Source: Corynebacterium sanguinis (GTDB lineage Bacteria > Actinomycetota > Actinomycetes > Mycobacteriales > Mycobacteriaceae). From it: DNA of 64,000 bases. Both the position numbers and the translations under genes were made by a program. How positions within the stretch are numbered: the first letter of the stretch is position 1; the number at the start of each line of letters is the position of its first letter. The stretch is from NCBI RefSeq assembly GCF_007641235.1, contig NZ_CP038157.1, forward strand, positions 1,550,001 through 1,614,000, written 5' to 3'. Below are positions 1 through 64,000 of this stretch, piece after piece. The notes beneath the pieces are model-generated. The model did not search any database, was not told where the DNA came from, and worked only from the letters and a program-made list of their open reading frames with translations.

Positions 1-594
1 AAGGTCGACGCGCCGCTGGACATGCGGATGGACCCAACGACGACGCTCACCGCGGCGGATGTGCTGAATACGTACAGCCACGGCGAGCTCGCGCGCATCT
101 TGAAGACCTACGGTGACGAGCGCTTCGCGGGAAAGATAGCCTCCCACATCTTGAAAGAGCGCGAGAAGGCCCCGTTCGAGCGCAGCGGCCGCCTCGTAGA
201 GCTTCTCTACCAGGCCATTCCGGCCGCCACCCGGCGCACCGGCGGGCACCCGGCGAAGCGCACGTTCCAGGCGCTACGCATCGAGGTCAACGGGGAGCTC
301 GACGCGCTGCGAGCGGTGATCCCGGTGATCACTGACCTGCTCGGTCCGGGCGGGCGCGTGGTGTTCATGAGCTACCAGTCGCTCGAGGACAAGATCGTCA
401 AAACCGCCCTGACCTCCCTGGCCACCTCCACAACGCCAACCGGTCTGCCGATGGACCTGCCCGGCACCGCCGCGAAATTCCGCTCGATTACCCAAGGCGC
501 GGAAAAAGCATCCGAGGCAGAGATCGAACAGAACTCCCGGGCCGCGCCGGTGCGTGTCCGGGGCATCGAAAAGCTTCGCACTGACAACCCGTAG
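1..594 (+). CDS. rsmH: 16S rRNA (cytosine1402-N4)-methyltransferase RsmH, 5' end outside the window
   Basis: This is the C-terminal 197 residues of RsmH (MraW), which methylates C1402 of 16S rRNA with S-adenosylmethionine. The reading frame is open from base 1, and the first residues contain the family motif [25 protein letters not shown] and [11 protein letters not shown] follow, as in other RsmH proteins; the His of the usual SYHSLED is Gln here, which I recall as normal for actinobacteria. It opens the dcw cluster. Its TAG stop directly abuts the ATG of the next gene, so the two are probably translationally coupled. The start codon lies upstream of the window. Confidence 0.95.
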
Positions 595-1386
595 ATGACC
601 ATGATGACCCAGACGAAAGGCCACAACGCCATGGGAGCAAGCCGAGACCTCACCGCGTCCGCCCGCTCGGGCACAGCCACCCTCGAGCGGCCGGCAGTGC
701 GCCGCCCGCGCACGACGACGTCGCGGACGACGGCGACGCCGCAGCCGGTGCGTCGATACGCGCCGCACGCGCTGCACCCGCGCAACACCCAGGGTGTTGG
801 CCGGCTCGGCTCCAAGCAGGTCGTGTCCGTTCGCGGCCGCAGGGTCGGCGAAGTCAAAGAGGTCAAGCGCACCTTCTCCACGATGTCCGTAATCGCGGTG
901 CCGTTGCTCATCCTCGGGGTGCTCATCGCGATGTTCCTCTCGGGCGTGTCCACCTCGCAGTCTTTTACCATCCAGGAGCTGCAGGCTCGCGAGCGCGCGC
1001 TGAGCAACGAGGTCGAGACCCTCAACCGCGACGCGGAAAACGTCAAGTCCTCGGCCGAGATCGCGCGCAAGGCAGCTGATGCCGGGATGGTCGTCTCGCA
1101 CGCGCCCGGAATCCTGTCCGTGGGTGCCGACGGCGCAGTCGAGGAGACCCGCCCGTTCAACCCTGATGCGACGCAGAAGATGACCGACGTGACCTCCGCC
1201 GACGGCCAGCGCGGCACCGAAGACCGGGCGACGAGCGACCGGGACGCCACGGCCCGCGTCGGCGACAGCCTGACCTCGGTGCCCGGCGGAAACGTCCTGG
1301 GCCAAAACACCCCGCCGGCGCCGGAGGCTGCCCCGCCGGCAAGCAACCTCGCGCCGTACGCCCCGCGCGTGAGTGCCGGAAACTAA
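595..1386 (+). CDS. FtsL-like single-pass cell-division protein
   Basis: This 263-residue protein sits between rsmH and ftsI, where ftsL lies in most bacteria. It has a basic, disordered cytoplasmic N-terminus of about 96 residues. One membrane segment follows at about 97-117, then a coiled-coil-like stretch at about 125-165, and a Pro/Ala-rich tail. That is FtsL/DivIC topology, although the sequence is not well conserved and the call rests on position and topology. FtsL would join FtsQ and recruit FtsW/FtsI at the septum. The ATG at 595 touches the rsmH stop; an in-frame ATG at 631 is an alternative start. Confidence 0.75.
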   Translation: MTMMTQTKGHNAMGASRDLTASARSGTATLERPAVRRPRTTTSRTTATPQPVRRYAPHALHPRNTQGVGRLGSKQVVSVRGRRVGEVKEVKRTFSTMSVIAVPLLILGVLIAMFLSGVSTSQSFTIQELQARERALSNEVETLNRDAENVKSSAEIARKAADAGMVVSHAPGILSVGADGAVEETRPFNPDATQKMTDVTSADGQRGTEDRATSDRDATARVGDSLTSVPGGNVLGQNTPPAPEAAPPASNLAPYAPRVSAGN

Positions 1387-1474
1387 CGGGCGTGGCGGTC
1401 ACGGACACAAAGCCGCGCGGCGGGCAAGATGAAGTGCGATTTGAAACAACGACGAGGCAGGTGACTTTAGCGCT

Positions 1475-3484
1475 GTGAATACCCCGAGCGCACGCCGCCG
1501 GCCGGAGGATCGCGGTGAGAGCACCCGCGTCGACAACCTCCGCCCGCAGCCGAGCCCTCGCGCGCCCGGTCCCCAGTCTGTGGCGCCGCAGAAGCTGATC
1601 ACGCGCAAGCGCGCGAGCTTTATCGCGGCCGCATTCGTTATCGCCGCTGTGCTGCTCGTCGGCCGCTTGGCGTGGGTGCAGGTCGTGTGGGGGCCGAACC
1701 TGCAGGTGCAGGCCCAGGCACAGCGCGAACGCATCTACGACGACCCGGCCCGCCGCGGCGAGATCATCGACCGCTCGGGCAACCAGCTCGCCTACACCAT
1801 GCAGGCGCGCTCGCTGACGGTCTCCCCGGTCATGCTGCGCAAGGAGCTGCGCGAGCAGCAGGAGCTGCAGATGCGTCGCGACGGCTTGTCGTCTGAGGCG
1901 ATCCAGGCCCAAGTCGACGCCCGCGTTGAGGACGTCCTGCGCACCATGGCCAACGAAATCCCCCGGATGATCGAGGGGGCGCACGCTAAGGACCCAGCGG
2001 ACGCGAAGGACGAGGCGCAGTCCCGCGTGAGCTCGAAGGATATCCTGGACAAGCTGCTCGCGGAGTCCGACTACGAGGTGCTCGTGCGCAACGTCGACCC
2101 CGATGTCGCGGCCGAGGTGGCCAAGGAGTTCCACGGCGTCGCGGCGGATCACCAGGACATCCGCCAGTACCCCAACGGGGCGGTCGGGGAGAACATCATC
2201 GGCAAGGTCTCTATGGACGGCCAGGGCCAGTTCGGCCTCGAGGCTTCCAGCGACAGTGTGTTGACCGGCATTAACGGTAGGTCCACCGAGGACGTCTCGG
2301 TCCAGGGCCAGTCGATCCCGGGCACGCTTCGCGACGTCGTCCCGCCCGTCGACGGCTCCCAGGTCAAGCTGACCATCGACGTTGATCTGCAGACGTTCGT
2401 GCAGCGCACCCTCGAGCAGGCGAAGGCGAATTCGCTGGCCAAGGACGCCGAGGCCGTCGTGCTCGACGCGCACACGGGCGAGGTGCTCGCCATGGCGAAC
2501 ACCGGGACGATCGACCCGAATGGCGATGTACAAAAGCAGCTCGCCGAGGGCCGCAGCTTTGACAACTATTCCATCTCGCACCCGTACGAGCCGGGATCCG
2601 TGGCCAAGGTGATCACGGCCGCCGCCGCGATCGAGGAGGGGCTGACGGACCCGACCGAGGTGCACCAGGTGCCCGGCTCCATCGACATGGCTGGCGTGAC
2701 GGTCAACGACGCCTGGTCACACGGCGTGGCCCCCTACACCACGGCGGGGATCTTCGGTAAGTCCTCCAACGTGGGCACGCTGCAGATCGCGCAGCGCCTC
2801 GGCGAGGAGAAGTATTGGGACTACCTGCAGCGCTTCGGCATTGGGCAGACAACGGGCATCGAGCTGCCGAACGAATCCGCGGGCCTGGTTCCGGTGCTCG
2901 AGCAGTGGTCGGGCGGCACCTTTGCCAACCTGCCGATTGGCCAGGGCATGAGCTGGACCACGCTGCAGATGGCCAGCGTGTACCAAACGCTGGCCAACGG
3001 TGGCGAAAGGATCGAGCCGCGCATCATCTCCGAGGTGGTTGGGCCCGACGGCCAGCCGGCGGAGGCGCAAGCACCGAAGCGCACCCGCGTGGTCAGCGAG
3101 GCCACGGCGAAGACGACGGTGGACATGTTCCGCTCTACCTTCCAGCAGGACCCGATGGGCGTGAACTCCGGTACCGCCCAGGGCAGCGGCATCGAGGGCT
3201 ACCAGTTGGCGGGTAAGACCGGCACGGCCCAGAAGGTCAACCCGGATACCGGGGCGTACTCGCAGAACCAGTTCTGGATCACCTTCGCCGGCATCGCGCC
3301 CGCCGACGACCCCCGCTTCGTCGTCGCCGTCATGCTGGACGAGCCCCAGCGCGGCCCGCTTGAGGGCGGGTCAGGTGGCCAGTCGGCCGCGCCGGTCTTC
3401 CGCGAAATCGCATCCTGGCTGCTCAACCGCGAGAACATCGCGCAGAGCCCGCCAGCCGAGCCGTACGTGCTGGAGCAGCGTTGA
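1475..3484 (+). CDS. ftsI: Septal peptidoglycan transpeptidase FtsI (PBP3)
   Basis: This is a monofunctional class B penicillin-binding protein of 669 residues that crosslinks septal peptidoglycan as partner of FtsW. A cytoplasmic tail is followed by a membrane anchor at about 48-70, the pedestal domain and the transpeptidase domain. The catalytic motifs are complete: SVAK at 375-378 (Ser375 nucleophile), SSN at 430-432 and KTG at 581-583. No C-terminal PASTA repeats are seen. The GTG start is preceded by AGGTGA about 10 nt upstream. The 88-bp gap after the FtsL-like gene leaves room for a promoter, but none is clear. Confidence 0.97.
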   Translation: MNTPSARRRPEDRGESTRVDNLRPQPSPRAPGPQSVAPQKLITRKRASFIAAAFVIAAVLLVGRLAWVQVVWGPNLQVQAQAQRERIYDDPARRGEIIDRSGNQLAYTMQARSLTVSPVMLRKELREQQELQMRRDGLSSEAIQAQVDARVEDVLRTMANEIPRMIEGAHAKDPADAKDEAQSRVSSKDILDKLLAESDYEVLVRNVDPDVAAEVAKEFHGVAADHQDIRQYPNGAVGENIIGKVSMDGQGQFGLEASSDSVLTGINGRSTEDVSVQGQSIPGTLRDVVPPVDGSQVKLTIDVDLQTFVQRTLEQAKANSLAKDAEAVVLDAHTGEVLAMANTGTIDPNGDVQKQLAEGRSFDNYSISHPYEPGSVAKVITAAAAIEEGLTDPTEVHQVPGSIDMAGVTVNDAWSHGVAPYTTAGIFGKSSNVGTLQIAQRLGEEKYWDYLQRFGIGQTTGIELPNESAGLVPVLEQWSGGTFANLPIGQGMSWTTLQMASVYQTLANGGERIEPRIISEVVGPDGQPAEAQAPKRTRVVSEATAKTTVDMFRSTFQQDPMGVNSGTAQGSGIEGYQLAGKTGTAQKVNPDTGAYSQNQFWITFAGIAPADDPRFVVAVMLDEPQRGPLEGGSGGQSAAPVFREIASWLLNRENIAQSPPAEPYVLEQR

Positions 3485-3512
3485 CCCCTCTTTCACGCAA
3501 GAGGCATATAAA
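3481..3512 (+). promoter_or_regulatory. Possible murE promoter
   Basis: TTGACC at 3481-3486 overlaps the ftsI stop, and an AT-rich CATATAAA lies at 3505-3512, 18-20 nt downstream. A 6-bp hairpin (CCTCTT/AAGAGG) lies between them. A GGAGGAG ribosome site follows at about 3537-3543. The spacing is not ideal, so this is a weak call. Confidence 0.35.
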
Positions 3513-3548
3513 AGACTTAAGACAACAACCGAGGGCGGAGGAGACTAG

Positions 3549-5165
3549 GTGGACCAGCTCAACCAAAACAGCGCCGCGGGCGACTCGCAAGCGCCGGTGT
3601 CGCTTGGAGAGCTCGCACGCATCGCCGGAGCCGATGTTCCATCACCGGCTGAAGGTTGGGCGGACGTCGCCGTAAGCTCCGTGGGGCTCAACGCCCGCGA
3701 GGTCGCGCCGGGAGGGCTGTTCGCCGCCCTGCCGGGCACGCGTGTCCACGGTGCGCAGTTCGCCGCGGAGTCTCCCGCGCGCGCCATCCTCACCGACCGC
3801 GAGGGCCTGGACATCGTCGAAGCGGCAGGGGATCGCCGCCCCGTGCTCGTCGTCGACGACGTCCGCGCGGTGCTGGGCGAGGTCTCGGCGCACGTCTACG
3901 GGCACCCCTCGCGCCGCATGACACTTATCGGGGTCACCGGCACGTCGGGCAAGACGACCACCACCTACCTGCTGGAGCGCGGGCTGATCGCCGCCGGCGC
4001 CCAGGTCGGGCTCATCGGCACGACGGGGACGCGCATCCGCGGCCGCGACGTTCCCACCTCGCTGACCACGCCGGAGGCGCCCACCCTCCAAGCGCTGTTT
4101 GCGCGCATGGCGGCTGAGGGCGTGACGCACGTGGTCATGGAGGTCAGCTCGCACGCGCTGAGCCTGGGGCGCGTGGGCGGCACCTCGTTCGACGCGGCCG
4201 GATTTACCAATCTCAGCCAGGACCACCTCGACTTCCACCCGACAATGGAGGACTACTTCGAGGCGAAGGCGGCGTTTTTTGATCCCGCATCGTCGGTCGC
4301 GGCGTCGACAAGCGTGATCTGCGTTGATGACGAGTGGGGCGAGCGGATGGCGCAGCTCGCGTCGCGACCGCTGCGCGTGGGCACGCACGGCCAGGACGGG
4401 CTCGATTGCAGCGCGCGGCTGATCCGCGTCCGCGACAACGGTGCCCAAGACATTGAGCTGCGTATCGACGCCCACACCCACGCGTTCACCCTGCAGCTGC
4501 CGGGGGCGTTCAACGTGGCTAACGCGGCGCTCGCGACGGCGCTGGCGCGCGTGGTGGGCGCGGACGTCGCGCAGTTTGTTCGCGGGCTGGAAGACGCCGC
4601 GGTGCCGGGGCGCATGGAGCGTATCGACGCCGGCCAGGGCTTCGTAGCCGTGGTCGATTACGCGCATAAACCCGCCGCGATCGCCGCGGTGCTTGAGACG
4701 CTGCGCGAACAGGTCGACGGCAGGATCGGCATCGCCGTCGGAGCCGGTGGTGATCGCGACACCACCAAACGCGCCGTGATGGGCCGGGAGGCGGCCACGC
4801 GCGCCGACTTCGTCATCGTCACCGACGACAACCCGCGCACCGAGGACCCCGCGTCGATCCGCGCCGCGGTGCTCGACGGGGCGCGCGAGGCGGGCAGCGA
4901 CGCAGAGATCAGGGAATGCGGCTCGCGCGCGGAGGCGATTGACCAGCTCGTAGCCTGGGCCCAGCCAGGTGATGCGGTGGTGGTCGTGGGCAAGGGCCAC
5001 GAGGTCGGCCAGATCATTGGGGAGACGACACACCACTTCGACGATCGCGAGGAGATGCGCAGGGCTTTGGCCGAGAACGGCTACGGTGAAAACGACGCTC
5101 ACGGCACCCACCAGCCGCAGGAGCTTGCAGACGGTAAGGATTTCTTCTCACATGATCCCACTTGA
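3549..5165 (+). CDS. murE: UDP-MurNAc-tripeptide synthetase MurE (meso-diaminopimelate type)
   Basis: This cytoplasmic Mur ligase of 538 residues adds the third stem-peptide residue to UDP-MurNAc-L-Ala-D-Glu using ATP. The ATP-binding loop GTSGKTTT is at about 131-138. The DNPR motif at 427-430 is the signature of ligases that use meso-diaminopimelate rather than lysine, which fits a Corynebacterium wall. The GTG start is 5 nt after a strong GGAGGAG. The last 14 bp overlap the start of murF, implying coupled translation. About 25 hydrophilic residues extend past the usual C-terminus. Confidence 0.96.
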   Translation: MDQLNQNSAAGDSQAPVSLGELARIAGADVPSPAEGWADVAVSSVGLNAREVAPGGLFAALPGTRVHGAQFAAESPARAILTDREGLDIVEAAGDRRPVLVVDDVRAVLGEVSAHVYGHPSRRMTLIGVTGTSGKTTTTYLLERGLIAAGAQVGLIGTTGTRIRGRDVPTSLTTPEAPTLQALFARMAAEGVTHVVMEVSSHALSLGRVGGTSFDAAGFTNLSQDHLDFHPTMEDYFEAKAAFFDPASSVAASTSVICVDDEWGERMAQLASRPLRVGTHGQDGLDCSARLIRVRDNGAQDIELRIDAHTHAFTLQLPGAFNVANAALATALARVVGADVAQFVRGLEDAAVPGRMERIDAGQGFVAVVDYAHKPAAIAAVLETLREQVDGRIGIAVGAGGDRDTTKRAVMGREAATRADFVIVTDDNPRTEDPASIRAAVLDGAREAGSDAEIRECGSRAEAIDQLVAWAQPGDAVVVVGKGHEVGQIIGETTHHFDDREEMRRALAENGYGENDAHGTHQPQELADGKDFFSHDPT

Positions 5166-6708
5166 GTTGGCCACGATTGCCAAGATCACTGGCGGCACGC
5201 TGAGCGACAACGCGAACCCGCACGCTCTCGTCGATGGGTTCGTGGAGTTCGACTCGCGCAAGATCACCTCTGGCGGTCTGTTCGTCGCCTTGCCGGGCAA
5301 GCATGTCGACGGTCACAACTTCGCGCGCAACGCCATTGAGCAGGGCGCAGCCGGTGTGCTCGCTGCCAAGGATGTGGGTGTGGACGCGGTGATCGTGCCC
5401 AAGGCCGCCAAGCTCGACGGCGACAACTCCGAGCTCGCCGCCAACGACCCCGACGGTTCCGCTGCCGGTGTCGTCGCGGGCATGTCCAAGCTAGCCAGCT
5501 ACGTGGCCACAACGCTCACTAACGAGCACGGCCTCTCGATCGTGGGGATCACGGGCTCCGCCGGCAAGACCTCGACGAAGGACCTTGTCGCGTCGGTGCT
5601 CTCCGCTGCCGGCCAGACCGTCGCGCCCCCCGGGTCGTTCAACAACGAGCTCGGCCATCCGTACACGGTGCTGCGCTGCACTGAGTCGACGAAGTTCCTC
5701 GTCGCGGAAATGTCCGCGCGCGGCATCGGCCACATCGCGCACTTGGCGACGATCGCCCCGCCGAAGTTTGGCGTGGTGCTCAACATCGGCTCGGCCCACT
5801 TGGGCGAGTTCGGTTCCAAGGAAAACATCGCGGTGGCCAAGGGCGAGCTCGTCGAGGCGCTGCCGGACGCGGCGGAGGGTGGCGTGGCCATCCTCAACGC
5901 CGACGACCCCCTCGTCGCCGGCATGGCGCCGCGCACCAGCGCGCGGGTGGTCACCTTCTCTGCCGAGCACAGCCGCGCCGACTACTACGCCACGGACATT
6001 TCGCTTGACGACGTCACCCGCGCCAGCTTCATGCTCCACTCCCCGGGCAACGATCCGCAGCGCGTGGAGCTCAACGTCTTCGGCGCCCACCAGGTGTCCA
6101 ACGCTCTCGCTGCCGCGGCCGTCGGCATCGAAAGCGGTATTGACGCCGCCACTGTCGCGCGCTGCCTGAGCGATGCTCACGGCGTGTCCGGCAACCGCAT
6201 GGACGTGCAAACCCGTAGCGACGGGGTCACCGTGATCAACGACGCGTACAACGCCAACCCGGACTCGATGCGCGCCGGGATCGCGGCGCTGGGATTTACG
6301 GCCGCCGCACGCCCCGGTGTGCGCTCTATCGCGGTGCTGGGTGAGATGGGGGAGCTCGGAGGCGATTCGGTCAGCGCGCACCGCGAGCTCGGCAACGAGC
6401 TGGCTCGCTACCGCGTCACACACCTCGTCGCGGTCGGGGATAACCCCGCGATGGACGCGCTGAAGGACCGGGCGCGCGACCGCGGGATCCACGTCGACTC
6501 CGCCCGGGACGTCGACGAGGCCACATCCCTAGTGAAGGCGATCCTGTCGGTGCCGCCGGCGGGGGAGGAAGGTTGGTACGAGCGCGACACGCGCGACGTG
6601 GTGCTGGTGAAGGCATCGAACGCGCTCGGGCTCTGGGCGGTGGCGAACGCCCTGCTGCAAGGGCATAGCATGAGGGGCCACACACATTTCGGAGACGGGG
6701 AGCGCTAA
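5152..6708 (+). CDS. murF: UDP-MurNAc-tripeptide-D-Ala-D-Ala ligase MurF
   Basis: This 518-residue Mur ligase adds the D-Ala-D-Ala dipeptide and so completes the cytoplasmic pentapeptide precursor. The ATP loop TGSAGKTS has its Lys at about 139. NDAYNANPDSM in the C-terminal half is the characteristic MurF/MurC-type motif. The open frame runs further upstream inside murE, but MIPLELATIAKITGG at 5152 matches family N-termini and gives the short overlap normal in this cluster. It is followed by mraY after 6 bp. Confidence 0.96.
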   Translation: MIPLELATIAKITGGTLSDNANPHALVDGFVEFDSRKITSGGLFVALPGKHVDGHNFARNAIEQGAAGVLAAKDVGVDAVIVPKAAKLDGDNSELAANDPDGSAAGVVAGMSKLASYVATTLTNEHGLSIVGITGSAGKTSTKDLVASVLSAAGQTVAPPGSFNNELGHPYTVLRCTESTKFLVAEMSARGIGHIAHLATIAPPKFGVVLNIGSAHLGEFGSKENIAVAKGELVEALPDAAEGGVAILNADDPLVAGMAPRTSARVVTFSAEHSRADYYATDISLDDVTRASFMLHSPGNDPQRVELNVFGAHQVSNALAAAAVGIESGIDAATVARCLSDAHGVSGNRMDVQTRSDGVTVINDAYNANPDSMRAGIAALGFTAAARPGVRSIAVLGEMGELGGDSVSAHRELGNELARYRVTHLVAVGDNPAMDALKDRARDRGIHVDSARDVDEATSLVKAILSVPPAGEEGWYERDTRDVVLVKASNALGLWAVANALLQGHSMRGHTHFGDGER

Positions 6709-6714
6709 AGCACT

Positions 6715-7824
6715 ATGGTTCAGATTTTCATCGCGGGAGCCGTCGCGTTCCTTGTGGCCATCTTTGTCACGCCGCTACTGATCCGCTACTTCAACCGCCG
6801 CGCGATGGGCCAGGAGATCCGCGAGGACGGCCCGAAGTCGCACGCGCGCAAGCGCGGCACCCCGACGATGGGTGGTATCGCCATCCTGCTGGCGATCACC
6901 CTGGGTTATGTCGCGTCGGGGCTGTGGTCGATGTTCACGGGCCACCGCGTGTTCTCCGCCACCGGCCTCATCGTGCTGGGGTTGACCCTGGCACTCGGCG
7001 CCGTCGGGTTCGCTGACGATGGCATGAAGCTGTTTTTCAAGCGCAACCTCGGCCTGAACAAGACCGCGAAGCTCGTCGCCCAGTTGGGCATCGCGCTCGC
7101 TTTCGGCCTGTTGGTGCTGCAGTTTCCCGACGAGAACGGCCAGACCCCGGCGTCAACGAACTTGAGTTTCGTCCGCGACATGAACACCATTAACTTCGCG
7201 GCCGTCGGCGGCGTCGTGGGCGTGATCATGTTCCTGGTCTTCATCTACTTCCTGCTCGCGGCCTGGTCCAACGCCGTCAACCTCACCGACGGCCTCGACG
7301 GCCTGGCCGCGGGAACCACGTCGCTGGTGATGGCTGCGTACACGGGCGTGACGTTCTGGCAGTTCCGCAACTCCTGCTCCGCCGCGCCGGGCCCCGGCTG
7401 CTACGACGTGCGCGACCCCCTCGACTTGGCGGTGCTGGCTGCGGCCGGCTTCGGCGCCTGCATGGGATTTCTGTGGTGGAACGCCTCCCCCGCGAAGATC
7501 TTCATGGGCGATACTGGATCGCTCGCGCTTGGTGGTTTGGTCGCGGGCCTGTCGGTGACCTCCAAGACGGAGCTGCTCATGGTTATCATCGGCTCGGTGT
7601 TCGTCATGGAGGCCGCCTCTGTGGTGATCCAGGTCGTGTCGTTCAAGGCGACAGGCAAGCGCGTGTTCCGCATGGCGCCGTTCCACCACCACTTTGAAAA
7701 CGGCGGTTGGGCGGAGCAGACCGTGGTGATTCGCTTTTGGCTGATTGCGGCGATGTCCGTGGCCACCGGCTTGGCGCTGTTCTACGGTGAGTGGTTGACC
7801 AAGGTCGGGGTGACCATGCCATGA
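6715..7824 (+). CDS. mraY: Phospho-MurNAc-pentapeptide transferase MraY
   Basis: This integral membrane enzyme of 369 residues transfers phospho-MurNAc-pentapeptide to undecaprenyl phosphate, making lipid I. About ten hydrophobic segments are visible. Signature elements are the DD motif in [38 protein letters not shown] and the C-terminal histidine loop PFHHHFE. The stop codon TGA overlaps the murD start in ATGA, so the two are translationally coupled. The length is normal for actinobacterial MraY. Confidence 0.97.
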
Positions 7825-9248
7825 CGGCACCCGTCGAGACCGCGTTGGTCCCTGAAGCACTGCGCGGCGGTGTCCTTGTCGCCGGCGCTGGCGTTTCGGG
7901 CCTCGGCGCCGCGCGACTGCTGGATGCGGTCGGCGTGACGTGCGTCGTGGCCGACGATAACCCGGCCAACCGCGAGAAAGTCGCCGGGGAAACCTCCGCG
8001 AGAGCGGTCAGTACCGCCGACGCAACGGAGCTTTTCGACGAGGTCTCTATCGTGGTGACGTCGCCGGGGTGGCGCCCGGATTCACCGCTGCTCGTCGCCG
8101 CGCAGGACGCGGGCCTGGAGGTCATCGGCGACGTTGAGCTGTGCTTCCGCCTCGACCGCGCCGGCGTGTTCGGGTCCCCGCGCACCTGGCTCGTGGTCAC
8201 GGGAACAAACGGCAAGACCACGACGACGGGCATGCTCGCCTCCATCATGGGCGAGGCCAGCAAGGACTCGGGCCTGCGCGCCCAGGCCTGCGGCAACATC
8301 GGGGTCGCGGTGAGCGATGCGCTTGTCGACGCCCACCGGGTCGACGTCCTCGTCGCCGAGCTGTCGAGCTTCCAGCTCTACTGGTCGCATCAGCTCGTTC
8401 CGGACGCGGGCGTGCTGCTCAACCTCGCCGATGACCACATCGACTGGCACGGTTCCTTTGCCGCGTACGCGCAGGCGAAGGCAAAGGTGCTGCGCGCTCG
8501 GGTTGCTGTCGCGGGCGTCGATGACGCGGAGGTAGCGAGCCTCGCGGCGCGCACCGGAAGGGACGACGTGATTGGTTTCACCCTTGGTGAGCCGGGCCCG
8601 AACCAGGCGGGCGTGATCGGCCACAGGCTGGTTTTCAACAGCGGCGCCGAGCTGCAGGACCTCGCCTCGGTCACGGGCATTGAGCCAGCCGGGATCGCTG
8701 GCGTGCTCGATGCGTTGGCGGCCGCGGCGGTTGCGGTCTCCCAGGGGGTGTCGTCGCAACGCATTGACGACGGCCTGCGGTCCTACCGCATCGAGGGCCA
8801 CCGCGGCGCGGTCGTGCACGAGGCGAACGGGGTCAGGTGGGTGGATAACTCCAAGGCGACGAACCCCCACGCGGCGGACTCCGCGCTTGCCGGTGCCGGC
8901 GAGCCCGGCACCGTGGTGTGGGTTGCGGGTGGCCAGCTCAAAGGCGCGAGCGTCGATGAGCTCGTCGCAACGCACGCTCACCTGTTTCGGGCTGTGGCGA
9001 TGCTCGGCGTGGACCGGGAGATTGTGCTGGAGGCCGTGCGTCGACACGCGCCCGGCGTGCCGGTGTTCGTGAGCGAGTCCACGGACCCGGCCGAGGCGAT
9101 GGATCAGTGCGTGCGTTTCGCCGCCGAGCAGGCCCTGCCGGGGGACACGGTGCTGCTGGCCCCGGCTGCGGCGAGCTTGGATATGTTTTCCGGGATGTCT
9201 GCGCGTGGCGACGAATTTGCCGCGGCTGCAATGAGACACTGCGTGTAA
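7821..9248 (+). CDS. murD: UDP-MurNAc-L-alanine:D-glutamate ligase MurD
   Basis: This cytoplasmic ligase of 475 residues adds D-Glu to UDP-MurNAc-L-Ala. The N-terminal Rossmann-like part has [13 protein letters not shown]. The ATP loop GTNGKTTTT has its Lys at about 132, and [12 protein letters not shown] lies in the C-terminal half as in other MurD proteins. The open frame reaches 30 bp further upstream, but the ATG at 7821 in the ATGA overlap with mraY gives the family-like N-terminus [20 protein letters not shown]. It is part of the continuous dcw operon. Confidence 0.96.
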
Positions 9249-9392
9249 TTCATTTGCACCCCGTGTTGCTACTGTCGCTGGAGTGCTTTGGGGGGCTAAT
9301 GTGACTGTAGTGAATATCTCGCCGCCGAAGGCGGGAAACGACAGCAACTGATGCGACAACGGAGAGCACAAGAAGGCGAAGGGGCAGCTTTT

Positions 9393-10961
9393 ATGACGAC
9401 AACTCGAGGCGGGCGCCCGCGGCACCCACGCGAGGCAGCGCCACTGGGACCGCGCACGTCCCAGCGCCCCACGCAACGCAAGCCCGCCTCGGCGGACCAG
9501 CCCGGCCAGCAGTCGGGTCTGGCGCGACTGATCCGCCGCACCCAGGCGGCAATGGATTCGCGCGCGCTGACGGACTACACCCTGATCCGGACGATCGTTT
9601 TGGTCCTGACCGGCCTCGGCGTGGTCATGGTGCTCAGTTCCTCGATGGCATCGTCGTTCGCCTCGTCCGCATCCGTGTGGTCGCAGGCACTGCGCCAGAC
9701 CGTCATGGTCGCCGGCGGCCTGTTCCTTTTTTGGATCATGCTGAAGATGCCCCCGGACCGGCTGCGCCGCCTGGCCCACGTGATCATGATTGTCGCCGTG
9801 CTGCTACTGATCGTCGTGCTCACCCCCATCGGCACCGGCCGCGATGAGGTGGGGTCGCAGTCCTGGCTGGTCTTCGGCCCGATCAGCGTTCAGCCCTCTG
9901 AGCTGGCGCGCGTCGCCATCGCCATCTGGGGTGCGAGCGTGCTCGCGAACAAGGATTACACCCGCCCCTCCAAGCTGGACAACGGCTTCGCGCCGTTTAT
10001 CGCCGTAGCCATCCTCTGCGTCGGGCTGATCGGGCTGCAGGGCGACTACGGCATGGCGGTGTCGTTCTCCGTCGTCGTCGCTTTCATCTTGCTCTTCGCT
10101 GGCATCTCCTGGCGCCTCATCGGCGCCGCCGCGGCGGTGGCGATGGTGGGCATGGTGTTCGTCTTCCTCTCCGGCGGCTACCGCTCCGACCGCTTCCACG
10201 TCTACTTCGACGCGCTCTTCGGCCGCTTCGAGGACACGCGCGACACCGCCTTCCAGTCCCACCAGGGCTACTTATCGCTTGCCGACGGCTCCCTGTTCGG
10301 CGTCGGCCTCGGCCAATCACGCGCCAAGTGGTTCTACCTCCCCGAGGCGCGCAACGACTTCATCTTCGCCGTCATCGGCGAGGAGCTGGGCCTGTGGGGC
10401 GGCGCCCTGGTAATCATCCTGTTCGGCCTGCTGGCGTTCTTCGGCCTGCGCGCCGCGCGCCGCGCCCAGAACCAGTTCCAGGCGCTGCTCGCCGCGGCGC
10501 TGACAACGGGCGTGGTGTCCCAGGCGTTTATCAACATCGCCTACGTGCTGGGTCTGCTGCCCGTGACCGGCATCCAGCTGCCCATGCTCTCGGCAGGTGG
10601 TACCTCCGCGGTGATCACACTGGCCGCGATGGGAATCCTCGCCTCGGTGGCGCGCCACGAGCCAGACGCGGTCTCATCCATGCAGAACTACGGCCGCCCC
10701 GCGTTCGACCGGATCCTGGGCATCGGCGAGCCGAAGTCCCCAGGCCAGCTTGCCAAGCCCCAGGCGCGCCGTCCCGAGCAGCGCGCTAGCGCCGGCCACC
10801 GCGAGCGCTACGGCGACCCGGTCACCGCGCGCCCGCCGGTGTCACGGCGTCCGATGCAGCGCCCGGTGCAGCGCCCCGCTGCGGGTGTCCGCGCCCCGGA
10901 GCGCCCGCGCTACGATGTCCGCAGAGACAATTCCTGGCGCGGAGACCGCCGCGCCAGCTAG
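9393..10961 (+). CDS. ftsW: Septal peptidoglycan polymerase FtsW (SEDS family)
   Basis: This SEDS glycosyltransferase of about 522 residues polymerises lipid II together with FtsI. About ten membrane segments begin near residue 60, after a basic N-terminal tail. The SEDS landmarks are present, including GDYGMAVSFSVV, the long extracellular loop with YRSDRFHVYFDALFGRFEDTRDTAFQSHQG (split by the conserved Arg/Tyr residues), and LPVTGIQLPMLSAGGTS. The last about 85 residues are Pro/Arg-rich and probably disordered. I chose the ATG at 9393 because GAAGGGG lies about 9 nt upstream; an in-frame ATG at 9351 is less well supported. Confidence 0.94.
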   Translation: MTTTRGGRPRHPREAAPLGPRTSQRPTQRKPASADQPGQQSGLARLIRRTQAAMDSRALTDYTLIRTIVLVLTGLGVVMVLSSSMASSFASSASVWSQALRQTVMVAGGLFLFWIMLKMPPDRLRRLAHVIMIVAVLLLIVVLTPIGTGRDEVGSQSWLVFGPISVQPSELARVAIAIWGASVLANKDYTRPSKLDNGFAPFIAVAILCVGLIGLQGDYGMAVSFSVVVAFILLFAGISWRLIGAAAAVAMVGMVFVFLSGGYRSDRFHVYFDALFGRFEDTRDTAFQSHQGYLSLADGSLFGVGLGQSRAKWFYLPEARNDFIFAVIGEELGLWGGALVIILFGLLAFFGLRAARRAQNQFQALLAAALTTGVVSQAFINIAYVLGLLPVTGIQLPMLSAGGTSAVITLAAMGILASVARHEPDAVSSMQNYGRPAFDRILGIGEPKSPGQLAKPQARRPEQRASAGHRERYGDPVTARPPVSRRPMQRPVQRPAAGVRAPERPRYDVRRDNSWRGDRRAS

Positions 10962-10979
10962 AAGGGAGTCCCCCGCCGT

Positions 10980-12059
10980 ATGGCTGAGAAGCTAAGCGTC
11001 GTCGTCGCCGGTGGCGGCACCGCCGGACACATCGAACCCGCCCTGGCGGTGGGGGAGGTGCTGCGCGATGAGTTCGGTGCCTTTGTTACCGCACTCGGCA
11101 CGGAGAAAGGGCTGGAGACGGCCATCGTCCCGTCGCGCGGTTTCGAGCTCAACCTGATCGACCCGGTGCCGATCCCGCGCTCCACACCGTGGCTTCTGCC
11201 GGGGGTGCCGTTCAAGCTGGCCAAATCCGTGTACCAGACCCGGTCCGCGCTCAAGCGCGTCGGCGCGGACGTGGTCTTCGGCACCGGCGGCTACGTCGCC
11301 GCCTCCGCGTACCTGGCCGCGGCGTCGCTGCGGCTGCCGTTCTTTGTACTGGAGACCAACGCGCTGGCCGGGATGGCCAACAAGCTCGGGGTGCGCCTCG
11401 GCGGCACCGGATTCAACGCGGTGGCGGGTTCCGGGATGCCGGGCGAGGTCGTGGGCATTCCCGTTCGCCCCGGCGTGGGCAGCGACCCGGACGGCACCAA
11501 GGCCGAGCACGGTTACAAGATGTGGAACCTGGACCCGGGCCGGAAGACGATTTTGGTCACCGGGGGATCGCAGGGCGCGGTAAGCATTAACGCTGCTCTT
11601 GCGGGGGCCGTCGATACGCTCGCGGCGAAGGGGTGGCAGGTGCTTCACGCCTACGGGCGCAAGAACGACGCGCCCGCCGCGCACGAGCACTACACGGCCG
11701 TGCCCTACATTGACGCGATGGAGCAGGCATACGCCGTCGCGGACCTCGTGGTGTGCCGCTCGGGGGCGATGACCGTGGCGGAAAACTCCGCCGCCGGGCT
11801 TCCCGCGATCTACGTGCCGTTGCCGCACGGCAACGGTGAGCAGGGGCTCAACTCCGCCCACCTTGTGGACATGGGCGCCGCCGCGCGCATTGACGACGCC
11901 GACCTCAGCGCCGAGCGGCTGATCCACGAGGTCGATGCCATCCTCGGCGATCCGCAGCGCTTGGAGCAAATGCGGGCCTCGTTGAAGGATTCCGGCGCGG
12001 GCGACGTCGCGCGCGAGCTGGCGCTGCGCACTGTCCGTTCCGCGAGATCACCCCGCTAA
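10980..12059 (+). CDS. murG: Lipid II synthase MurG (UDP-GlcNAc transferase)
   Basis: This peripheral membrane GT28 glycosyltransferase of 359 residues adds GlcNAc to lipid I, giving lipid II. The N-terminal G-loop [14 protein letters not shown], the second G-loop [15 protein letters not shown] and the nucleotide-sugar site around [16 protein letters not shown] are intact. AAGGGAG lies upstream of the ATG. The gene sits between ftsW and murC in the canonical order and has the family's usual length. Confidence 0.97.
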
Positions 12060-12108
12060 CCACCACCCCCACAGCACCGTTAACGTTTACCTACCCGGGA
12101 GGTTGCCG

Positions 12109-13560
12109 ATGCCCAGCATCGACCTGTCACGCGTCCATCTCATCGGAATCGGAGGCGCCGGCATGTCCGGGCTCGCGCACATCGCGCTGCGCCGCGGCTC
12201 GGTGGTCACGGGGTCGGATGTGAAAGACTCGCGCCCGGTGCAGGCGCTGCGCACCCAGGGCGCGACGATTGCGGTCGGCCACGACTGGCGCAACCTCGAG
12301 CTCGCGGGGGAGCTGCCGACGGTGGTGGTGACCAGTTTCGCGGCGATCCCGAAGGACAACCCGGAACTGATGCGCGCCGCCGAGGAGTCGATCCCCGTGA
12401 TTCGGCGCTCTGACCTGCTCGCGGAGCTGATGGAGGGCTCGACCCAGCTGCTGCTCGCGGGGACGCACGGGAAAACGTCGACGACGTCGATGTCGGTCGT
12501 GGCGCTGCAGGCGGCGGGCGAGGACCCCTCGTTCGCCATCGGAGGCCAGCTCAACCTCGCCGGCACGAACGCCCACCAGGGTGCGGGCGAGGTGTTCGTG
12601 GCCGAGGCCGACGAGTCCGACGCCTCCCTGCTGCGCTACAAGCCGGACGTCGCCGTGATCACCAACATCGAGCCGGATCACCTGGACTACTTCGGCACGG
12701 CGGAGAAGTACTTCGAGGTTTTCGACAGCTTCGCCGACCGCATCCAGCCCGGCGGCCACCTCGTGGTGTGCCTGGATGACGCCAACGCGGCCGCCTGCGG
12801 GCAGCGCGCCCGCGCCCGCGGCGTCACCGTGGTCGGGTACGGCACGGCCGCCGCGGCGTCTCGCTACCCGGATATCGAGGCGGCGGCCGTGATCACCACC
12901 TCGGATGCGACCTCGGCCGAGGTTGAGCTCAGCGTCGGGGGTGTCAGCCGCACGGTGCGCTACACGTTGAGCATCCCGGGCCACCACATGGTGCTCAATG
13001 CGGCCGGGGCGCTGCTGGCGTGCACGCTCGTCGGGGCGGACCCGGACAAGCTGGCCGAGGGGTTGACTGGCTTTACCGGCGTGCGCCGCCGCTTCGAGCT
13101 CAAGGGCGAGATCACGGGCGGGCGCTTCGCGGGAGTGCGCGTGTACGACGATTACGCGCATCACCCCACCGAGGTCACCGCGGTGCTCACCGCCGCGCGC
13201 GACACCGTGCGCGCCGCGGGCCAGGGGGGCCGCGTTGTGGCGTGCTTCCAGCCGCACCTGTACTCGCGGACCATCGCGTTTGCGCAGCAGTTCGCCGCCG
13301 CGCTCTCGCTGGCCGACTCCGTGGTGCTCCTCGACATCTTTGGCGCCCGCGAGGAACCCGTCGAGGGGGTGGATTCGCGCATCATCATCGACCAGATGGA
13401 TCCGGAAGTTTCAGCGAGAACGGTGTACGAACCGAACTTCTCCCACGCCCCGTCCACGATCGCGGGGATCACGCAGGCTGGTGACCTCGTGCTGACGATG
13501 GGCGCGGGCACAGTCACGCTGCTTGGCGACGACATCCTCGCCACGCTCGGGGAGGGCTAG
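12109..13560 (+). CDS. murC: UDP-N-acetylmuramate:L-alanine ligase MurC
   Basis: This 483-residue ligase starts the stem peptide by adding L-Ala to UDP-MurNAc. [12 protein letters not shown] at the N-terminus, the ATP loop GTHGKTST with Lys at about 122, and [10 protein letters not shown] in the C-terminal domain identify it as MurC rather than another Mur ligase. GGGAGG is 6 nt before the ATG at 12109; an in-frame TTG at 12103 abuts that site and is unlikely. It is followed by ftsQ after 3 bp. Confidence 0.96.
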
Positions 13561-13563
13561 ACA

Positions 13564-14229
13564 ATGGCTCGCCTACAACGCCGCATTCTCATAGGGGCCG
13601 TGGTCGCGGCAATCCTCATTGCGATCGCCGCTGTAGTCCTGCCGCGCACCCAGGTATTCGCGGTCGAAGAGATCGCCGTTGAGGGCGCGGTGCAGCTGAG
13701 CCCGGAGGAGGTCGAAGCTGCAACAGGGATTGTCAACGGTACCCCGATCGGGGCGGTCAACACCCACGACGCGGCCGTCGGTGTGGCGGGGCTCCCGTGG
13801 GTCGAAAGCGTGACGGTCACCAGGTCGTGGCCGTCGAAGATCAAGATAGAGCTGGTGGAGCATACCGCGGTGGCCTTTGTCGCCGAGCCCGACGGCAGCC
13901 ACCTGATCAACGCACAAGGGGAGGTGTTCGCCGTGGACGACCCGCCCGCCGGGGCGGTGGAGATCACCGGTGCGGCGGCTCGAGACGGCGCCGCGCTGTC
14001 CGGAGCGATGGGCGTGGTGTCGTCGATAAGCGGGCCGAGCCGCGAGGCAGTCGCCTCGATTGAGGCGCGCAGCCCGAACACGTTTGTTCTCAAGCTCAAG
14101 GACGGCCGCACCGTGGTGTGGGGGGCGAGCGAAAACAACGCCAACAAGGCGCTGGCGCTGGAGACCGTGCTGCAGCGCGAGGGCCAGGAGTTCAACATTT
14201 CCAACCCGCAGCAGGTGACGGTGCGCTAG
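13564..14229 (+). CDS. ftsQ: Cell-division protein FtsQ
   Basis: This 221-residue bitopic protein links FtsL and FtsB/DivIC at the division site. A short cytoplasmic stretch is followed by one membrane segment at about 6-26. The POTRA-type domain comes next (VEEIAVEGAVQLSPEEVEAA, then PWVESVTVTRSWPSKIKIELVEHTAVAF), and then the FtsQ C-terminal domain. It is short for the family but has the right domains and lies between murC and ftsZ as expected. Codons 153-156 contain one copy of the dispersed GTCGATAAG word, using a rare ATA codon. Confidence 0.94.
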   Translation: MARLQRRILIGAVVAAILIAIAAVVLPRTQVFAVEEIAVEGAVQLSPEEVEAATGIVNGTPIGAVNTHDAAVGVAGLPWVESVTVTRSWPSKIKIELVEHTAVAFVAEPDGSHLINAQGEVFAVDDPPAGAVEITGAAARDGAALSGAMGVVSSISGPSREAVASIEARSPNTFVLKLKDGRTVVWGASENNANKALALETVLQREGQEFNISNPQQVTVR

Positions 14230-14382
14230 GGGCGCGGCAAAACCCCAGGTTAAAACCCTAAAGTAAAGGTTTAGGGTAGTGACACGCCGGCCTAAAAACA
14301 TCAAAAGTGCAATTTCTCGCCCATGATGGAGACCACGTAAGGCCCATGAACCAAGAGTTACCTGAAAGGCGAGACACCCCCC
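14230..14382 (+). promoter_or_regulatory. ftsQ-ftsZ spacer with palindrome and probable ftsZ promoter region
   Basis: The spacer carries GCAAAACCCCAGGT at 14237-14250, followed at once by the perfect 8-bp inverted repeat ACCCTAAA (14255-14262) and TTTAGGGT (14270-14277). The second arm could itself serve as part of a -10 region. An A-rich stretch and GAAAGGCGAG, a plausible ribosome site, precede the ftsZ ATG. The same 14-mer recurs in the repeat array before hisD. Confidence 0.55.
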
Positions 14383-15612
14383 ATGACATCTCCCGCTAAC
14401 TACCTCGCCATGATCCGCGTCGTCGGAGTCGGTGGCGGCGGCGTCAACGCCGTCAACCGGATGATCGAGGAAGGGTTGAAAGGCGTCGAATTCGTCGCCG
14501 TCAACACCGACTCCCAGGCGCTGCTGTTCACCGACGCCGACACCAAGCTCGACATCGGTCGCGAGGCTACCCGTGGACTCGGCGCGGGCGCGAACCCGGA
14601 GGTCGGCCGCACCTCCGCAGAGGATCACAAGCAGGAGATCGAGGAGTCGCTTAAGGGCTCCGACATGGTGTTCGTCACCGCCGGCGAGGGCGGCGGCACC
14701 GGCACCGGCGCGGCCCCGGTCGTCGCTGGGATTGCTAAGAAGATGGGCGCGCTGACCATCGGCGTTGTTACCCGCCCCTTCTCGTTTGAGGGCAAGCGTC
14801 GCACCCGCCAGGCCATGGAGGGCATCGCCAACCTCAAAGAGGTCTGCGACACCGTCATCGTCATCCCCAACGACCGCCTGCTCCAGCTTGGCGACGCCGA
14901 ACTGTCCATGATGGAAGCCTTCCGCGCCGCCGACGAGGTGCTCTACAACGGCGTGCAGGGCATCACCAACCTGATCACCATCCCCGGCATGATCAACGTC
15001 GACTTTGCCGACGTGCGCTCCGTCATGGCCGACGCCGGTTCCGCGCTCATGGGCGTCGGCTCCGCCCGCGGCGACAACCGCGTCATGGCGGCCACGGAGC
15101 AGGCGATTAACTCGCCGCTGCTGGAGGCGACGATGGAGGGCGCGAAGGGCGTTCTCATCTCGGTGGCCGGCGGTTCCGACCTGGGACTGATGGAGGTCAA
15201 CAACGCCGCCTCCATCGTCGAGGAGAAGGCCGACGATGACGCCAACATCATCTTCGGCACGATCATCGACGACAACCTCGGCGACGAGGTGCGCGTGACC
15301 ATCATCGCGACCGGCTTCGACGAGAAGGCCAACGTGCGCCCCGACGCCGAGCAGCCGCAGTCGGAGGGTTCGACTCGCGCCGTGACCGTTGAGCCGGAGC
15401 CCGCCTCCGAGACTGCTACACCGGCGCCGCAGCGCGGCTCGCTTTTCGACGACCGCAGCGCCGACGCCCCGACCAGTGACTACGACCGCACCAGCGAGTC
15501 GCGCCAGCCGCGCCACCGCTACGAGGAGCGCCGCACCGGCCTGTTCACCGAGCGCGAGGAGCGCCGCGCGCCGCGTTACGACGACGTCGACGTCCCCGAC
15601 TTCCTGCAGTAA
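14383..15612 (+). CDS. ftsZ: Tubulin-like division GTPase FtsZ
   Basis: FtsZ polymerises at midcell with GTP and scaffolds the divisome. The 409-residue protein has the N-terminal nucleotide site [10 protein letters not shown] and the tubulin signature GGGTGTG at about 103-109. The T7/synergy region NVDFADV is also present. A charged linker of variable sequence begins near 315 and ends in the conserved C-terminal peptide DVPDFLQ, which in actinobacteria binds SepF and FtsW. The start [20 protein letters not shown] matches relatives. It lies after a 153-bp regulatory spacer, so it is probably transcribed both from the operon and from its own promoter. Confidence 0.98.
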
Positions 15613-15619
15613 GTAGGCG

Positions 15620-15742
15620 GCTGCGGGTTCGGGGGGCCTCCGCGCAGTATGGACTGCGCATTTTACGACGCCGGGCCGGCGAACCCGCAGGTCGCGTCAG
15701 GCCTGTGTGGCCATATTGCGCAGTAGACATTGCGCAGTGGCC
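15620..15742. repeat. Nested inverted and direct repeats between ftsZ and pgeF
   Basis: An 11-bp perfect inverted repeat (CTGCGGGTTCG near 15621-15631, CGAACCCGCAG near 15680-15690) encloses a smaller one, GCGCAGT-atgg-ACTGCGC. Just downstream, ATTGCGCAGT is present twice as a direct repeat separated by four bases (about 15715-15738). The word TGCGCAGT therefore occurs four times in about 100 bp. The large stem could also terminate ftsZ transcription. Confidence 0.7.
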
Positions 15743-15804
15743 CATGCGCTGCCGCGCACCGGGTGAGACGACCAGCCACGCAGGCATTACCCGCCGCGTC
15801 CCAC

Positions 15805-15810
15805 TAGCCT
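15805..15810 (+). promoter_or_regulatory. -10 box for leaderless pgeF
   Basis: TAGCCT ends 7 nt before the ATG at 15818, and no ribosome site is visible. This predicts transcription starting at or next to the start codon. Confidence 0.5.
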
Positions 15811-15817
15811 GGACCGT

Positions 15818-16573
15818 ATGCGAAACGCCACATCTGATCCCCACAGCGTGAGCGAGCGCCCCGTCCGCATGGTGTTTACCTCCCGTGCTGGCGGGGCGTC
15901 GGCGCCCCCGTACGCATCGTTCAACCTTGCTGAGCACGTTGGCGATGCCCCCGACGCCGTCGCCGACAACCGCGCGCGCTTAGCGCGCGTCCTCGGGCTT
16001 GATCCGCAGCGACTTGTTTGGATGGAGCAGCTGCACACCAACACCGTCACCGTCGTCGATGGCCCGCAGTCACAGCCCGTGGAGGCGACCGATGCCCTGG
16101 TCACCATCACGCCCGGCCTTGCCCTGTGCGTGCTGGTCGCCGACTGCGTGCCCGTGCTTTTATCCGACCACGCCGCGGGGGTGATCGCCGCGGTGCACGC
16201 CGGCCGCGTCGGGGCACGCAACGGCATTGTGCGCAAGGCGGTCGACGCCATGGTGGGGCTGGGCGCATCCCCGCGCAACATCCAGGCGCTGCTGGGGCCC
16301 GCGGCGGCGGGGGAGTCGTACGAGGTGCCCGGTGACATGGCTGCGGACGTCGAGAAGCAGCTGCCTGGCTCTCGGGTGACAACGCCACAGGGAACGAGTG
16401 GGCTGGATATCCGCGCCGGGCTGGTGCGCCAGCTGATGTCGATGGGGGTCACCCACATCGACGCGGACCCGCGCGATACCGTGGCCGATGAGGATTTCTT
16501 TTCGTACCGGCGCGAGGGCACGACAGGCCGCCAGGCCGGTGTGATCTGGTTGACGGGAGAAAGCGATGGATAG
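15818..16573 (+). CDS. pgeF: YfiH/PgeF-family laccase-domain protein (peptidoglycan editing factor / purine nucleosidase family)
   Basis: This 251-residue member of the multicopper-oxidase-like YfiH family lies, as is common, directly downstream of ftsZ and before yggS. The metal-site elements are visible: WMEQLHTNTV, VLVADCVPVL and VHAGRVGARNGIV, supplying the conserved His, Cys and His. E. coli YfiH removes wrongly incorporated residues from UDP-MurNAc peptides, and relatives are also reported as adenosine-cleaving or phosphorylating enzymes, so the exact activity is open. It overlaps yggS by 8 bp. Confidence 0.88.
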   Translation: MRNATSDPHSVSERPVRMVFTSRAGGASAPPYASFNLAEHVGDAPDAVADNRARLARVLGLDPQRLVWMEQLHTNTVTVVDGPQSQPVEATDALVTITPGLALCVLVADCVPVLLSDHAAGVIAAVHAGRVGARNGIVRKAVDAMVGLGASPRNIQALLGPAAAGESYEVPGDMAADVEKQLPGSRVTTPQGTSGLDIRAGLVRQLMSMGVTHIDADPRDTVADEDFFSYRREGTTGRQAGVIWLTGESDG

Positions 16574-17282
16574 AAAAGACGAGCTGGCCACAAACCTTGA
16601 GCGCGTGCGCGCCCAGATCAGCGAGGCGGTCACGGCTGCTGGGCGCACCGAGGGCAGCGTGCGGCTGATCCCGGTGTCCAAGTTTCACCCGGTGGCCGAT
16701 ATCGCGGTGCTCGGTGAGCTCGGCGTGGAGCTCGTGGGGGAGAACCGCGAGCAGGAAGCGCGCGCCAAGGCCGAGGAGTTGGTGCAGGCGGGTGCGGGTG
16801 TGCGGATCGCGATGATCGGCCAGATCCAGTCGAAAAAGGCCAACGCCGTGGCGCGGTGGGCGGCGGAGGTGCATTCCGTCGACTCGGTGAGACTCGCCAC
16901 CGGGCTCGACCGCGGCATGGAGCTGGCGCTCGAGCGCGGCGACCGCACATCCACACGGCTGCGCTGCCTGGTGCAGGTTTCCGCCGACGGCGACACGGCC
17001 CGCGGCGGCGTCGCCTACGAGGGCCTCGACGAGGTGGCGGACGCCATTGAGGCGGCGACGCACATCGAGCTCGGCGGGCTCATGGTCGTCCCGCCGCTCG
17101 GTTCGGACGAGACCGCGGTGTTCACGGGCGCGCGCGAGCGTGCCGACGCCCTGGGTGACCGCATCGGGCGTCCCATGGACCTGTCCGCGGGCATGTCCGG
17201 GGACTTCGCGACAGCGATCGCCTGCGGTTCCGACATCGTGCGTGTCGGAACCGGGGTGTTTGGCGCCCGGCCCGTAGGCTAG
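16566..17282 (+). CDS. yggS: PLP homeostasis protein YggS/PROSC family
   Basis: This 238-residue pyridoxal-phosphate-binding protein has the alanine-racemase-like single barrel. The Schiff-base lysine lies in IPVSKFHPVADI near residue 38. The phosphate-binding end LSAGMSGDFATAIACGSDIVRVGTGVFG (cited here by its ends) is intact. The family buffers PLP and amino-acid pools and has no known catalytic turnover. The ATG overlaps the end of pgeF and has GGGAGAAAG just upstream. Its TAG stop overlaps a possible -10 box for sepF. Confidence 0.93.
   Translation: MDRKDELATNLERVRAQISEAVTAAGRTEGSVRLIPVSKFHPVADIAVLGELGVELVGENREQEARAKAEELVQAGAGVRIAMIGQIQSKKANAVARWAAEVHSVDSVRLATGLDRGMELALERGDRTSTRLRCLVQVSADGDTARGGVAYEGLDEVADAIEAATHIELGGLMVVPPLGSDETAVFTGARERADALGDRIGRPMDLSAGMSGDFATAIACGSDIVRVGTGVFGARPVG
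17275..17280 (+). promoter_or_regulatory. Possible -10 box for sepF
   Basis: TAGGCT at the end of yggS would give a leader of about 36 nt ending in GCAGGAGC before the sepF ATG at 17323. No clear -35 is visible. Confidence 0.4.
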
Positions 17283-17322
17283 CCCTCAACGGACGGCAAC
17301 TACCTGCAGGAGCACCAAACCT

Positions 17323-17802
17323 ATGTCAATTCTCGGCAACGCCAAGGAATTTTTCGGCCTCGGAGTCCAGGACGTCAACGACGCAGACGAGGCCTACTAC
17401 TACGACGAGCCGCGCTACGCTGCGGCGGGCGCCGGATACGCCCGCGAGACCAGTGTGGAGCGCGAGCCGCGCGCCTACGACGCCCCGCACACCCGTGAGT
17501 ACGGCTCCACCCGCGTCCACACCTCGGCGCTGGTCAACGCTGTGCCCCGCAGCTACAACGACGCCCGCGAGATCGGCGAGCCCTTCCGTGACGGCGACGC
17601 CGTGATCATGGACCTGACCGACCTCGACGCAGCCGACGCCAAGCGTCTCGTCGACTTCGCCGCTGGCCTGTGCTTCGCGCTGCGCGGCAAGATGCACAAC
17701 CTGACCAAGGGTATGGCGACTGATCGCCGCGTGTTCGCCATCGTTCCCGAAGGCTCGCACATCTCCGAGGGCGAGCTCGAGCGCGCGGCGCACCTGCGCT
17801 AG
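17323..17802 (+). CDS. sepF: FtsZ membrane anchor SepF
   Basis: SepF is 159 residues long and tethers FtsZ to the membrane; in actinobacteria, which lack FtsA, it is the main anchor. An amphipathic N-terminal helix (MSILGNAKEFFGLG) is followed by an acidic/Tyr-rich linker. The DUF552 core follows from about residue 85 (DAVIMDLTDLDAADAKRLVDF, and a glycine-rich turn before RVFAIVPEG). It lies downstream of ftsZ and upstream of yggT and divIVA, the standard actinobacterial order. Confidence 0.96.
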   Translation: MSILGNAKEFFGLGVQDVNDADEAYYYDEPRYAAAGAGYARETSVEREPRAYDAPHTREYGSTRVHTSALVNAVPRSYNDAREIGEPFRDGDAVIMDLTDLDAADAKRLVDFAAGLCFALRGKMHNLTKGMATDRRVFAIVPEGSHISEGELERAAHLR

Positions 17803-17825
17803 CGTTCGCCCGCTGCTAGCAGGTC

Positions 17826-17868
17826 AATGCCCCTTCTGACACCCGTTACGGGTGAGGGAAGGGGCATT
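17826..17868 (+). terminator. Strong hairpin after sepF
   Basis: AATGCCCCTTC and GAAGGGGCATT form a perfect 11-bp stem, with an inner CACCCG/CGGGTG stem. No T-run follows, so it is a terminator-like or processing hairpin rather than a textbook intrinsic terminator. A 10-bp palindrome CTGCTAGCAG (17813-17822) lies just before it. Confidence 0.65.
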
Positions 17869-17890
17869 AGTGCTCTCGGGGCAGCACAGG

Positions 17891-17896
17891 TAGGCT
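17891..17896 (+). promoter_or_regulatory. -10 box for leaderless yggT
   Basis: TAGGCT ends 7 nt before the GTG at 17904, with no ribosome site between them. Confidence 0.5.
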
Positions 17897-17903
17897 GCTA
17901 CAC

Positions 17904-18212
17904 GTGGCTTTATTCGGATCAATTCTTGTGGCGCTCATCGGGCTTTATTCCCTCATGGTGGTTATTCGCATCATCGTGGAGATGATCCAGTCGTTTTCCA
18001 AGCACTTCGATCCGCCGCGCTGGTTCATGGTCGCGGCCGAGTACATCTTCGTGGCGACGGATCCCCCGGTCAAAGCGCTGCGCCGACTCATCCCGCCGCT
18101 GCAGATGGGCAACGGCATTGGCATCGACATCAGTGTGATCGCCCTGTTCCTCATCCTCATGCTGCTTCAGGTTGGCGTCCAGGCGCTGCTCGTGATGCCG
18201 TTCTTGCGCTAA
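17904..18212 (+). CDS. yggT: YggT-family membrane protein
   Basis: This 102-residue protein has two hydrophobic segments, at about 2-24 and 75-98. They flank a loop with the family landmark FVATDPPVKALRRLIPP. YggT proteins are found next to sepF and divIVA in many Gram-positives and are thought to help organise division or polar growth; the molecular role is not established. The GTG start has no ribosome site and follows a -10 box closely. Confidence 0.9.
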   Translation: MALFGSILVALIGLYSLMVVIRIIVEMIQSFSKHFDPPRWFMVAAEYIFVATDPPVKALRRLIPPLQMGNGIGIDISVIALFLILMLLQVGVQALLVMPFLR

Positions 18213-18295
18213 GCGTGGGGGTACTTTTTCGGGCGCTGTGGGGCGCTTGGCGTGCAACAGGTCAACGTCCACGGTAGATTGAGGGTATAAATGTA

Positions 18296-18322
18296 TTGAC
18301 GTGGGTGTGCTTCGGATACACT
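18296..18322 (+). promoter_or_regulatory. Candidate divIVA promoter
   Basis: TTGACG at 18296-18301 and TACACT at 18317-18322 lie 15 bp apart in an A/T-richer stretch. This would give a leader of about 105 nt before the divIVA ATG at 18435, which is preceded by AAGGGAA. The spacing is short, so the exact boxes are uncertain. Confidence 0.4.
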
Positions 18323-18434
18323 TAGCGTGTCAACACAATACAAAACGTACTTTTATTCAGGGCGTTCCTTTTCTTTGGGGGAGCACCCGCCCGCTCACAC
18401 TTGTGGGCCTGACATTAACGCGAAGGGAACTCTA

Positions 18435-19352
18435 ATGCCGCTGACTCCAGCAGACGTGCACAAAGTCGCTTTCAACAAGCCTCCGATCGGCAAGCGGGGT
18501 TACAACGAGGACGAGGTTGACCAGTTCCTCGACCTCGTAGAGGACACTCTCGCCCAGCTTCTGGACGAGAACGACGATCTGCGCGCCCAGGTGGAGGAGC
18601 TCAGCCGCGGTGGAGCCACGCAGGCTCCCTCCGCGCCGGTTGCTGCCGCCCCCCAGGTCGATGAGAAGGCCCTCCGCGCCGACATCGAGGCCGAGATTCG
18701 CGCCGAGTACGAGCAGAAGGTCCGCGCCGCCGAGGCTGAGGCACGCTCCGCCCGCGAGGACGCTGAACGCGCTCGCAAGCAGGCAGGGGAGGCTGGCTCC
18801 AACCGCAGCCAGCCAAGCACCGTTGCTGCCACTGCAGAGCCGAAGGCAGAGGCTTCTGCCGATACCCATGTTCAGGCTGCGAAGGTCCTCGGCCTCGCCC
18901 AAGAGATGGCCGACCGCCTCACCTCCGACGCGCAGGCTGAGGCACGCTCCATGCTCGACGAGGCCCGCGGTGCCGCTGAGCGCCAGCTGCAGGAGGCCGA
19001 GTCCAAGGCGAACGAGACCACCCGCGCCGCTGAGTCCCGTGCCCTGCAGCTCGTGTCTGAGGCCGAGAAGAGGGCCGACGAGACCACCAACGACGCCAAC
19101 TCCCGTGCTGAGGCGCAGGTCCGCCAGGCTGAGGAGAAGGCCCAGAAGCTGCAGGCTGACGCCGAGCGCAAGCACACCGAGATCATGAACACGGTGAAGC
19201 AGCAGCAGGCCGCTCTGGAAAACCGCATCGCTGAACTGCGCACCTTCGAGCGCGAGTACCGCACGCGCCTGAAGACGCTGCTGCAGTCCCAGCTCGAGGA
19301 GCTCGAGTCGCGCTCGACCTCCGCACCGAGCGGCGACGCTGGCGAGAAGTAA
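18435..19352 (+). CDS. divIVA: Polar growth scaffold DivIVA / Wag31
   Basis: This 305-residue coiled-coil protein marks cell poles and directs apical peptidoglycan synthesis in corynebacteria. The N-terminal membrane-binding domain ([16 protein letters not shown], then [18 protein letters not shown]) is followed by a variable Ala/Glu-rich linker. Long heptad-repeat coiled coils run from about 150 to 290. Start choice: the open frame extends 108 bp upstream, but [11 protein letters not shown] is the family N-terminus and has AAGGGAA in front. Codon choice is strongly biased, as expected for an abundant protein. Confidence 0.96.
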
Positions 19353-19367
19353 GACTTACGCCCACGC

Positions 19368-19401
19368 GCACCCCTTGACCCTCACCCGGGTCAGGGGGTG
19401 C
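19368..19401 (+). terminator. divIVA terminator
   Basis: A 14-bp stem GCACCCCTTGACCC / GGGTCAGGGGGTGC with one wobble pair lies 15 bp after the divIVA stop. It is followed by a short T-rich stretch (GTTTCGTT). Confidence 0.85.
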
Positions 19402-19413
19402 GTTTCGTTGCGC

Positions 19414-19671
19414 TAGAATAAACCACGTCGCCGATGCGTTGAACTTAACGCGCATCGAACGCACGCGTTGATCCGGCCATCACCGGGGAGCGTTTCCGGA
19501 AGAACAGCCGCACCCTACGGGGTCGGCCCAGTAGAACCGGACGTCACCGGGAAGACGTCACTTCCTTCACCACAAACGAAGTGGGGGTCAGTTCGCTGGC
19601 CTCAAGCAGGGTGGTACCGCGCGGTTGCCCGCGTCCCTGCAACGTCAAGGCATTAAACGTGAGTGAAGGAG
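19414..19671 (+). promoter_or_regulatory. ileS T-box riboswitch, actinobacterial translational type
   Basis: This leader controls ileS by sensing uncharged tRNA-Ile. It starts after TAGAAT (19414-19419), a likely -10 box. Isoleucine codon ATC at 19479-19481, in the segment GGCCATCACCGG, fits the specifier of the ultrashort stem I type. The invariant T-box AGGGTGGTACCGCG is at 19608-19621 and pairs with the tRNA acceptor end. No terminator with a T-run follows. Instead the downstream arm lies near the ribosome site GAAGGAG (19665-19671), so control is by ribosome-site sequestration, as known for mycobacterial ileS. Confidence 0.93.
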
Positions 19672-19679
19672 TAGGTCGT

Positions 19680-22600
19680 ATGGTTGACGTCGGCGGGGTG
19701 TACCCCAAGGTCGATATGACGGGCGGCAGCAGTAGCTTCCCGGAGATGGAGCGCATCGTTGGTGCGTATTGGGATGAGGATGGCACGTTTCAGGCGTCGT
19801 TAGCAGGCCGCGAAGGCTGCGAGGAATACGTCTTTAACGACGGGCCCCCGTTCGCCAACGGCCTGCCCCACTACGGGCACCTGCTCACGGGTTACGTCAA
19901 GGACATCGTGCCGCGTTACCGCACGATGACCGGCCACCACGTGCCGCGCGTGTTCGGCTGGGACTGCCACGGCCTGCCCGCCGAGCTGGAGGCGGAAAAG
20001 CAGCTCGGCATCACGGACAAGGCCCAGATCGAGGACATGGGCCTGGAGAAGTTCAACGAGTACTGCGCCAAGTCCGTGATGAACTACGCCAGCGAGTGGG
20101 AAGACTACGTCAACCGCCAAGCGCGCTGGGTCGACTTCGAAAACGGCTACAAAACGATGGACCTGGACTTCATGGAGTCCGTCATGTGGGCGTTTAAGGA
20201 GCTCTACGACAAGGGCCTAATCTACCAGGGCTTCCGCGTCCTGCCGTACTCCTGGGCCGAGCACACGCCGCTGTCGAACCAGGAGACGCGGCTTGACGAC
20301 GCCTACCGCGAACGCCAAGACCCCACAGTGACCGTGACCATGCCGTTTACCGGCGCCCGCGCGGGTTACCAGGCCGAGAAGACGTGGGCCGAGCACCCCG
20401 AGCTTCACGACGCCGCCGCCATCGCCTGGACCACCACGCCGTGGACGCTACCGTCGAACCTGGCGCTCGCTGTGGGCCCCGAGGTCGAGTACTCCCTCGT
20501 GCGCGTCGGCTCCACGGGCGCGGAGGGCTTTGTCGGCGCCACGCTGCTGCTCGCCAGCAACTTGGTCGGCGCGTACTCGAAGGAGCTCGGCGAGGACGCC
20601 GAAGTCGTGGCCACGTTTAGCGGCGCGCAGCTCGAAGGCCTTGAATACACGCCCGTGTTCGACTACTTCGCCGACACCGCCAACGCGTTCATGGTGCTCA
20701 CCGCCGACTACGTCACCACCGAAGACGGCACCGGTGTGGTCCACCAGGCTCCCGCGTTCGGCGAGGACGATATGGCCACCACGGAGAAGTACTCGATCCC
20801 GCTGGTCATCCCCGTCGATGCCGACGGCAAGTTCACATCGCTGGTGCCCGAATACGAGGGCAAGCTCGTTTTCGACGCTAACCGCGACATCATCCGCGAC
20901 CTGAAGGCAGCGGGCCGCGTCGTGCGCGACCAAACCATCGTGCACTCCTACCCGCACTCGTGGCGCTCGGGCGAGCCGCTGATCTACATGGCGCTGCCCG
21001 CGTGGTTTGTCAAGGTCTCCCAGTTCCGTGACCGCATGGTGGAGCTGAACCAGGAGATCGAATGGATCCCGGCGCACATCCGCGACGGGCAGTTCGGTAA
21101 GTGGCTCGAGGGCGCGCGCGATTGGAACATCTCGCGCACCCGCTACTGGGGTTCGCCTGTGCCGGCGTGGGTCTCCGACAACCCCGAGTACCCGCGTGTC
21201 GACGTCTACGGCTCCCTCGACGAGCTCGAGCGCGACTTCGGTGTGCGCCCGGAAAGCCTGCACCGCCCCTACATCGACGAGCTGACCCGCCCCAACCCGG
21301 ATGACCCGACGGGTAAGTCCACGATGCGCCGCGTGCCGGATGTGCTGGACTGCTGGTTCGAATCCGGCTCCATGCCTTTTGCCCAGTACCACTACCCGTT
21401 TGAGAACGTCGCCGAGCACGACGCGCGCCAGCCCGCCGATTTCATCGTCGAGTACTCGGGCCAGACGCGCGGCTGGTTCTACGTCCAGCACGTGCTGTCC
21501 ACCGCGCTGTTCGACCGCCCGGCGTTTAAGAAGGTCGTCGCGCACGGCATCGTGCTGGGCTCCGACGGGCAGAAGATGTCGAAGTCGAAGGGCAATTACC
21601 CGAACGTCAACGAGGTCTTTGACCGCGACGGCTCGGATGCGATGCGCTGGTTCCTCATGTCCAGCCCGATCCTGCGCGGCGGCAACCTCGTTGTCACCGA
21701 GCAGGGCATCCGCGACGGTGTGCGCCAAGCGCTTCTGCCGATCTGGAACGCGTACAGCTTCCTGCAGCTCTACTCCTCGCATGAGGCGCGCTGGTCCGTC
21801 GACTCCGACAACGTGCTCGACCGCTACATCCTGGCCAAGACCCACGACCTGGTCGCGGGTGTCGCCCAGGCGCTGAGCGATACCCGCATCGCCGACGCCT
21901 GCGACGAGGTGCGCCAGTTCGCCGACACGCTGACCAACTGGTACGTGCGGCGCTCCCGCGACCGCTTCTGGGAGGGCCAGGAGGCGCATCCGGAGGCCTT
22001 CGACACGCTCTACACGGTGCTCGAGGTACTCACGCGGGTCACCGCACCGCTTCTGCCGTACATCACCGAGGTGATCTGGCGGGGCCTGACGGGCGGGCGT
22101 TCCGTGCACCTGGCGGATTACCCGCGCGCCGAGGAGATCCCGGCCGACGCTTCGCTTGTGGCCGCGATGGACGCGACGCGCGCGGTGTGCTCCGCGGCGT
22201 CGTCGGTACGCAAGGCCAACAAGCTTCGCAACCGACTGCCGCTGCCGAAGCTCACCGTCGCCCTGCCGGAGTCGGCGCGGCTCGCCGACTTCGCGGCCGC
22301 GATCCGCGACGAGGTCAACGTCAAGGAGGTCGAGCTGACCGACGACGTCGCGTCCGCCGGTTCGTTCGAGGTTGTTGTCAACGCGAAGGTGGCGGGTCCG
22401 AAGCTGGGCAAGGATGTGCAGCGCGCGATCAAGGGCGTCAAGGCGGGCAACTACGAACGCCAGGGCGACAACGTCGTGGTGGACGGAGACATCGTGCTCA
22501 CCCCTGAGCTCTACACCGAGCGGCTCGTCGCCGTTAACCCCGAGTCCACGGCGCGTATCGACGCCCTCACCGGCGTCGACGGCCTCGTGGTGCTCGACAC

Positions 22601-22868
22601 CACCGTCACCGAGGAACTCGAGGCCGAGGGCTGGGCGGCGGACGTCATCCGCGGCCTGCAGGACGCGCGCAAGGCCTCCGGCTTCGAGGTCTCCGACCGC
22701 ATCTCCGTTGTGCTCAGCGTGCCAGGGGACAAGCATGAGTGGGCGCGTCGTCACGCAGAGCACATCGCCGCCGAGACACTGGCTACCTCCTTCGAGGTGG
22801 TCGAGGGTGAGGCGCTCGAGCACGAGGTCGTCGCGGGTGTGAGCGCTACGGTGGCGAAGAACGCTTAG
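19680..22868 (+). CDS. ileS: Isoleucyl-tRNA synthetase, type 2
   Basis: This 1062-residue class I synthetase charges tRNA-Ile. The HIGH-type motif is HYGH at 64-67 and the KMSKS loop is intact at 632-636. The CP1 editing domain lies between them. The long C-terminal part (including [20 protein letters not shown]) is that of the eukaryote-like type 2 enzymes, which are typically less sensitive to mupirocin. The ATG at 19680 is 8 nt after GAAGGAG; the open frame reaches further upstream but only into the T-box leader. Confidence 0.97.
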
Positions 22869-22878
22869 GTTCGCTTCC

Positions 22879-22918
22879 CCCTCAACCCGGCGCAGGTTGC
22901 AGCGTTTCGGGTTGAGGG
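22879..22918 (+). terminator. ileS terminator-like hairpin with conserved loop
   Basis: A perfect 11-bp stem CCCTCAACCCG / CGGGTTGAGGG encloses an 18-nt loop starting GCGCAGGTTGCAGCG. The same loop sequence occurs in a second hairpin at 45028-45060. No T-run follows. Confidence 0.7.
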
Positions 22919-22932
22919 TGAAGGCCTGCGTT

Positions 22933-22938
22933 TAAGCT
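22933..22938 (+). promoter_or_regulatory. -10 box for leaderless dinB
   Basis: TAAGCT ends 6 nt before the dinB ATG, and there is no ribosome site. No LexA-type box was recognised nearby. Confidence 0.5.
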
Positions 22939-22944
22939 GGGATC

Positions 22945-24318
22945 ATGTCGCGCTGGGTGTTGCATATCGATATGGATGCGTTTTACGCGTCCTGCGAACA
23001 GCTCACCCGCCCGACGCTCAAGGGGCGCCCGGTGCTGGTCGCCGGCGTGAGCGGTCGGGGAGTGGTCGCTGGCGCGAGCTACGAGGCGCGCAAGTACGGC
23101 GCGCGCTCGGCGATGCCGACCCACCGCGCGGCCCGGCTCGTCGGGCCAAAAGCCGTGCTTGTCGCCCCGCGCCGGGCGGTGTACACCACGGCGTCGCGTC
23201 GGGTGTTCGAGGTGATCGCGCGCCACGTGGACGTCGTCGAGCAGCTCTCCATCGACGAGGCTTTTATGGAACCCGCCGAGCTCGCGGACGCGAGCCCCGA
23301 CGACATCCGTGAATGGGCGAACCGGCTGCGCGCGGAGATTAAACAGGAGACGGGGCTGCCGTCGTCGATAGGCGCGGGCTCCGGCAAGCAGTACGCCAAG
23401 ATCGGCTCCGGGCTGGCGAAGCCGGATGGGGTGTTTGTCATCCCGCGCGAGGAGCAGCTGGAAATCCTGCACCCGCTGCCCGTCAACCAGCTCTGGGGCG
23501 TGGGGCCCGTGACCGAGGCGAAGCTCGCGTCGGTGGGGATCGAGACGATCGGCGACTTCGCGGCGCTCAGCGAGCGCGAGGTAGAGATCGCGCTCGGCGG
23601 TGCGGTGGCGAAGCAGCTGTGGGGCCTGGCGCGTGGCATCGACAACCGCGAGGTCGCGCCGCGCGCCGAGGCGAAGCAGATCTCCTCGGAACACACCTAC
23701 CCGCAGGATTTGACCACCCCGCCACAGGTGGACGAGGCGCTCAAGCGCGCGGCGGCCGAGTCGCATCGCCGCTTGCTTCACGACGGCCGCGGGGCGCGCA
23801 CCGTCAGCGTGAAGCTGCGCATGGCCGACTTTCGTATCGAGTCGCGCTCGGCCACGCTGCCGTACGCCACCGACGACGCCGAAACGCTTCTTGCCACCGC
23901 CTTCAAACTCGTGCGCTACCCCGAGGAAGTTGGGCCGATCCGGCTCGTCGGGGTCTCATACTCCGGGCTGGAGGACGCGCTGCAAGACGTGCTGTTCCCC
24001 GAGCTTGACCAGGTGATCTCCGCAGGCAGCGTCACCTCCGATGTCGAGGTCGGGGTCAGCGACTACGCGGAGCCGGTGCACGCCACGGTGACGGATGCCC
24101 CCTTAGGCTGGCGCGCCACGCAAGACGTCTACCACCCCGAGTACGGCCACGGCTGGATCCAGGGCACCGGGCACGGGTGGGTCACCGTGCGTTTCGAGAC
24201 CAGGGCGACGGGCCCGGGCCGTGCGGTGAGCCTGCGTGTCGACGACTCCCTCCTCACGCCCGCCGACCCCATCGACTCCCTGGCCTGGGACGAGTGGCTG
24301 GGGCAGGAAGGCGGCTAG
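22945..24318 (+). CDS. dinB: Y-family DNA polymerase IV (DinB)
   Basis: This 457-residue translesion polymerase has the catalytic acids in HIDMDAFYASCEQL (Asp9, Asp11) and SIDEAFM (Asp104, Glu105). Palm, fingers, thumb with helix-hairpin-helix (LWGVGPVTEAKLASVGIETI) and little-finger domains follow in order. It is longer than E. coli DinB because of about 80 extra residues at the C-terminus (WRATQDVYHPEYGHGWIQGT region), which are common in actinobacterial DinB1-type proteins. It ends 4 bp into the convergent asparaginase gene. Confidence 0.95.
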   Translation: MSRWVLHIDMDAFYASCEQLTRPTLKGRPVLVAGVSGRGVVAGASYEARKYGARSAMPTHRAARLVGPKAVLVAPRRAVYTTASRRVFEVIARHVDVVEQLSIDEAFMEPAELADASPDDIREWANRLRAEIKQETGLPSSIGAGSGKQYAKIGSGLAKPDGVFVIPREEQLEILHPLPVNQLWGVGPVTEAKLASVGIETIGDFAALSEREVEIALGGAVAKQLWGLARGIDNREVAPRAEAKQISSEHTYPQDLTTPPQVDEALKRAAAESHRRLLHDGRGARTVSVKLRMADFRIESRSATLPYATDDAETLLATAFKLVRYPEEVGPIRLVGVSYSGLEDALQDVLFPELDQVISAGSVTSDVEVGVSDYAEPVHATVTDAPLGWRATQDVYHPEYGHGWIQGTGHGWVTVRFETRATGPGRAVSLRVDDSLLTPADPIDSLAWDEWLGQEGG

Positions 24319-25247
24319 TCCAGCAGCGCCCGCGGGTCGGTGCCCGTGGCCAGCGCCGTGAGCAGTGCCATGCGCGCCTGGCCTGCGCGCAGCCAGCCGG
24401 CAGAGAGCACCCCGTGCTGCGCGAGTGTCGCACCGCCGCCACCGCCGCCGTAGGCGAGGCTGACTTCGCCGGACGGCACGGAGGTGCTTATCACCACCGG
24501 AATGTCCGCCTCGGCGGCGCGCACCAGCGCGCGCCCCATCTCTTCGGAGACGTTGCCGGAGCCGAGCGCCTCGACGACGATGCCGTCGACGCCGCTGTCG
24601 ATGGTGAAGTCGACGAGCTCGGGGCCCGCGCCGGGCCACGCCCGCAGGATAGGCACGTTGAACCTGGCCAGGGGAGCGGGGTCGACGGCGGCGGGGCGCG
24701 GCAGCGTCATCGGGGCGGTGAGCGCGAAGGCGCGCCGGTTATCGGTGTCGTGCTTGTACAGACCGCGGGCGGCGAGGCTGTCGCCGCCGAAATGCACGGT
24801 CACGCCGCGACCGCGGGCCAGGGGGTCGGCGGCCATCTCGATGGCGCGACGCAGGTTGGCGGGCCCGTCGGCGTGCGGGTGGTCGGCGGGCAGCTGCGCG
24901 CCGGTGAGGATCACGGGCCGCGGGTCGCGCTGGACCAGGTCGAGCGCGAGCGCCGTTTCCGCCATGGAGTCGGTGCCATGGGTGATCACGATGCCGGAGA
25001 TGAGCGCGTCGTCAAGCGCAAGGCTCACGAGCGCAATGAGCGTATCGACGTCCCCGAGCCCCATAGAAGAGGAGTCAAGGAGCACCGAGTCGTAGACACG
25101 GGTGGGTTCCGATGCGTCGCAGGAGGTGACGAGTTCTTCGGCGGAGAGCGTGGGCACGCGCGCGCCCGAGGAATCGGTGGTGCAAGCGATTGTGCCGCCG
25201 GTTGCGATGACGAGGACGAAGGGCTCGCCGGGCTGGGGAAGAGTCAT
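24315..25247 (-). CDS. L-asparaginase
   Basis: This 310-residue asparaginase hydrolyses L-asparagine to aspartate and ammonia. The first catalytic motif is IATGGTIACTTDS (Thr19) and the second is ITHGTDSMAETA, both typical of bacterial type I/II enzymes. No signal peptide is seen, so it is probably cytoplasmic. Its 3' end overlaps dinB by 4 bp in convergent orientation. Upstream it faces a lipoprotein gene across an 86-bp spacer that contains a small palindrome. Confidence 0.92.
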   Translation of the reverse strand: MTLPQPGEPFVLVIATGGTIACTTDSSGARVPTLSAEELVTSCDASEPTRVYDSVLLDSSSMGLGDVDTLIALVSLALDDALISGIVITHGTDSMAETALALDLVQRDPRPVILTGAQLPADHPHADGPANLRRAIEMAADPLARGRGVTVHFGGDSLAARGLYKHDTDNRRAFALTAPMTLPRPAAVDPAPLARFNVPILRAWPGAGPELVDFTIDSGVDGIVVEALGSGNVSEEMGRALVRAAEADIPVVISTSVPSGEVSLAYGGGGGGATLAQHGVLSAGWLRAGQARMALLTALATGTDPRALLD

Positions 25248-25287
25248 GTTTACCAGAGTGTCGGTTGGGGTTTGTTGTTATTAAACG

Positions 25288-25306
25288 GTAACCTCGGCAA
25301 GGTTAC
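25288..25306. promoter_or_regulatory. Palindrome between divergent asparaginase and lipoprotein genes
   Basis: GTAACCT-cggca-AGGTTAC is a perfect 7-5-7 inverted repeat in the 86-bp divergent spacer. It could be an operator. No regulator gene lies next to it. Confidence 0.35.
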
Positions 25307-25333
25307 ACCCGTATGAAGGAGACGTGAGACAAA

Positions 25334-25936
25334 GTGAATGCAAGGAAACTCACCGCCGCTGTCGCAGCTTTCGGCGCGGCCCTGAGCTTGGCAGCATGCT
25401 CAACCGACGGGGAAACCGCCCCCACCACCACCCAGGCCACCACGGCATCCGCCCCGGGATCCGCCGAAGCAGCTCCGGCGGCCCAGCTTCCCACCGCCGC
25501 TGAGCTCAACGGCGTGCTCATGCGAGCAACCGACCCCAACCTGCCGATGGAAGAGCGCGTCAACACGGTGCAGGGTGGCCAGACCGCGCCCGAACTGTTC
25601 GACGTCATGGCCCAGTCGCAGCAGGAATCCGGCGCCAACTTCCAGGTCGTCGACCCCGTCCTGCCTGGCTACGAGCCGAACACCGTGCTCGCGAGCGTGA
25701 GCTTTACCCAGCCGAACCAGGCCACCGAGCTTGCCGACAACGTCGAGTTCGTCTTCGAGGACGGCAACTGGAAGCTCTCCCAGACCTGGGCCTGCACGCT
25801 GGTGACCCACACCTTGCCGCCGGAGCAGATCCCGGCGATGTGCCAGGCGGCACCGGCGCAGGCGCCTGCTGAGGCTCCGGCTGAAGCGCCTGCTCCTGCT
25901 GAAGCGCCTGCTCCTGCGGAGGCACCGGCGCTGTAG
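25334..25936 (+). CDS. Secreted lipoprotein with MTB12-like domain
   Basis: This 200-residue protein has a lipoprotein signal peptide ending in SLAAC (Cys at about 22), so it is probably anchored to the outer face of the membrane. After a Thr/Ala-rich linker, the segment LMRATDPNLPMEERVNTVQGG to FEDGNWKLSQTWACTLV resembles the C-terminal domain of the mycobacterial low-molecular-weight antigen MTB12; this is from memory and tentative. The tail is a PAEAPA repeat encoded by tandem 18-bp units. The GTG start has GAAGGAG about 11 nt upstream. Its function is unknown. Confidence 0.8.
   Translation: MNARKLTAAVAAFGAALSLAACSTDGETAPTTTQATTASAPGSAEAAPAAQLPTAAELNGVLMRATDPNLPMEERVNTVQGGQTAPELFDVMAQSQQESGANFQVVDPVLPGYEPNTVLASVSFTQPNQATELADNVEFVFEDGNWKLSQTWACTLVTHTLPPEQIPAMCQAAPAQAPAEAPAEAPAPAEAPAPAEAPAL
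25858..25935 (+). repeat. Tandem repeat encoding a Pro/Ala/Glu tail
   Basis: Units close to GCTGAAGCGCCTGCTCCT are repeated in frame at the end of the lipoprotein gene, giving APAPAEAPAPAEAPAL. It is a likely site of length variation between strains. Confidence 0.8.
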
Positions 25937-25946
25937 AGCGCATGTG

Positions 25947-26139
25947 AGTGACAAATGTTGCACAACCCTTAGATTCGACCTGGGGAAATGACAAATGTTG
26001 CAGCGGGGTTGCAACTTTTGTCACTACCTCGCGTCTAGGGCGAGGCCCTGCGCCCACGAGTGACAAATGTTGCACGGCCCCTAAAAGCGACCTGGGAAAT
26101 GGCAAATGCTGCAGTGGGGTTGCAACTTTTGTCACCAAC
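25947..26139. repeat. Two tandem copies of a palindromic intergenic element
   Basis: Each copy of about 83 bp carries TGACAAATGTTGCA twice in direct orientation and TGCAACTTTTGTCA once inverted. Exact or near-exact motif copies start at 25949, 25989, 26010 (inverted), 26061, 26100 (with two changes) and 26121 (inverted). The spacing between equivalent motifs is 111-112 bp. Between the first two motifs lies CGACCTGGGG or CGACCTGGG, the complement of the flank seen in the hisD array. The region lies between a + strand gene and the end of a - strand gene. An open frame across it has repeated peptides and is not credible coding. Confidence 0.85.
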
Positions 26140-26150
26140 CACCCAAGAAA

Positions 26151-27836
26151 CTAACGCCACACCTCATCCGTCCACATCGTGGACAGCGTCAACACCCGAG
26201 CGCGCGAGTCCCCCTTACTAATGCGCTCGCGCCACCGCCTGCGCAGCCACCGATCGTGGCTGGTGATAATCACTGTGCCCTCAAAATCGGCGAGCGCGAC
26301 CTCGAGCTCTTCTGCGAGAACCAGGGAGAGGTGGTTGGTGGGCTCGTCTAACAGCAGCAAGTCTGGAGGAGAGGCGAGGATGACCCCGAGGGAGACGCGG
26401 CGGCGCTGGCCCAACGAAAGGTCCTCGAGCGGTGTCGCCGCCTGCTCCTCGTTCATCAGCCCGAGGCTGACCAGCGAGGGTGTGCCGTCGGGCACGAGGG
26501 AATCGAAAACGTCCTCCGCGCTGCGCGTCAGGTCCGGCCAAGAGTCGTCCTGCTCAAGCCTCGCGATCGTCATCTCCTCGGGCATGATTAGCTCGCCGCC
26601 GTAGTCGGACAAGGTGCCGTCAAGGATCTTCAGCAGCGTGGATTTACCGGACCCGTTCGGTCCCTCCACCAGCAGTTGGTCGCCGGGCTGCACCTTCACA
26701 TCCAGGGGTGCGAGGCGGTCGGCGACACTGAGTTGCTTGGCCACCACCGCGGGCAGACCGAGGCTGGTCACCGTGTGCGGCGGCAGGCCACGAAACTCAA
26801 GCCGCGCTGGGGGCGCGGGGATCTCGGAGCGCTCAAGGGCCTCGAGCCTGTTTTCGGCGGAACGACGCCTGTTGCCGACCGTTTTGGCCGCGCGGTCGGC
26901 GTAGAACTTAGCCGCGATCCGCGACTCCGTTTTGTTCTCGTGGGAATGAAAGACATCATCCGCACTCTGCTGGGCCGCGGCCGCCAGCCTCGTCCTTTCC
27001 TGCTCCTGGGCGGCGTAGTCGCTGGCCCAGCGCACGCGGCGGGCGTGGCGCGCCGCCAGGTAGTCGCTGAAGGATCCGGAAAAGCGCGCGCCTTGGCGCG
27101 TGCTCTCACCGAAGCCACCCTCTGCCCCGAGCGAGGGGTCGAGGTCGACGAGCCCGTCGCAGGCGGCATCAAGAAAGAAGCGGTCGTGGGAGGCAGCGAG
27201 CACGGGGCCGTCAAACGCGCGCAGCTCGTCGATGAGAAAGTCCACGGCCTCGTCGTCGAGGTGGTTGGTTGGCTCGTCAAGCACCATCGCGTCAACGGGG
27301 CGCAGCAGCAGCGTCGCCAGGGCGAAGCGGCGACGCTGGCCACCGGACATCTCACCCAGCGGGGTCGCCAACGAAACGTTGGCAAGGCCCAGCCCAGCCA
27401 ATACGGTCGCGATGCGCGCGTCGAGCTCCCACACCCCGGAGTTCTCGGCGCGGGCGAGGGCGCGGTCGAACGAGGCGGCGAGTGAATCGTTGTCCGGCTC
27501 GCTGGCCATGCGCTCGGCGAACTCCGTGATGTCGCGTTCGATGAGGCGCAGTTCGTTGACGGCGGCGTCGATAAGCGACGAAGCTGGCTCGGTAAACGGC
27601 AGGGAGGTTTCCTGGGCGATGAACCCTGTCAGCGGCGGAGTGACCAGCGTGCCTGCGTCGGGGTGAAGCTCGCCCGAGATCACGCCGAGGAGCGTCGATT
27701 TGCCCGCGCCGTTTTCCCCGATGAGCCCGGTGACCGAGCCGGAGGGCACAGCGAACGAGATGTCGGTGAGCACGCGGTGGCCGCCGGGGTAGGAAAAGGA
27801 GATGCCGTCCAGGCCGATGTGCAATGGCGCGACCAT
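26151..27836 (-). CDS. ABC-F family ATPase (two nucleotide-binding domains, no membrane part)
   Basis: This soluble 561-residue protein has two ABC domains. The first has Walker A GENGAGKS at 40-47, signature MSGGQRRR and Walker B MVLDEPTNHLD. The second has Walker A GPNGSGKS, a variant signature LSLGQRRR and LLLLDEPTNHLS. ABC-F proteins act on ribosomes as translation factors or antibiotic-protection proteins; which applies here cannot be told. The start at 27836 lies one base after the stop of the upstream lipoprotein gene (TAACATG), so translation is probably coupled. In-frame codons further upstream run into that gene. Confidence 0.93.
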   Translation of the reverse strand: MVAPLHIGLDGISFSYPGGHRVLTDISFAVPSGSVTGLIGENGAGKSTLLGVISGELHPDAGTLVTPPLTGFIAQETSLPFTEPASSLIDAAVNELRLIERDITEFAERMASEPDNDSLAASFDRALARAENSGVWELDARIATVLAGLGLANVSLATPLGEMSGGQRRRFALATLLLRPVDAMVLDEPTNHLDDEAVDFLIDELRAFDGPVLAASHDRFFLDAACDGLVDLDPSLGAEGGFGESTRQGARFSGSFSDYLAARHARRVRWASDYAAQEQERTRLAAAAQQSADDVFHSHENKTESRIAAKFYADRAAKTVGNRRRSAENRLEALERSEIPAPPARLEFRGLPPHTVTSLGLPAVVAKQLSVADRLAPLDVKVQPGDQLLVEGPNGSGKSTLLKILDGTLSDYGGELIMPEEMTIARLEQDDSWPDLTRSAEDVFDSLVPDGTPSLVSLGLMNEEQAATPLEDLSLGQRRRVSLGVILASPPDLLLLDEPTNHLSLVLAEELEVALADFEGTVIITSHDRWLRRRWRERISKGDSRARVLTLSTMWTDEVWR

Positions 27837-27837
27837 G

Positions 27838-28812
27838 TTAACCCCCGTACTCGACGGCGCTGGTGATGTCCTGGACAACGCGCGTCTCGGCCTGGGGGCC
27901 GGCGTACACGACGCGGGTGGTGGCCTTGACGGCGCCCGCCACGGGCAGAGGTCGGCGAAGGTCGACCGTGATTTCGCCTTCGGAGGTGGTCGACGCCGCG
28001 TCGACGGTCAGGGTCGCGCCGTTGAGCTCGCCGGCGACCTCGTTGTCGATGGTGACCTCCTGCTGCGTGGGGCGCTCGTCCACAGTCACGTCCAAGGTGA
28101 CGGTGTCGCCGTCAAGAGCGGTGACGGTGTAGGTTGTGGTGCGCCGCATGCTGGCGTCGCCCGTGATGCGGTTGGTCACCGTCCACGACCCGCCCACACC
28201 GACGGGTTCGGCGGGGAAGACCACGTTGGTCGAGGCCAGGGTGAGCAGGGAAGACTCAACGATCTGCCGGCCGGTCGACGAAGATTCCGGCGGGGCCAAG
28301 AGCTTGAGCGTATCGACGCGCCCCGCGGCGTCGGCACGCCAGCTCATGAGGAACCCTTCCGCGGTGGCGACCTCCTGGCCGAAGGCGAGGTCGGAGTGCG
28401 AGCCGGACCCGACAGTGAAGTCGATGCGCCGCGCCGCGTCGTTCTCACCGCTGCCTGGCGCCGGGGCGGGCTGCGCGGTCACGCTCAGCGGCAGCGTCAC
28501 GCGGTTGACGTCGCCGCCCGCCGGGGCCTGCTGCTCCACAGCACTGGTGGCCTGCACGGATTGGTCGATTCCGCCGGAGACGCGCACCTCGGTCTCCCAC
28601 GGTTCGGTGTCGCCCGTGTCGCCCGTGTCGTCGAACCGCAGCGGGCGCGGGTCGGCGCCGGCCTCGACGAGGGTGACGCTGGGGGCATCCGGGGCGAAAG
28701 CGGGCACGTCAGCGACGGGATCGGGCTCACCTCGGCTGCAGCCCGTCAGCGCCACGGTGCTGGCGAGTATCCCGGTGAGGGCCCCTGCGAGGAGTCGACG
28801 CTTTACTATCAC
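27838..28812 (-). CDS. Lipoprotein, DUF6263-like
   Basis: This 324-residue protein has a lipoprotein signal peptide with LTGC (Cys at about 25). The mature part is beta-rich and ends with a pattern I associate with DUF6263 (YTVTALDGDTVTLDVTV, then GEITVDLRRPLPVAG). No catalytic motif is visible. It is transcribed with the ABC-F gene and divergently from lspA, the signal peptidase that would process it. The GTG start is only 6 nt after a TAAGTT -10 box, so the mRNA is probably leaderless. Confidence 0.75.
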   Translation of the reverse strand: MIVKRRLLAGALTGILASTVALTGCSRGEPDPVADVPAFAPDAPSVTLVEAGADPRPLRFDDTGDTGDTEPWETEVRVSGGIDQSVQATSAVEQQAPAGGDVNRVTLPLSVTAQPAPAPGSGENDAARRIDFTVGSGSHSDLAFGQEVATAEGFLMSWRADAAGRVDTLKLLAPPESSSTGRQIVESSLLTLASTNVVFPAEPVGVGGSWTVTNRITGDASMRRTTTYTVTALDGDTVTLDVTVDERPTQQEVTIDNEVAGELNGATLTVDAASTTSEGEITVDLRRPLPVAGAVKATTRVVYAGPQAETRVVQDITSAVEYGG

Positions 28813-28818
28813 CCTTTG

Positions 28819-28824
28819 AACTTA
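28819..28824 (-). promoter_or_regulatory. -10 box for the leaderless lipoprotein gene
   Basis: TAAGTT on the minus strand ends 6 nt before the GTG at 28812. It lies back-to-back with the lspA -10 box, 16 bp away. Confidence 0.45.
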
Positions 28825-28840
28825 CCGCACCGTGCACGGC

Positions 28841-28846
28841 TAAAGT
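28841..28846 (+). promoter_or_regulatory. -10 box for lspA
   Basis: TAAAGT ends 9 nt before the lspA ATG at 28856, giving at most a 2-3 nt leader. Confidence 0.45.
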
Positions 28847-28855
28847 TGTCAGGCG

Positions 28856-29368
28856 ATGGAGGACAACGTGAACGTGCAAAGTGGCCCCCGCGCGCGGTGG
28901 ACCTGGTACATCGTGGGCATCATGCTGGCGATCGCCTCGATCGACCAGGTGGTCAAGCAGCTCATGTTGAGCATGCTGACCCCGGGCGAGCCCGTGCCCG
29001 TGATCGGCGACTGGTTCCGTTTGTACCTGCTGTTTAACCCCGGCGCGGCGTTTTCGATGGGGCAGGATTCAACCTGGCTGTTCACCACGATCCAGTTGGC
29101 GTTCGTGGTGGGCGCGTTGATTGCCGCGCCGCGCATCAAGGACCGATGGGAAGCCCTGGGGCTGGCCATGATCGCGGGCGGCGCCCTGGGCAACCTCATC
29201 GACCGCCTGCTGCGCGAGCCCGGCTTCTGGTTCGGCCACGTTGTGGACTACATCTCGGTGGGCGGCTTCGCGGTGTTCAACATCGCGGACGCTTCGATCA
29301 CCGTGGGTGTGATCGTGTTCGTCCTGGCGGTGTTCGCCGCCGAGAGGAAGAACGCGCATGGGCGGTGA
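28856..29368 (+). CDS. lspA: Lipoprotein signal peptidase LspA
   Basis: This membrane aspartyl protease of 170 residues cleaves the signal peptide of diacylglyceryl-modified prolipoproteins. It has four membrane segments. The catalytic aspartates are Asp116 in GNLIDRLL and Asp145 in [11 protein letters not shown], and NPGAAFSMG supplies the conserved Asn/Gly loop. The N-terminal cytoplasmic tail is short. It overlaps the next gene, a pseudouridine synthase, by 11 bp, the usual lspA-rluD arrangement. Confidence 0.97.
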
Positions 29369-30284
29369 GTTCCGCGCCCTACCCGTGCCGGAGGGGCTCG
29401 ATGGGATGCGGGTGGACCAGGCGGTGTCGAAGCTGTTTGGGCTCTCGCGCAGCGTCGCCGCCGAGCTCGTCGCCGAGGGCAGCGTGCTTATCGACGCCTC
29501 CCGGGTCGCCAAGTCAGACCGCGTGCGCGCCGGCGCACTGCTCGAAGTCACGCTGCCCGAGCCGCAGAAGCCCCCGGCGCCGAAGGCCGAGCTCGTCGAC
29601 GGGCTGAGCATCATCTACAGCGACGACGACGTGATCGCGGTGGACAAACCGGTCGGCGTCGCCGCGCACCCCACGCTGGGCTGGGAGGGCCCCACCGTCG
29701 TCGGCGGTCTCACGGCGATGGGCTTTCCGCTTCCCGACGCCGGCCCGCCCGAGCGCAAGGGAATCGTCCAACGCCTCGACGTGGGCACCTCCGGGGTCAT
29801 GGTGGTGGCCAACAGCGTGCAGGGCTACTCGGTGCTCAAGCGCGCGTTTAAGGAGCGCACGGTGTCGAAGACCTACCACGCCGTGGTCCAGGGCCTGCCT
29901 GACCCGATCGTGGGCACCATCGACGCCCCAATCGGGCGCCACCCCTCCTCCGGGTGGAAGTTCGCCGTAACCTCGGACGGGCGCCACGCGGTCACGCACT
30001 ACGAGCTCGTCGAGGCGTTTCGCGAGGCGAGCCTGCTGGAGATCAGCTTAGAAACCGGCCGCACTCACCAGATCCGCGTGCACATGTCCGCCGTGGGCCA
30101 CCCGTGCGTTGGCGACCCGATGTACGGCTCGGATCCAAACCTGGCCAAGCGCGTCGGGCTGATCCGCCAGTGGCTGCACGCCACCAAGCTCGGGTTCATC
30201 CACCCCCGCACCGGCGACTTCATGGAGGTTGAATCCCCGTACCCGGCCGATCTCGCCCACGCGCTCGAGGTGCTGCGCGCGTGA
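29358..30284 (+). CDS. RluA/RluD-family 23S rRNA pseudouridine synthase
   Basis: This 308-residue enzyme isomerises uridines in large-subunit rRNA. An N-terminal S4 RNA-binding domain (residues about 18-75) precedes the catalytic domain. The active-site motif RLDVGTSG has catalytic Asp141, and [21 protein letters not shown] is the second family signature (shown here in part). Position after lspA and domain order fit RluD, but the target uridine cannot be read from sequence. The ATG overlaps lspA, and the stop overlaps the next GTG. Confidence 0.93.
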
Positions 30285-30853
30285 GACGCATCGCAATAGT
30301 TGCCCTGCTGGTCGTTGCGCTAGTGGCGGGGCTGTGGGCGCTGGGGGTTGCGGCGCAGCCCGCGCCGACGTACCAGGGCGACCAGCTGGGCATGGAGCAG
30401 AGGGAGTCGCCTCAGGAGTATGTGGCGCGGGCGCGGGCGTCGATAAGCGAGGGCGAGGAGGCTGTGTGGGCGCTTGTGTCCTTCCAAGGCGAGCTCAGCC
30501 CCGCCGAGGCGGCGGGCGTGGTGGAGCCTGTGCGACGCGTCAGCGCGGTGGTGTTTCCAGGTGCGCCCCCGCGCCCAATACCGGAGCCCGTGGCGGGGCG
30601 CAGCCGCGCTGAGGTGTTTACCCACGAGGCCGACCGGGCGCGCGCCGCGGGGTTCGACGTGGCCGACTCCCCGCAGTCGGTGTTGGTTAAGGATGCGCCC
30701 GCGGTGCTGCGCGACATCGCCGCGGACAGCAGCGTTTTCGCTGTGGAAGCTCTGCCGCCGGACGCGCGCGTCGGCGCGTTCGGGATTTCACCCGTGCGAC
30801 CTCACAGTTTCGACGCAGCGCCTTCATCTTACGTTTCACCAATGTCTACTTAA
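30281..30853 (+). CDS. Small membrane-anchored protein of unknown function
   Basis: This protein of 190 residues overlaps the pseudouridine synthase by 4 bp (GTGA). A single hydrophobic segment at about 4-22 looks like a signal anchor. The outside part of about 165 residues has no motif I recognise; it alternates helices with Ala/Val-rich stretches ([23 protein letters not shown]). Codons 54-57 contain a GTCGATAAG word with a rare ATA. It is probably co-transcribed with lspA and the synthase. Confidence 0.7.
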
Positions 30854-30881
30854 CGCCCAGGAAGCATGTCGCGCTGGCGTG

Positions 30882-30887
30882 TATAGT
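30882..30887 (+). promoter_or_regulatory. Possible -10 box for the export operon
   Basis: TATAGT lies about 40 nt before the first gene of the MacAB-like operon. GAGGAGC follows as ribosome site at 30917-30923. Confidence 0.5.
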
Positions 30888-30926
30888 TTTTCGAGTTGGA
30901 GTTCACACGCCCTGTGAGGAGCAGCT

Positions 30927-32558
30927 TTGGTTTCCGTCCCCGGAATCGACACATCCCGTGACCGCACGACCGCGCGGCCCGGTCGGAAGCGGGGCCTCGG
31001 GAGGGCAAAAGCAGCGACCGCACTTGCGGTCGCCTCATTGCTTTTCGCCACGGCGTGCGGTGCTGGTGGGGATGAGAAGAAGAAAAACGGCTTGGCCGCC
31101 GGTGACTACACCGTCGTGCGCGAAGACGACGTCACCAACAGCATCGTTGTCAACGGCAACATCTCACCAGCCCGCACGATGAACTTGACCACCCCGCTGC
31201 AAACAGAGGTGGAAAACGTTGCTGTGGCCGCCGGCGACCGCGTAGCCGTGGACCAGTTCCTGCTGGACATGAACTCCACCGCCGCGGAAGCCCAGCTTGC
31301 TCAGCAACAGCAGCAGCAGGCCAACGCGCAGGCGGATGCGGTACAGGCGGCGGAAGCGGCCCAGGCGCAGCTCAACGCCGTGCGGGACCAGATCAACCGC
31401 GGGACCTACCCCGCGATCGCCCAGGCGCAATCCGCCGTGAACCAGGCCCAGGCGGCTTACGACGCAGCCGTCGCTGGCCAGGGCGCTGTCGCCATGGACG
31501 CCTCGGTCAACCAGATCAAGCGCTTTATCGGCGACATCAGCTCCGGTGGCGCGCCGCACCCCGCGCCGCAGCCGGTTCCAGTCCCGGTGCCGGTGCCTGT
31601 TCCTTCCCCTGAACAGCAGCAGTTGATCCAGCAGCGCATCGTTGAGCAGGAGCAGGCCGCCCAGGCCCAGCAGCAGGTGGCAACCCAGCTCAGCGTGGCC
31701 CAGGCCGAAGCCGCACTGCGCGAGGCCTACGCCCAGCTTGACGTCGCGCGCACCCAGGCCGCCCAGGAGCGCGATCAGCTCAAGCGTCAGGCCGAATCGG
31801 CGTGGCGTCAGGCCGAAATGGCGAGCAATGCAACCGGTGACGGTGCCCTGGAATACCAGGTGCAGTCCGCAACTGTTTACGCCCCGATGGGCGGTCTGGT
31901 CACCAGCGTTGACGTCAAAGAAGGCGACGTGCCCCAGGGCAAGCTGCTGACCATCGTCGATGATTCGCGGCTGCTGATCCGCACCCAGGTGCGAGAGGTG
32001 GATATGCCCAACATCAAGACCGGTAACCGCGTCACGTTCACGAGCACCGCGACGGGTCCCAAGGAATTCGCGGGCCGGGTGTCATGGATTTCGCCCGTTG
32101 GCGCGCCGGGAGAGGGCGACCAGCAGGCCAACGCCTCCGTGATGTTCCCCGTTGACATCGAGGTCACGGGTGATAAGGAAGGGCTGCTGCTCGGCGGCAG
32201 CACGCGAGCGGAAATCATCACGGAAGAAACCCCAGACTCGCTGTCCGTGCCCCTCGACGCGGTCTACGACGACGCCGGGACGAATAAGGTCCTCGTGCTG
32301 AGCACTGACGAGGGCGACAAGCGCGGCACCGTCGAAGAGCGCACGGTGGAAACCGGCGCGGCCAACGAGGTCGACGTCGCCGTGACCGGCGGCGACCTGA
32401 AGCAGGGTGACATCGTGATCAACTGGCCCGATCAGTACCGCGACAAGCTCGGCGACACCGTCGCCGTGGTCGACCCGAACTTCAATCCCGACGAGGTCGC
32501 CCAGGCCCGAGCCAGCTCCGCGCCCGCTCCCACCACGAGCGCCCAGAACAAGGGGTAG
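30927..32558 (+). CDS. MacA/HlyD-type membrane fusion (adaptor) protein of an ABC exporter
   Basis: This 543-residue adaptor has a basic N-terminus, a hydrophobic segment at about 29-41 and a possible lipobox (ATAC, Cys44). A lipoyl-like half, a long Gln/Ala-rich coiled coil (about 125-300) interrupted by a PVPVPVPVP stretch, and a beta-barrel region follow (VYAPMGGLVTSVDVKEGDVPQG). It would bridge the downstream ABC pump to the cell envelope. The TTG start is inferred from GAGGAGC at proper spacing. It forms an operon with the ATPase and permease. Confidence 0.88.
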   Translation: MVSVPGIDTSRDRTTARPGRKRGLGRAKAATALAVASLLFATACGAGGDEKKKNGLAAGDYTVVREDDVTNSIVVNGNISPARTMNLTTPLQTEVENVAVAAGDRVAVDQFLLDMNSTAAEAQLAQQQQQQANAQADAVQAAEAAQAQLNAVRDQINRGTYPAIAQAQSAVNQAQAAYDAAVAGQGAVAMDASVNQIKRFIGDISSGGAPHPAPQPVPVPVPVPVPSPEQQQLIQQRIVEQEQAAQAQQQVATQLSVAQAEAALREAYAQLDVARTQAAQERDQLKRQAESAWRQAEMASNATGDGALEYQVQSATVYAPMGGLVTSVDVKEGDVPQGKLLTIVDDSRLLIRTQVREVDMPNIKTGNRVTFTSTATGPKEFAGRVSWISPVGAPGEGDQQANASVMFPVDIEVTGDKEGLLLGGSTRAEIITEETPDSLSVPLDAVYDDAGTNKVLVLSTDEGDKRGTVEERTVETGAANEVDVAVTGGDLKQGDIVINWPDQYRDKLGDTVAVVDPNFNPDEVAQARASSAPAPTTSAQNKG

Positions 32559-32562
32559 GCCC

Positions 32563-33297
32563 GTGAGCGAACCTACCTCCATGGCCGAATCCGGCCTGTT
32601 GATTGACATGCGCCGCATTGTCAAAACCTACAACCCCGACGAGCCCAGCGAGGTCAAGGTCCTCCACGGAATCGACTTCTACACCGAGCAAAGCGAGTTC
32701 GTCTCTATCGTCGGGCCCTCGGGCTGCGGCAAATCGACATTGATGAACCTGATCGGCATGCTCGACCGCCCCACAGAGGGCGCCTACGCGTTCAACGGCG
32801 AGCCCGTCTACGCCAAGCAGGACCAGGAGTTGGCGTCTTACCGCAGCCAGAACATCGGCTTCATCTTCCAGAACTTCAACTTGATCGGGCGCATTGACGC
32901 GCTACAGAATGTTGCGATGCCCATGATGTACGCGGGCGTCGATAAGCGAGAGCGCGAAGAAATCGCCGCCGAGCTGCTCAAGAAGATGGGGATGGGCGAC
33001 CGGCTCAAGCACCTGCCAAACGAGCTTTCGGGCGGTCAGAAGCAGCGCGTCGCCATCGCGCGCAGCCTCGCCAACGACCCAGACCTGCTGCTTGCCGACG
33101 AACCAACCGGCGCCCTGGATTCCTCGACCGGGCGCATGGTCATGGACCTGTTCCACGAGCTTCACCAGGAGCTGGGCAAAGCGATCGTGTTCATCACCCA
33201 CAACCCCGACCTTGCCGAGGAGACGGAGCGAATCGTGGAGATGAAGGACGGCAACATCTCGAATATCCGCCGCCCCAAGGCAGGGGTTGTGCGATGA
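32563..33297 (+). CDS. ABC transporter ATPase, MacB/LolD type
   Basis: This 244-residue ATPase energises the adjacent permease. Walker A GPSGCGKST is at 51-59, the signature LSGGQKQRVAIAR is intact, and Walker B LLLADEPTGALD follows. The last motif is characteristic of the MacB/LolD/FtsE branch. The GTG start is 4 bp after the adaptor gene, and the TGA stop overlaps the permease ATG (ATGA). It contains one copy of GTCGATAAG. Confidence 0.95.
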   Translation: MSEPTSMAESGLLIDMRRIVKTYNPDEPSEVKVLHGIDFYTEQSEFVSIVGPSGCGKSTLMNLIGMLDRPTEGAYAFNGEPVYAKQDQELASYRSQNIGFIFQNFNLIGRIDALQNVAMPMMYAGVDKREREEIAAELLKKMGMGDRLKHLPNELSGGQKQRVAIARSLANDPDLLLADEPTGALDSSTGRMVMDLFHELHQELGKAIVFITHNPDLAEETERIVEMKDGNISNIRRPKAGVVR

Positions 33298-34568
33298 ACC
33301 TGCGCGAATCCCTCAGCCTGGCGGCGTCCAGCCTGAACAACAACAAGTTGCGCTCGCTTCTGACGCTTTTGGGCATCATCATCGGCATCATGGCGGTGAT
33401 CATCATCATGACGCTTGGCGCCGGCCTGCAGAAGCAGGTTATGTCATCGCTCGAGGCCGTCGGCGCGACCAATCACATGGTGTTGGTGCACGAACGGTCC
33501 GAGGAAACTGACCCGAACGCGGCTGTCGCCGGGCCGAGCTCAGCACCACCGAGGGACGACCAGGACAAGATTTCGTTCGAGGAGCTCGAGCAGATGCGCG
33601 CCCACTTCGGCCCCCGCATCCAGGGCGTTGACGTGGTTAGCTCGGTGTCCAACTCGGGCCAGGTCACGCGCGAGCAAACCGACACAGCCATCACCGTTTA
33701 CCCCTCGCTGGCGGACACACTGACCATGCGTAACAAGAATGTGCAGTTCGGCCGGGCGCTCAACGCCGACGACATCGCCCAGGGCCGGCCGGTGACCGTG
33801 GTGTCGAAGCCGCTTATCGACGCACTTTTCAACGGCGACTCCCAGTCGGCCCTCGGCGAGCGCATTGACGTTGCCGTCGGCAGCCATACGGCCGTCTTCA
33901 CTGTCGTGGGCGTGTTGGAAGACGAGGGCAACGCCGGGATGTTCTCCGGTGGGACTACTACGGCCGAGTCGTACATCCCGATTGGTGCGGCGGAGCGGGT
34001 GGGCGCGCCAGTAACGGCTATTACGGGGTTCTCTGTGCAGTCGAGCGCGGGCGAAGACACGGCGGCGTTCCAATCGGAGCTGCAGCGCTACGTCAACCGC
34101 TGGTACGAGCGCAACCCGAACTATGAGATAACGGTGGTTGATCTGTCCAAGGGCCTCGAAGAGCTGACCAACGTGTTTGGGATCATCTCGACGGTGCTGT
34201 CTTCGATCGGTGGCATCTCCCTGGTCGTCGGCGGCATCGGCGTGATGAACATCATGTTGATCACCGTCACGGAGCGCACCCGCGAGATTGGCGTGCGCAA
34301 GGCGCTCGGTGCGACGCAACGCGACATCCGCACACAGTTCATCGTCGAGGCGATTTTGGTCTGCCTCGTCGGCGGCATCATCGGCATCGTGCTGGGCTCC
34401 GCGACCGGCATGATTGCCACCTCGGCGTTTAACGCGTTTGTCTGGCCACCCATCGGCGCCGTGCTGATGTCTCTGGCATTCTCCCTGGCCACGGGCGTGT
34501 TTTTCGGTGCCTACCCGGCGTCGAAGGCCGCCAAGATGCAGCCTATCGACGCCCTGCGCTACGAGTAG
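33294..34568 (+). CDS. MacB/FtsX-type ABC transporter permease
   Basis: This 424-residue permease has one N-terminal membrane segment (about 20-42), a large extracytoplasmic MacB-PCD domain and three C-terminal FtsX segments (from about 295). GVRKALGATQRDI is the conserved coupling-helix motif. With the ATPase and adaptor it forms a MacAB-like mechanotransmission exporter. Substrates of relatives include peptides, lipoproteins and antibiotics; nothing here tells which. The ATG overlaps the ATPase stop. Confidence 0.94.
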   Translation: MNLRESLSLAASSLNNNKLRSLLTLLGIIIGIMAVIIIMTLGAGLQKQVMSSLEAVGATNHMVLVHERSEETDPNAAVAGPSSAPPRDDQDKISFEELEQMRAHFGPRIQGVDVVSSVSNSGQVTREQTDTAITVYPSLADTLTMRNKNVQFGRALNADDIAQGRPVTVVSKPLIDALFNGDSQSALGERIDVAVGSHTAVFTVVGVLEDEGNAGMFSGGTTTAESYIPIGAAERVGAPVTAITGFSVQSSAGEDTAAFQSELQRYVNRWYERNPNYEITVVDLSKGLEELTNVFGIISTVLSSIGGISLVVGGIGVMNIMLITVTERTREIGVRKALGATQRDIRTQFIVEAILVCLVGGIIGIVLGSATGMIATSAFNAFVWPPIGAVLMSLAFSLATGVFFGAYPASKAAKMQPIDALRYE

Positions 34569-34625
34569 AACCGTCCGGGTTACACCCCTGTGATTTGGGT
34601 GGTTTTGCTGTGTCGGCGTGGGGGT

Positions 34626-34631
34626 TAGGAT
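34626..34631 (+). promoter_or_regulatory. -10 box for leaderless dnaE
   Basis: TAGGAT ends 6 nt before the dnaE ATG at 34638, and no ribosome site is present. Confidence 0.5.
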
Positions 34632-34637
34632 AGCCGC

Positions 34638-37600
34638 ATGGCTAAAAACTCCTCGTTCGTCCACCTGCATAACCACACAGAATTTTCCATGTTGGACGGC
34701 ATGGCAAAGGTGGACCTGCTCGCGGACGAGGTAATCCGCCAGGGCATGCCCGCGGTGGGGATGACCGACCACGGCAACATGTTCGGCTCCAACGCGTTTT
34801 ACCGCCGCATGGTCGAGTCGGGCGTCAAACCGATCATCGGCATCGAGGCCTACATGGCGCCTGAGTCGCGCTTTAACAAAAAGCGCGTGCTGTGGGGAAC
34901 CCCGGACCAGAAGCGTGACGACGTCTCCGCGTCCGGCGCGTACCTCCACCAGACCATGTTGGCGGAGAACGCCACAGGCCTGCGCAACCTGTTCAAGCTG
35001 TCCACGCTCGCGTCCTACGAGGGGCAGCTGGGCAAGTGGCCGCGCATGGATGCGGAGCTGATCGCCGAGCACGCCGACGGCATCATCGCCACGACCGGGT
35101 GCCCCTCGGGTGATGTGCAGACGCGCCTGCGCCTCGGCCAGTTCGACGCGGCCCTGGAGGCCGCCGCGATGTGGCAGGACATCTACGGCAAAGACAACTA
35201 CTTCCTCGAGCTGATGGACCACGGCCTGCACATCGAGCGCAGGGTGCGCGATGACTTGCTCAAAATCGGTGAGATCCTCGAGCTGCCGCCGCTGGTGACC
35301 AACGACTGCCACTACGTGCTCGAGTCGCAGGCCCCGGCGCACGAGGCGATGCTGTGCGTCCAGACCGGCAAGACCATGATGGACCAGGACCGCTTCAAGT
35401 TCGACGGCACCGGTTACTACATCAAGTCCGCGGCGCAGATGCGCGAGCTCTGGGACTCGACCGTGCCCGACGGCTGCGACAACACGCTGTGGATCGCCGA
35501 GCGCGTCGGCGACTACTCCGAGCTGTGGGAGGAGCACCCGCACGACCGCATGCCGGTAGCGGACGTGCCCGAGGGCGAGACCCCGACGTCATGGCTGCGC
35601 AAGGAGGTCATGCGCGGGCTGGAGGAACGCTTCCCGGGCCAAGAGGTCCCGCAGGAGTACATCGACCGCGCGAATTACGAGGTCGACGTGATCGACATGA
35701 AGGGCTACCCCTCGTACTTCCTTATCGTCGCGGAGATCATCAAGCACGCCCGCGAAATCGGCATCCGCGTCGGCCCTGGCCGTGGCTCGGCCGCCGGCGC
35801 GCTGGTCGCGTACGCGCTGACGATTACCAACATCGATCCCATCGAACACGGGTTGCTGTTTGAGCGATTCCTGAACCCGGAGCGCCCGTCCGCGCCGGAT
35901 ATCGATATCGACTTCGACGACCGCCGCCGCGGGGAGATGATCACTTACGCGGCCGAGCGTTGGGGCGAGGACAAGATCGCGCAGGTGATCACCTTCGGCA
36001 CCGTGAAGACGAAGCAGGCCATTAAGGACGCGGCCAAGGTGTGGTTTGGCCAGCCTGGTTTCCAGATGGCCGACCGCATCAACGGCGCGCTGCCGCCCGC
36101 GATTATGGCCAAGGACATTCCGCTGGTGGGGATCACGGACCCGGAGCACGAGCGCTACCCAGAGGCCGCGGAGGTCCGCTCGCTCATTGAGACGGATCCG
36201 GACGTGGCCAAGATCTACGAAACCGCCCGCGGCCTCGAGGGCGTGGTGCGCCAGGCAGGCGTGCACGCCTGCGCGGTGATCATGTCCCGGGTGCCGCTGA
36301 TGGACCACATCCCGATGTGGAAGCGCCCGGCGGACGGCGCGCTGATCACCGGCTGGGATTACCCGGCGTGTGAGGCGATCGGCCTTCTGAAGATGGACTT
36401 CCTCGGCCTGCGTAACCTCACCGTCATCGGTGACGCGATGGCCAACATCGAGAAAAACCGGGGCGAGACGATCGACCTGGAAACCCTCGACATCGACGAC
36501 CCTGCCGTCTACGAGTTGCTCTCGCGCGGCGACACCCTCGGCGTGTTCCAACTCGACTCCGTTGGCATGCAGGAGCTGCTCAAGCGCATGAAGCCGACCG
36601 GGTTTAACGATATCGTCGCCTCCCTCGCGCTGTATCGCCCGGGCCCGATGGGCGTCAGGGCGCACGAGGCGTACGCGGACCGAAAGAACGGCCGCAAGCC
36701 GATTACGCCGATTCACCCGGAGCTCGAGGAGCCGCTGAGGGAGATCCTCGACGAGACCTACGGCCTAATCGTCTACCAGGAGCAGATCATGAGGATCTCG
36801 CAGAAGGTGGCGAACTACACCGCCGGTGAAGCAGACGGCTTCCGCAAGGCCATGGGTAAGAAGAAGCCCGAGGTGCTGGCCAAGGAGTACACGAAGTTCT
36901 CCGAGGGCATGTTCTCCAACGGGTTCTCTAAGGACGCCGTCGACGCGCTGTGGGGCACGATTGAGCCGTTCGCCTCGTATGCGTTTAACAAGTCCCACGC
37001 CGCCGGTTACGCGCTTGTGTCCTACTGGACGGCCTACCTCAAGGCCAACTACACCGCCGAGTACATGGCCGCGCTATTGACCTCTGTCGGCGATAAGAAG
37101 GACAAGTCGGCGATCTACCTCGCGGATTGCCGCCACCTCGGGATTAGCGTGCTGCAGCCGGACATTAACGAGTCCGAAGAGAACTTCGTGGCTGTGGGCA
37201 GCGACATCCGCTACGGCCTCGCCGCGGTGCGCAACGTGGGCGTGGAAGTGGTGGAGTCGATCAAGGAAACCCGCCGCACGAAGGGGGCGTTTTCGAGCTT
37301 CTCCGACTACCTGGACAAGATCGAGCTGCTCGCCTGTAACAAGCGCATCACGGAGTCCCTGATCAAGGCGGGTGCGTTCGACTCGCTGGGCCACCCGCGC
37401 AAGGGGCTGATGCTCGTGCAGGAGGACGCGGTTGATTCGGTGCTGACCACCAAGAGGGCCGCGGACAAGGGCCAGTTCGACCTGTTCGCCAGCTTCGCGG
37501 GCGAGGGCGGCGCGGAGCAGGCCGTGTTCACCATCGACGTGCCTGACGACGAGTGGGACCGGAAGCACACCCTGGCGCTCGAGCGGGAGATGCTCGGGCT

Positions 37601-38198
37601 CTACGTCTCGGGCCACCCGCTCGACGGTTACGAGGAGGCCATCGATGCGCAGACGGACACGCAGCTCACGGACATTTTGTCGGGCGAGCTGCGCAACGGC
37701 GCCGAAATCACCATCGGCGGTCTAATCTCGAGCGTCGACCGCAGGTTCTCTAAGAAGGACGGCTCGCCCTGGGCGATTGTCACCATCGAGGATCACCACG
37801 GTGCCCAGGTCGATGTGCTGTTGTTCAACAAGGTCTACTCGTTGGTTGCCCCGCAGATCGTCGAAGACAACATTGTCCTAGTCAAGGCGCACGTGACCAT
37901 CCGCGACGAGCGGATGAGCCTGTTTGGCGACGACGTCAAGGTGCCTGAGCTTGGCCCGGGCAACGGCGCCGGCCTACCGCTGCGCCTGACCATGCGCACG
38001 GAGCAGTGCACCCTGGATAACATCCGCAAGCTCAAGCACGTCCTGTCGACCAACCCGGGCGATTCCGACGTCTACCTCAACCTCGTCCACGGCGACCAGT
38101 CGCAGCTGATGGTTCTCGGCGACCACTTGCGCGTGGAGCGCTCGGCCAGCCTGATGGGCGACCTCAAGGCCAACCTCGGCGCGGGGATTGTGGGTTAG
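34638..38198 (+). CDS. dnaE: Replicative DNA polymerase III alpha subunit DnaE
   Basis: The catalytic subunit of the replicase is 1186 residues, a normal length. The N-terminal PHP domain ([21 protein letters not shown]) likely carries the proofreading exonuclease, as in mycobacterial DnaE1. The polymerase active site is [12 protein letters not shown]. Fingers, tandem helix-hairpin-helix (NAGAFD-like region), OB fold ([18 protein letters not shown]) and C-terminal domain follow. The context, with ilvA and a secreted protein downstream, fits dnaE1 rather than the error-prone dnaE2. Confidence 0.97.
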
Positions 38199-38250
38199 CT
38201 GCTTATCGACGCCCTCACTCGCGCCCCGGAAGCCTCCGCGCTGACGCCGC

Positions 38251-40047
38251 CTAGCCCAGCGGGTTGGGCAGGATTCCCGCCATCACGGCGCCGGCGAGAG
38301 CCGCGATCGCACCGAGCAGTGCGGTGAGGATGCCAGCGACCAGGCCGAACGAGCTCAACGAGCTCGACGAACCGGGCGAGGTTTCACCCGCGGCGGGCGG
38401 GGCGATGAGCGAATCCACCTGGTAGACGGTGGTGGTGCCGGAGACTTCGTTGCCCACCGCGAGCAGGTTCTTGCCGTTGGGGGAGTCGCTCGCCGGGATG
38501 AAGGTCAGCCCCTCCGGGCCGAGGTCGCCGGCGTTGGTCGCGAAGTCGCGGTTGTTGAGGTAGGTCTGGTACTTCGCGTTGTAGGGATCGGTGATGTCGT
38601 AGACCATGACACCGCCGACGCGCTCGAAGCCGATGAAGGCGTAGGTGCGGCCGTCGATCGTGCCCAGGGTGACGCCCTCGGGCTCGGGGCCCTTATCATC
38701 GGAACGTGCGTCGAACTCGGCCTTCGTGTGGTTCGAGTTGAAGTAGTCGGGGAGCACTCGCGCGGTGATGCGCTCAAAGTCCTCGCCGGAATCGAACACG
38801 GGGGTGCCGTCGGCGGAGAAGATGGAGAAGCTGCGGCCACCAAAAGCGTAGAGCTCGTCGTAGCAGCCGCTCTCGTCGTTCAGGCCAAAGGCGGTGCTCA
38901 TGTTGAGGCGTCCGGCGCCGGCATCGGAGCGCATCGCGGCAACCTCTTCAGGCGACAGGCCGCCGATGTTGTCGCAGACCGGGGCAATGCCCTTTTTGCC
39001 GAAGTCCTTCAGGCGCTCTTCTTCGGAGTAGGCGTCCCAGTCGCGGGAGTCGCCTTCGTTTGCGGTGACGATGTAGGTCTCGCCCGCTGACGAGTACGAC
39101 GCGATGGCATCCGGCTGGAGGATGCCCTTGATGGGCCAATTCCATAAATTGATGCGATCGTCTTTGTCGCTGGCGTCGAACGCCACGGTTGTGCGGTCCT
39201 GGTATCCGAGGGGGAAGATGTGCTTCACGGAGGCGGATGCGATGTCGACGACCGCAATGGCGTTGTTCTCCTGGAGCGAGACGTATGCCGTGCCGCCGGA
39301 GACGGTGATGTATTCCGGCTCGAGGTTCTGCGCGACGGTGGCGGAGTCGCCGACTTGGCCGAAGACATGGACACCGTCCGGCAGCGCGCCGGGGGTGTTG
39401 AAGGCAGAAAAGTCCGCGGTGCGCACATCCTCTTGCTCGGATGCATCGACGCCGCTGCGCAGCGCGATAACGGACACGGAGCCCTCGGGGTCGACGGAGT
39501 AGTCGCTGGCGGGCTCACCCTCGTTCGCGACCAAGGCGTAGCTGCCGTCCGCGGTGAGGGTGACCATGTCGGGCAACGCGCCGACGGTGACGCGGCCGAG
39601 CGGCTCAGAAGCCAACTCGCTAGCACCCGCGTTGAAGAAGATCAGCTCCCCTTCCTCGGTCTTGGTGGCGGGCTCCACGGTGGCGACCGCGAGGCCGTCG
39701 GCGCGCACGGCGACGGAATTGATCGTGGTGCCCTCGCCGCCCGACACCGAGCCGATACGGGTTGGGTTGGCCGGGTTGTTGACATCGAGCACGTCGATGA
39801 CGCCCGCGTTGGCGTTGACCGTGAGCAGGCGCTTCGATGCGGCGTGGTAGGCGACAATCTCAGCGGCGGATTTGTCGAACACCTTGGTGTCGTAGGAGCC
39901 GATTGGCTTAATCGAGACGGTGGCGTCGGGAGCGCTGTCGTGGACCGGGTCAGTGACAATCGCCGCGTGGGCAGGAGTAGCGAGGGCGAATGCGGAGGCA
40001 AGTGCGGTCGCAGCAGCACCGAGCGCTGCGGGGCGGGGGATGCTCAC
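38251..40047 (-). CDS. Secreted, C-terminally anchored choice-of-anchor-I-like beta-propeller protein
   Basis: This 598-residue protein has a cleavable signal peptide (cleavage after ATPAHA, about residue 28). A long repetitive beta-propeller-like domain follows (SKRLLTVNANAGVIDVLDV, DMVTLTADGSYALVANEGEP, SYIVTANEGDSRDW-like blocks). A Ser-rich linker and one membrane segment near residues 563-592 complete it, without an LPXTG motif. The blocks are those of the choice-of-anchor I family, which also occurs beside phosphatase and phytase-like esterase domains. No catalytic domain is visible. It is convergent with dnaE and divergent from ilvA; the start is GTG. Confidence 0.8.
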   Translation of the reverse strand: MSIPRPAALGAAATALASAFALATPAHAAIVTDPVHDSAPDATVSIKPIGSYDTKVFDKSAAEIVAYHAASKRLLTVNANAGVIDVLDVNNPANPTRIGSVSGGEGTTINSVAVRADGLAVATVEPATKTEEGELIFFNAGASELASEPLGRVTVGALPDMVTLTADGSYALVANEGEPASDYSVDPEGSVSVIALRSGVDASEQEDVRTADFSAFNTPGALPDGVHVFGQVGDSATVAQNLEPEYITVSGGTAYVSLQENNAIAVVDIASASVKHIFPLGYQDRTTVAFDASDKDDRINLWNWPIKGILQPDAIASYSSAGETYIVTANEGDSRDWDAYSEEERLKDFGKKGIAPVCDNIGGLSPEEVAAMRSDAGAGRLNMSTAFGLNDESGCYDELYAFGGRSFSIFSADGTPVFDSGEDFERITARVLPDYFNSNHTKAEFDARSDDKGPEPEGVTLGTIDGRTYAFIGFERVGGVMVYDITDPYNAKYQTYLNNRDFATNAGDLGPEGLTFIPASDSPNGKNLLAVGNEVSGTTTVYQVDSLIAPPAAGETSPGSSSSLSSFGLVAGILTALLGAIAALAGAVMAGILPNPLG

Positions 40048-40228
40048 TTAAGGGGCACCTTTCACGAATAATGGATGTAACTGACAGGTTATTCTTAACT
40101 GAGCCGTGTGGCCCCGAGATGGAATCGGGGGCAGGTTTGGGTGAAGGTCTGGTTAAGGCCCGGTAAACGGCCCCTCTTGGGTGCCTCGCGCCCTCGGGCC
40201 GGAACCGTTGCGGATAAACTGGCTGTCC
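40048..40228. promoter_or_regulatory. Divergent spacer between the secreted-protein gene and ilvA
   Basis: The 181-bp spacer has AAAGGTGCC as the ribosome site of the minus-strand gene and an A/T-rich block near 40065-40100 that probably holds its promoter. On the + strand only the -10 box TAAACT near ilvA is clear. No leader peptide or attenuator was found. Confidence 0.45.
40215..40220 (+). promoter_or_regulatory. -10 box for leaderless ilvA
   Basis: TAAACT ends 8 nt before the ATG at 40229, and there is no ribosome site. Confidence 0.5.
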
Positions 40229-41512
40229 ATGAGCGAGACAACGAACTTCCAGCCCGTGCACGCAGCCGACATCCAGGCGGCGCAGGCGAGGATTTCGTCC
40301 GTCATCGAGCCCACCCCGTTGCAGTACTGCCCCCGCCTGTCGCAGCAGTACGGGGTGGAGGTGTACCTCAAGCGCGAGGACCTGCAGGACGTGCGCTCGT
40401 ACAAGATCCGCGGCGCCTACTACAACATCGCCAACCTCACGCCGGAGGAGAAGGCGGCGGGCGTCGTGGCGGCGTCGGCAGGCAACCATGCCCAAGGCGT
40501 GGCGTACGCCTGCCGTGCGATGGGCATTCGCGGCAAGATCTTCGTGCCCAAGCCGACGCCGAAGCAGAAGCGCGACCGCATCCTCGTCCATGGCGGCGAC
40601 GCGATCGAGCTCGTCGTCGTGGGCAATAGTTTCGACGAGGCGGCTGAGGCTGCGCGTGCCGACGCGATCGCGCGCGGCGCAACCGTCGTCGAGCCTTTCG
40701 ACGCCCGCGCCACCATGGTCGGGCAGGGGACCGTCGCCGCGGAGATCCTCAGCCAGCTCACCGGGCTCGGTCGCGAGCTCGGCAGCGTCGCTGTCCCCGT
40801 CGGCGGCGGCGGGCTGCTTGCTGGTGTGGCGTCCTACCTCGCCGACATGTCGCCTCTGACGTCGATCATTGCCGTGGAGCCGAAAGGGGCGGCATCGCTG
40901 CACGCGGCGCTCGCCCAGGGTGAGCCGGTGACGCTCGAGTCGATCGACCCCTTCGTCGACGGCGCGGCCGTGAAGCGCATCGGCGCGCTGCCGTTTCAGG
41001 TCATCGACGCCAACCTAAGCCGCATCCACATGGTCATTGCCGACGAGGGCGCCGTGTGCACCGAGATGCTCAGCCTGTACCAAAACGAGGGCATCATCGC
41101 CGAGCCGGCGGGTGCGCTGGCGGTCACGGGACTTAACGGCGTGAAGTTCGAGCCGGGCAGCACGGTGGTGTGCATCATCTCCGGGGGCAATAACGACGTG
41201 CTGCGCTACGCCGAGATCATGGAGCGCTCGCTGATCCACCGCGGTCTCAAGCACTACTTCCTGGTGAACTTCCCGCAGGAGCCGGGCCAGCTGCGCACCT
41301 TCCTCACCGATATCCTCGGACCTGACGACGACATCGTTTTGTTCGAGTACCTGAAAAAGAACAACCGCGAAACCGGCACCGCGCTCGTCGGCCTCGAGCT
41401 GACCCGCGCGCGGGATCTGGAGCCGCTCATGGAGCGCATGGACGCATCCCCGATCGACTGCCGCCGGCTGCAGCCCGGCACGCAGGAGTACGACTTCATC
41501 GTCTCCGGGTAA
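40229..41512 (+). CDS. ilvA: Biosynthetic threonine dehydratase IlvA
   Basis: This PLP enzyme of 427 residues deaminates threonine to 2-oxobutyrate, the first committed step to isoleucine. The PLP lysine is Lys59 in RSYKIRGAYYNIA, and the phosphate loop is VGGGGLLAG. The C-terminal regulatory ACT-like domain (FLTDILGPDDDIVLFEYLKK) is present in one copy, as in corynebacterial IlvA, so feedback by isoleucine is expected. The open frame extends 48 bp upstream, but the ATG at 40229 fits both the family N-terminus and the -10 box. Confidence 0.95.
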   Translation: MSETTNFQPVHAADIQAAQARISSVIEPTPLQYCPRLSQQYGVEVYLKREDLQDVRSYKIRGAYYNIANLTPEEKAAGVVAASAGNHAQGVAYACRAMGIRGKIFVPKPTPKQKRDRILVHGGDAIELVVVGNSFDEAAEAARADAIARGATVVEPFDARATMVGQGTVAAEILSQLTGLGRELGSVAVPVGGGGLLAGVASYLADMSPLTSIIAVEPKGAASLHAALAQGEPVTLESIDPFVDGAAVKRIGALPFQVIDANLSRIHMVIADEGAVCTEMLSLYQNEGIIAEPAGALAVTGLNGVKFEPGSTVVCIISGGNNDVLRYAEIMERSLIHRGLKHYFLVNFPQEPGQLRTFLTDILGPDDDIVLFEYLKKNNRETGTALVGLELTRARDLEPLMERMDASPIDCRRLQPGTQEYDFIVSG

Positions 41513-41522
41513 GAGCGGTTAC

Positions 41523-41885
41523 CTAGCGCCGCCGCGCCCACTCGTGCAGGCGCTCGCGGCTGGCGATGAACAAGTAGCAGATGAGCGGGTGGACAAGCGC
41601 TACCAGCGCCAGCCCACCCTGCCAGTGCCCGATGACGCTGGGCACGTAGCTGGCGAAGAGCAGCGGGAACGAGCGGCTCATAAAATCCCTCGGGGCAAGC
41701 GCCGAGTACGTGGGAACGTGGCGCAGCAGCGCGGCAGCGATACAGGCCACTGAGGCTACCCCGAGTGCGAACTGCCACGGGGTGTGCGCGCTGCGAAGGC
41801 AGGAGATGCACAGCCCGACCGACGGCAGCGCGACCACGAGCAACCACGCGAGGTTGAGGCGTCTTTCCGTGCTGGTCAGGGGCAC
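41523..41885 (-). CDS. Small four-helix membrane protein, unknown
   Basis: This 120-residue protein has about four hydrophobic segments: LAWLLVVALPSVGLCI, FALGVASVACIAAALL, FPLLFASYVPSVIG and LALVALVHPLICYLFI. It ends in a basic tail. I do not recognise a family. It follows treZ on the same strand by 10 bp and starts with GTG, so it is probably co-transcribed with treZ. It is convergent with ilvA. Confidence 0.7.
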   Translation of the reverse strand: MPLTSTERRLNLAWLLVVALPSVGLCISCLRSAHTPWQFALGVASVACIAAALLRHVPTYSALAPRDFMSRSFPLLFASYVPSVIGHWQGGLALVALVHPLICYLFIASRERLHEWARRR

Positions 41886-41895
41886 CTCGCGCCGC

Positions 41896-43647
41896 CTATA
41901 CCGTGCGCTCGATCAGCGCGAACCCCCAGGGCTCCAAGGTTGTGGAGTCCGCGGTGACCTCCGGGTTGGTAAAGGAGTACACCAGGTTGCCGCCGACGGG
42001 CACGGTGACGGGGGCGTCGCTGAAGTTGCAGGCGAGGGTGACAGGCTCGGGGGAGCCGTAGCTCATGGTCAGCCAGGTCTCTGAGTTGTCCACGTGGAGA
42101 TCGCGCAGGTCCTCGCGGGCGAAGCCGTAGCGCTCGCGCAGGCCGATGAGCGCCTGGTAGGCCTCGAAGACTTCGTCCTGGTCGCGGTCGAACTCCCACT
42201 TCAATCGGGCCGACTCGAAGGTCGCCGGGGCGGAGGGGTCGGGCACGTCGTCGGGGTCCCAGCCGAGGCGCGAGAACTCGTGGAAGCGGCCCTCGCGGGT
42301 GAGCCGGTTGAGCTCCTCGTCAGTGTGCGAGCAGAAGAAGGGAAACGGCGTGCGGGCGCCGAACTCCTCGCCCATGAACAGCATCGGAGTGAACGGGGAG
42401 CACAAAACGACCGCCGCTTTGAGCACCTGCTGGGCAGGCGAGAGGTACTGCGAGGGGCGATCACCTGCCGCCCGGTTGCCTGTTTGGTCGTGGGTGGTGG
42501 TGTAGGTGATCATGCGCCACGGCCCAATCGCGTCGAGGTCCAGGGGGCGCCCGTGCGTGCGCCGCCGGTACTCCGACCACGTGTCGCGGAAGCGGTAGGC
42601 GTGGCGCAGGGTGTCCGCGAGGATGTCGACGGTGCCGAAGTCCACGTAGTACGCCTGGCGCTCCCCGCTAACCAGGGTGTGGATGCAGTGGTGGACGTCG
42701 TCAAGCCATTGCGCGCTCAGGCCGTAGCCGCCGACGGACTCGTCGTTGACAATGCGCGGGTCGTTTTGATCCGTTTCGCCGATGATCGTGCGCGGCACCC
42801 CGGTTGCTTCCGCCACCGAGTCGGAGACGCGGCGGATTTCCTCCATGATGGAAAACGCGCGCCGGTCGTCGTAGGCGTGCACGGCGTCGAGGCGCAACCC
42901 ATCGAGGTGGAACTCGTCGAGCCACTGGCGCACAGCGTCGAGGATGTAGGCGCGCACCTCGTCGGAGCCGGGGCCGGAGAGGTTGACCACATCGCCCCAG
43001 TCGGTGTGCCCGGCGGTGGTGTACGGGCCGAAGGAGCCGTTGTAGTTCCCTTCGGGCCCGAAGTGGTTGTAAACCACGTCCAAGATCACCGCGATGCCTT
43101 TGTTGTGGGCGGCGTCGACAAGCTTTTTTAGCCCCTTGGGCCCGCCGTAGGAGTCCTGCACGGCGAACCACTCGACCCCGTCGTAGCCCCAGTTGCGCGT
43201 TCCGCCGAACGGCTGCACCGGCATCAGCTCGATGGTGGTCACGCCAAGGCCGAGCAGGTAATCAAGCTTGTCGACGACCCCCTCAAACGTCCCGGCGTCC
43301 GTAAACGTGCCGACGTGCAGCTCGTAGATGAGCTGGCCGCGAAGGTGCAGTCCGGCCCAGGATTCGTCCGTCCAGTCGAAGTCGGTGCCGACGACTTGGG
43401 AGGTGCCGTGCACGCCGTCGGGCTGGGCGCGGCTGCGCGGATCCGGCAGCGGCTTTGACCAATCCGAGCCGTCGAACAGGCGAAACGCGTACCGTTGGCC
43501 ATCGCGCGGGGTCACGACGGCCGGGTCGAGAACCCACCACCCGGTGCGCGTGCCGTCCCTTGACATGGGATGCTCGGCGCCGTCGACAAGCAGGCGGGCA
43601 TCGTGGGCGAACGGGGCCCACACCTCGAACATTTCGACGCAAGACAT
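41896..43647 (-). CDS. treZ: Maltooligosyltrehalose trehalohydrolase TreZ
   Basis: This GH13 enzyme of 583 residues releases trehalose from maltooligosyl-trehalose made by TreY. The N-terminal beta-sandwich begins MFEVWAPFAHDARL. The GH13 regions are DVVYNHFGPEGN, GLRLDAVHA (Asp nucleophile), GETDQNDPR (acid) and TTHDQTGNR. Start choice: ATG at 43647 has the minus-strand -10 box TACTGT 7 nt upstream. An in-frame ATG at 43680 has GGAG 8 nt upstream, but its ATG would share CATG with the start of the divergent gene. Confidence 0.94.
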   Translation of the reverse strand: MSCVEMFEVWAPFAHDARLLVDGAEHPMSRDGTRTGWWVLDPAVVTPRDGQRYAFRLFDGSDWSKPLPDPRSRAQPDGVHGTSQVVGTDFDWTDESWAGLHLRGQLIYELHVGTFTDAGTFEGVVDKLDYLLGLGVTTIELMPVQPFGGTRNWGYDGVEWFAVQDSYGGPKGLKKLVDAAHNKGIAVILDVVYNHFGPEGNYNGSFGPYTTAGHTDWGDVVNLSGPGSDEVRAYILDAVRQWLDEFHLDGLRLDAVHAYDDRRAFSIMEEIRRVSDSVAEATGVPRTIIGETDQNDPRIVNDESVGGYGLSAQWLDDVHHCIHTLVSGERQAYYVDFGTVDILADTLRHAYRFRDTWSEYRRRTHGRPLDLDAIGPWRMITYTTTHDQTGNRAAGDRPSQYLSPAQQVLKAAVVLCSPFTPMLFMGEEFGARTPFPFFCSHTDEELNRLTREGRFHEFSRLGWDPDDVPDPSAPATFESARLKWEFDRDQDEVFEAYQALIGLRERYGFAREDLRDLHVDNSETWLTMSYGSPEPVTLACNFSDAPVTVPVGGNLVYSFTNPEVTADSTTLEPWGFALIERTV

Positions 43648-43654
43648 ATAACCG

Positions 43655-43660
43655 ACAGTA
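43655..43660 (-). promoter_or_regulatory. -10 box for leaderless treZ
   Basis: On the minus strand TACTGT ends 7 nt before the ATG at 43647. A + strand TAACAT (43662-43667) for the divergent gene lies directly beside it. Confidence 0.4.
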
Positions 43661-43678
43661 GTAACATCAAAGGCAACC

Positions 43679-44338
43679 ATGTCAACTACTCCGCTGCCCT
43701 ACGACCTGCCCGCTGCGGGCGAGCCGGTCGTTGCCGAGCTTGAGATCAAACGCTCGCGCTTCATCGCCTGGATCGCCCGCGCCAACGACGAGGCCGCCGC
43801 CCGCTCGCTTGTCGACGCCGCCCGCGCCGCATACCCCGACGCCCGCCACCACTGCTTCGCCTGCATCGTCAGCGGCGAGGCGGCTAACCCGATCGAGCGC
43901 TCCTCCGACGACGGTGAGCCCTCGGGCACCGCGGGCACCCCGATGCTCGACGTGCTGCGCGGCTCCGGAATGCGCGACATCGCGGCTGTGGTGACCAGGT
44001 ACTTCGGAGGCGTCAAGCTTGGCGCCGGCGGGCTCGTTCACGCGTACTCCAACGCCGTCTCGGAAGCGCTGATTTATGTCCCCAGGGTGCGGCGCCGCGT
44101 CGCCGAGCTGGCCACCGTGGCGCTGCCGCACGCCGACGCCGGGCGCATAGAGGCCGAGCTGCGCAACGCTGGCGTCGACATCGCCGACATCACCTACGGC
44201 AGCCTGGCCGAGTACACCCTCGCGTTCCCCGCCGGGCAGCGCGAGCGTGTCGACGCCCTCCTCGCCGCCGCCACCCACGGCAGCGCCACCGCACGCAGCG
44301 CCGGGTACCAGTGGGTGGAAGTGGCCGCGCGTGGCTAG
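43679..44338 (+). CDS. YigZ/IMPACT-family protein
   Basis: This 219-residue UPF0029 protein has the N-terminal signature SRFIAWIARANDEAAARSLV and ERSSDDGEPSGTAGTPML. VTRYFGGVKLGAGGLVHAYS follows, and then the DUF1949 C-terminal domain. In eukaryotes the IMPACT relative regulates GCN2; the bacterial role is not established. It is divergent from treZ, and AAAGG precedes the ATG. Its TAG stop forms part of a -10 box for the next gene. Confidence 0.92.
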   Translation: MSTTPLPYDLPAAGEPVVAELEIKRSRFIAWIARANDEAAARSLVDAARAAYPDARHHCFACIVSGEAANPIERSSDDGEPSGTAGTPMLDVLRGSGMRDIAAVVTRYFGGVKLGAGGLVHAYSNAVSEALIYVPRVRRRVAELATVALPHADAGRIEAELRNAGVDIADITYGSLAEYTLAFPAGQRERVDALLAAATHGSATARSAGYQWVEVAARG

Positions 44339-44341
44339 ACT
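44336..44341 (+). promoter_or_regulatory. -10 box overlapping the stop codon of the YigZ-family gene
   Basis: TAGACT includes the TAG stop and ends 8 nt before the ATG at 44350 of the next small membrane-protein gene. Confidence 0.45.
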
Positions 44342-44349
44342 TTAGAGCC

Positions 44350-44592
44350 ATGACAATGCAGCCCCGCCCCAACAACCCGATCGAAGCGCGCAAGCAGGCC
44401 GTGCGCCGCTACTCCCGCAACGCAGTGGCCTTCGCCGGCGGCGGCGTGGTCGGTGGCATTGCGCTCGGTTTCCTTATCGGCTCGCCGTTTTCCTTCACCA
44501 TCCTCATCCTCGGCCTGATCATCGGCGTGGTCGGCGGGTTTGTGAACTACAACAAGGTGCAGAAAATCGTCAACCACAGGGACAACTACTAA
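44350..44592 (+). CDS. Small two-helix membrane protein
   Basis: This 80-residue protein has two hydrophobic segments rich in Gly (FAGGGVVGGIALGFLIG and FTILILGLIIGVVGGFV) behind a basic N-terminus. No function can be assigned. The open frame starts earlier inside the YigZ-family gene, but the ATG at 44350 fits the -10 box 8 nt upstream and gives a clean N-terminus. It is followed after 8 bp by the S4-domain gene. Confidence 0.75.
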   Translation: MTMQPRPNNPIEARKQAVRRYSRNAVAFAGGGVVGGIALGFLIGSPFSFTILILGLIIGVVGGFVNYNKVQKIVNHRDNY

Positions 44593-44600
44593 AGGCATCC

Positions 44601-44978
44601 ATGACTGAACCCGACGGCGCGCCCGTCCGCCTCGACGTGTGGCTGTGGGCGGTGCGTATTTTCAAGACCCGCTCGCAATCCGCTGAAGCGGTGCGCGCCG
44701 GGCACGTCAAGCTCGGCGGGGTGTCCGCCAAGCCCGCCGCCCAGGTGGTGCCGGGCGACCACATCCGCGTCTGGAAGGACCACCGCTACCTAGAGTTCGA
44801 GGTCACGGGCACAGTGCGCAAGCGCGTGGGGGCTCCGGTGGCGCGCACGATGTACGTCGATAAGTCCCCGCCACCGCCGCCGCGCGACATCTTTGCCACG
44901 CTGCCGGTGCGCGACCGGGGGGCCGGGCGCCCGACGAAGAAGGACCGCCGCGCCATCGATCGGCTGCGCGGGTTCTAG
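44601..44978 (+). CDS. S4-domain RNA-binding protein, Hsp15 (HslR)-like
   Basis: This 125-residue protein begins with an S4 domain (VRLDVWLWAVRIFKTRSQSAEAV, then GHVKLGGVSAKPAAQVVPGDHI) and has a basic tail. E. coli Hsp15 binds stalled 50S subunits carrying peptidyl-tRNA, and this gene is probably its counterpart. AAAGG lies 7 nt before the ATG. It is convergent with the alarmone-synthetase gene across two hairpins. Confidence 0.88.
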   Translation: MTEPDGAPVRLDVWLWAVRIFKTRSQSAEAVRAGHVKLGGVSAKPAAQVVPGDHIRVWKDHRYLEFEVTGTVRKRVGAPVARTMYVDKSPPPPPRDIFATLPVRDRGAGRPTKKDRRAIDRLRGF

Positions 44979-44995
44979 CTCGCGCTTCACCCCAA

Positions 44996-45019
44996 ACCCG
45001 CACGGGTAAGAGTGCGGGT
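44996..45019. terminator. Hairpin between convergent genes
   Basis: ACCCGCAC and GTGCGGGT form a perfect 8-bp stem with an 8-nt loop, 17 bp after the S4-domain gene. It has no T-run. Confidence 0.65.
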
Positions 45020-45027
45020 GCTCAGCC

Positions 45028-45060
45028 TAAACTCGGCGCAGGTTGCAGCGAGCGGGTTTA
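45028..45060. terminator. Hairpin with the loop shared with the ileS-dinB spacer
   Basis: TAAACTCG and CGGGTTTA pair with one wobble around a 17-nt loop that begins GCGCAGGTTGCAGCG. This is identical to the loop of the hairpin at 22879-22918 although the stems differ. It lies 15 bp from the end of the alarmone-synthetase gene. Confidence 0.65.
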
Positions 45061-45075
45061 CGCGGAACCCGGCGC

Positions 45076-46113
45076 CTACCCGCGGCCGGCGCGCAACGCC
45101 GCCAAACGCGTGCCCAAGCGGTCGCGGCGCAGCTTCGGGCGGTTGCCCAGCTCCGCGGTGCGCTCGATGTGCTCGGTGGCAAAACGGTTCAGCAGGACGT
45201 CGTCGATAATGCGCACCTGCCCGGGCACGAAGGCGTAATTCATCGCGCTGCCCACGGCTTCCAAGTCGGCGGCGTTGACTAGCTCCGCCAGCTGCGACAC
45301 CGTCTCGATGTCGTGGGCGCGCAGAAGCTCCATGAGGAAGCGGTAGTCACTCGGGCGCGACAGCGGAAAGCGGCTGCCCAGAAGCACCGTGAGCACGCCG
45401 GGCAGCGTCTCCGGCGCGAGCTCGGCATCCACGCCCGTGTCCACGGAGTGGTGGGGGTTGTTGATGCTGGCGATCTGGTCGAACTGCTGGTCGGCGAGCT
45501 CGATCAGGCCGGCGGCAAGCGTGAACGCGCGGTCGATCTGCGGGTCCGGGGCCTCCCCGGAGCGCTTGTAGCGGATGTCGTGCTCGAACTCCGCCCACGC
45601 GTGCTGCAGCACGGTGCGGATCTGCACCTCAAACTGGGTGCCCGCGTATGACTCGAGGTTCTCCGAATTGTCCGTCACCCGCAGCACAACGTGGTGCGAG
45701 CCGTACCCGAAGCCACCAGCAATGCGCGTCTCCTGAGCCTTATCGACGCTGCGTAGCACCTCAAACTCGTCCGCCAACAGCGTTAGCACCGCCGGAATCT
45801 CCGTGGAGTGCAGCACCGTAATGCGCGCCCCGACGACGTCGCGAATGTCGTTCCACGGGTCGGGGTAGACGTAAGCGCCGTCGCGCTGCTTGCGGGCCTT
45901 GGCCTTGAGCGAGGGCCACGACTTGATGCGGACGTCGACGCGGTCGAAGTTGACGCCGGCGTCGCCAAGCAGCTCGACGAGCGCCTGCTGGAACGCGGTG
46001 CCGGCGTCCGGGTGTACCGCGACCCAGGCGTGGTAGGTCGACCCGAGACGCGCGATCGTGTCGTCGGAGGGCTTGGCGCCTTTGCGCTTCTTTCCGCTGC
46101 GCTCGTTTTTCAC
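45076..46113 (-). CDS. GTP pyrophosphokinase-family (RelA/SpoT synthetase domain) protein, small alarmone synthetase type
   Basis: This 345-residue protein has the (p)ppGpp synthetase fold but no HD hydrolase, TGS or ACT domain. Motifs are YPDPWNDIRDVVGARIT, the Gly-rich GGFGYGSHHVVL and FEVQIRTVLQHAWAEFEHD. A helical C-terminal extension of about 130 residues follows. It would transfer pyrophosphate from ATP to GTP or GDP. I recall a small synthetase (RelS) near treY in C. glutamicum. The GTG at 46113 follows TATCCT by 8 nt; the longer open frame upstream runs into treY. Confidence 0.88.
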   Translation of the reverse strand: MKNERSGKKRKGAKPSDDTIARLGSTYHAWVAVHPDAGTAFQQALVELLGDAGVNFDRVDVRIKSWPSLKAKARKQRDGAYVYPDPWNDIRDVVGARITVLHSTEIPAVLTLLADEFEVLRSVDKAQETRIAGGFGYGSHHVVLRVTDNSENLESYAGTQFEVQIRTVLQHAWAEFEHDIRYKRSGEAPDPQIDRAFTLAAGLIELADQQFDQIASINNPHHSVDTGVDAELAPETLPGVLTVLLGSRFPLSRPSDYRFLMELLRAHDIETVSQLAELVNAADLEAVGSAMNYAFVPGQVRIIDDVLLNRFATEHIERTAELGNRPKLRRDRLGTRLAALRAGRG

Positions 46114-46121
46114 GGGGGCCA

Positions 46122-46127
46122 AGGATA
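46122..46127 (-). promoter_or_regulatory. -10 box for the leaderless alarmone-synthetase gene
   Basis: TATCCT on the minus strand ends 8 nt before the GTG at 46113 and starts 6 bp after the treY stop. Confidence 0.4.
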
Positions 46128-46133
46128 CCTGCC

Positions 46134-48674
46134 TTACAGGGCCACGGAGTTGATCAGCCGTCGCGAGACGAGTAGAGCCGTGGGCAGGACCTCGAGCACG
46201 TCGGCGACGGGCACGGTGCCCTCGAACGTTCGGCCTGAGACGCGGTCGACCCAGCTGCCCTCCGGCAGGGTCACCGTGGTGTCGCCCCAACCGCCGCGAC
46301 GCTCAAGCAGCAGGGGGCGGCGCGTTGCCAGCGCGATGACGGACAGGCCCGCCGCGCCGCGCACATCGCCGTCGCCGCGCGCGAGGCCCACCAGGTGCGA
46401 TTCCGCCTCGCCGACACCGAAGACGGGCTGGTGCTCCCCGGCCAAGAACACATCCGGGTGCTCACGGCGCAGCATCAGCGCCTCGCGGACGACGGCCTGC
46501 TTCGCGCGGTCGATGATCTCCGGCAGGTGCGGGTACACCGCGGGCGAGACTGCGTCCCCGGCGCCCTCGGCGGGTTCCTCGCCGAACGCCAGGTACGCCG
46601 CCAGCGAGCGATCGGTGCCTGCCTTGAACTCGAGGTACTGCTCCAGCGTCTGGGCGCGCTGCGTGTAGTCGACGAAGCGGCGGTTGTCGGGGTCAACCAG
46701 CGAGAGGTCGAAGTACTCCTGACCCTGGTAGGTATCCGGGATACCGGGGCTGATGAGCTGCAGCATCTTGCGGCCCAGAGAGACCTGGATTGCGCCGCCG
46801 TGCAAGCGCGCGGCGAAGTCCGTGATCGCTGACGTCACCGGGCCGGAGAGCAGCGCGTCGATCCAGTCGGTGATGGCCTGCTCGAACGTTTCATCCTGAT
46901 CGAACCAGCTCGTCTTCACCCCGGCTTCGCGCACCGCCTTGATCGCGTAGTCGTGCAGGCGGGAACGCAGCGACTCCGTAATCTCCCCGTCGTGCGGCCA
47001 CACGCCGAGCAGGTTCTGGATGAGAAAGTGCGCGGTCGCGGCATCGGGCGCCGGGACGATCGCGTTGACCTGGCGCACCAGCTCGGCGAAATCGTTCGCA
47101 ACCTCCGTAATCTCAATGATCCGCGCGCGGGTGTCCTCCGTGCGCTTCGTGTCGTGCGTGGTCAGCGAGGTCATCGCAAGCGGCCACAGGTTGGCGCGCT
47201 CCTGCTGCAGCAGGTGGAACTCGGCCGCAGACACACCGAACCGGCCGGGAGCGCCACCGACCTCCTGCAGCGCCACAAGGCGGCTCGCGCGGTAGAACAG
47301 GGTGTCTTCCACGCCCTTGGCCATCACCGCGCCGCAGACCTGGGAAAAACGCGTCTTCGCCTCACTGTTAGCCAGCAGCGCGGCGGTGATCAGATCGAGC
47401 GCGTCGCGCCGGGAGGGGAAACGGCGCGCCATCTCGGCCACCACCGAGGAGGTGATGCGCGACAGGGAGATGTAGTCAGCGCGGTACACCGGAATCGCCG
47501 CGACGAGCTCGACCACGGTCGAGCGCAGGTCCTCCTCGGAGACGGTGGAGCCGGCCGTGGAGAAGTTGTCGCGGCGAATCGCGCGGGTGAGGCGCTGGAT
47601 CTCCGCGCCCAGCTCGGAGGACGCCACGTCGCGCTTGAGCTGGTGCTCGGCGGCGGAAATGGCCGCCTCGTCCCACGTCGAGCCCGACTGTTGCATCGCC
47701 AGCATGCTCAACGAGTCCTCCGCCTCGCGCGAGATGAACACCCCGTCGAACTCGCGCATCGCGTCGTAGCCGGTCGTGCCGTCGACGGCGAGGCGCGGGT
47801 CAAGCGGCTCGTTGACGCCGAGGATTTTCTCCACCACGAGCCAGCGGTCGTCGCCCATCAGCCCGCGCAGGCGGGTGAGGTAGTCAAACGGGTCCGCCAG
47901 GCCGTCCGGGTGATCCACGCGTACGCCGTCGATCAGGTCCTCGGCGATGAGCTGGCGCAGGATCCGGTGGGTTTGCTCGAACACCAGGGGGTCTTCCTGG
48001 CGGATCCCGGCGAGGCCGTTAACGGAGAAGAAGCGCCGGTAGGAGATCACCCCGTCGCGCCAGAACATCAGGCGGTAGTGCTGCTTGGAGTAGACGTCAA
48101 GGGGGTCGTCGTCAAGCGAGCTGTAGCTCTCGGGGTCCAGCGGAAAGTAATCGTCGTAGTACTCGAGCACGTCCTCGTCGATCTCGTCGAGGTGGACCAG
48201 CTCGAACTTGTCCTCGTCGCCCTCCGCGCCCAAAACGGGCAGGCCGAGCCGGCCGCCAGCGCCGTTGTCCTCGTGCCAGTCGATGTCGAAGTAGGACTCG
48301 TACTCCGAGCCCTGGCCCAGCTTCAACACGTCCCACCACCACTTGTTCAGCCGCGGCGTTTCCACGCCGAGGTGGTTGGGCACGATGTCGAGCACGATGC
48401 CCAGGCCCGCGTCGTGGGCAGCCGCGGCGAGCTCGCGCAGGCCCTCGATCCCGCCGAGTTCCGGGTTGACCACGGTGGGGTCCGTGACGTCGTAGTTGTG
48501 GTTGGACTCTTTGACCGCCGTGAAGATCGGGGAGAGGTACAGGTGCGAGACACCGAGCGAGCGCAGGTACGGGATCTGCTCCGCGGCCTCCGCGAACCCG
48601 TACCGCCGCCCCGTGGGGTCGGCGTGGGGGCCGCGCAGCTGGAGGCGGTAGGTGGATGTAATCGGGCGTCGCAT
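46134..48674 (-). CDS. treY: Maltooligosyltrehalose synthase TreY
   Basis: This GH13 enzyme of 846 residues turns the reducing end of maltodextrin into a trehalosyl unit. The N-terminus STYRLQL is the family landmark. The GH13 regions DIVPNHLG, GVRVDHPDGLADP (Asp nucleophile) and MAKGVEDTLFYR follow, with SLTTHDTKRTEDTRAR near residue 560. It works with TreZ, 2.5 kb away on the same strand. The ATG has CAGGAGCC just upstream. The synthetase-family gene follows after 20 bp. Confidence 0.95.
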   Translation of the reverse strand: MRRPITSTYRLQLRGPHADPTGRRYGFAEAAEQIPYLRSLGVSHLYLSPIFTAVKESNHNYDVTDPTVVNPELGGIEGLRELAAAAHDAGLGIVLDIVPNHLGVETPRLNKWWWDVLKLGQGSEYESYFDIDWHEDNGAGGRLGLPVLGAEGDEDKFELVHLDEIDEDVLEYYDDYFPLDPESYSSLDDDPLDVYSKQHYRLMFWRDGVISYRRFFSVNGLAGIRQEDPLVFEQTHRILRQLIAEDLIDGVRVDHPDGLADPFDYLTRLRGLMGDDRWLVVEKILGVNEPLDPRLAVDGTTGYDAMREFDGVFISREAEDSLSMLAMQQSGSTWDEAAISAAEHQLKRDVASSELGAEIQRLTRAIRRDNFSTAGSTVSEEDLRSTVVELVAAIPVYRADYISLSRITSSVVAEMARRFPSRRDALDLITAALLANSEAKTRFSQVCGAVMAKGVEDTLFYRASRLVALQEVGGAPGRFGVSAAEFHLLQQERANLWPLAMTSLTTHDTKRTEDTRARIIEITEVANDFAELVRQVNAIVPAPDAATAHFLIQNLLGVWPHDGEITESLRSRLHDYAIKAVREAGVKTSWFDQDETFEQAITDWIDALLSGPVTSAITDFAARLHGGAIQVSLGRKMLQLISPGIPDTYQGQEYFDLSLVDPDNRRFVDYTQRAQTLEQYLEFKAGTDRSLAAYLAFGEEPAEGAGDAVSPAVYPHLPEIIDRAKQAVVREALMLRREHPDVFLAGEHQPVFGVGEAESHLVGLARGDGDVRGAAGLSVIALATRRPLLLERRGGWGDTTVTLPEGSWVDRVSGRTFEGTVPVADVLEVLPTALLVSRRLINSVAL

Positions 48675-48745
48675 CAGGGCTCCTGAGAAATAGATCTTGT
48701 GTTGCTTTCCTACGTCGTACGTGCCCGTTCAAGCGTAATCTTTTT

Positions 48746-49354
48746 TCAGCACGCGGCAGGGTGGTCGCTGCGTTCCACGAGGGGAAAGCCCACGGAGTAG
48801 CGCATCACGCACGCCGAAGCGAAGCGCCGCGCGAACGAGCTGGGGAGCGCGTCAAAGACGAACAGTTCGCGGTAGTCGTGGGTGAGGTATGTCAGGCCGA
48901 AGCGCGGCCGTAACACTTGCGTGAAGTGCGAATCTAAGACGGTAAAGAGCTTTGGGTGGGTCAGCCACGTCGTGGGTATCATCCGGTCGTCGCGCAGTTG
49001 GAGCCCGCGCGGGACGTCAGCTCCAAAAGCTGCGGTGGCGTCCCTGACCCACAGCTCGACCTGCCCGTCGCTGACTGCCTCATTGATCACGCCGCGCGCT
49101 GCCGCGTTCCACGCCCCGGTGACGCTGCGGCCCATCGCGCCGATCCTCTGGTGGCTCGCTGGCCGGCCGGTGTGATCCGCCAATACGCACACCAACTCGG
49201 GCGAGAGCGTGATGTAGGCGGTGCTGGCGGAAAATTCACTGCTTGACCAGCAGACGGCATCCGGGTGCGCGCTGCGCCGCACGAGGCGGGGCGTCAGCGC
49301 GCATGGCACGGCGGCTGCGTAGGGGCTAAGAAGAGCGCTTATCGCGGCAGTCAT
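48746..49354 (-). CDS. Hypothetical protein
   Basis: This 202-residue protein has no signal peptide or membrane segment beyond a mildly hydrophobic N-terminus (AAISALLSPYAAAVPCAL). It contains AYITLSPELVCVLADHTGRPAS and RFGLTYLTHDYRELFVFDALPSSFARRF. I recognise no domain. It lies between treY and the exonuclease-BRCT gene on the same strand, 36 bp after the latter. Base composition resembles its neighbours, so there is no sign of recent transfer. Confidence 0.65.
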   Translation of the reverse strand: MTAAISALLSPYAAAVPCALTPRLVRRSAHPDAVCWSSSEFSASTAYITLSPELVCVLADHTGRPASHQRIGAMGRSVTGAWNAAARGVINEAVSDGQVELWVRDATAAFGADVPRGLQLRDDRMIPTTWLTHPKLFTVLDSHFTQVLRPRFGLTYLTHDYRELFVFDALPSSFARRFASACVMRYSVGFPLVERSDHPAAC

Positions 49355-49390
49355 ACTTTTCTTAGACTGCCGCGCAACGGGTTCGGTTCC

Positions 49391-50788
49391 CTAGAACGGT
49401 GGCTGTTCGTTGAGCCCGAGGGCGTCGAGTAGCTTCTCGGCCGACCAGATCTCAATGTCCTGGCCCTTGTCCATGAGCTCGCGGGCGCGCTTTTCCTTCG
49501 ACGTCATCGTCGCCCACTCGCCGGTGACCAAGATGGTGGTCTTCTTGGTCACGTTCTTGCCCACCTGACCGCCCTGGGCGGCGATGCCGGACCACAGTTG
49601 GCCCTTGTCAAAAGGCTCGAACTCGCCGGTGAGCGTGACGTTGTGGCCGTAGAGCGGGGAGTTGGGGTCGGCTTGGGGGTCGGGGTCCGGGATGGTGTCC
49701 GGGGTGGCCACGGACTGCCAAGGGGCGGGGCCGCGGCGCGGGGATTCTTCCTCCGGCGCGGACTCCTGGGCGGGTGCGGGCACCCGCGATTCGTGCTGGT
49801 TGCTGCCGCGCGGGGTCACGGCGGCGCCGTCTGTCGAGGAGGCCTGCAGCGCCCGGGCTGCGCCCGAGCGGTCGCGCAGCACGGGTGTGACGCGCTCGTC
49901 GCCAATCACGCCGAGGGTAAACCCGGTGGAGTGGACGAAGTTCATCAGGCTTCCCTCGTGGCCGGCGTCGCGGGCAAGGCCCACCATGATGCCCGCGCAC
50001 GCGGCGGCGTCCTCGCCGGCATCGTGGTGCTTGTCCAAACTGACCCCGAAGTGCTCCGCGAGGGTCGGCAGGCGGTGGTTTTCCACCTTCAGCTTCGCCG
50101 CGCGCGACTGCGCGAGCGTGCACGCGAACAGGATGTTCGGGATGTCGTGCCCCACGGCGCGGCAGGCGTCGCGCAGGGCCGTGGCGTCGAACTGCGCATT
50201 GTGCGCGACCACGGGCAGCTCGCCGACGAACTCGACCAGCTCGTCGATGCGCTGCGCCACCGGCGGGGCGTCGGCGACCGCCCCGGCGGAGATGCCGTGG
50301 ATGGCCACGTTGGAGGGTTCAAACTCGTCGAGGCCCGGCGGGGGAGTGCACAGCCAGGTCGCGCGCTCGGTTTCCTCGCCGTCGATGACTCGGACGAGGC
50401 CGATTTGGCAGATCGATCCCCACGCCGGATTGGCCGTCTCGACGTCGAAGCCGACGAAGTCGAACCCCGGGATCCGTGTACTAGCGGCCTCGCCGCGCGC
50501 TGCGGCGTCGATAAGCTCGCGCAACCGCGCGGGGGCCTGGGCGTCGCCGGGGAAGAAAGCCACATCGACCGTGCGCTGCGGCGTTTCAATGCCGCACGCG
50601 CCGCCGCGCCAGGCGTCACCGTCGGTGACGTGCAGGCGCGTGATCGTGGTGGCGTCGATACGCACGGGCTCGCTTGAGCCGCTTATCGACGCCTCCAGCG
50701 GCGACGGGCTGAGCACTAGCTCAGTGCCCTCCACCTTGAGCGTGACCCCGCGCGCCTTGAGCGCAGAATGTGAAGAAACCTCAGACAC
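49391..50788 (-). CDS. DEDDh 3'-5' exonuclease with C-terminal BRCT domain
   Basis: This 465-residue protein has an N-terminal region of about 100 residues of unclear fold. A DnaQ-like exonuclease domain follows, with FVGFDVETANPAW (Asp/Glu pair), VAHNAQFD and HHDAGEDAAACAGIM supplying the DEDDh acids and His. A Pro/Glu-rich linker leads to a C-terminal BRCT domain (NVTLTGEFEPF and GKNVTKKTTILVTGEW). It likely trims DNA ends in repair or replication. AAAGGAG precedes the GTG start. It contains two GTCGATAAG words in opposite orientation. Confidence 0.88.
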   Translation of the reverse strand: MSEVSSHSALKARGVTLKVEGTELVLSPSPLEASISGSSEPVRIDATTITRLHVTDGDAWRGGACGIETPQRTVDVAFFPGDAQAPARLRELIDAAARGEAASTRIPGFDFVGFDVETANPAWGSICQIGLVRVIDGEETERATWLCTPPPGLDEFEPSNVAIHGISAGAVADAPPVAQRIDELVEFVGELPVVAHNAQFDATALRDACRAVGHDIPNILFACTLAQSRAAKLKVENHRLPTLAEHFGVSLDKHHDAGEDAAACAGIMVGLARDAGHEGSLMNFVHSTGFTLGVIGDERVTPVLRDRSGAARALQASSTDGAAVTPRGSNQHESRVPAPAQESAPEEESPRRGPAPWQSVATPDTIPDPDPQADPNSPLYGHNVTLTGEFEPFDKGQLWSGIAAQGGQVGKNVTKKTTILVTGEWATMTSKEKRARELMDKGQDIEIWSAEKLLDALGLNEQPPF

Positions 50789-50809
50789 GTAACTCTCCTT
50801 TGCCGAGAT

Positions 50810-52993
<2,184 letters not shown>

Positions 52994-53001
52994 GGGAGCC
53001 A

Positions 53002-53007
53002 ATCGTA
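53002..53007 (-). promoter_or_regulatory. -10 box for leaderless glgX
   Basis: TACGAT on the minus strand ends 8 nt before the ATG at 52993, and there is no ribosome site. Confidence 0.45.
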
Positions 53008-53054
53008 TCGCAGGCGCGGACGTTGCTCGCGCGCTGCGGGTCGGCCCTGGCACG

Positions 53055-53666
53055 CTAGGGTTCGGTCGGCGGCGGTGAGCTCGCGTCGAGAAGGCCCGTG
53101 AGCAGCAGCGAAATCGCGGCCGCAACGTCCGTGGCGGCGGTCGCGGGTTCGGCGGCGCGCTCACCGGTCGCCTCCGCGAGCTGCTCCGCGGCCTGGTGGA
53201 CACTCGCTGCGCCGAGGGTCATGTACAACAGTCCGTCGGCCACCGAGTGCACATTGCTTATCGACGCCTCCCGCCGCGCGTCCGCTAACTCGCGCGCGAT
53301 GGCCTCGCGCATGATCCGGGTCAGCTCGTGTGCCACGGTGGACCCCGGTTGGCTCATCGCGGTGGTGACAACCTCCGCGCCGTCGCGGTGGCGAAGCAGG
53401 GTTTCGCGCAGTTTCGCGCACAGTGCCGCGGGGCTGGGGGCGGCGTGGGGTGGGGCGTCGATAAGCGGGGCGATGATGAGCGTGGCGATTCCCGCGATGA
53501 GTTCCTGCTTGTTGCTGATGTGCCAATACAGCGCGCCGGGGGCGACCCCGAGGGCGGAGGCGACGCGGCGCATGGTCACGTCCGCCAGGCCGTATTCGTC
53601 GAGGATGGCCAAGCCCTGGCGGCTGATCGACTCCCGAGACAACGGCGGATGCATGCTTGTCGACAT
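53055..53666 (-). CDS. TetR-family transcriptional regulator
   Basis: This 203-residue regulator has a TetR helix-turn-helix at about 10-55 (ISRQGLAILDEYGLADVTMRRVASALGVAPGALYWHISNKQELI, cited by its ends). A helical ligand domain follows, with a Thr/Pro-rich C-terminus. The open frame runs 339 bp further upstream, but that part covers the divergent promoter region and is not TetR-like. A perfect palindrome lies 20 bp before the ATG and may be its operator. Likely targets are itself and the divergent lipoprotein-membrane pair. It carries two GTCGATAAG words. Confidence 0.9.
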   Translation of the reverse strand: MSTSMHPPLSRESISRQGLAILDEYGLADVTMRRVASALGVAPGALYWHISNKQELIAGIATLIIAPLIDAPPHAAPSPAALCAKLRETLLRHRDGAEVVTTAMSQPGSTVAHELTRIMREAIARELADARREASISNVHSVADGLLYMTLGAASVHQAAEQLAEATGERAAEPATAATDVAAAISLLLTGLLDASSPPPTEP

Positions 53667-53685
53667 TACCCAGACGACCACGGCA

Positions 53686-53700
53686 CTGTGATTCTCACAG
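53686..53700. promoter_or_regulatory. Candidate TetR operator
   Basis: CTGTGA-ttc-TCACAG is a perfect 6-3-6 palindrome, 20 bp upstream of the tetR ATG and 124 bp upstream of the divergent lipoprotein gene. Odd-length palindromes of this size next to tetR genes are typical autoregulatory sites. Confidence 0.45.
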
Positions 53701-53760
53701 CAACTTCTCAAACATCTGTCACTGATGGCCCACAGCCCACTAAGCAATGCGTTGTTAGTA

Positions 53761-53787
53761 TTGACAAAGCCACAAAAGCGGTAAACG
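53761..53787 (+). promoter_or_regulatory. Possible promoter of the lipoprotein gene
   Basis: TTGACA at 53761-53766 is a consensus -35. A matching -10 is poor (TAAACG at 53782-53787, spacing 15). GAGGAGAG at 53808-53815 is the ribosome site. Confidence 0.35.
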
Positions 53788-53823
53788 GCCACACAATGCA
53801 TTTTTGCGAGGAGAGTTGTAGTA

Positions 53824-54522
53824 GTGATGTTTCCAACCGGTTCCCACAAGGTAGCCGCGACAACTGTCGCACTGGCCGCCGCCTCTATCTCACTCACCGC
53901 CTGCGGCTCCGATGAGGAGACCGCTGACGTAGCCTCCTCCACCTCGACGGTTACCTCCGCGACGACGACGCAGAGCACCGAGCCTTCCGGCACGACGGAG
54001 GCCACGGAGTCGAGCGCCGCTGAGTCGTCTGCCGCTCAGTCGGCGGCGAACGCCCCTGGTGCCAACCCCCAGGCCCCGGCGGCCGCTGGCGGGGGGCTGT
54101 CCAACCCGTTCCAAGACCCGAACTTCACGCCGCCGCCCCAGCAGCCGCTGCAGGGTGGCAGCCAGGCCTCCGACGCTGACAAGCAGGAGATGGAGCAGAC
54201 AATGCACGCGGCGCTCAACCCGCCGAGCCCGGAAAAGTGGACCCGCGTACTGATGGAAAATTCCTGCCGCAAGGTGACGGAGCCGGTGCAGGAGGAGATG
54301 AACCGCTCGGGCTACACCCTGGACCAGATTGAGCAGGCGGCGCGCCTGCAGGCCCAGGCCGGCCAGGCGGTTACGGTGCCGCAGAGCACGGTGTCGCTTA
54401 CCGACGCCAAGGTTGACGGCAACCGGGCGTCGGCCACCGCGACGGTGACCAACCAGAACGGCAGTGAAGAGCAGACCCTGATTTTCGAGCGCGAAGACGG
54501 GCGCTGGAAGCTCTGCAACTAA
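53824..54522 (+). CDS. Lipoprotein with low-complexity linker
   Basis: This 232-residue protein has a lipoprotein signal peptide ending in SLTAC (Cys at about 27). A Ser/Thr/Ala/Glu-rich linker of about 60 residues comes next, then a Pro-rich stretch. The C-terminal domain (about 120-232) has two Cys (ENSCRKV and the final WKLCN) that could form a disulphide, and an end FEREDGRWKLCN like that of NTF2-fold secreted proteins. Its function is unknown. GTG at 53824 or ATG at 53827 can start it. Its TAA overlaps the ATG of the next gene (TAATG). Confidence 0.78.
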   Translation: MMFPTGSHKVAATTVALAAASISLTACGSDEETADVASSTSTVTSATTTQSTEPSGTTEATESSAAESSAAQSAANAPGANPQAPAAAGGGLSNPFQDPNFTPPPQQPLQGGSQASDADKQEMEQTMHAALNPPSPEKWTRVLMENSCRKVTEPVQEEMNRSGYTLDQIEQAARLQAQAGQAVTVPQSTVSLTDAKVDGNRASATATVTNQNGSEEQTLIFEREDGRWKLCN

Positions 54523-55061
54523 TGAAGTTTTCCACCGGGGCCGGCGCTGCGGCGGCCCTCCTCATGCTCGCTCTGGGCCTGGGTTCCGTCGCCGGGGCCG
54601 TGTGGGGTCTTACCCGGCCGGGTTACGTGGGGACGTTGAGCGAAGGCTCCTACGTTGTCGACGAGGTCGCGAGCCCACCCAGCGTCGAGTTCGCCTCGCT
54701 CGGCGGGTTCGTTCTGGTCAGCGCTGTGCTGGGGCTGATCATCGCGATCTTCGCTTTCGCGCGCGGCCTCGTCGGGTTGCGCGCTCTATTGTGGGTGATT
54801 GTGTGCGCGGCCGCCGCGGCCTTCGCGGTGCATACCTTCGGCAGCTGGTCCGCGGCCTTTACCCACCCCTCGCCCCATGACGCCACGCTAGCCAACGGCG
54901 ATGGGTTCAGCGTCGTGCCCCCGCTAAACCCCGGCATGGGCTGGCTCGCTGGGCCGTTCGTCGCGGCGTTGATGTTCTACCTGCTCACGGCCGCCTCTGA
55001 GCTGCAGGCCGCCCAGCGCGACGTGCCGGCCGTTAGCCCTCAGCCCGCCCCGGCCAATTAA
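54522..55061 (+). CDS. Four-helix membrane protein, unknown
   Basis: This 179-residue protein has about four hydrophobic segments (residues 5-28, 55-78, 84-103 and 138-160). A periplasmic loop follows the first, and another, containing HTFGSWSAAFTHPSPHD, follows the third. No family is recognised. Translation is coupled to the upstream lipoprotein by a 1-base overlap, which suggests the two work together. The last 29 bp overlap the convergent YbjN-domain gene. Confidence 0.75.
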   Translation: MKFSTGAGAAAALLMLALGLGSVAGAVWGLTRPGYVGTLSEGSYVVDEVASPPSVEFASLGGFVLVSAVLGLIIAIFAFARGLVGLRALLWVIVCAAAAAFAVHTFGSWSAAFTHPSPHDATLANGDGFSVVPPLNPGMGWLAGPFVAALMFYLLTAASELQAAQRDVPAVSPQPAPAN

Positions 55062-56100
55062 CCGCCGACGCGCCCTTGACCTGGGTGCTGATCTGATCCA
55101 CCGCCCCGAGGATGGAGACGAACGACGAGATCAGATAGTTGTGCCGCTGTGCGGGGGACAAGCCCTGGGAGACGAGGCAGGTTGTTTCCACGTGTAGGTG
55201 CAGGTATCCGTCGAGGTCGAGCAGGTAGGCGCGCAGGCCCGCGGTTTGCTCGTTGAGGTCGTTGCAGATCAGCCACATGGCGAGGAACCCGTCCTCGCTG
55301 CGCTGGCCGGTGTCCCACATCGCGGTGATCCGGGCGTACTCGCCGGCATCGATGCAGACCGCGAACGCGATGGAGTTAACACCGGTGGTGATGAGGTCCT
55401 CGGCGGGGAAGTCGTAGGTGAAGTCGAGCATGTCCAACGTGTCCGTAAACGAATCCAAGTCAACGGGCTCAACAAACTCGTCGTCGACGTTGTCGTAAAC
55501 GTCGGGCACGTCGTGGATGTCCGAAAACTTTCGGTGTTCGCCGCGCGGAAGGTGGCGCTCGGAGGGGTGGCGGCCCAACAAAGCGTCGGTGTCTTGGGCG
55601 CGCGCCAGCGCCGGCGGCAGCGGCTGGTCGAACTCGATAGGCAAGAAGCGTTGGCGCAGCTGGGTGGAAAAGGCCGCGGCGTGCTCGAAGGCGTCGGCAA
55701 GCTCGGCCATGAGCTGCTCGTCCGTGAGCCCGCAGCGCGTGCGCACCCCAGCGCGCAGGCTGACGGCGAGGTCGCCGGAATCCATCAGCCGGTACGAGGC
55801 GGTCGGCCCGACTCTGTCGCGATTCCATTCGTTGATGAAGTCGGCCAGCTCCGCGGAGCGCTCGAATTCGGTGGGCACGCGTTCGGTGAAGTCGGCGACC
55901 AGCATCAGCGGCTTGTCGTAGGAGATCCACACCGTGCTCACGAACGCGTACGCAGGCACGACGGCGCGGTCCGGGCGGTCGGGATGGTACATCGGGCTCA
56001 GCCCGAGGCCGTCGAGGGCAGCGACGATGCGCTTAAGGGTGACCTCGGATGAGGAGGCGGACTCGTCGGGGTAGGGTAGCTGCGCGCTGTGCTTTCCCAC
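55033..56100 (-). CDS. YbjN-domain protein (two YbjN-like halves)
   Basis: This cytoplasmic protein of about 355 residues contains two YbjN-like segments. One is near residues 15-160 (VTLKRIVAALDGLGLSP to LRAGVRTRCGLTDEQL) and the other is near 205-345 (LDMLDFTYDFPAEDLITTG to LHVETTCLVSQGLSPAQ). The fold resembles type III secretion chaperones, and in actinobacteria its role is unknown. A GTG at 56100 is 5 nt after AGGGAGG. The GTG at 56106 overlaps that ribosome site, so it is less likely. It is divergent from hisD across the repeat array. Confidence 0.82.
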   Translation of the reverse strand: MGKHSAQLPYPDESASSSEVTLKRIVAALDGLGLSPMYHPDRPDRAVVPAYAFVSTVWISYDKPLMLVADFTERVPTEFERSAELADFINEWNRDRVGPTASYRLMDSGDLAVSLRAGVRTRCGLTDEQLMAELADAFEHAAAFSTQLRQRFLPIEFDQPLPPALARAQDTDALLGRHPSERHLPRGEHRKFSDIHDVPDVYDNVDDEFVEPVDLDSFTDTLDMLDFTYDFPAEDLITTGVNSIAFAVCIDAGEYARITAMWDTGQRSEDGFLAMWLICNDLNEQTAGLRAYLLDLDGYLHLHVETTCLVSQGLSPAQRHNYLISSFVSILGAVDQISTQVKGASAVNWPGRAEG

Positions 56101-56274
56101 GGCCACCTCCCTGTGGTGCTTGAAACCGGTACTCGTCGTCGTTGTTGCGCCTGCCGGTGGCGCTCACGGCATATAGGCGAGCTTAAGCGACTCGTAGCGG
56201 CGGTGAGTGAATCGGCCTTGTGGCGGGGTGTCTGGGTTTCTGTGGTTTTTGGTTGGTGGGCTCCGGTTCGGTGG

Positions 56275-56785
56275 GATGTCACGGTGAAGGGTCCTTCGGG
56301 GTGTAAAACTGCAGGTCGGTGATCCGCTTACGGGCTTGACTGTGACATTTCACGGTGTCAGATGTCACGGTGAACCGGGCAGCGGTGGCAAAATCCCAGG
56401 TCAAAAATCTGCCTACGGGCTTGACCGTGACGTTCCACGGTGTCAGATGTCACGGTGAACGGGTCGCTGGGTGCAAAACCCCAGGTCGGGTTTATTGGTG
56501 GGGGCTTGACCGTGACATCTCACAGCGTCAGATGTCACGGTGAAGCTAGCAGCGGGGGCGAAGCCCCAGGTCGGCAATCCGCCCAGGGGCCTGACCGTGA
56601 CATCCCACCGACCGAGATGTCACGGTCAACCGACAGCGCGCCGCAAAACCCCAGTTCGGCAACCCGCCCAGGCGCCCGACCGTGACATCCCACCGACCGA
56701 GATGTCACGGTCAACCGACAGCGCGCCGCAAAACCCCAGGTCGCTATCCCCGCCAGCTGCCCGACCGTGACATCCCACAAAACCG
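56275..56785. repeat. Six-unit 85-bp palindromic tandem array upstream of hisD
   Basis: Units begin with GATGTCACGG at 56275, 56361, 56446, 56531, 56616 and 56701; the spacing is 86 bp once and 85 bp four times. At each right-hand junction the end of one unit and the start of the next form the inverted repeat ACCGTGACATC - 11 nt - GATGTCACGGT. The middle of each unit has a CAAAACCCCAGGTCG-like block. Units 5 and 6 are nearly identical over their first 39 bp, while the left units have diverged. The rest of the 808-bp gap is two flanks. 56101-56274 shows only the ribosome site and upstream region of the minus gene, and 56786-56908 holds the hisD promoter. Confidence 0.93.
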
Positions 56786-56858
56786 AACAACAAGACCCCA
56801 AGCAAGCCAACGCGGCGTCGCGAAGCGGGCAAAGAACCGGCGGTGTCGGGCAGGGGAA

Positions 56859-56864
56859 TACAAT
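56859..56864 (+). promoter_or_regulatory. hisD -10 box
   Basis: TACAAT would start a leader of about 38 nt ending in GAGGAG (56898-56903) before the hisD ATG. The -35 region is not conserved. The leader is too short for a T-box or attenuator. Confidence 0.55.
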
Positions 56865-56908
56865 GAGGGGCCGAGAAGCCGATTTTTCCCTGCTGCGAGG
56901 AGCCGACG

Positions 56909-59941
<3,033 letters not shown>

Positions 59942-59943
59942 AC

Positions 59944-60132
59944 ATGCCGCAGGAGTTCAGCGTGGCCAGCGGAATGTGGGTGCTGATCAGCTTCCTTATC
60001 GCCGGGTTGCTTCTCGGCGGGGTGTGGTCGGCCTATCAGAGCGGGTCGAAGGTGGCCACGGTCGTGCTCGCCATCGCCGCCGCGGTGGCGCTGTGTGTCG
60101 CTGTACTGTCCATGCTGGGCGCAGTGGGGTAG
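59944..60132 (+). CDS. Small two-helix membrane protein within the his cluster
   Basis: This 62-residue protein is almost entirely two hydrophobic segments (VLISFLIAGLLLGGVW and VVLAIAAAVALCVAVLSML). It lies 2 bp after hisB and 3 bp before the transporter gene. The C. glutamicum his cluster, as I recall it, also has a small membrane protein at this place. Function unknown; a partner of the transporter is possible. Confidence 0.78.
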   Translation: MPQEFSVASGMWVLISFLIAGLLLGGVWSAYQSGSKVATVVLAIAAAVALCVAVLSMLGAVG

Positions 60133-60135
60133 ACG

Positions 60136-61449
60136 ATGATCCGAGCGCGCTGGTCTCAGGTGCTCACCACCGAGGAAGTCAACGCGATCACCTCGCCGTG
60201 GAAGGCACGTGGGCTGGTTCCGACCCTGATCGCCGTTGCCGCGGCCTTCGGCGCGTGGTCGCTGCTGCTGCCGGTCGTGCCTACCGCCGTGCTGGATGCC
60301 GGCGGGTCGGAAACACTCGCCGGCGGCTCAACAGGCGCGTTTATGGCCGCGACCGTGATCACCCAGATCCTTGTGCCGAAACTGCTGCGCCGCTTCGGCT
60401 ACCGCGCGGTCATCGCCGTGGCCTCGCTACTGCTCGGCCTGCCCGCCCTCGGCTACGCGCTCGGGATGGATCCGGTCATCGTGATCACGGTGAGCGTGAT
60501 CCGCGGCATCGGCTTCGGCGCGCTGTCGGTCGCCGAAGCCGCGATTATCACCGAGCTCGTGCCGCTTCGCCTGCTCGGGCGCACCGCGGGCATTTTCGGC
60601 CTGAGCGTGGGGTTTTCACAGATGGTCGCTCTGCCGTCCGGCCTGGCCTTGGCGGATCGGGTGGGCTACGAGCCGGTCTACGTCCTCGCCGCCGCCATCG
60701 GCCTGATCGGCCTGGTTGTGTGCGTGCGCATCCCGACCATCCCCGCGGCGGACCCCACCACAGCGGACTTGAGCTCCGTGCGGGTGCCGCTGTGGCGGCT
60801 TGTGGCGGTGCCCATGATCGCGCTGGCGCTGGTCACCACCGCCTACGGGGCGGTGACGAACTTCCTGCCAATCAGCGTGCGCGAACTCGACCCCACGGCC
60901 GGCGCCGCCTTCGGCGGTGTGCTGCTGGCGGTGATGAACTTCGCGGCGATGTTCTCGCGTTACTACGCTGGTGCGGTCCTTGATAGGCGCGGGGTGCCGG
61001 GCACGGTGCTCATTCCGTTCCAGGTCTCCGCCGCGGCAGGCATCTTTATCATCGCGGCCGTTATCTGGGCCGAAGCCAGCGTGTGGTGGCTGCTGCTCGC
61101 CGCGCTGTTGTACGGCGCGGGCTTCGGCGCCGTACAAAACGAATCGCTGACCATGCTGTTTTACCGGCTTCCCAAGTCGAAGGCCTCCGAGGCCTCCGCA
61201 ATGTGGAACGTCGCCTTCGACAGCGGAACCGGCCTCGGTTCGACCGTCTACGGCATGATGCTCACGTCGATGACGATGGCGCCCATGTTTGGCGTTGCCG
61301 GCGTGGTCGTCGCGGTCGGCATCGCGGTGACCGTGGCGGACCTCGTGCTCGGGCGCAACCGCGTCGCGGAGGTCAACAACTTGGCCGTGAGGCTGAAGTC
61401 CGTGCGCGCGCCCGGGAGGGACCGCGGGTACAAGCGCCCGGGCCGCTAA
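60136..61449 (+). CDS. Major facilitator superfamily transporter within the his cluster
   Basis: This 437-residue transporter has about twelve membrane segments in two halves. The loop after the second segment is short and carries LLRRFGYRAVIAVAS, in the place of the usual MFS loop motif, and LALADRVGYEPVY lies near the middle. The substrate is unknown; position between hisB and hisH suggests export of histidine or a pathway intermediate, which is inference only. Its TAA stop overlaps a -10 box for hisH. Confidence 0.88.
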   Translation: MIRARWSQVLTTEEVNAITSPWKARGLVPTLIAVAAAFGAWSLLLPVVPTAVLDAGGSETLAGGSTGAFMAATVITQILVPKLLRRFGYRAVIAVASLLLGLPALGYALGMDPVIVITVSVIRGIGFGALSVAEAAIITELVPLRLLGRTAGIFGLSVGFSQMVALPSGLALADRVGYEPVYVLAAAIGLIGLVVCVRIPTIPAADPTTADLSSVRVPLWRLVAVPMIALALVTTAYGAVTNFLPISVRELDPTAGAAFGGVLLAVMNFAAMFSRYYAGAVLDRRGVPGTVLIPFQVSAAAGIFIIAAVIWAEASVWWLLLAALLYGAGFGAVQNESLTMLFYRLPKSKASEASAMWNVAFDSGTGLGSTVYGMMLTSMTMAPMFGVAGVVVAVGIAVTVADLVLGRNRVAEVNNLAVRLKSVRAPGRDRGYKRPGR

Positions 61450-61452
61450 ACT
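61447..61452 (+). promoter_or_regulatory. -10 box for leaderless hisH, overlapping a stop codon
   Basis: TAAACT includes the stop of the transporter gene and ends 8 nt before the hisH ATG at 61461. Confidence 0.45.
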
Positions 61453-61460
61453 AATTCGAC

Positions 61461-62111
61461 ATGACGCAACCGACATCGCCATCCGTCGTCCTGCTCGACT
61501 ACGGAGCCGGAAACATCCGCTCCGCCCAGCGCGCGCTCGAGCACGTCGGGGCGAGCGTCACCGTCACCGACGACCCGAAGCTGGCCGTCGACGCCGATGG
61601 GCTCGTCGTCCCCGGCGTCGGCGCGTTCGCGTCGTGCATGGAGGGGCTGCGCGCTGTCAACGCCCCGCGCGTGATCGGCCAGCGCCTCGCGGGCTCTCGC
61701 CCCGTGCTCGGGATCTGCGTCGGTTTCCAGGTGCTTTTTGAGCGCGGCGTCGAGCACGGGGTGGACGCTTCGGGGATCGGGGAGTGGCCCGGGGTCGTCG
61801 ATAAGCTGCAGGCGAAAGTGCTGCCGCACATGGGGTGGAACACCGTGGACATTGCGCCGGGTTCGGAGCTTTTCGCCGGGTTGGACCCGGAGACGCGGTT
61901 CTACTTCGTGCACTCCTACGGCGTACGGTCGTGGGAGATGCAGCCGGACGAGTTCATCGCCGCGCCGGCTGTGTCGTGGTCCGAGCACGGCGGGGACCGC
62001 TTCGTCGCCGCCGTGGAAAACGGGCCGCTGTGGGCGACCCAGTTCCATCCGGAGAAGTCCGGGGAGGCGGGCTTGGCGCTGCTGCGAAACTGGGTCCGCA
62101 CCCTGCGTTAG
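61461..62111 (+). CDS. hisH: Imidazole glycerol phosphate synthase glutaminase subunit HisH
   Basis: This class I glutamine amidotransferase of 216 residues feeds ammonia to HisF. The catalytic Cys is Cys86 in [12 protein letters not shown], and the His/Glu pair is in QFHPEKSG near the C-terminus. [14 protein letters not shown] at the N-terminus is the family start. Its TAG stop is part of a -10 box for hisA. Confidence 0.97.
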
Positions 62112-62114
62112 ACT
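62109..62114 (+). promoter_or_regulatory. -10 box for leaderless hisA, overlapping a stop codon
   Basis: TAGACT contains the hisH stop and ends 8 nt before the hisA ATG at 62123; no ribosome site is visible. Confidence 0.45.
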
Positions 62115-62122
62115 TGGTCGCT

Positions 62123-62866
62123 ATGAGTTTCACACTTCTCCCCGCCGTTGACGTCGTCAACGGCCAAGCGGTGCGCCTCGACCAGGGCGAGGCCGGAACC
62201 GAAAAGAGCTACGGCTCTCCTCTCGAGGCCGCCGAGCGGTGGCGCGACGAGGGAGCGCAGTGGCTGCATTTCGTGGACCTCGACGCCGCCTTCGGTCGCG
62301 GCTCCAACCACGAGCTGATGGCTGAGATCACCCGAAACCTCGGCATCGCCGTGGAGCTGACGGGGGGCATTCGTGACGACGCCTCCCTCGAACGCGCCCT
62401 CGCCACCGGTGCGAAGAGGGTCAACATCGGGACCGCAGCGCTGAACAACCCGCAGTGGACGGCAGACGCGATCAAGCGCCACGGCGACGCGATTGCCATC
62501 GACATCGCGGTGCGCGAGGAAGACGGCCAGTGGCGCACCAAGGGCCACGGGTGGACTTCCGACGGCGGGGACCTGTGGGAGGTCGTCGAGTTTTTCGACG
62601 CCGCCGGGTGCGCGCGCTTCGTGGTCACCGACGTCAGCCGAGACGGCACGCTGACCGGGCCGAACGTGGATCTGCTGCGGGATGTGTCGGCGGCAACTGA
62701 CGCTTTTGTTACGGCGAGTGGCGGGGTGTCGTCGATAAGCGATGTGCTCGAGATTGCGCAGTTCGCGCAGGAGGGGATCGACTCGGTCATCATCGGTAAG
62801 GCGCTCTACGAGCACAAATTCACCCTGCGCGAGGCGCTGGATGCGCTGGGACGCAGCGAGAGCTGA
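62123..62866 (+). CDS. hisA: ProFAR isomerase HisA
   Basis: This TIM-barrel isomerase of 247 residues opens the ribosyl ring of ProFAR to PRFAR, the substrate of His[20 protein letters not shown] holds the N-terminal catalytic Asp. [14 protein letters not shown] has the second, and [13 protein letters not shown] and [13 protein letters not shown] are the phosphate sites. In some actinobacteria HisA also serves tryptophan synthesis (PriA); this cannot be decided from motifs alone. The open frame extends far upstream through hisH and is ignored. Confidence 0.96.
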
Positions 62867-62898
62867 TACCGCGGCGTTTTCTTATAAGGAGTTTCGAG

Positions 62899-62904
62899 TA
62901 AAGT
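62899..62904 (+). promoter_or_regulatory. -10 box for leaderless impA
   Basis: TAAAGT ends 6 nt before the ATG at 62911. The 44-bp spacer after hisA is A/T-rich compared with its surroundings. Confidence 0.45.
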
Positions 62905-62910
62905 AGCGAT

Positions 62911-63702
62911 ATGGATAGCAACGAGCACTACCTCGAGATCGCGGAGTCGGTCGTGGACGAGGCGCGCGAGCTATTCATCTCCCACCTCGGCGCGGCGCCG
63001 GCGCTTTTCAAGGCGTCCGGGGACTTCGCGACGGAGGCGGATCTCGCGATTGAAAAGCTCATGCGGTCCCGGCTGACCCGGGAGACCGGGATCCCCGTCT
63101 ACGGCGAGGAACAGGGCGGCGACCTCAACTCGTCGGCGTGCTGGGTAGTCGACCCCATCGACGGCACCTCGAACTACTCATCCGGCAACCCGAACTGTTC
63201 GATTCTGGTCTCGCTGATTCTGAACGGGCAGCCGGTGGTTGCCGTGACCGATATTCCGCTGATGAATATGCGGCTGACCGGGGTGGATGGCTCGCCGGTG
63301 TACCTCAACGGCCAGGAGCTGCCGCCGATTGGCACGGACACGACCGCCGCGTCGCAGGTCGGGGTGGGCTCGGTGCGCTCGCCCGACTCCGAGCGCTTTC
63401 CAGCGGACGTGCGCCTGAACATGATCGCGACGCTGGCCGACACCGACTTGCGGCCACGTATCTCCGGGTCGGTGGGCGTGGACTTCGCGTTCGTTGCCCA
63501 GGGCATTTATCAGGCGGCGGTGAGTTTCTCGCCGCACCTGTGGGACAATTCCGCGGGCATTTTGCTGTCGCGCTGCGCGGGTGCTGTGGTGACCGGACCG
63601 GACGGGGAGCCGTGGACGATGGACGCCGTCGGAGTGATCGCTGGCACGCGCAGAGCGCACAAGATTGCGCTGAGCACGATGCGATCCGTTTCCTCTAAGT
63701 GA
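62911..63702 (+). CDS. impA: Inositol-monophosphatase-family phosphatase
   Basis: This magnesium-dependent phosphatase of 263 residues has the family motifs [19 protein letters not shown] and [38 protein letters not shown] near the C-terminus completes the metal site. It lies between hisA and hisF, where C. glutamicum has impA as I recall. HisB here lacks a phosphatase domain, so histidinol-phosphate phosphatase activity is a reasonable candidate, but inositol phosphate is equally possible. Confidence 0.9.
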
Positions 63703-63709
63703 AAGGGCA

Positions 63710-64000
63710 ATGTCAAAGATGGGTGTCGCGATACGGGTTATTCCCTGCCTCGATGTGGATAACGGCCGCGTGGTCAAGGGGGTCAACTTTGAGAACCTGT
63801 GTGACGCGGGCGACCCCGTCGAGCTGGCCAAGCGCTACGGCGAGGAGGGCGCGGACGAGCTGACGTTCCTCGATGTCACCGCGTCGACAGCTGGCCGCGG
63901 GACCATGCTCGACGTCGTGCGGCGCACCGCGGAGCAGGTCTTCATCCCGCTCACCGTGGGTGGGGGAGTGCGCTCGGTTGACGACGTCCGGGAGCTGCTG
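63710..64000 (+). CDS. hisF: Imidazole glycerol phosphate synthase cyclase subunit HisF, 3' end outside the window
   Basis: The first 97 residues of HisF are present. [21 protein letters not shown] contains the catalytic Asp of the first half-barrel (cited in part), and [10 protein letters not shown] and [14 protein letters not shown] follow. With HisH it makes IGP and AICAR from PRFAR. The ATG follows AAAGGG closely and lies 7 bp after impA. The frame is open to the last base. Confidence 0.96.

Follow-up and report, generated by a model that had tools for sequence, protein, structure and literature searches.

A bipartite motif dispersed through Corynebacterium genomes as a candidate DNA uptake sequence

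A short word recurs on both strands of a 64,000-nt stretch of the Corynebacterium sanguinis genome (NZ_CP038157.1, positions 1,550,001 to 1,614,000; hereafter the window), and the question is what kind of signal it represents. The preliminary description had counted 16 copies of GTCGATAAG and put the chance expectation at about 0.2. All 16 copies proved to be exact, and 100 shuffles of the window gave a mean of 0.22 copies and at most 2. The 12-mer GCGTCGATAAGC was found in 11 exact copies in the window, against 0.01 expected from trinucleotides. Counted genome-wide, it is present in 194 copies (98 and 96 by strand), while its reversed control is absent from both strands.

The enrichment of the 12-bp word is thus real, but the word was misread as the unit, since the signal has two parts and is degenerate; the 12-mer is only one of the ways in which an 11-bp motif, CGTCG-NN-A[A/C]GC, is written. 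Its form CGTCG-NN-AAGC occurs 1,514 times in the genome (737 and 777 by strand) against 74 for the reversed control, with 554 copies counted in 844 kb, where a Markov model expects 25.8; CGTCG-NN-ACGC is the lesser form. In the window, CGTCGNNAAGC has 45 copies and CGTCGNNACGC has 24, and spacers other than two (range 0 to 11) give 1-7 copies each. The AAGC form takes in 14 of the 16 reported GTCGATAAG sites. CGTCGNNAAGC is asymmetric and non-palindromic, and its specificity is sharp: only four single-base variants (CGTGG.., ..GAGC, ..TAGC and ..ACGC) reach at least twice the Markov expectation with at least 6 copies in 844 kb. No prior report of this Corynebacterium motif was found in the literature searched. 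The 45 AAGC-form sites are as follows.

2326..2336, minus, CGTCG-CG-AAGC
4303..4313, plus, CGTCG-AC-AAGC
6003..6013, minus, CGTCG-TC-AAGC
8030..8040, minus, CGTCG-AA-AAGC
8321..8331, minus, CGTCG-AC-AAGC
10277..10287, minus, CGTCG-GC-AAGC
13521..13531, minus, CGTCG-CC-AAGC
14021..14031, plus, CGTCG-AT-AAGC, reported site, forces ATA
14886..14896, minus, CGTCG-CC-AAGC
15441..15451, minus, CGTCG-AA-AAGC
16348..16358, plus, CGTCG-AG-AAGC
20291..20301, minus, CGTCG-TC-AAGC
20402..20412, minus, CGTCG-TG-AAGC
23775..23785, minus, CGTCG-TG-AAGC
25007..25017, plus, CGTCG-TC-AAGC
27566..27576, plus, CGTCG-AT-AAGC, reported site
29486..29496, minus, CGTCG-AT-AAGC, reported site
29729..29739, minus, CGTCG-GG-AAGC
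30438..30448, plus, CGTCG-AT-AAGC, reported site
32937..32947, plus, CGTCG-AT-AAGC, reported site
33090..33100, minus, CGTCG-GC-AAGC
33812..33822, minus, CGTCG-AT-AAGC, reported site
38201..38211, minus, CGTCG-AT-AAGC, reported site, intergenic
42696..42706, plus, CGTCG-TC-AAGC
43113..43123, plus, CGTCG-AC-AAGC
43266..43276, minus, CGTCG-AC-AAGC
43581..43591, plus, CGTCG-AC-AAGC
43807..43817, minus, CGTCG-AC-AAGC
45960..45970, plus, CGTCG-CC-AAGC
48107..48117, plus, CGTCG-TC-AAGC
50506..50516, plus, CGTCG-AT-AAGC, reported site
50681..50691, minus, CGTCG-AT-AAGC, reported site, forces ATA
52078..52088, plus, CGTCG-AC-AAGC
53256..53266, minus, CGTCG-AT-AAGC, reported site
53456..53466, plus, CGTCG-AT-AAGC, reported site
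54396..54406, minus, CGTCG-GT-AAGC
55692..55702, plus, CGTCG-GC-AAGC
56816..56826, plus, CGTCG-CG-AAGC
57216..57226, plus, CGTCG-AC-AAGC
57643..57653, minus, CGTCG-GC-AAGC
57850..57860, minus, CGTCG-AC-AAGC
59091..59101, plus, CGTCG-AT-AAGC, reported site
59575..59585, minus, CGTCG-GC-AAGC
61796..61806, plus, CGTCG-AT-AAGC, reported site
62730..62740, plus, CGTCG-AT-AAGC, reported site

The enrichment acts on DNA and not on protein, as had been proposed from copies lying in different reading registers. Coding sites number 639 against 72 ± 7 in synonymous-codon shuffles, all six registers are enriched over these shuffles, and 106 intergenic sites were found where 7.8 are expected. At least five copies had been said to force the ATA codon. 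This holds for those at 14022 and 50682, whereas simple gene calls, which can miss genes, place those at 30439, 53257 and 62731 between genes. The same calls put 45739 and 53457 between genes, with the same reservation, and agree that 38202 is intergenic. Across 844 kb, the motif takes in 15 of the 209 ATA codons and 338 of the 1,911 CTT codons.

Along the chromosome, with oriC placed by dnaA at 810 kb, the strand skew for which a test had been suggested was not significant for the full motif, either on splitting 749 sites at oriC (p 0.17) or at the best split (permutation p 0.49). The 12-mer spelling alone showed a borderline asymmetry at its best split (63/43 vs 35/53, permutation p 0.05) and p 0.15 at oriC. 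Its placement did not depart from uniform (Rayleigh p 0.42), and over 170 motif-carrying genomes the strand z-score had a mean of 0.01 and an SD of 0.79. Gaps between the 749 sites (844 kb) follow a nearly exponential distribution (CV 1.10), and neighbours less than 30 bp apart comprise 3 tandem, 3 convergent and 7 divergent pairs; strong inverted pairing, suspected from several neighbouring copies, is therefore absent. Nor is the near-empty first 27 kb of the window a property of the full motif, as this part holds 15 of the 45 AAGC sites, and counts of the two forms combined are 7, 13, 9, 9, 5, 8, 9 and 9 in successive 8-kb bins. No concentration at terminators was found, in contrast to the uptake sequences of Neisseriaceae and Haemophilus, with 0.60 sites per kb between convergent genes vs 0.93 in coding DNA. 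Two rRNA operons and an integrase/MmeI-type island are among the stretches devoid of the motif.

The distribution across 242 Corynebacterium genomes is bimodal, so that the enrichment expected in relatives holds for 170 carriers (median 1,090 copies), while 68 genomes are near background and 4 are intermediate. The carrier threshold was reached by none of 149 genomes from 30 other genera. In a HelY tree of 18 genomes, the deepest split has carriers and non-carriers on either side and 2-3 changes are needed, a pattern by which the motif is an old but losable trait.

Lineages write the motif in dialects around a constant core. In a flank comparison of 18 of the 242 genomes, picked by eye, the share of sites at which T directly precedes the core is 92% for G099, 90% for G022, 20% for the C. 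sanguinis genome and 7% for G055. Some lineages use AT most often as NN, whereas G071, G237 and G056 prefer TC/CA/TA, with AT absent in 80 kb. At the HelY sites of nine carriers, in comparisons that are mutually non-independent, 18 of 144 cases in other carriers matched the motif exactly and 11 differed from it at one position, against 0 and 8 of 162 for nine non-carriers. Many motif positions thus turn over between species.

Among the four functions first offered (Chi-like recombination, segregation, nucleoid binding and uptake), uptake fits best. With slightly better than even confidence, we propose CGTCG-NN-A[A/C]GC as a candidate Corynebacterium DNA uptake or self-recognition sequence of the DUS/USS type. 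The part of PMC3630211 used here gives 943 to 5,918 DUS copies per Neisseriaceae genome, inside and between genes, with a constant core, lineage dialects and some relatives devoid of them. On that account, the Corynebacterium motif resembles DUS in its short asymmetric copies, in a number (1,514) within the DUS range, in lying in and between genes, and in its constant core with dialects and some relatives lacking it. It differs in being unrelated in sequence, bipartite with a free dinucleotide, and carried by an actinobacterial host, and in having no terminator-type inverted pairing, which uptake sequences often show but need not; moreover, a ComP-like receptor is a feature of DUS, while the Corynebacterium receptor is putative. 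The Haemophilus influenzae USS, at about 1,300 copies in the cited part of PMC5217627, is comparable in number to the 1,514 of C. sanguinis, but the Pasteurellaceae core AAGTGCGGT is unrelated, and the Corynebacterium motif is not built into terminators. The USS receptor is described, in the passage of PMC12616744 drawn on here, as unknown until a recent prediction. The motif is also very frequent and genome-wide like the cyanobacterial HIP1, which is palindromic, unlike the present motif.

The genome of C. sanguinis encodes TadA, two T2SSF proteins, a DUF4244 pilin-like protein and two TadE-like proteins, together with ComEA and ComEC. In the actinobacterium Micrococcus luteus, Tad and ComEA-ComEC are required for transformation, according to the part of PMC8467076 consulted. 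ComEC was detected in 241 and T2SSF in 233 of the 242 Corynebacterium genomes. T2SSF matches better than 1e-8 are commoner in carriers (153/170) than in non-carriers (31/68; p 1.8e-12, kinship ignored). Presence as such (E up to 0.001) did not separate the groups (166/170 vs 63/68, p 0.12), so that the difference is in match strength only; nor did the control family FtsQ, compared by presence (96/170 vs 36/68, p 0.67). Four of the 170 carriers had no T2SSF match, including G171, listed as 100% complete and with 1,535 copies. All nine non-carrier Tad loci examined, selected for good T2SSF matches, retain most Tad genes, and in alignments of Flp, TadE and TadG from 10 carriers and 9 non-carriers, inspected by eye, no separating feature was seen. 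No account of a naturally transformed Corynebacterium was found in the literature searched.

Under the uptake model, DNA from lysed relatives would bear one copy of the motif in roughly every 1-1.5 kb and would be bound by a DNA receptor on the cell surface, for which a Tad-pilus minor (pseudo)pilin or a ComEA-partner protein is the likeliest candidate. It would then be pulled across the mycomembrane and wall to ComEA, pass ComEC as a single strand and recombine. Biased uptake with recombination could act as a drive that spreads and maintains the motif in whatever register the protein tolerates. Loss of uptake, or of its specificity, would lead to loss of the motif, and a shifted receptor preference to a new dialect.

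Uptake fits the observations better than a signal of the Chi, KOPS or terminus type. A binding site for a nucleoid-organising, segregation or occlusion protein, lost in some lineages, is unlikely. KOPS, matS and similar segregation signals are dispersed short words, as is the present motif, and a genome-wide, bimodal signal at the DNA level with drifting flanks would suit coevolution of a protein and its site. However, neither polarity nor clustering was found for the motif, and this uniform, unskewed placement is unlike signals of the matS, Noc, SlmA and KOPS type; the turnover of many site positions between species also speaks against such a site.

Somewhat less likely still is a Chi-like recombination signal read by the end-resecting helicase-nuclease, which in Corynebacterium is presumably AdnAB. 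The motif is short, asymmetric, abundant and present in coding DNA, as Chi would be, and the borderline asymmetry of the 12-mer spelling agrees with it. PDDEXK_1 nuclease domains occur in 141 of 141 sampled genomes, and among the matches listed many belong to open frames some 1,000 aa long, which we take to fit the size of AdnA/AdnB. The Chi sites of E. coli show a strong skew, whereas the full motif has no significant replichore skew, and RecC matches were found in none of the 242 genomes, which therefore presumably have no RecBCD. The nuclease family occurs in carriers and non-carriers alike, so its presence cannot account for the 68 genomes lacking the motif, and we know of no need for Chi in mycobacterial AdnAB. 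The absence of significant skew about oriC, of regional clustering and of RecC weakens the Chi and segregation readings together.

It is improbable that the motif marks self for another system, as a methyltransferase target, a distributive-transfer start site or a nuclease-exempting tag. A losable, dialect-forming tag would suit any self/non-self system, but methylation and restriction targets are usually avoided rather than accumulated, and the one MmeI-type enzyme noticed sits inside the motif-free integrase island. A by-product of codon or codon-pair bias is very improbable: although 424 of the 639 coding sites share one register (Leu CTT - NNC - Asp GAC, opposite strand), synonymous shuffles yield 23.8 there and 72 overall, enrichment in the other five registers ranges from 2.6 to 35 fold, no other spacer length reaches a similar frequency, 68 relatives lack the motif, and a codon-pair model could not account for the 13.7-fold intergenic enrichment.

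The uptake reading, taken further, would make Corynebacterium a naturally transformable, mycomembrane-bearing genus with sequence-specific uptake through Tad-pilus components, its dialects setting up partial barriers to mating among species and its repeated losses marking lineages that abandoned sex; we hold this wider picture at just under even confidence. To our knowledge, Neisseriaceae and Pasteurellaceae are the only groups in which DNA uptake guided by a sequence tag has been described. If the reading is true, the motif would be a third, independent case, outside Proteobacteria, in which the evolution of specificity could be tested by comparison. It would point to natural transformability in many corynebacteria and indicate the best candidate genomes. 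Genetic tools for motif-carrying non-pathogenic species would gain a simple tag, and the motif would serve as a genome-readable marker for the gain and loss of bacterial sex over 242 genomes.

All 16 copies of the 9-mer GTCGATAAG that the preliminary description had listed in the window were found at their places. The genome-wide count that it had suggested gave 98 + 96 copies of the 12-mer GCGTCGATAAGC against 0 + 0 for the reversed control. The genome of C. sanguinis is a single contig of 2,362,885 bp, of which the window is 1,550,001-1,614,000, and the motif unit was worked out in 844 kb of it, that is, in the window and 39 stretches of 20 kb. The bases adjoining the 12-mer copies in this sample revealed two free central positions. 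The bipartite unit CGTCG-N2-AAGC (CGTCGNNAAGC) occurred 554 times, compared with 9 to 55 copies of the identical halves at spacers of 0, 1 and 3-11, and it was also the top match of a split-word scan (4 or 5 bases, a gap of 1-6 and 4 bases) of 80 kb of the same genome. A weaker form, CGTCG-NN-ACGC, was present in 195 copies against 44 by the Markov model. Outside the core, the flanks of the 554 sites showed a three-base rhythm as in coding DNA, the strongest element being a G two bases 5' of the core (443/554), together with mild preferences for a G immediately 5' and a purine immediately 3'. In the whole genome CGTCGNNAAGC occurs 737 + 777 times, against 34 + 40 for its reversed control, and 13% of its copies have the GCGTCGATAAGC spelling.

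The earlier proposal that selection acts on the DNA rather than on the protein was borne out by the analysis of the 844 kb, in which a simple gene caller predicted 694 genes (82% coding). Both forms of the motif together occupied 639 coding sites, compared with 72 ± 7 in synonymous-codon shuffles, and the observed and shuffled counts in the six coding registers were 14 and 1.7, 70 and 2.0, 95 and 35, 14 and 0.8, 22 and 8.4, and 424 and 24. Likewise, 106 intergenic sites were found against 7.8 by the Markov model. The synonymous shuffles and the intergenic counts rule out codon bias as the origin of the motif. In the same sample, 17.7% of CTT codons (338/1,911) lie inside the motif, as do 15 of the 209 ATA codons, the very rare codon that several of the reported copies were said to force. 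The preferred register, in which the opposite strand has the codons Leu CTT - NNC - Asp GAC, is probably the place of least cost to the proteins.

The layout on the chromosome, where dnaA lies at 810 kb, bears on two other roles. For the full motif, no chromosome split gave a strand skew exceeding that of permuted strands (p 0.49), nor did the split at oriC (p 0.17). The best split of the 12-mer spelling alone was borderline (63/43 versus 35/53, permutation p 0.05), that at oriC was not significant (p 0.15), and the 12-mer positions were uniform, with no regional clustering (Rayleigh p 0.42). A recombination signal of the Chi type fits less well than an uptake sequence, as the full motif has no significant polarity and RecC, which belongs to the RecBCD form of that system, was found in 0 of 242 Corynebacterium genomes. 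The same is true of a chromosome segregation signal such as KOPS or matS, given that neither polarity nor clustering was seen. In the 844 kb sample the gaps between full motifs were near exponential, no excess was present between convergent genes, and the inverted neighbours noted earlier did not extend to the full motif, which showed no strong inverted pairing.

Eight motif-free stretches longer than 6 kb were present in the sample, some of them clipped by the end of a sampled stretch. Those whose genes were identified contained two rRNA operons and also ordinary genes, such as those for a condensation-domain protein and tyrosyl-tRNA synthetase. The motif-free region 7061-14817 of stretch L021 (genome 1,207,061-1,214,817) has a lower G+C (0.600) and codes for an integrase and for a restriction-modification enzyme of the MmeI type. 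In the one at 10496-14447 of L004, a transposase of the Mutator family lies close to VKOR and DsbA-like genes. Three Bac_DnaA-like ATPase matches with equal scores and 305-aa frames, at about 189276, 216962 and 631101 of the contig, are probably copies of a transposon accessory ATPase. A second over-represented family was also seen in the 844 kb: TGACCGTGACAT (39 copies, 0.09 expected), CACCGTGACAT (19 copies) and AAAACCCCAGGT (23 copies, 0.18 expected), all of them intergenic according to the simple gene calls. It occurs at 56276-56741 of the window and in stretches L014, L017 and L019, often in local arrays with a spacing of about 85 bp, and we take it to resemble a dispersed intergenic tandem repeat of the MIRU type.

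The enrichment was confirmed in relatives, the ratio of motif to reversed control being bimodal among the 242 Corynebacterium genomes. The 170 genomes at the threshold ratio of 4 or more, called carriers, have a median of 1,090 copies (range 115 to 1,964), and the 68 non-carriers, with ratios below 2.5, have a median of 58 (control median 66); the four genomes between 2.5 and 4 are omitted from two-group tests. None of 149 genomes from 30 other genera of the family reached a ratio of 4; the highest noticed was about 2.6 (G338, 373 versus 143), and most were near or below 1. Five of the 68 non-carriers (G007, G011, G043, G121 and G241) were scanned for a replacement word, over 80 kb apiece, and no comparable one was found. 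The phylogenetic tree of HelY was built from 18 genomes and two outgroups, two of the four intended outgroups being left out for want of HelY and carrier G036 because its stretch gave no HelY match. The deepest split within the genus separates carriers G005 and G071 and non-carrier G206 from genomes of both states. Two or three state changes suffice, and we read the motif as a presumably old trait with losses on this tree, in which 6 of the 17 inner branches are well supported and internal support is modest.

Comparison of ten carriers (80 kb each) showed that the core is identical and the edges differ. The core is preceded by T in G022 (50/56), G100 (64/86) and G036 (59/78) and by G in G067 (38/56) and G030 (20/25), and the second base 3' of it is C in G036 (47/78). 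The commonest central pair is AT in C. sanguinis, G067, G030, G022 and G100; AT occurs in 2 of 51 sites in G005 and is absent from G071, G237 and G056, which favour TC, CA or TA. These last three are dialect-distinct carriers with 1,720 to 1,901 motif copies, yet their counts of the 12-mer are 0, 0 and 1; G071 branches deeply in the HelY tree. Whole-genome counts agreed with these samples: among 18 of the 242 genomes, picked by eye, the share of T before the core was 92% in G099, 90% in G022, 84% in G130, 20% in C. sanguinis and 7% in G055. This edge variation resembles the DUS dialects of Neisseriaceae, as described in PMC3630211. In the aligned HelY genes of nine carriers, 12 distinct motif positions were found, eight of them in one genome, three in two and one in four. 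At these columns, 144 comparisons with the other carriers gave 18 exact motifs and 11 with one mismatch, and 162 comparisons with nine non-carriers gave 0 and 8, respectively; non-carriers G132 and G232 have one HelY site each, at other positions. The sites are partly retained and partly replaced, and are not retained in non-carriers.

The genes that could serve uptake in C. sanguinis are as follows:
L072 12,591-7,721, minus strand: Tad locus, adjoining a helicase gene, with topA nearby
Contig 1,361,486-1,363,765 (L073 6,486-8,765): comEA-comEC

The Tad locus encodes TadA (TIGR03819), a DUF4244 pilin-like protein, and two proteins each of the T2SSF and TadE-like kinds; the match of one TadE-like protein (NF041390) falls below its curated cut-off. 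Tad and ComEA-ComEC are reported in PMC8467076 to be essential for transformation of Micrococcus luteus. Neither presence discriminates carriers: ComEC was found in 241 of the 242 genomes and T2SSF in 233 (166/170 carriers versus 63/68 non-carriers, p 0.12). The main exception to the Tad link is G171, listed as 100% complete, with 1,535 motifs and no T2SSF match. Tad genes were mostly readable in nine chosen non-carriers, where the listed stops may reflect HSPs overrunning gene ends; G206 had no TadE match, and alignments of Flp, TadE and TadG revealed by eye no feature separating carriers. Among named genomes, a TadA-locus scan with generic patterns (80 loci kept) gave two titles naming Corynebacterium: Corynebacterium sp. 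S30M, where 21 kb contained 18 motifs, and a metagenome contig of C. urealyticum, where 7.2 kb contained 0. Match strength differed between the groups for T2SSF (E below 1e-8 in 153/170 carriers versus 31/68 non-carriers, p 1.8e-12) and slightly for ComEC (p 0.02), both uncorrected for phylogeny. The divisome protein FtsQ (PF03799), intended as a universal control, matched in only 135 of the 242 genomes, and just its even split was used (96/170 versus 36/68, p 0.67). The differences in strength, compared for T2SSF and ComEC alone, hint that the pilus of non-carriers may be under relaxed constraint.

No literature on CGTCGNNAAGC was found, and no earlier description of this kind of motif was seen among the hits listed for uptake sequences or competence in Corynebacterium or Actinobacteria; the titles among the full-text matches listed for the 9-mer look unrelated. 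HIP1 differs in that the present motif is not palindromic. An uptake sequence fits better than Chi, KOPS/matS or HIP1 the combination of losability and dialects with symmetry, abundance, sharp specificity and enrichment at the level of DNA; the non-significant T2SSF presence test and the borderline 12-mer skew weaken this reading slightly. The motif is therefore a candidate DNA uptake sequence of Corynebacterium, one that would work like a DUS.
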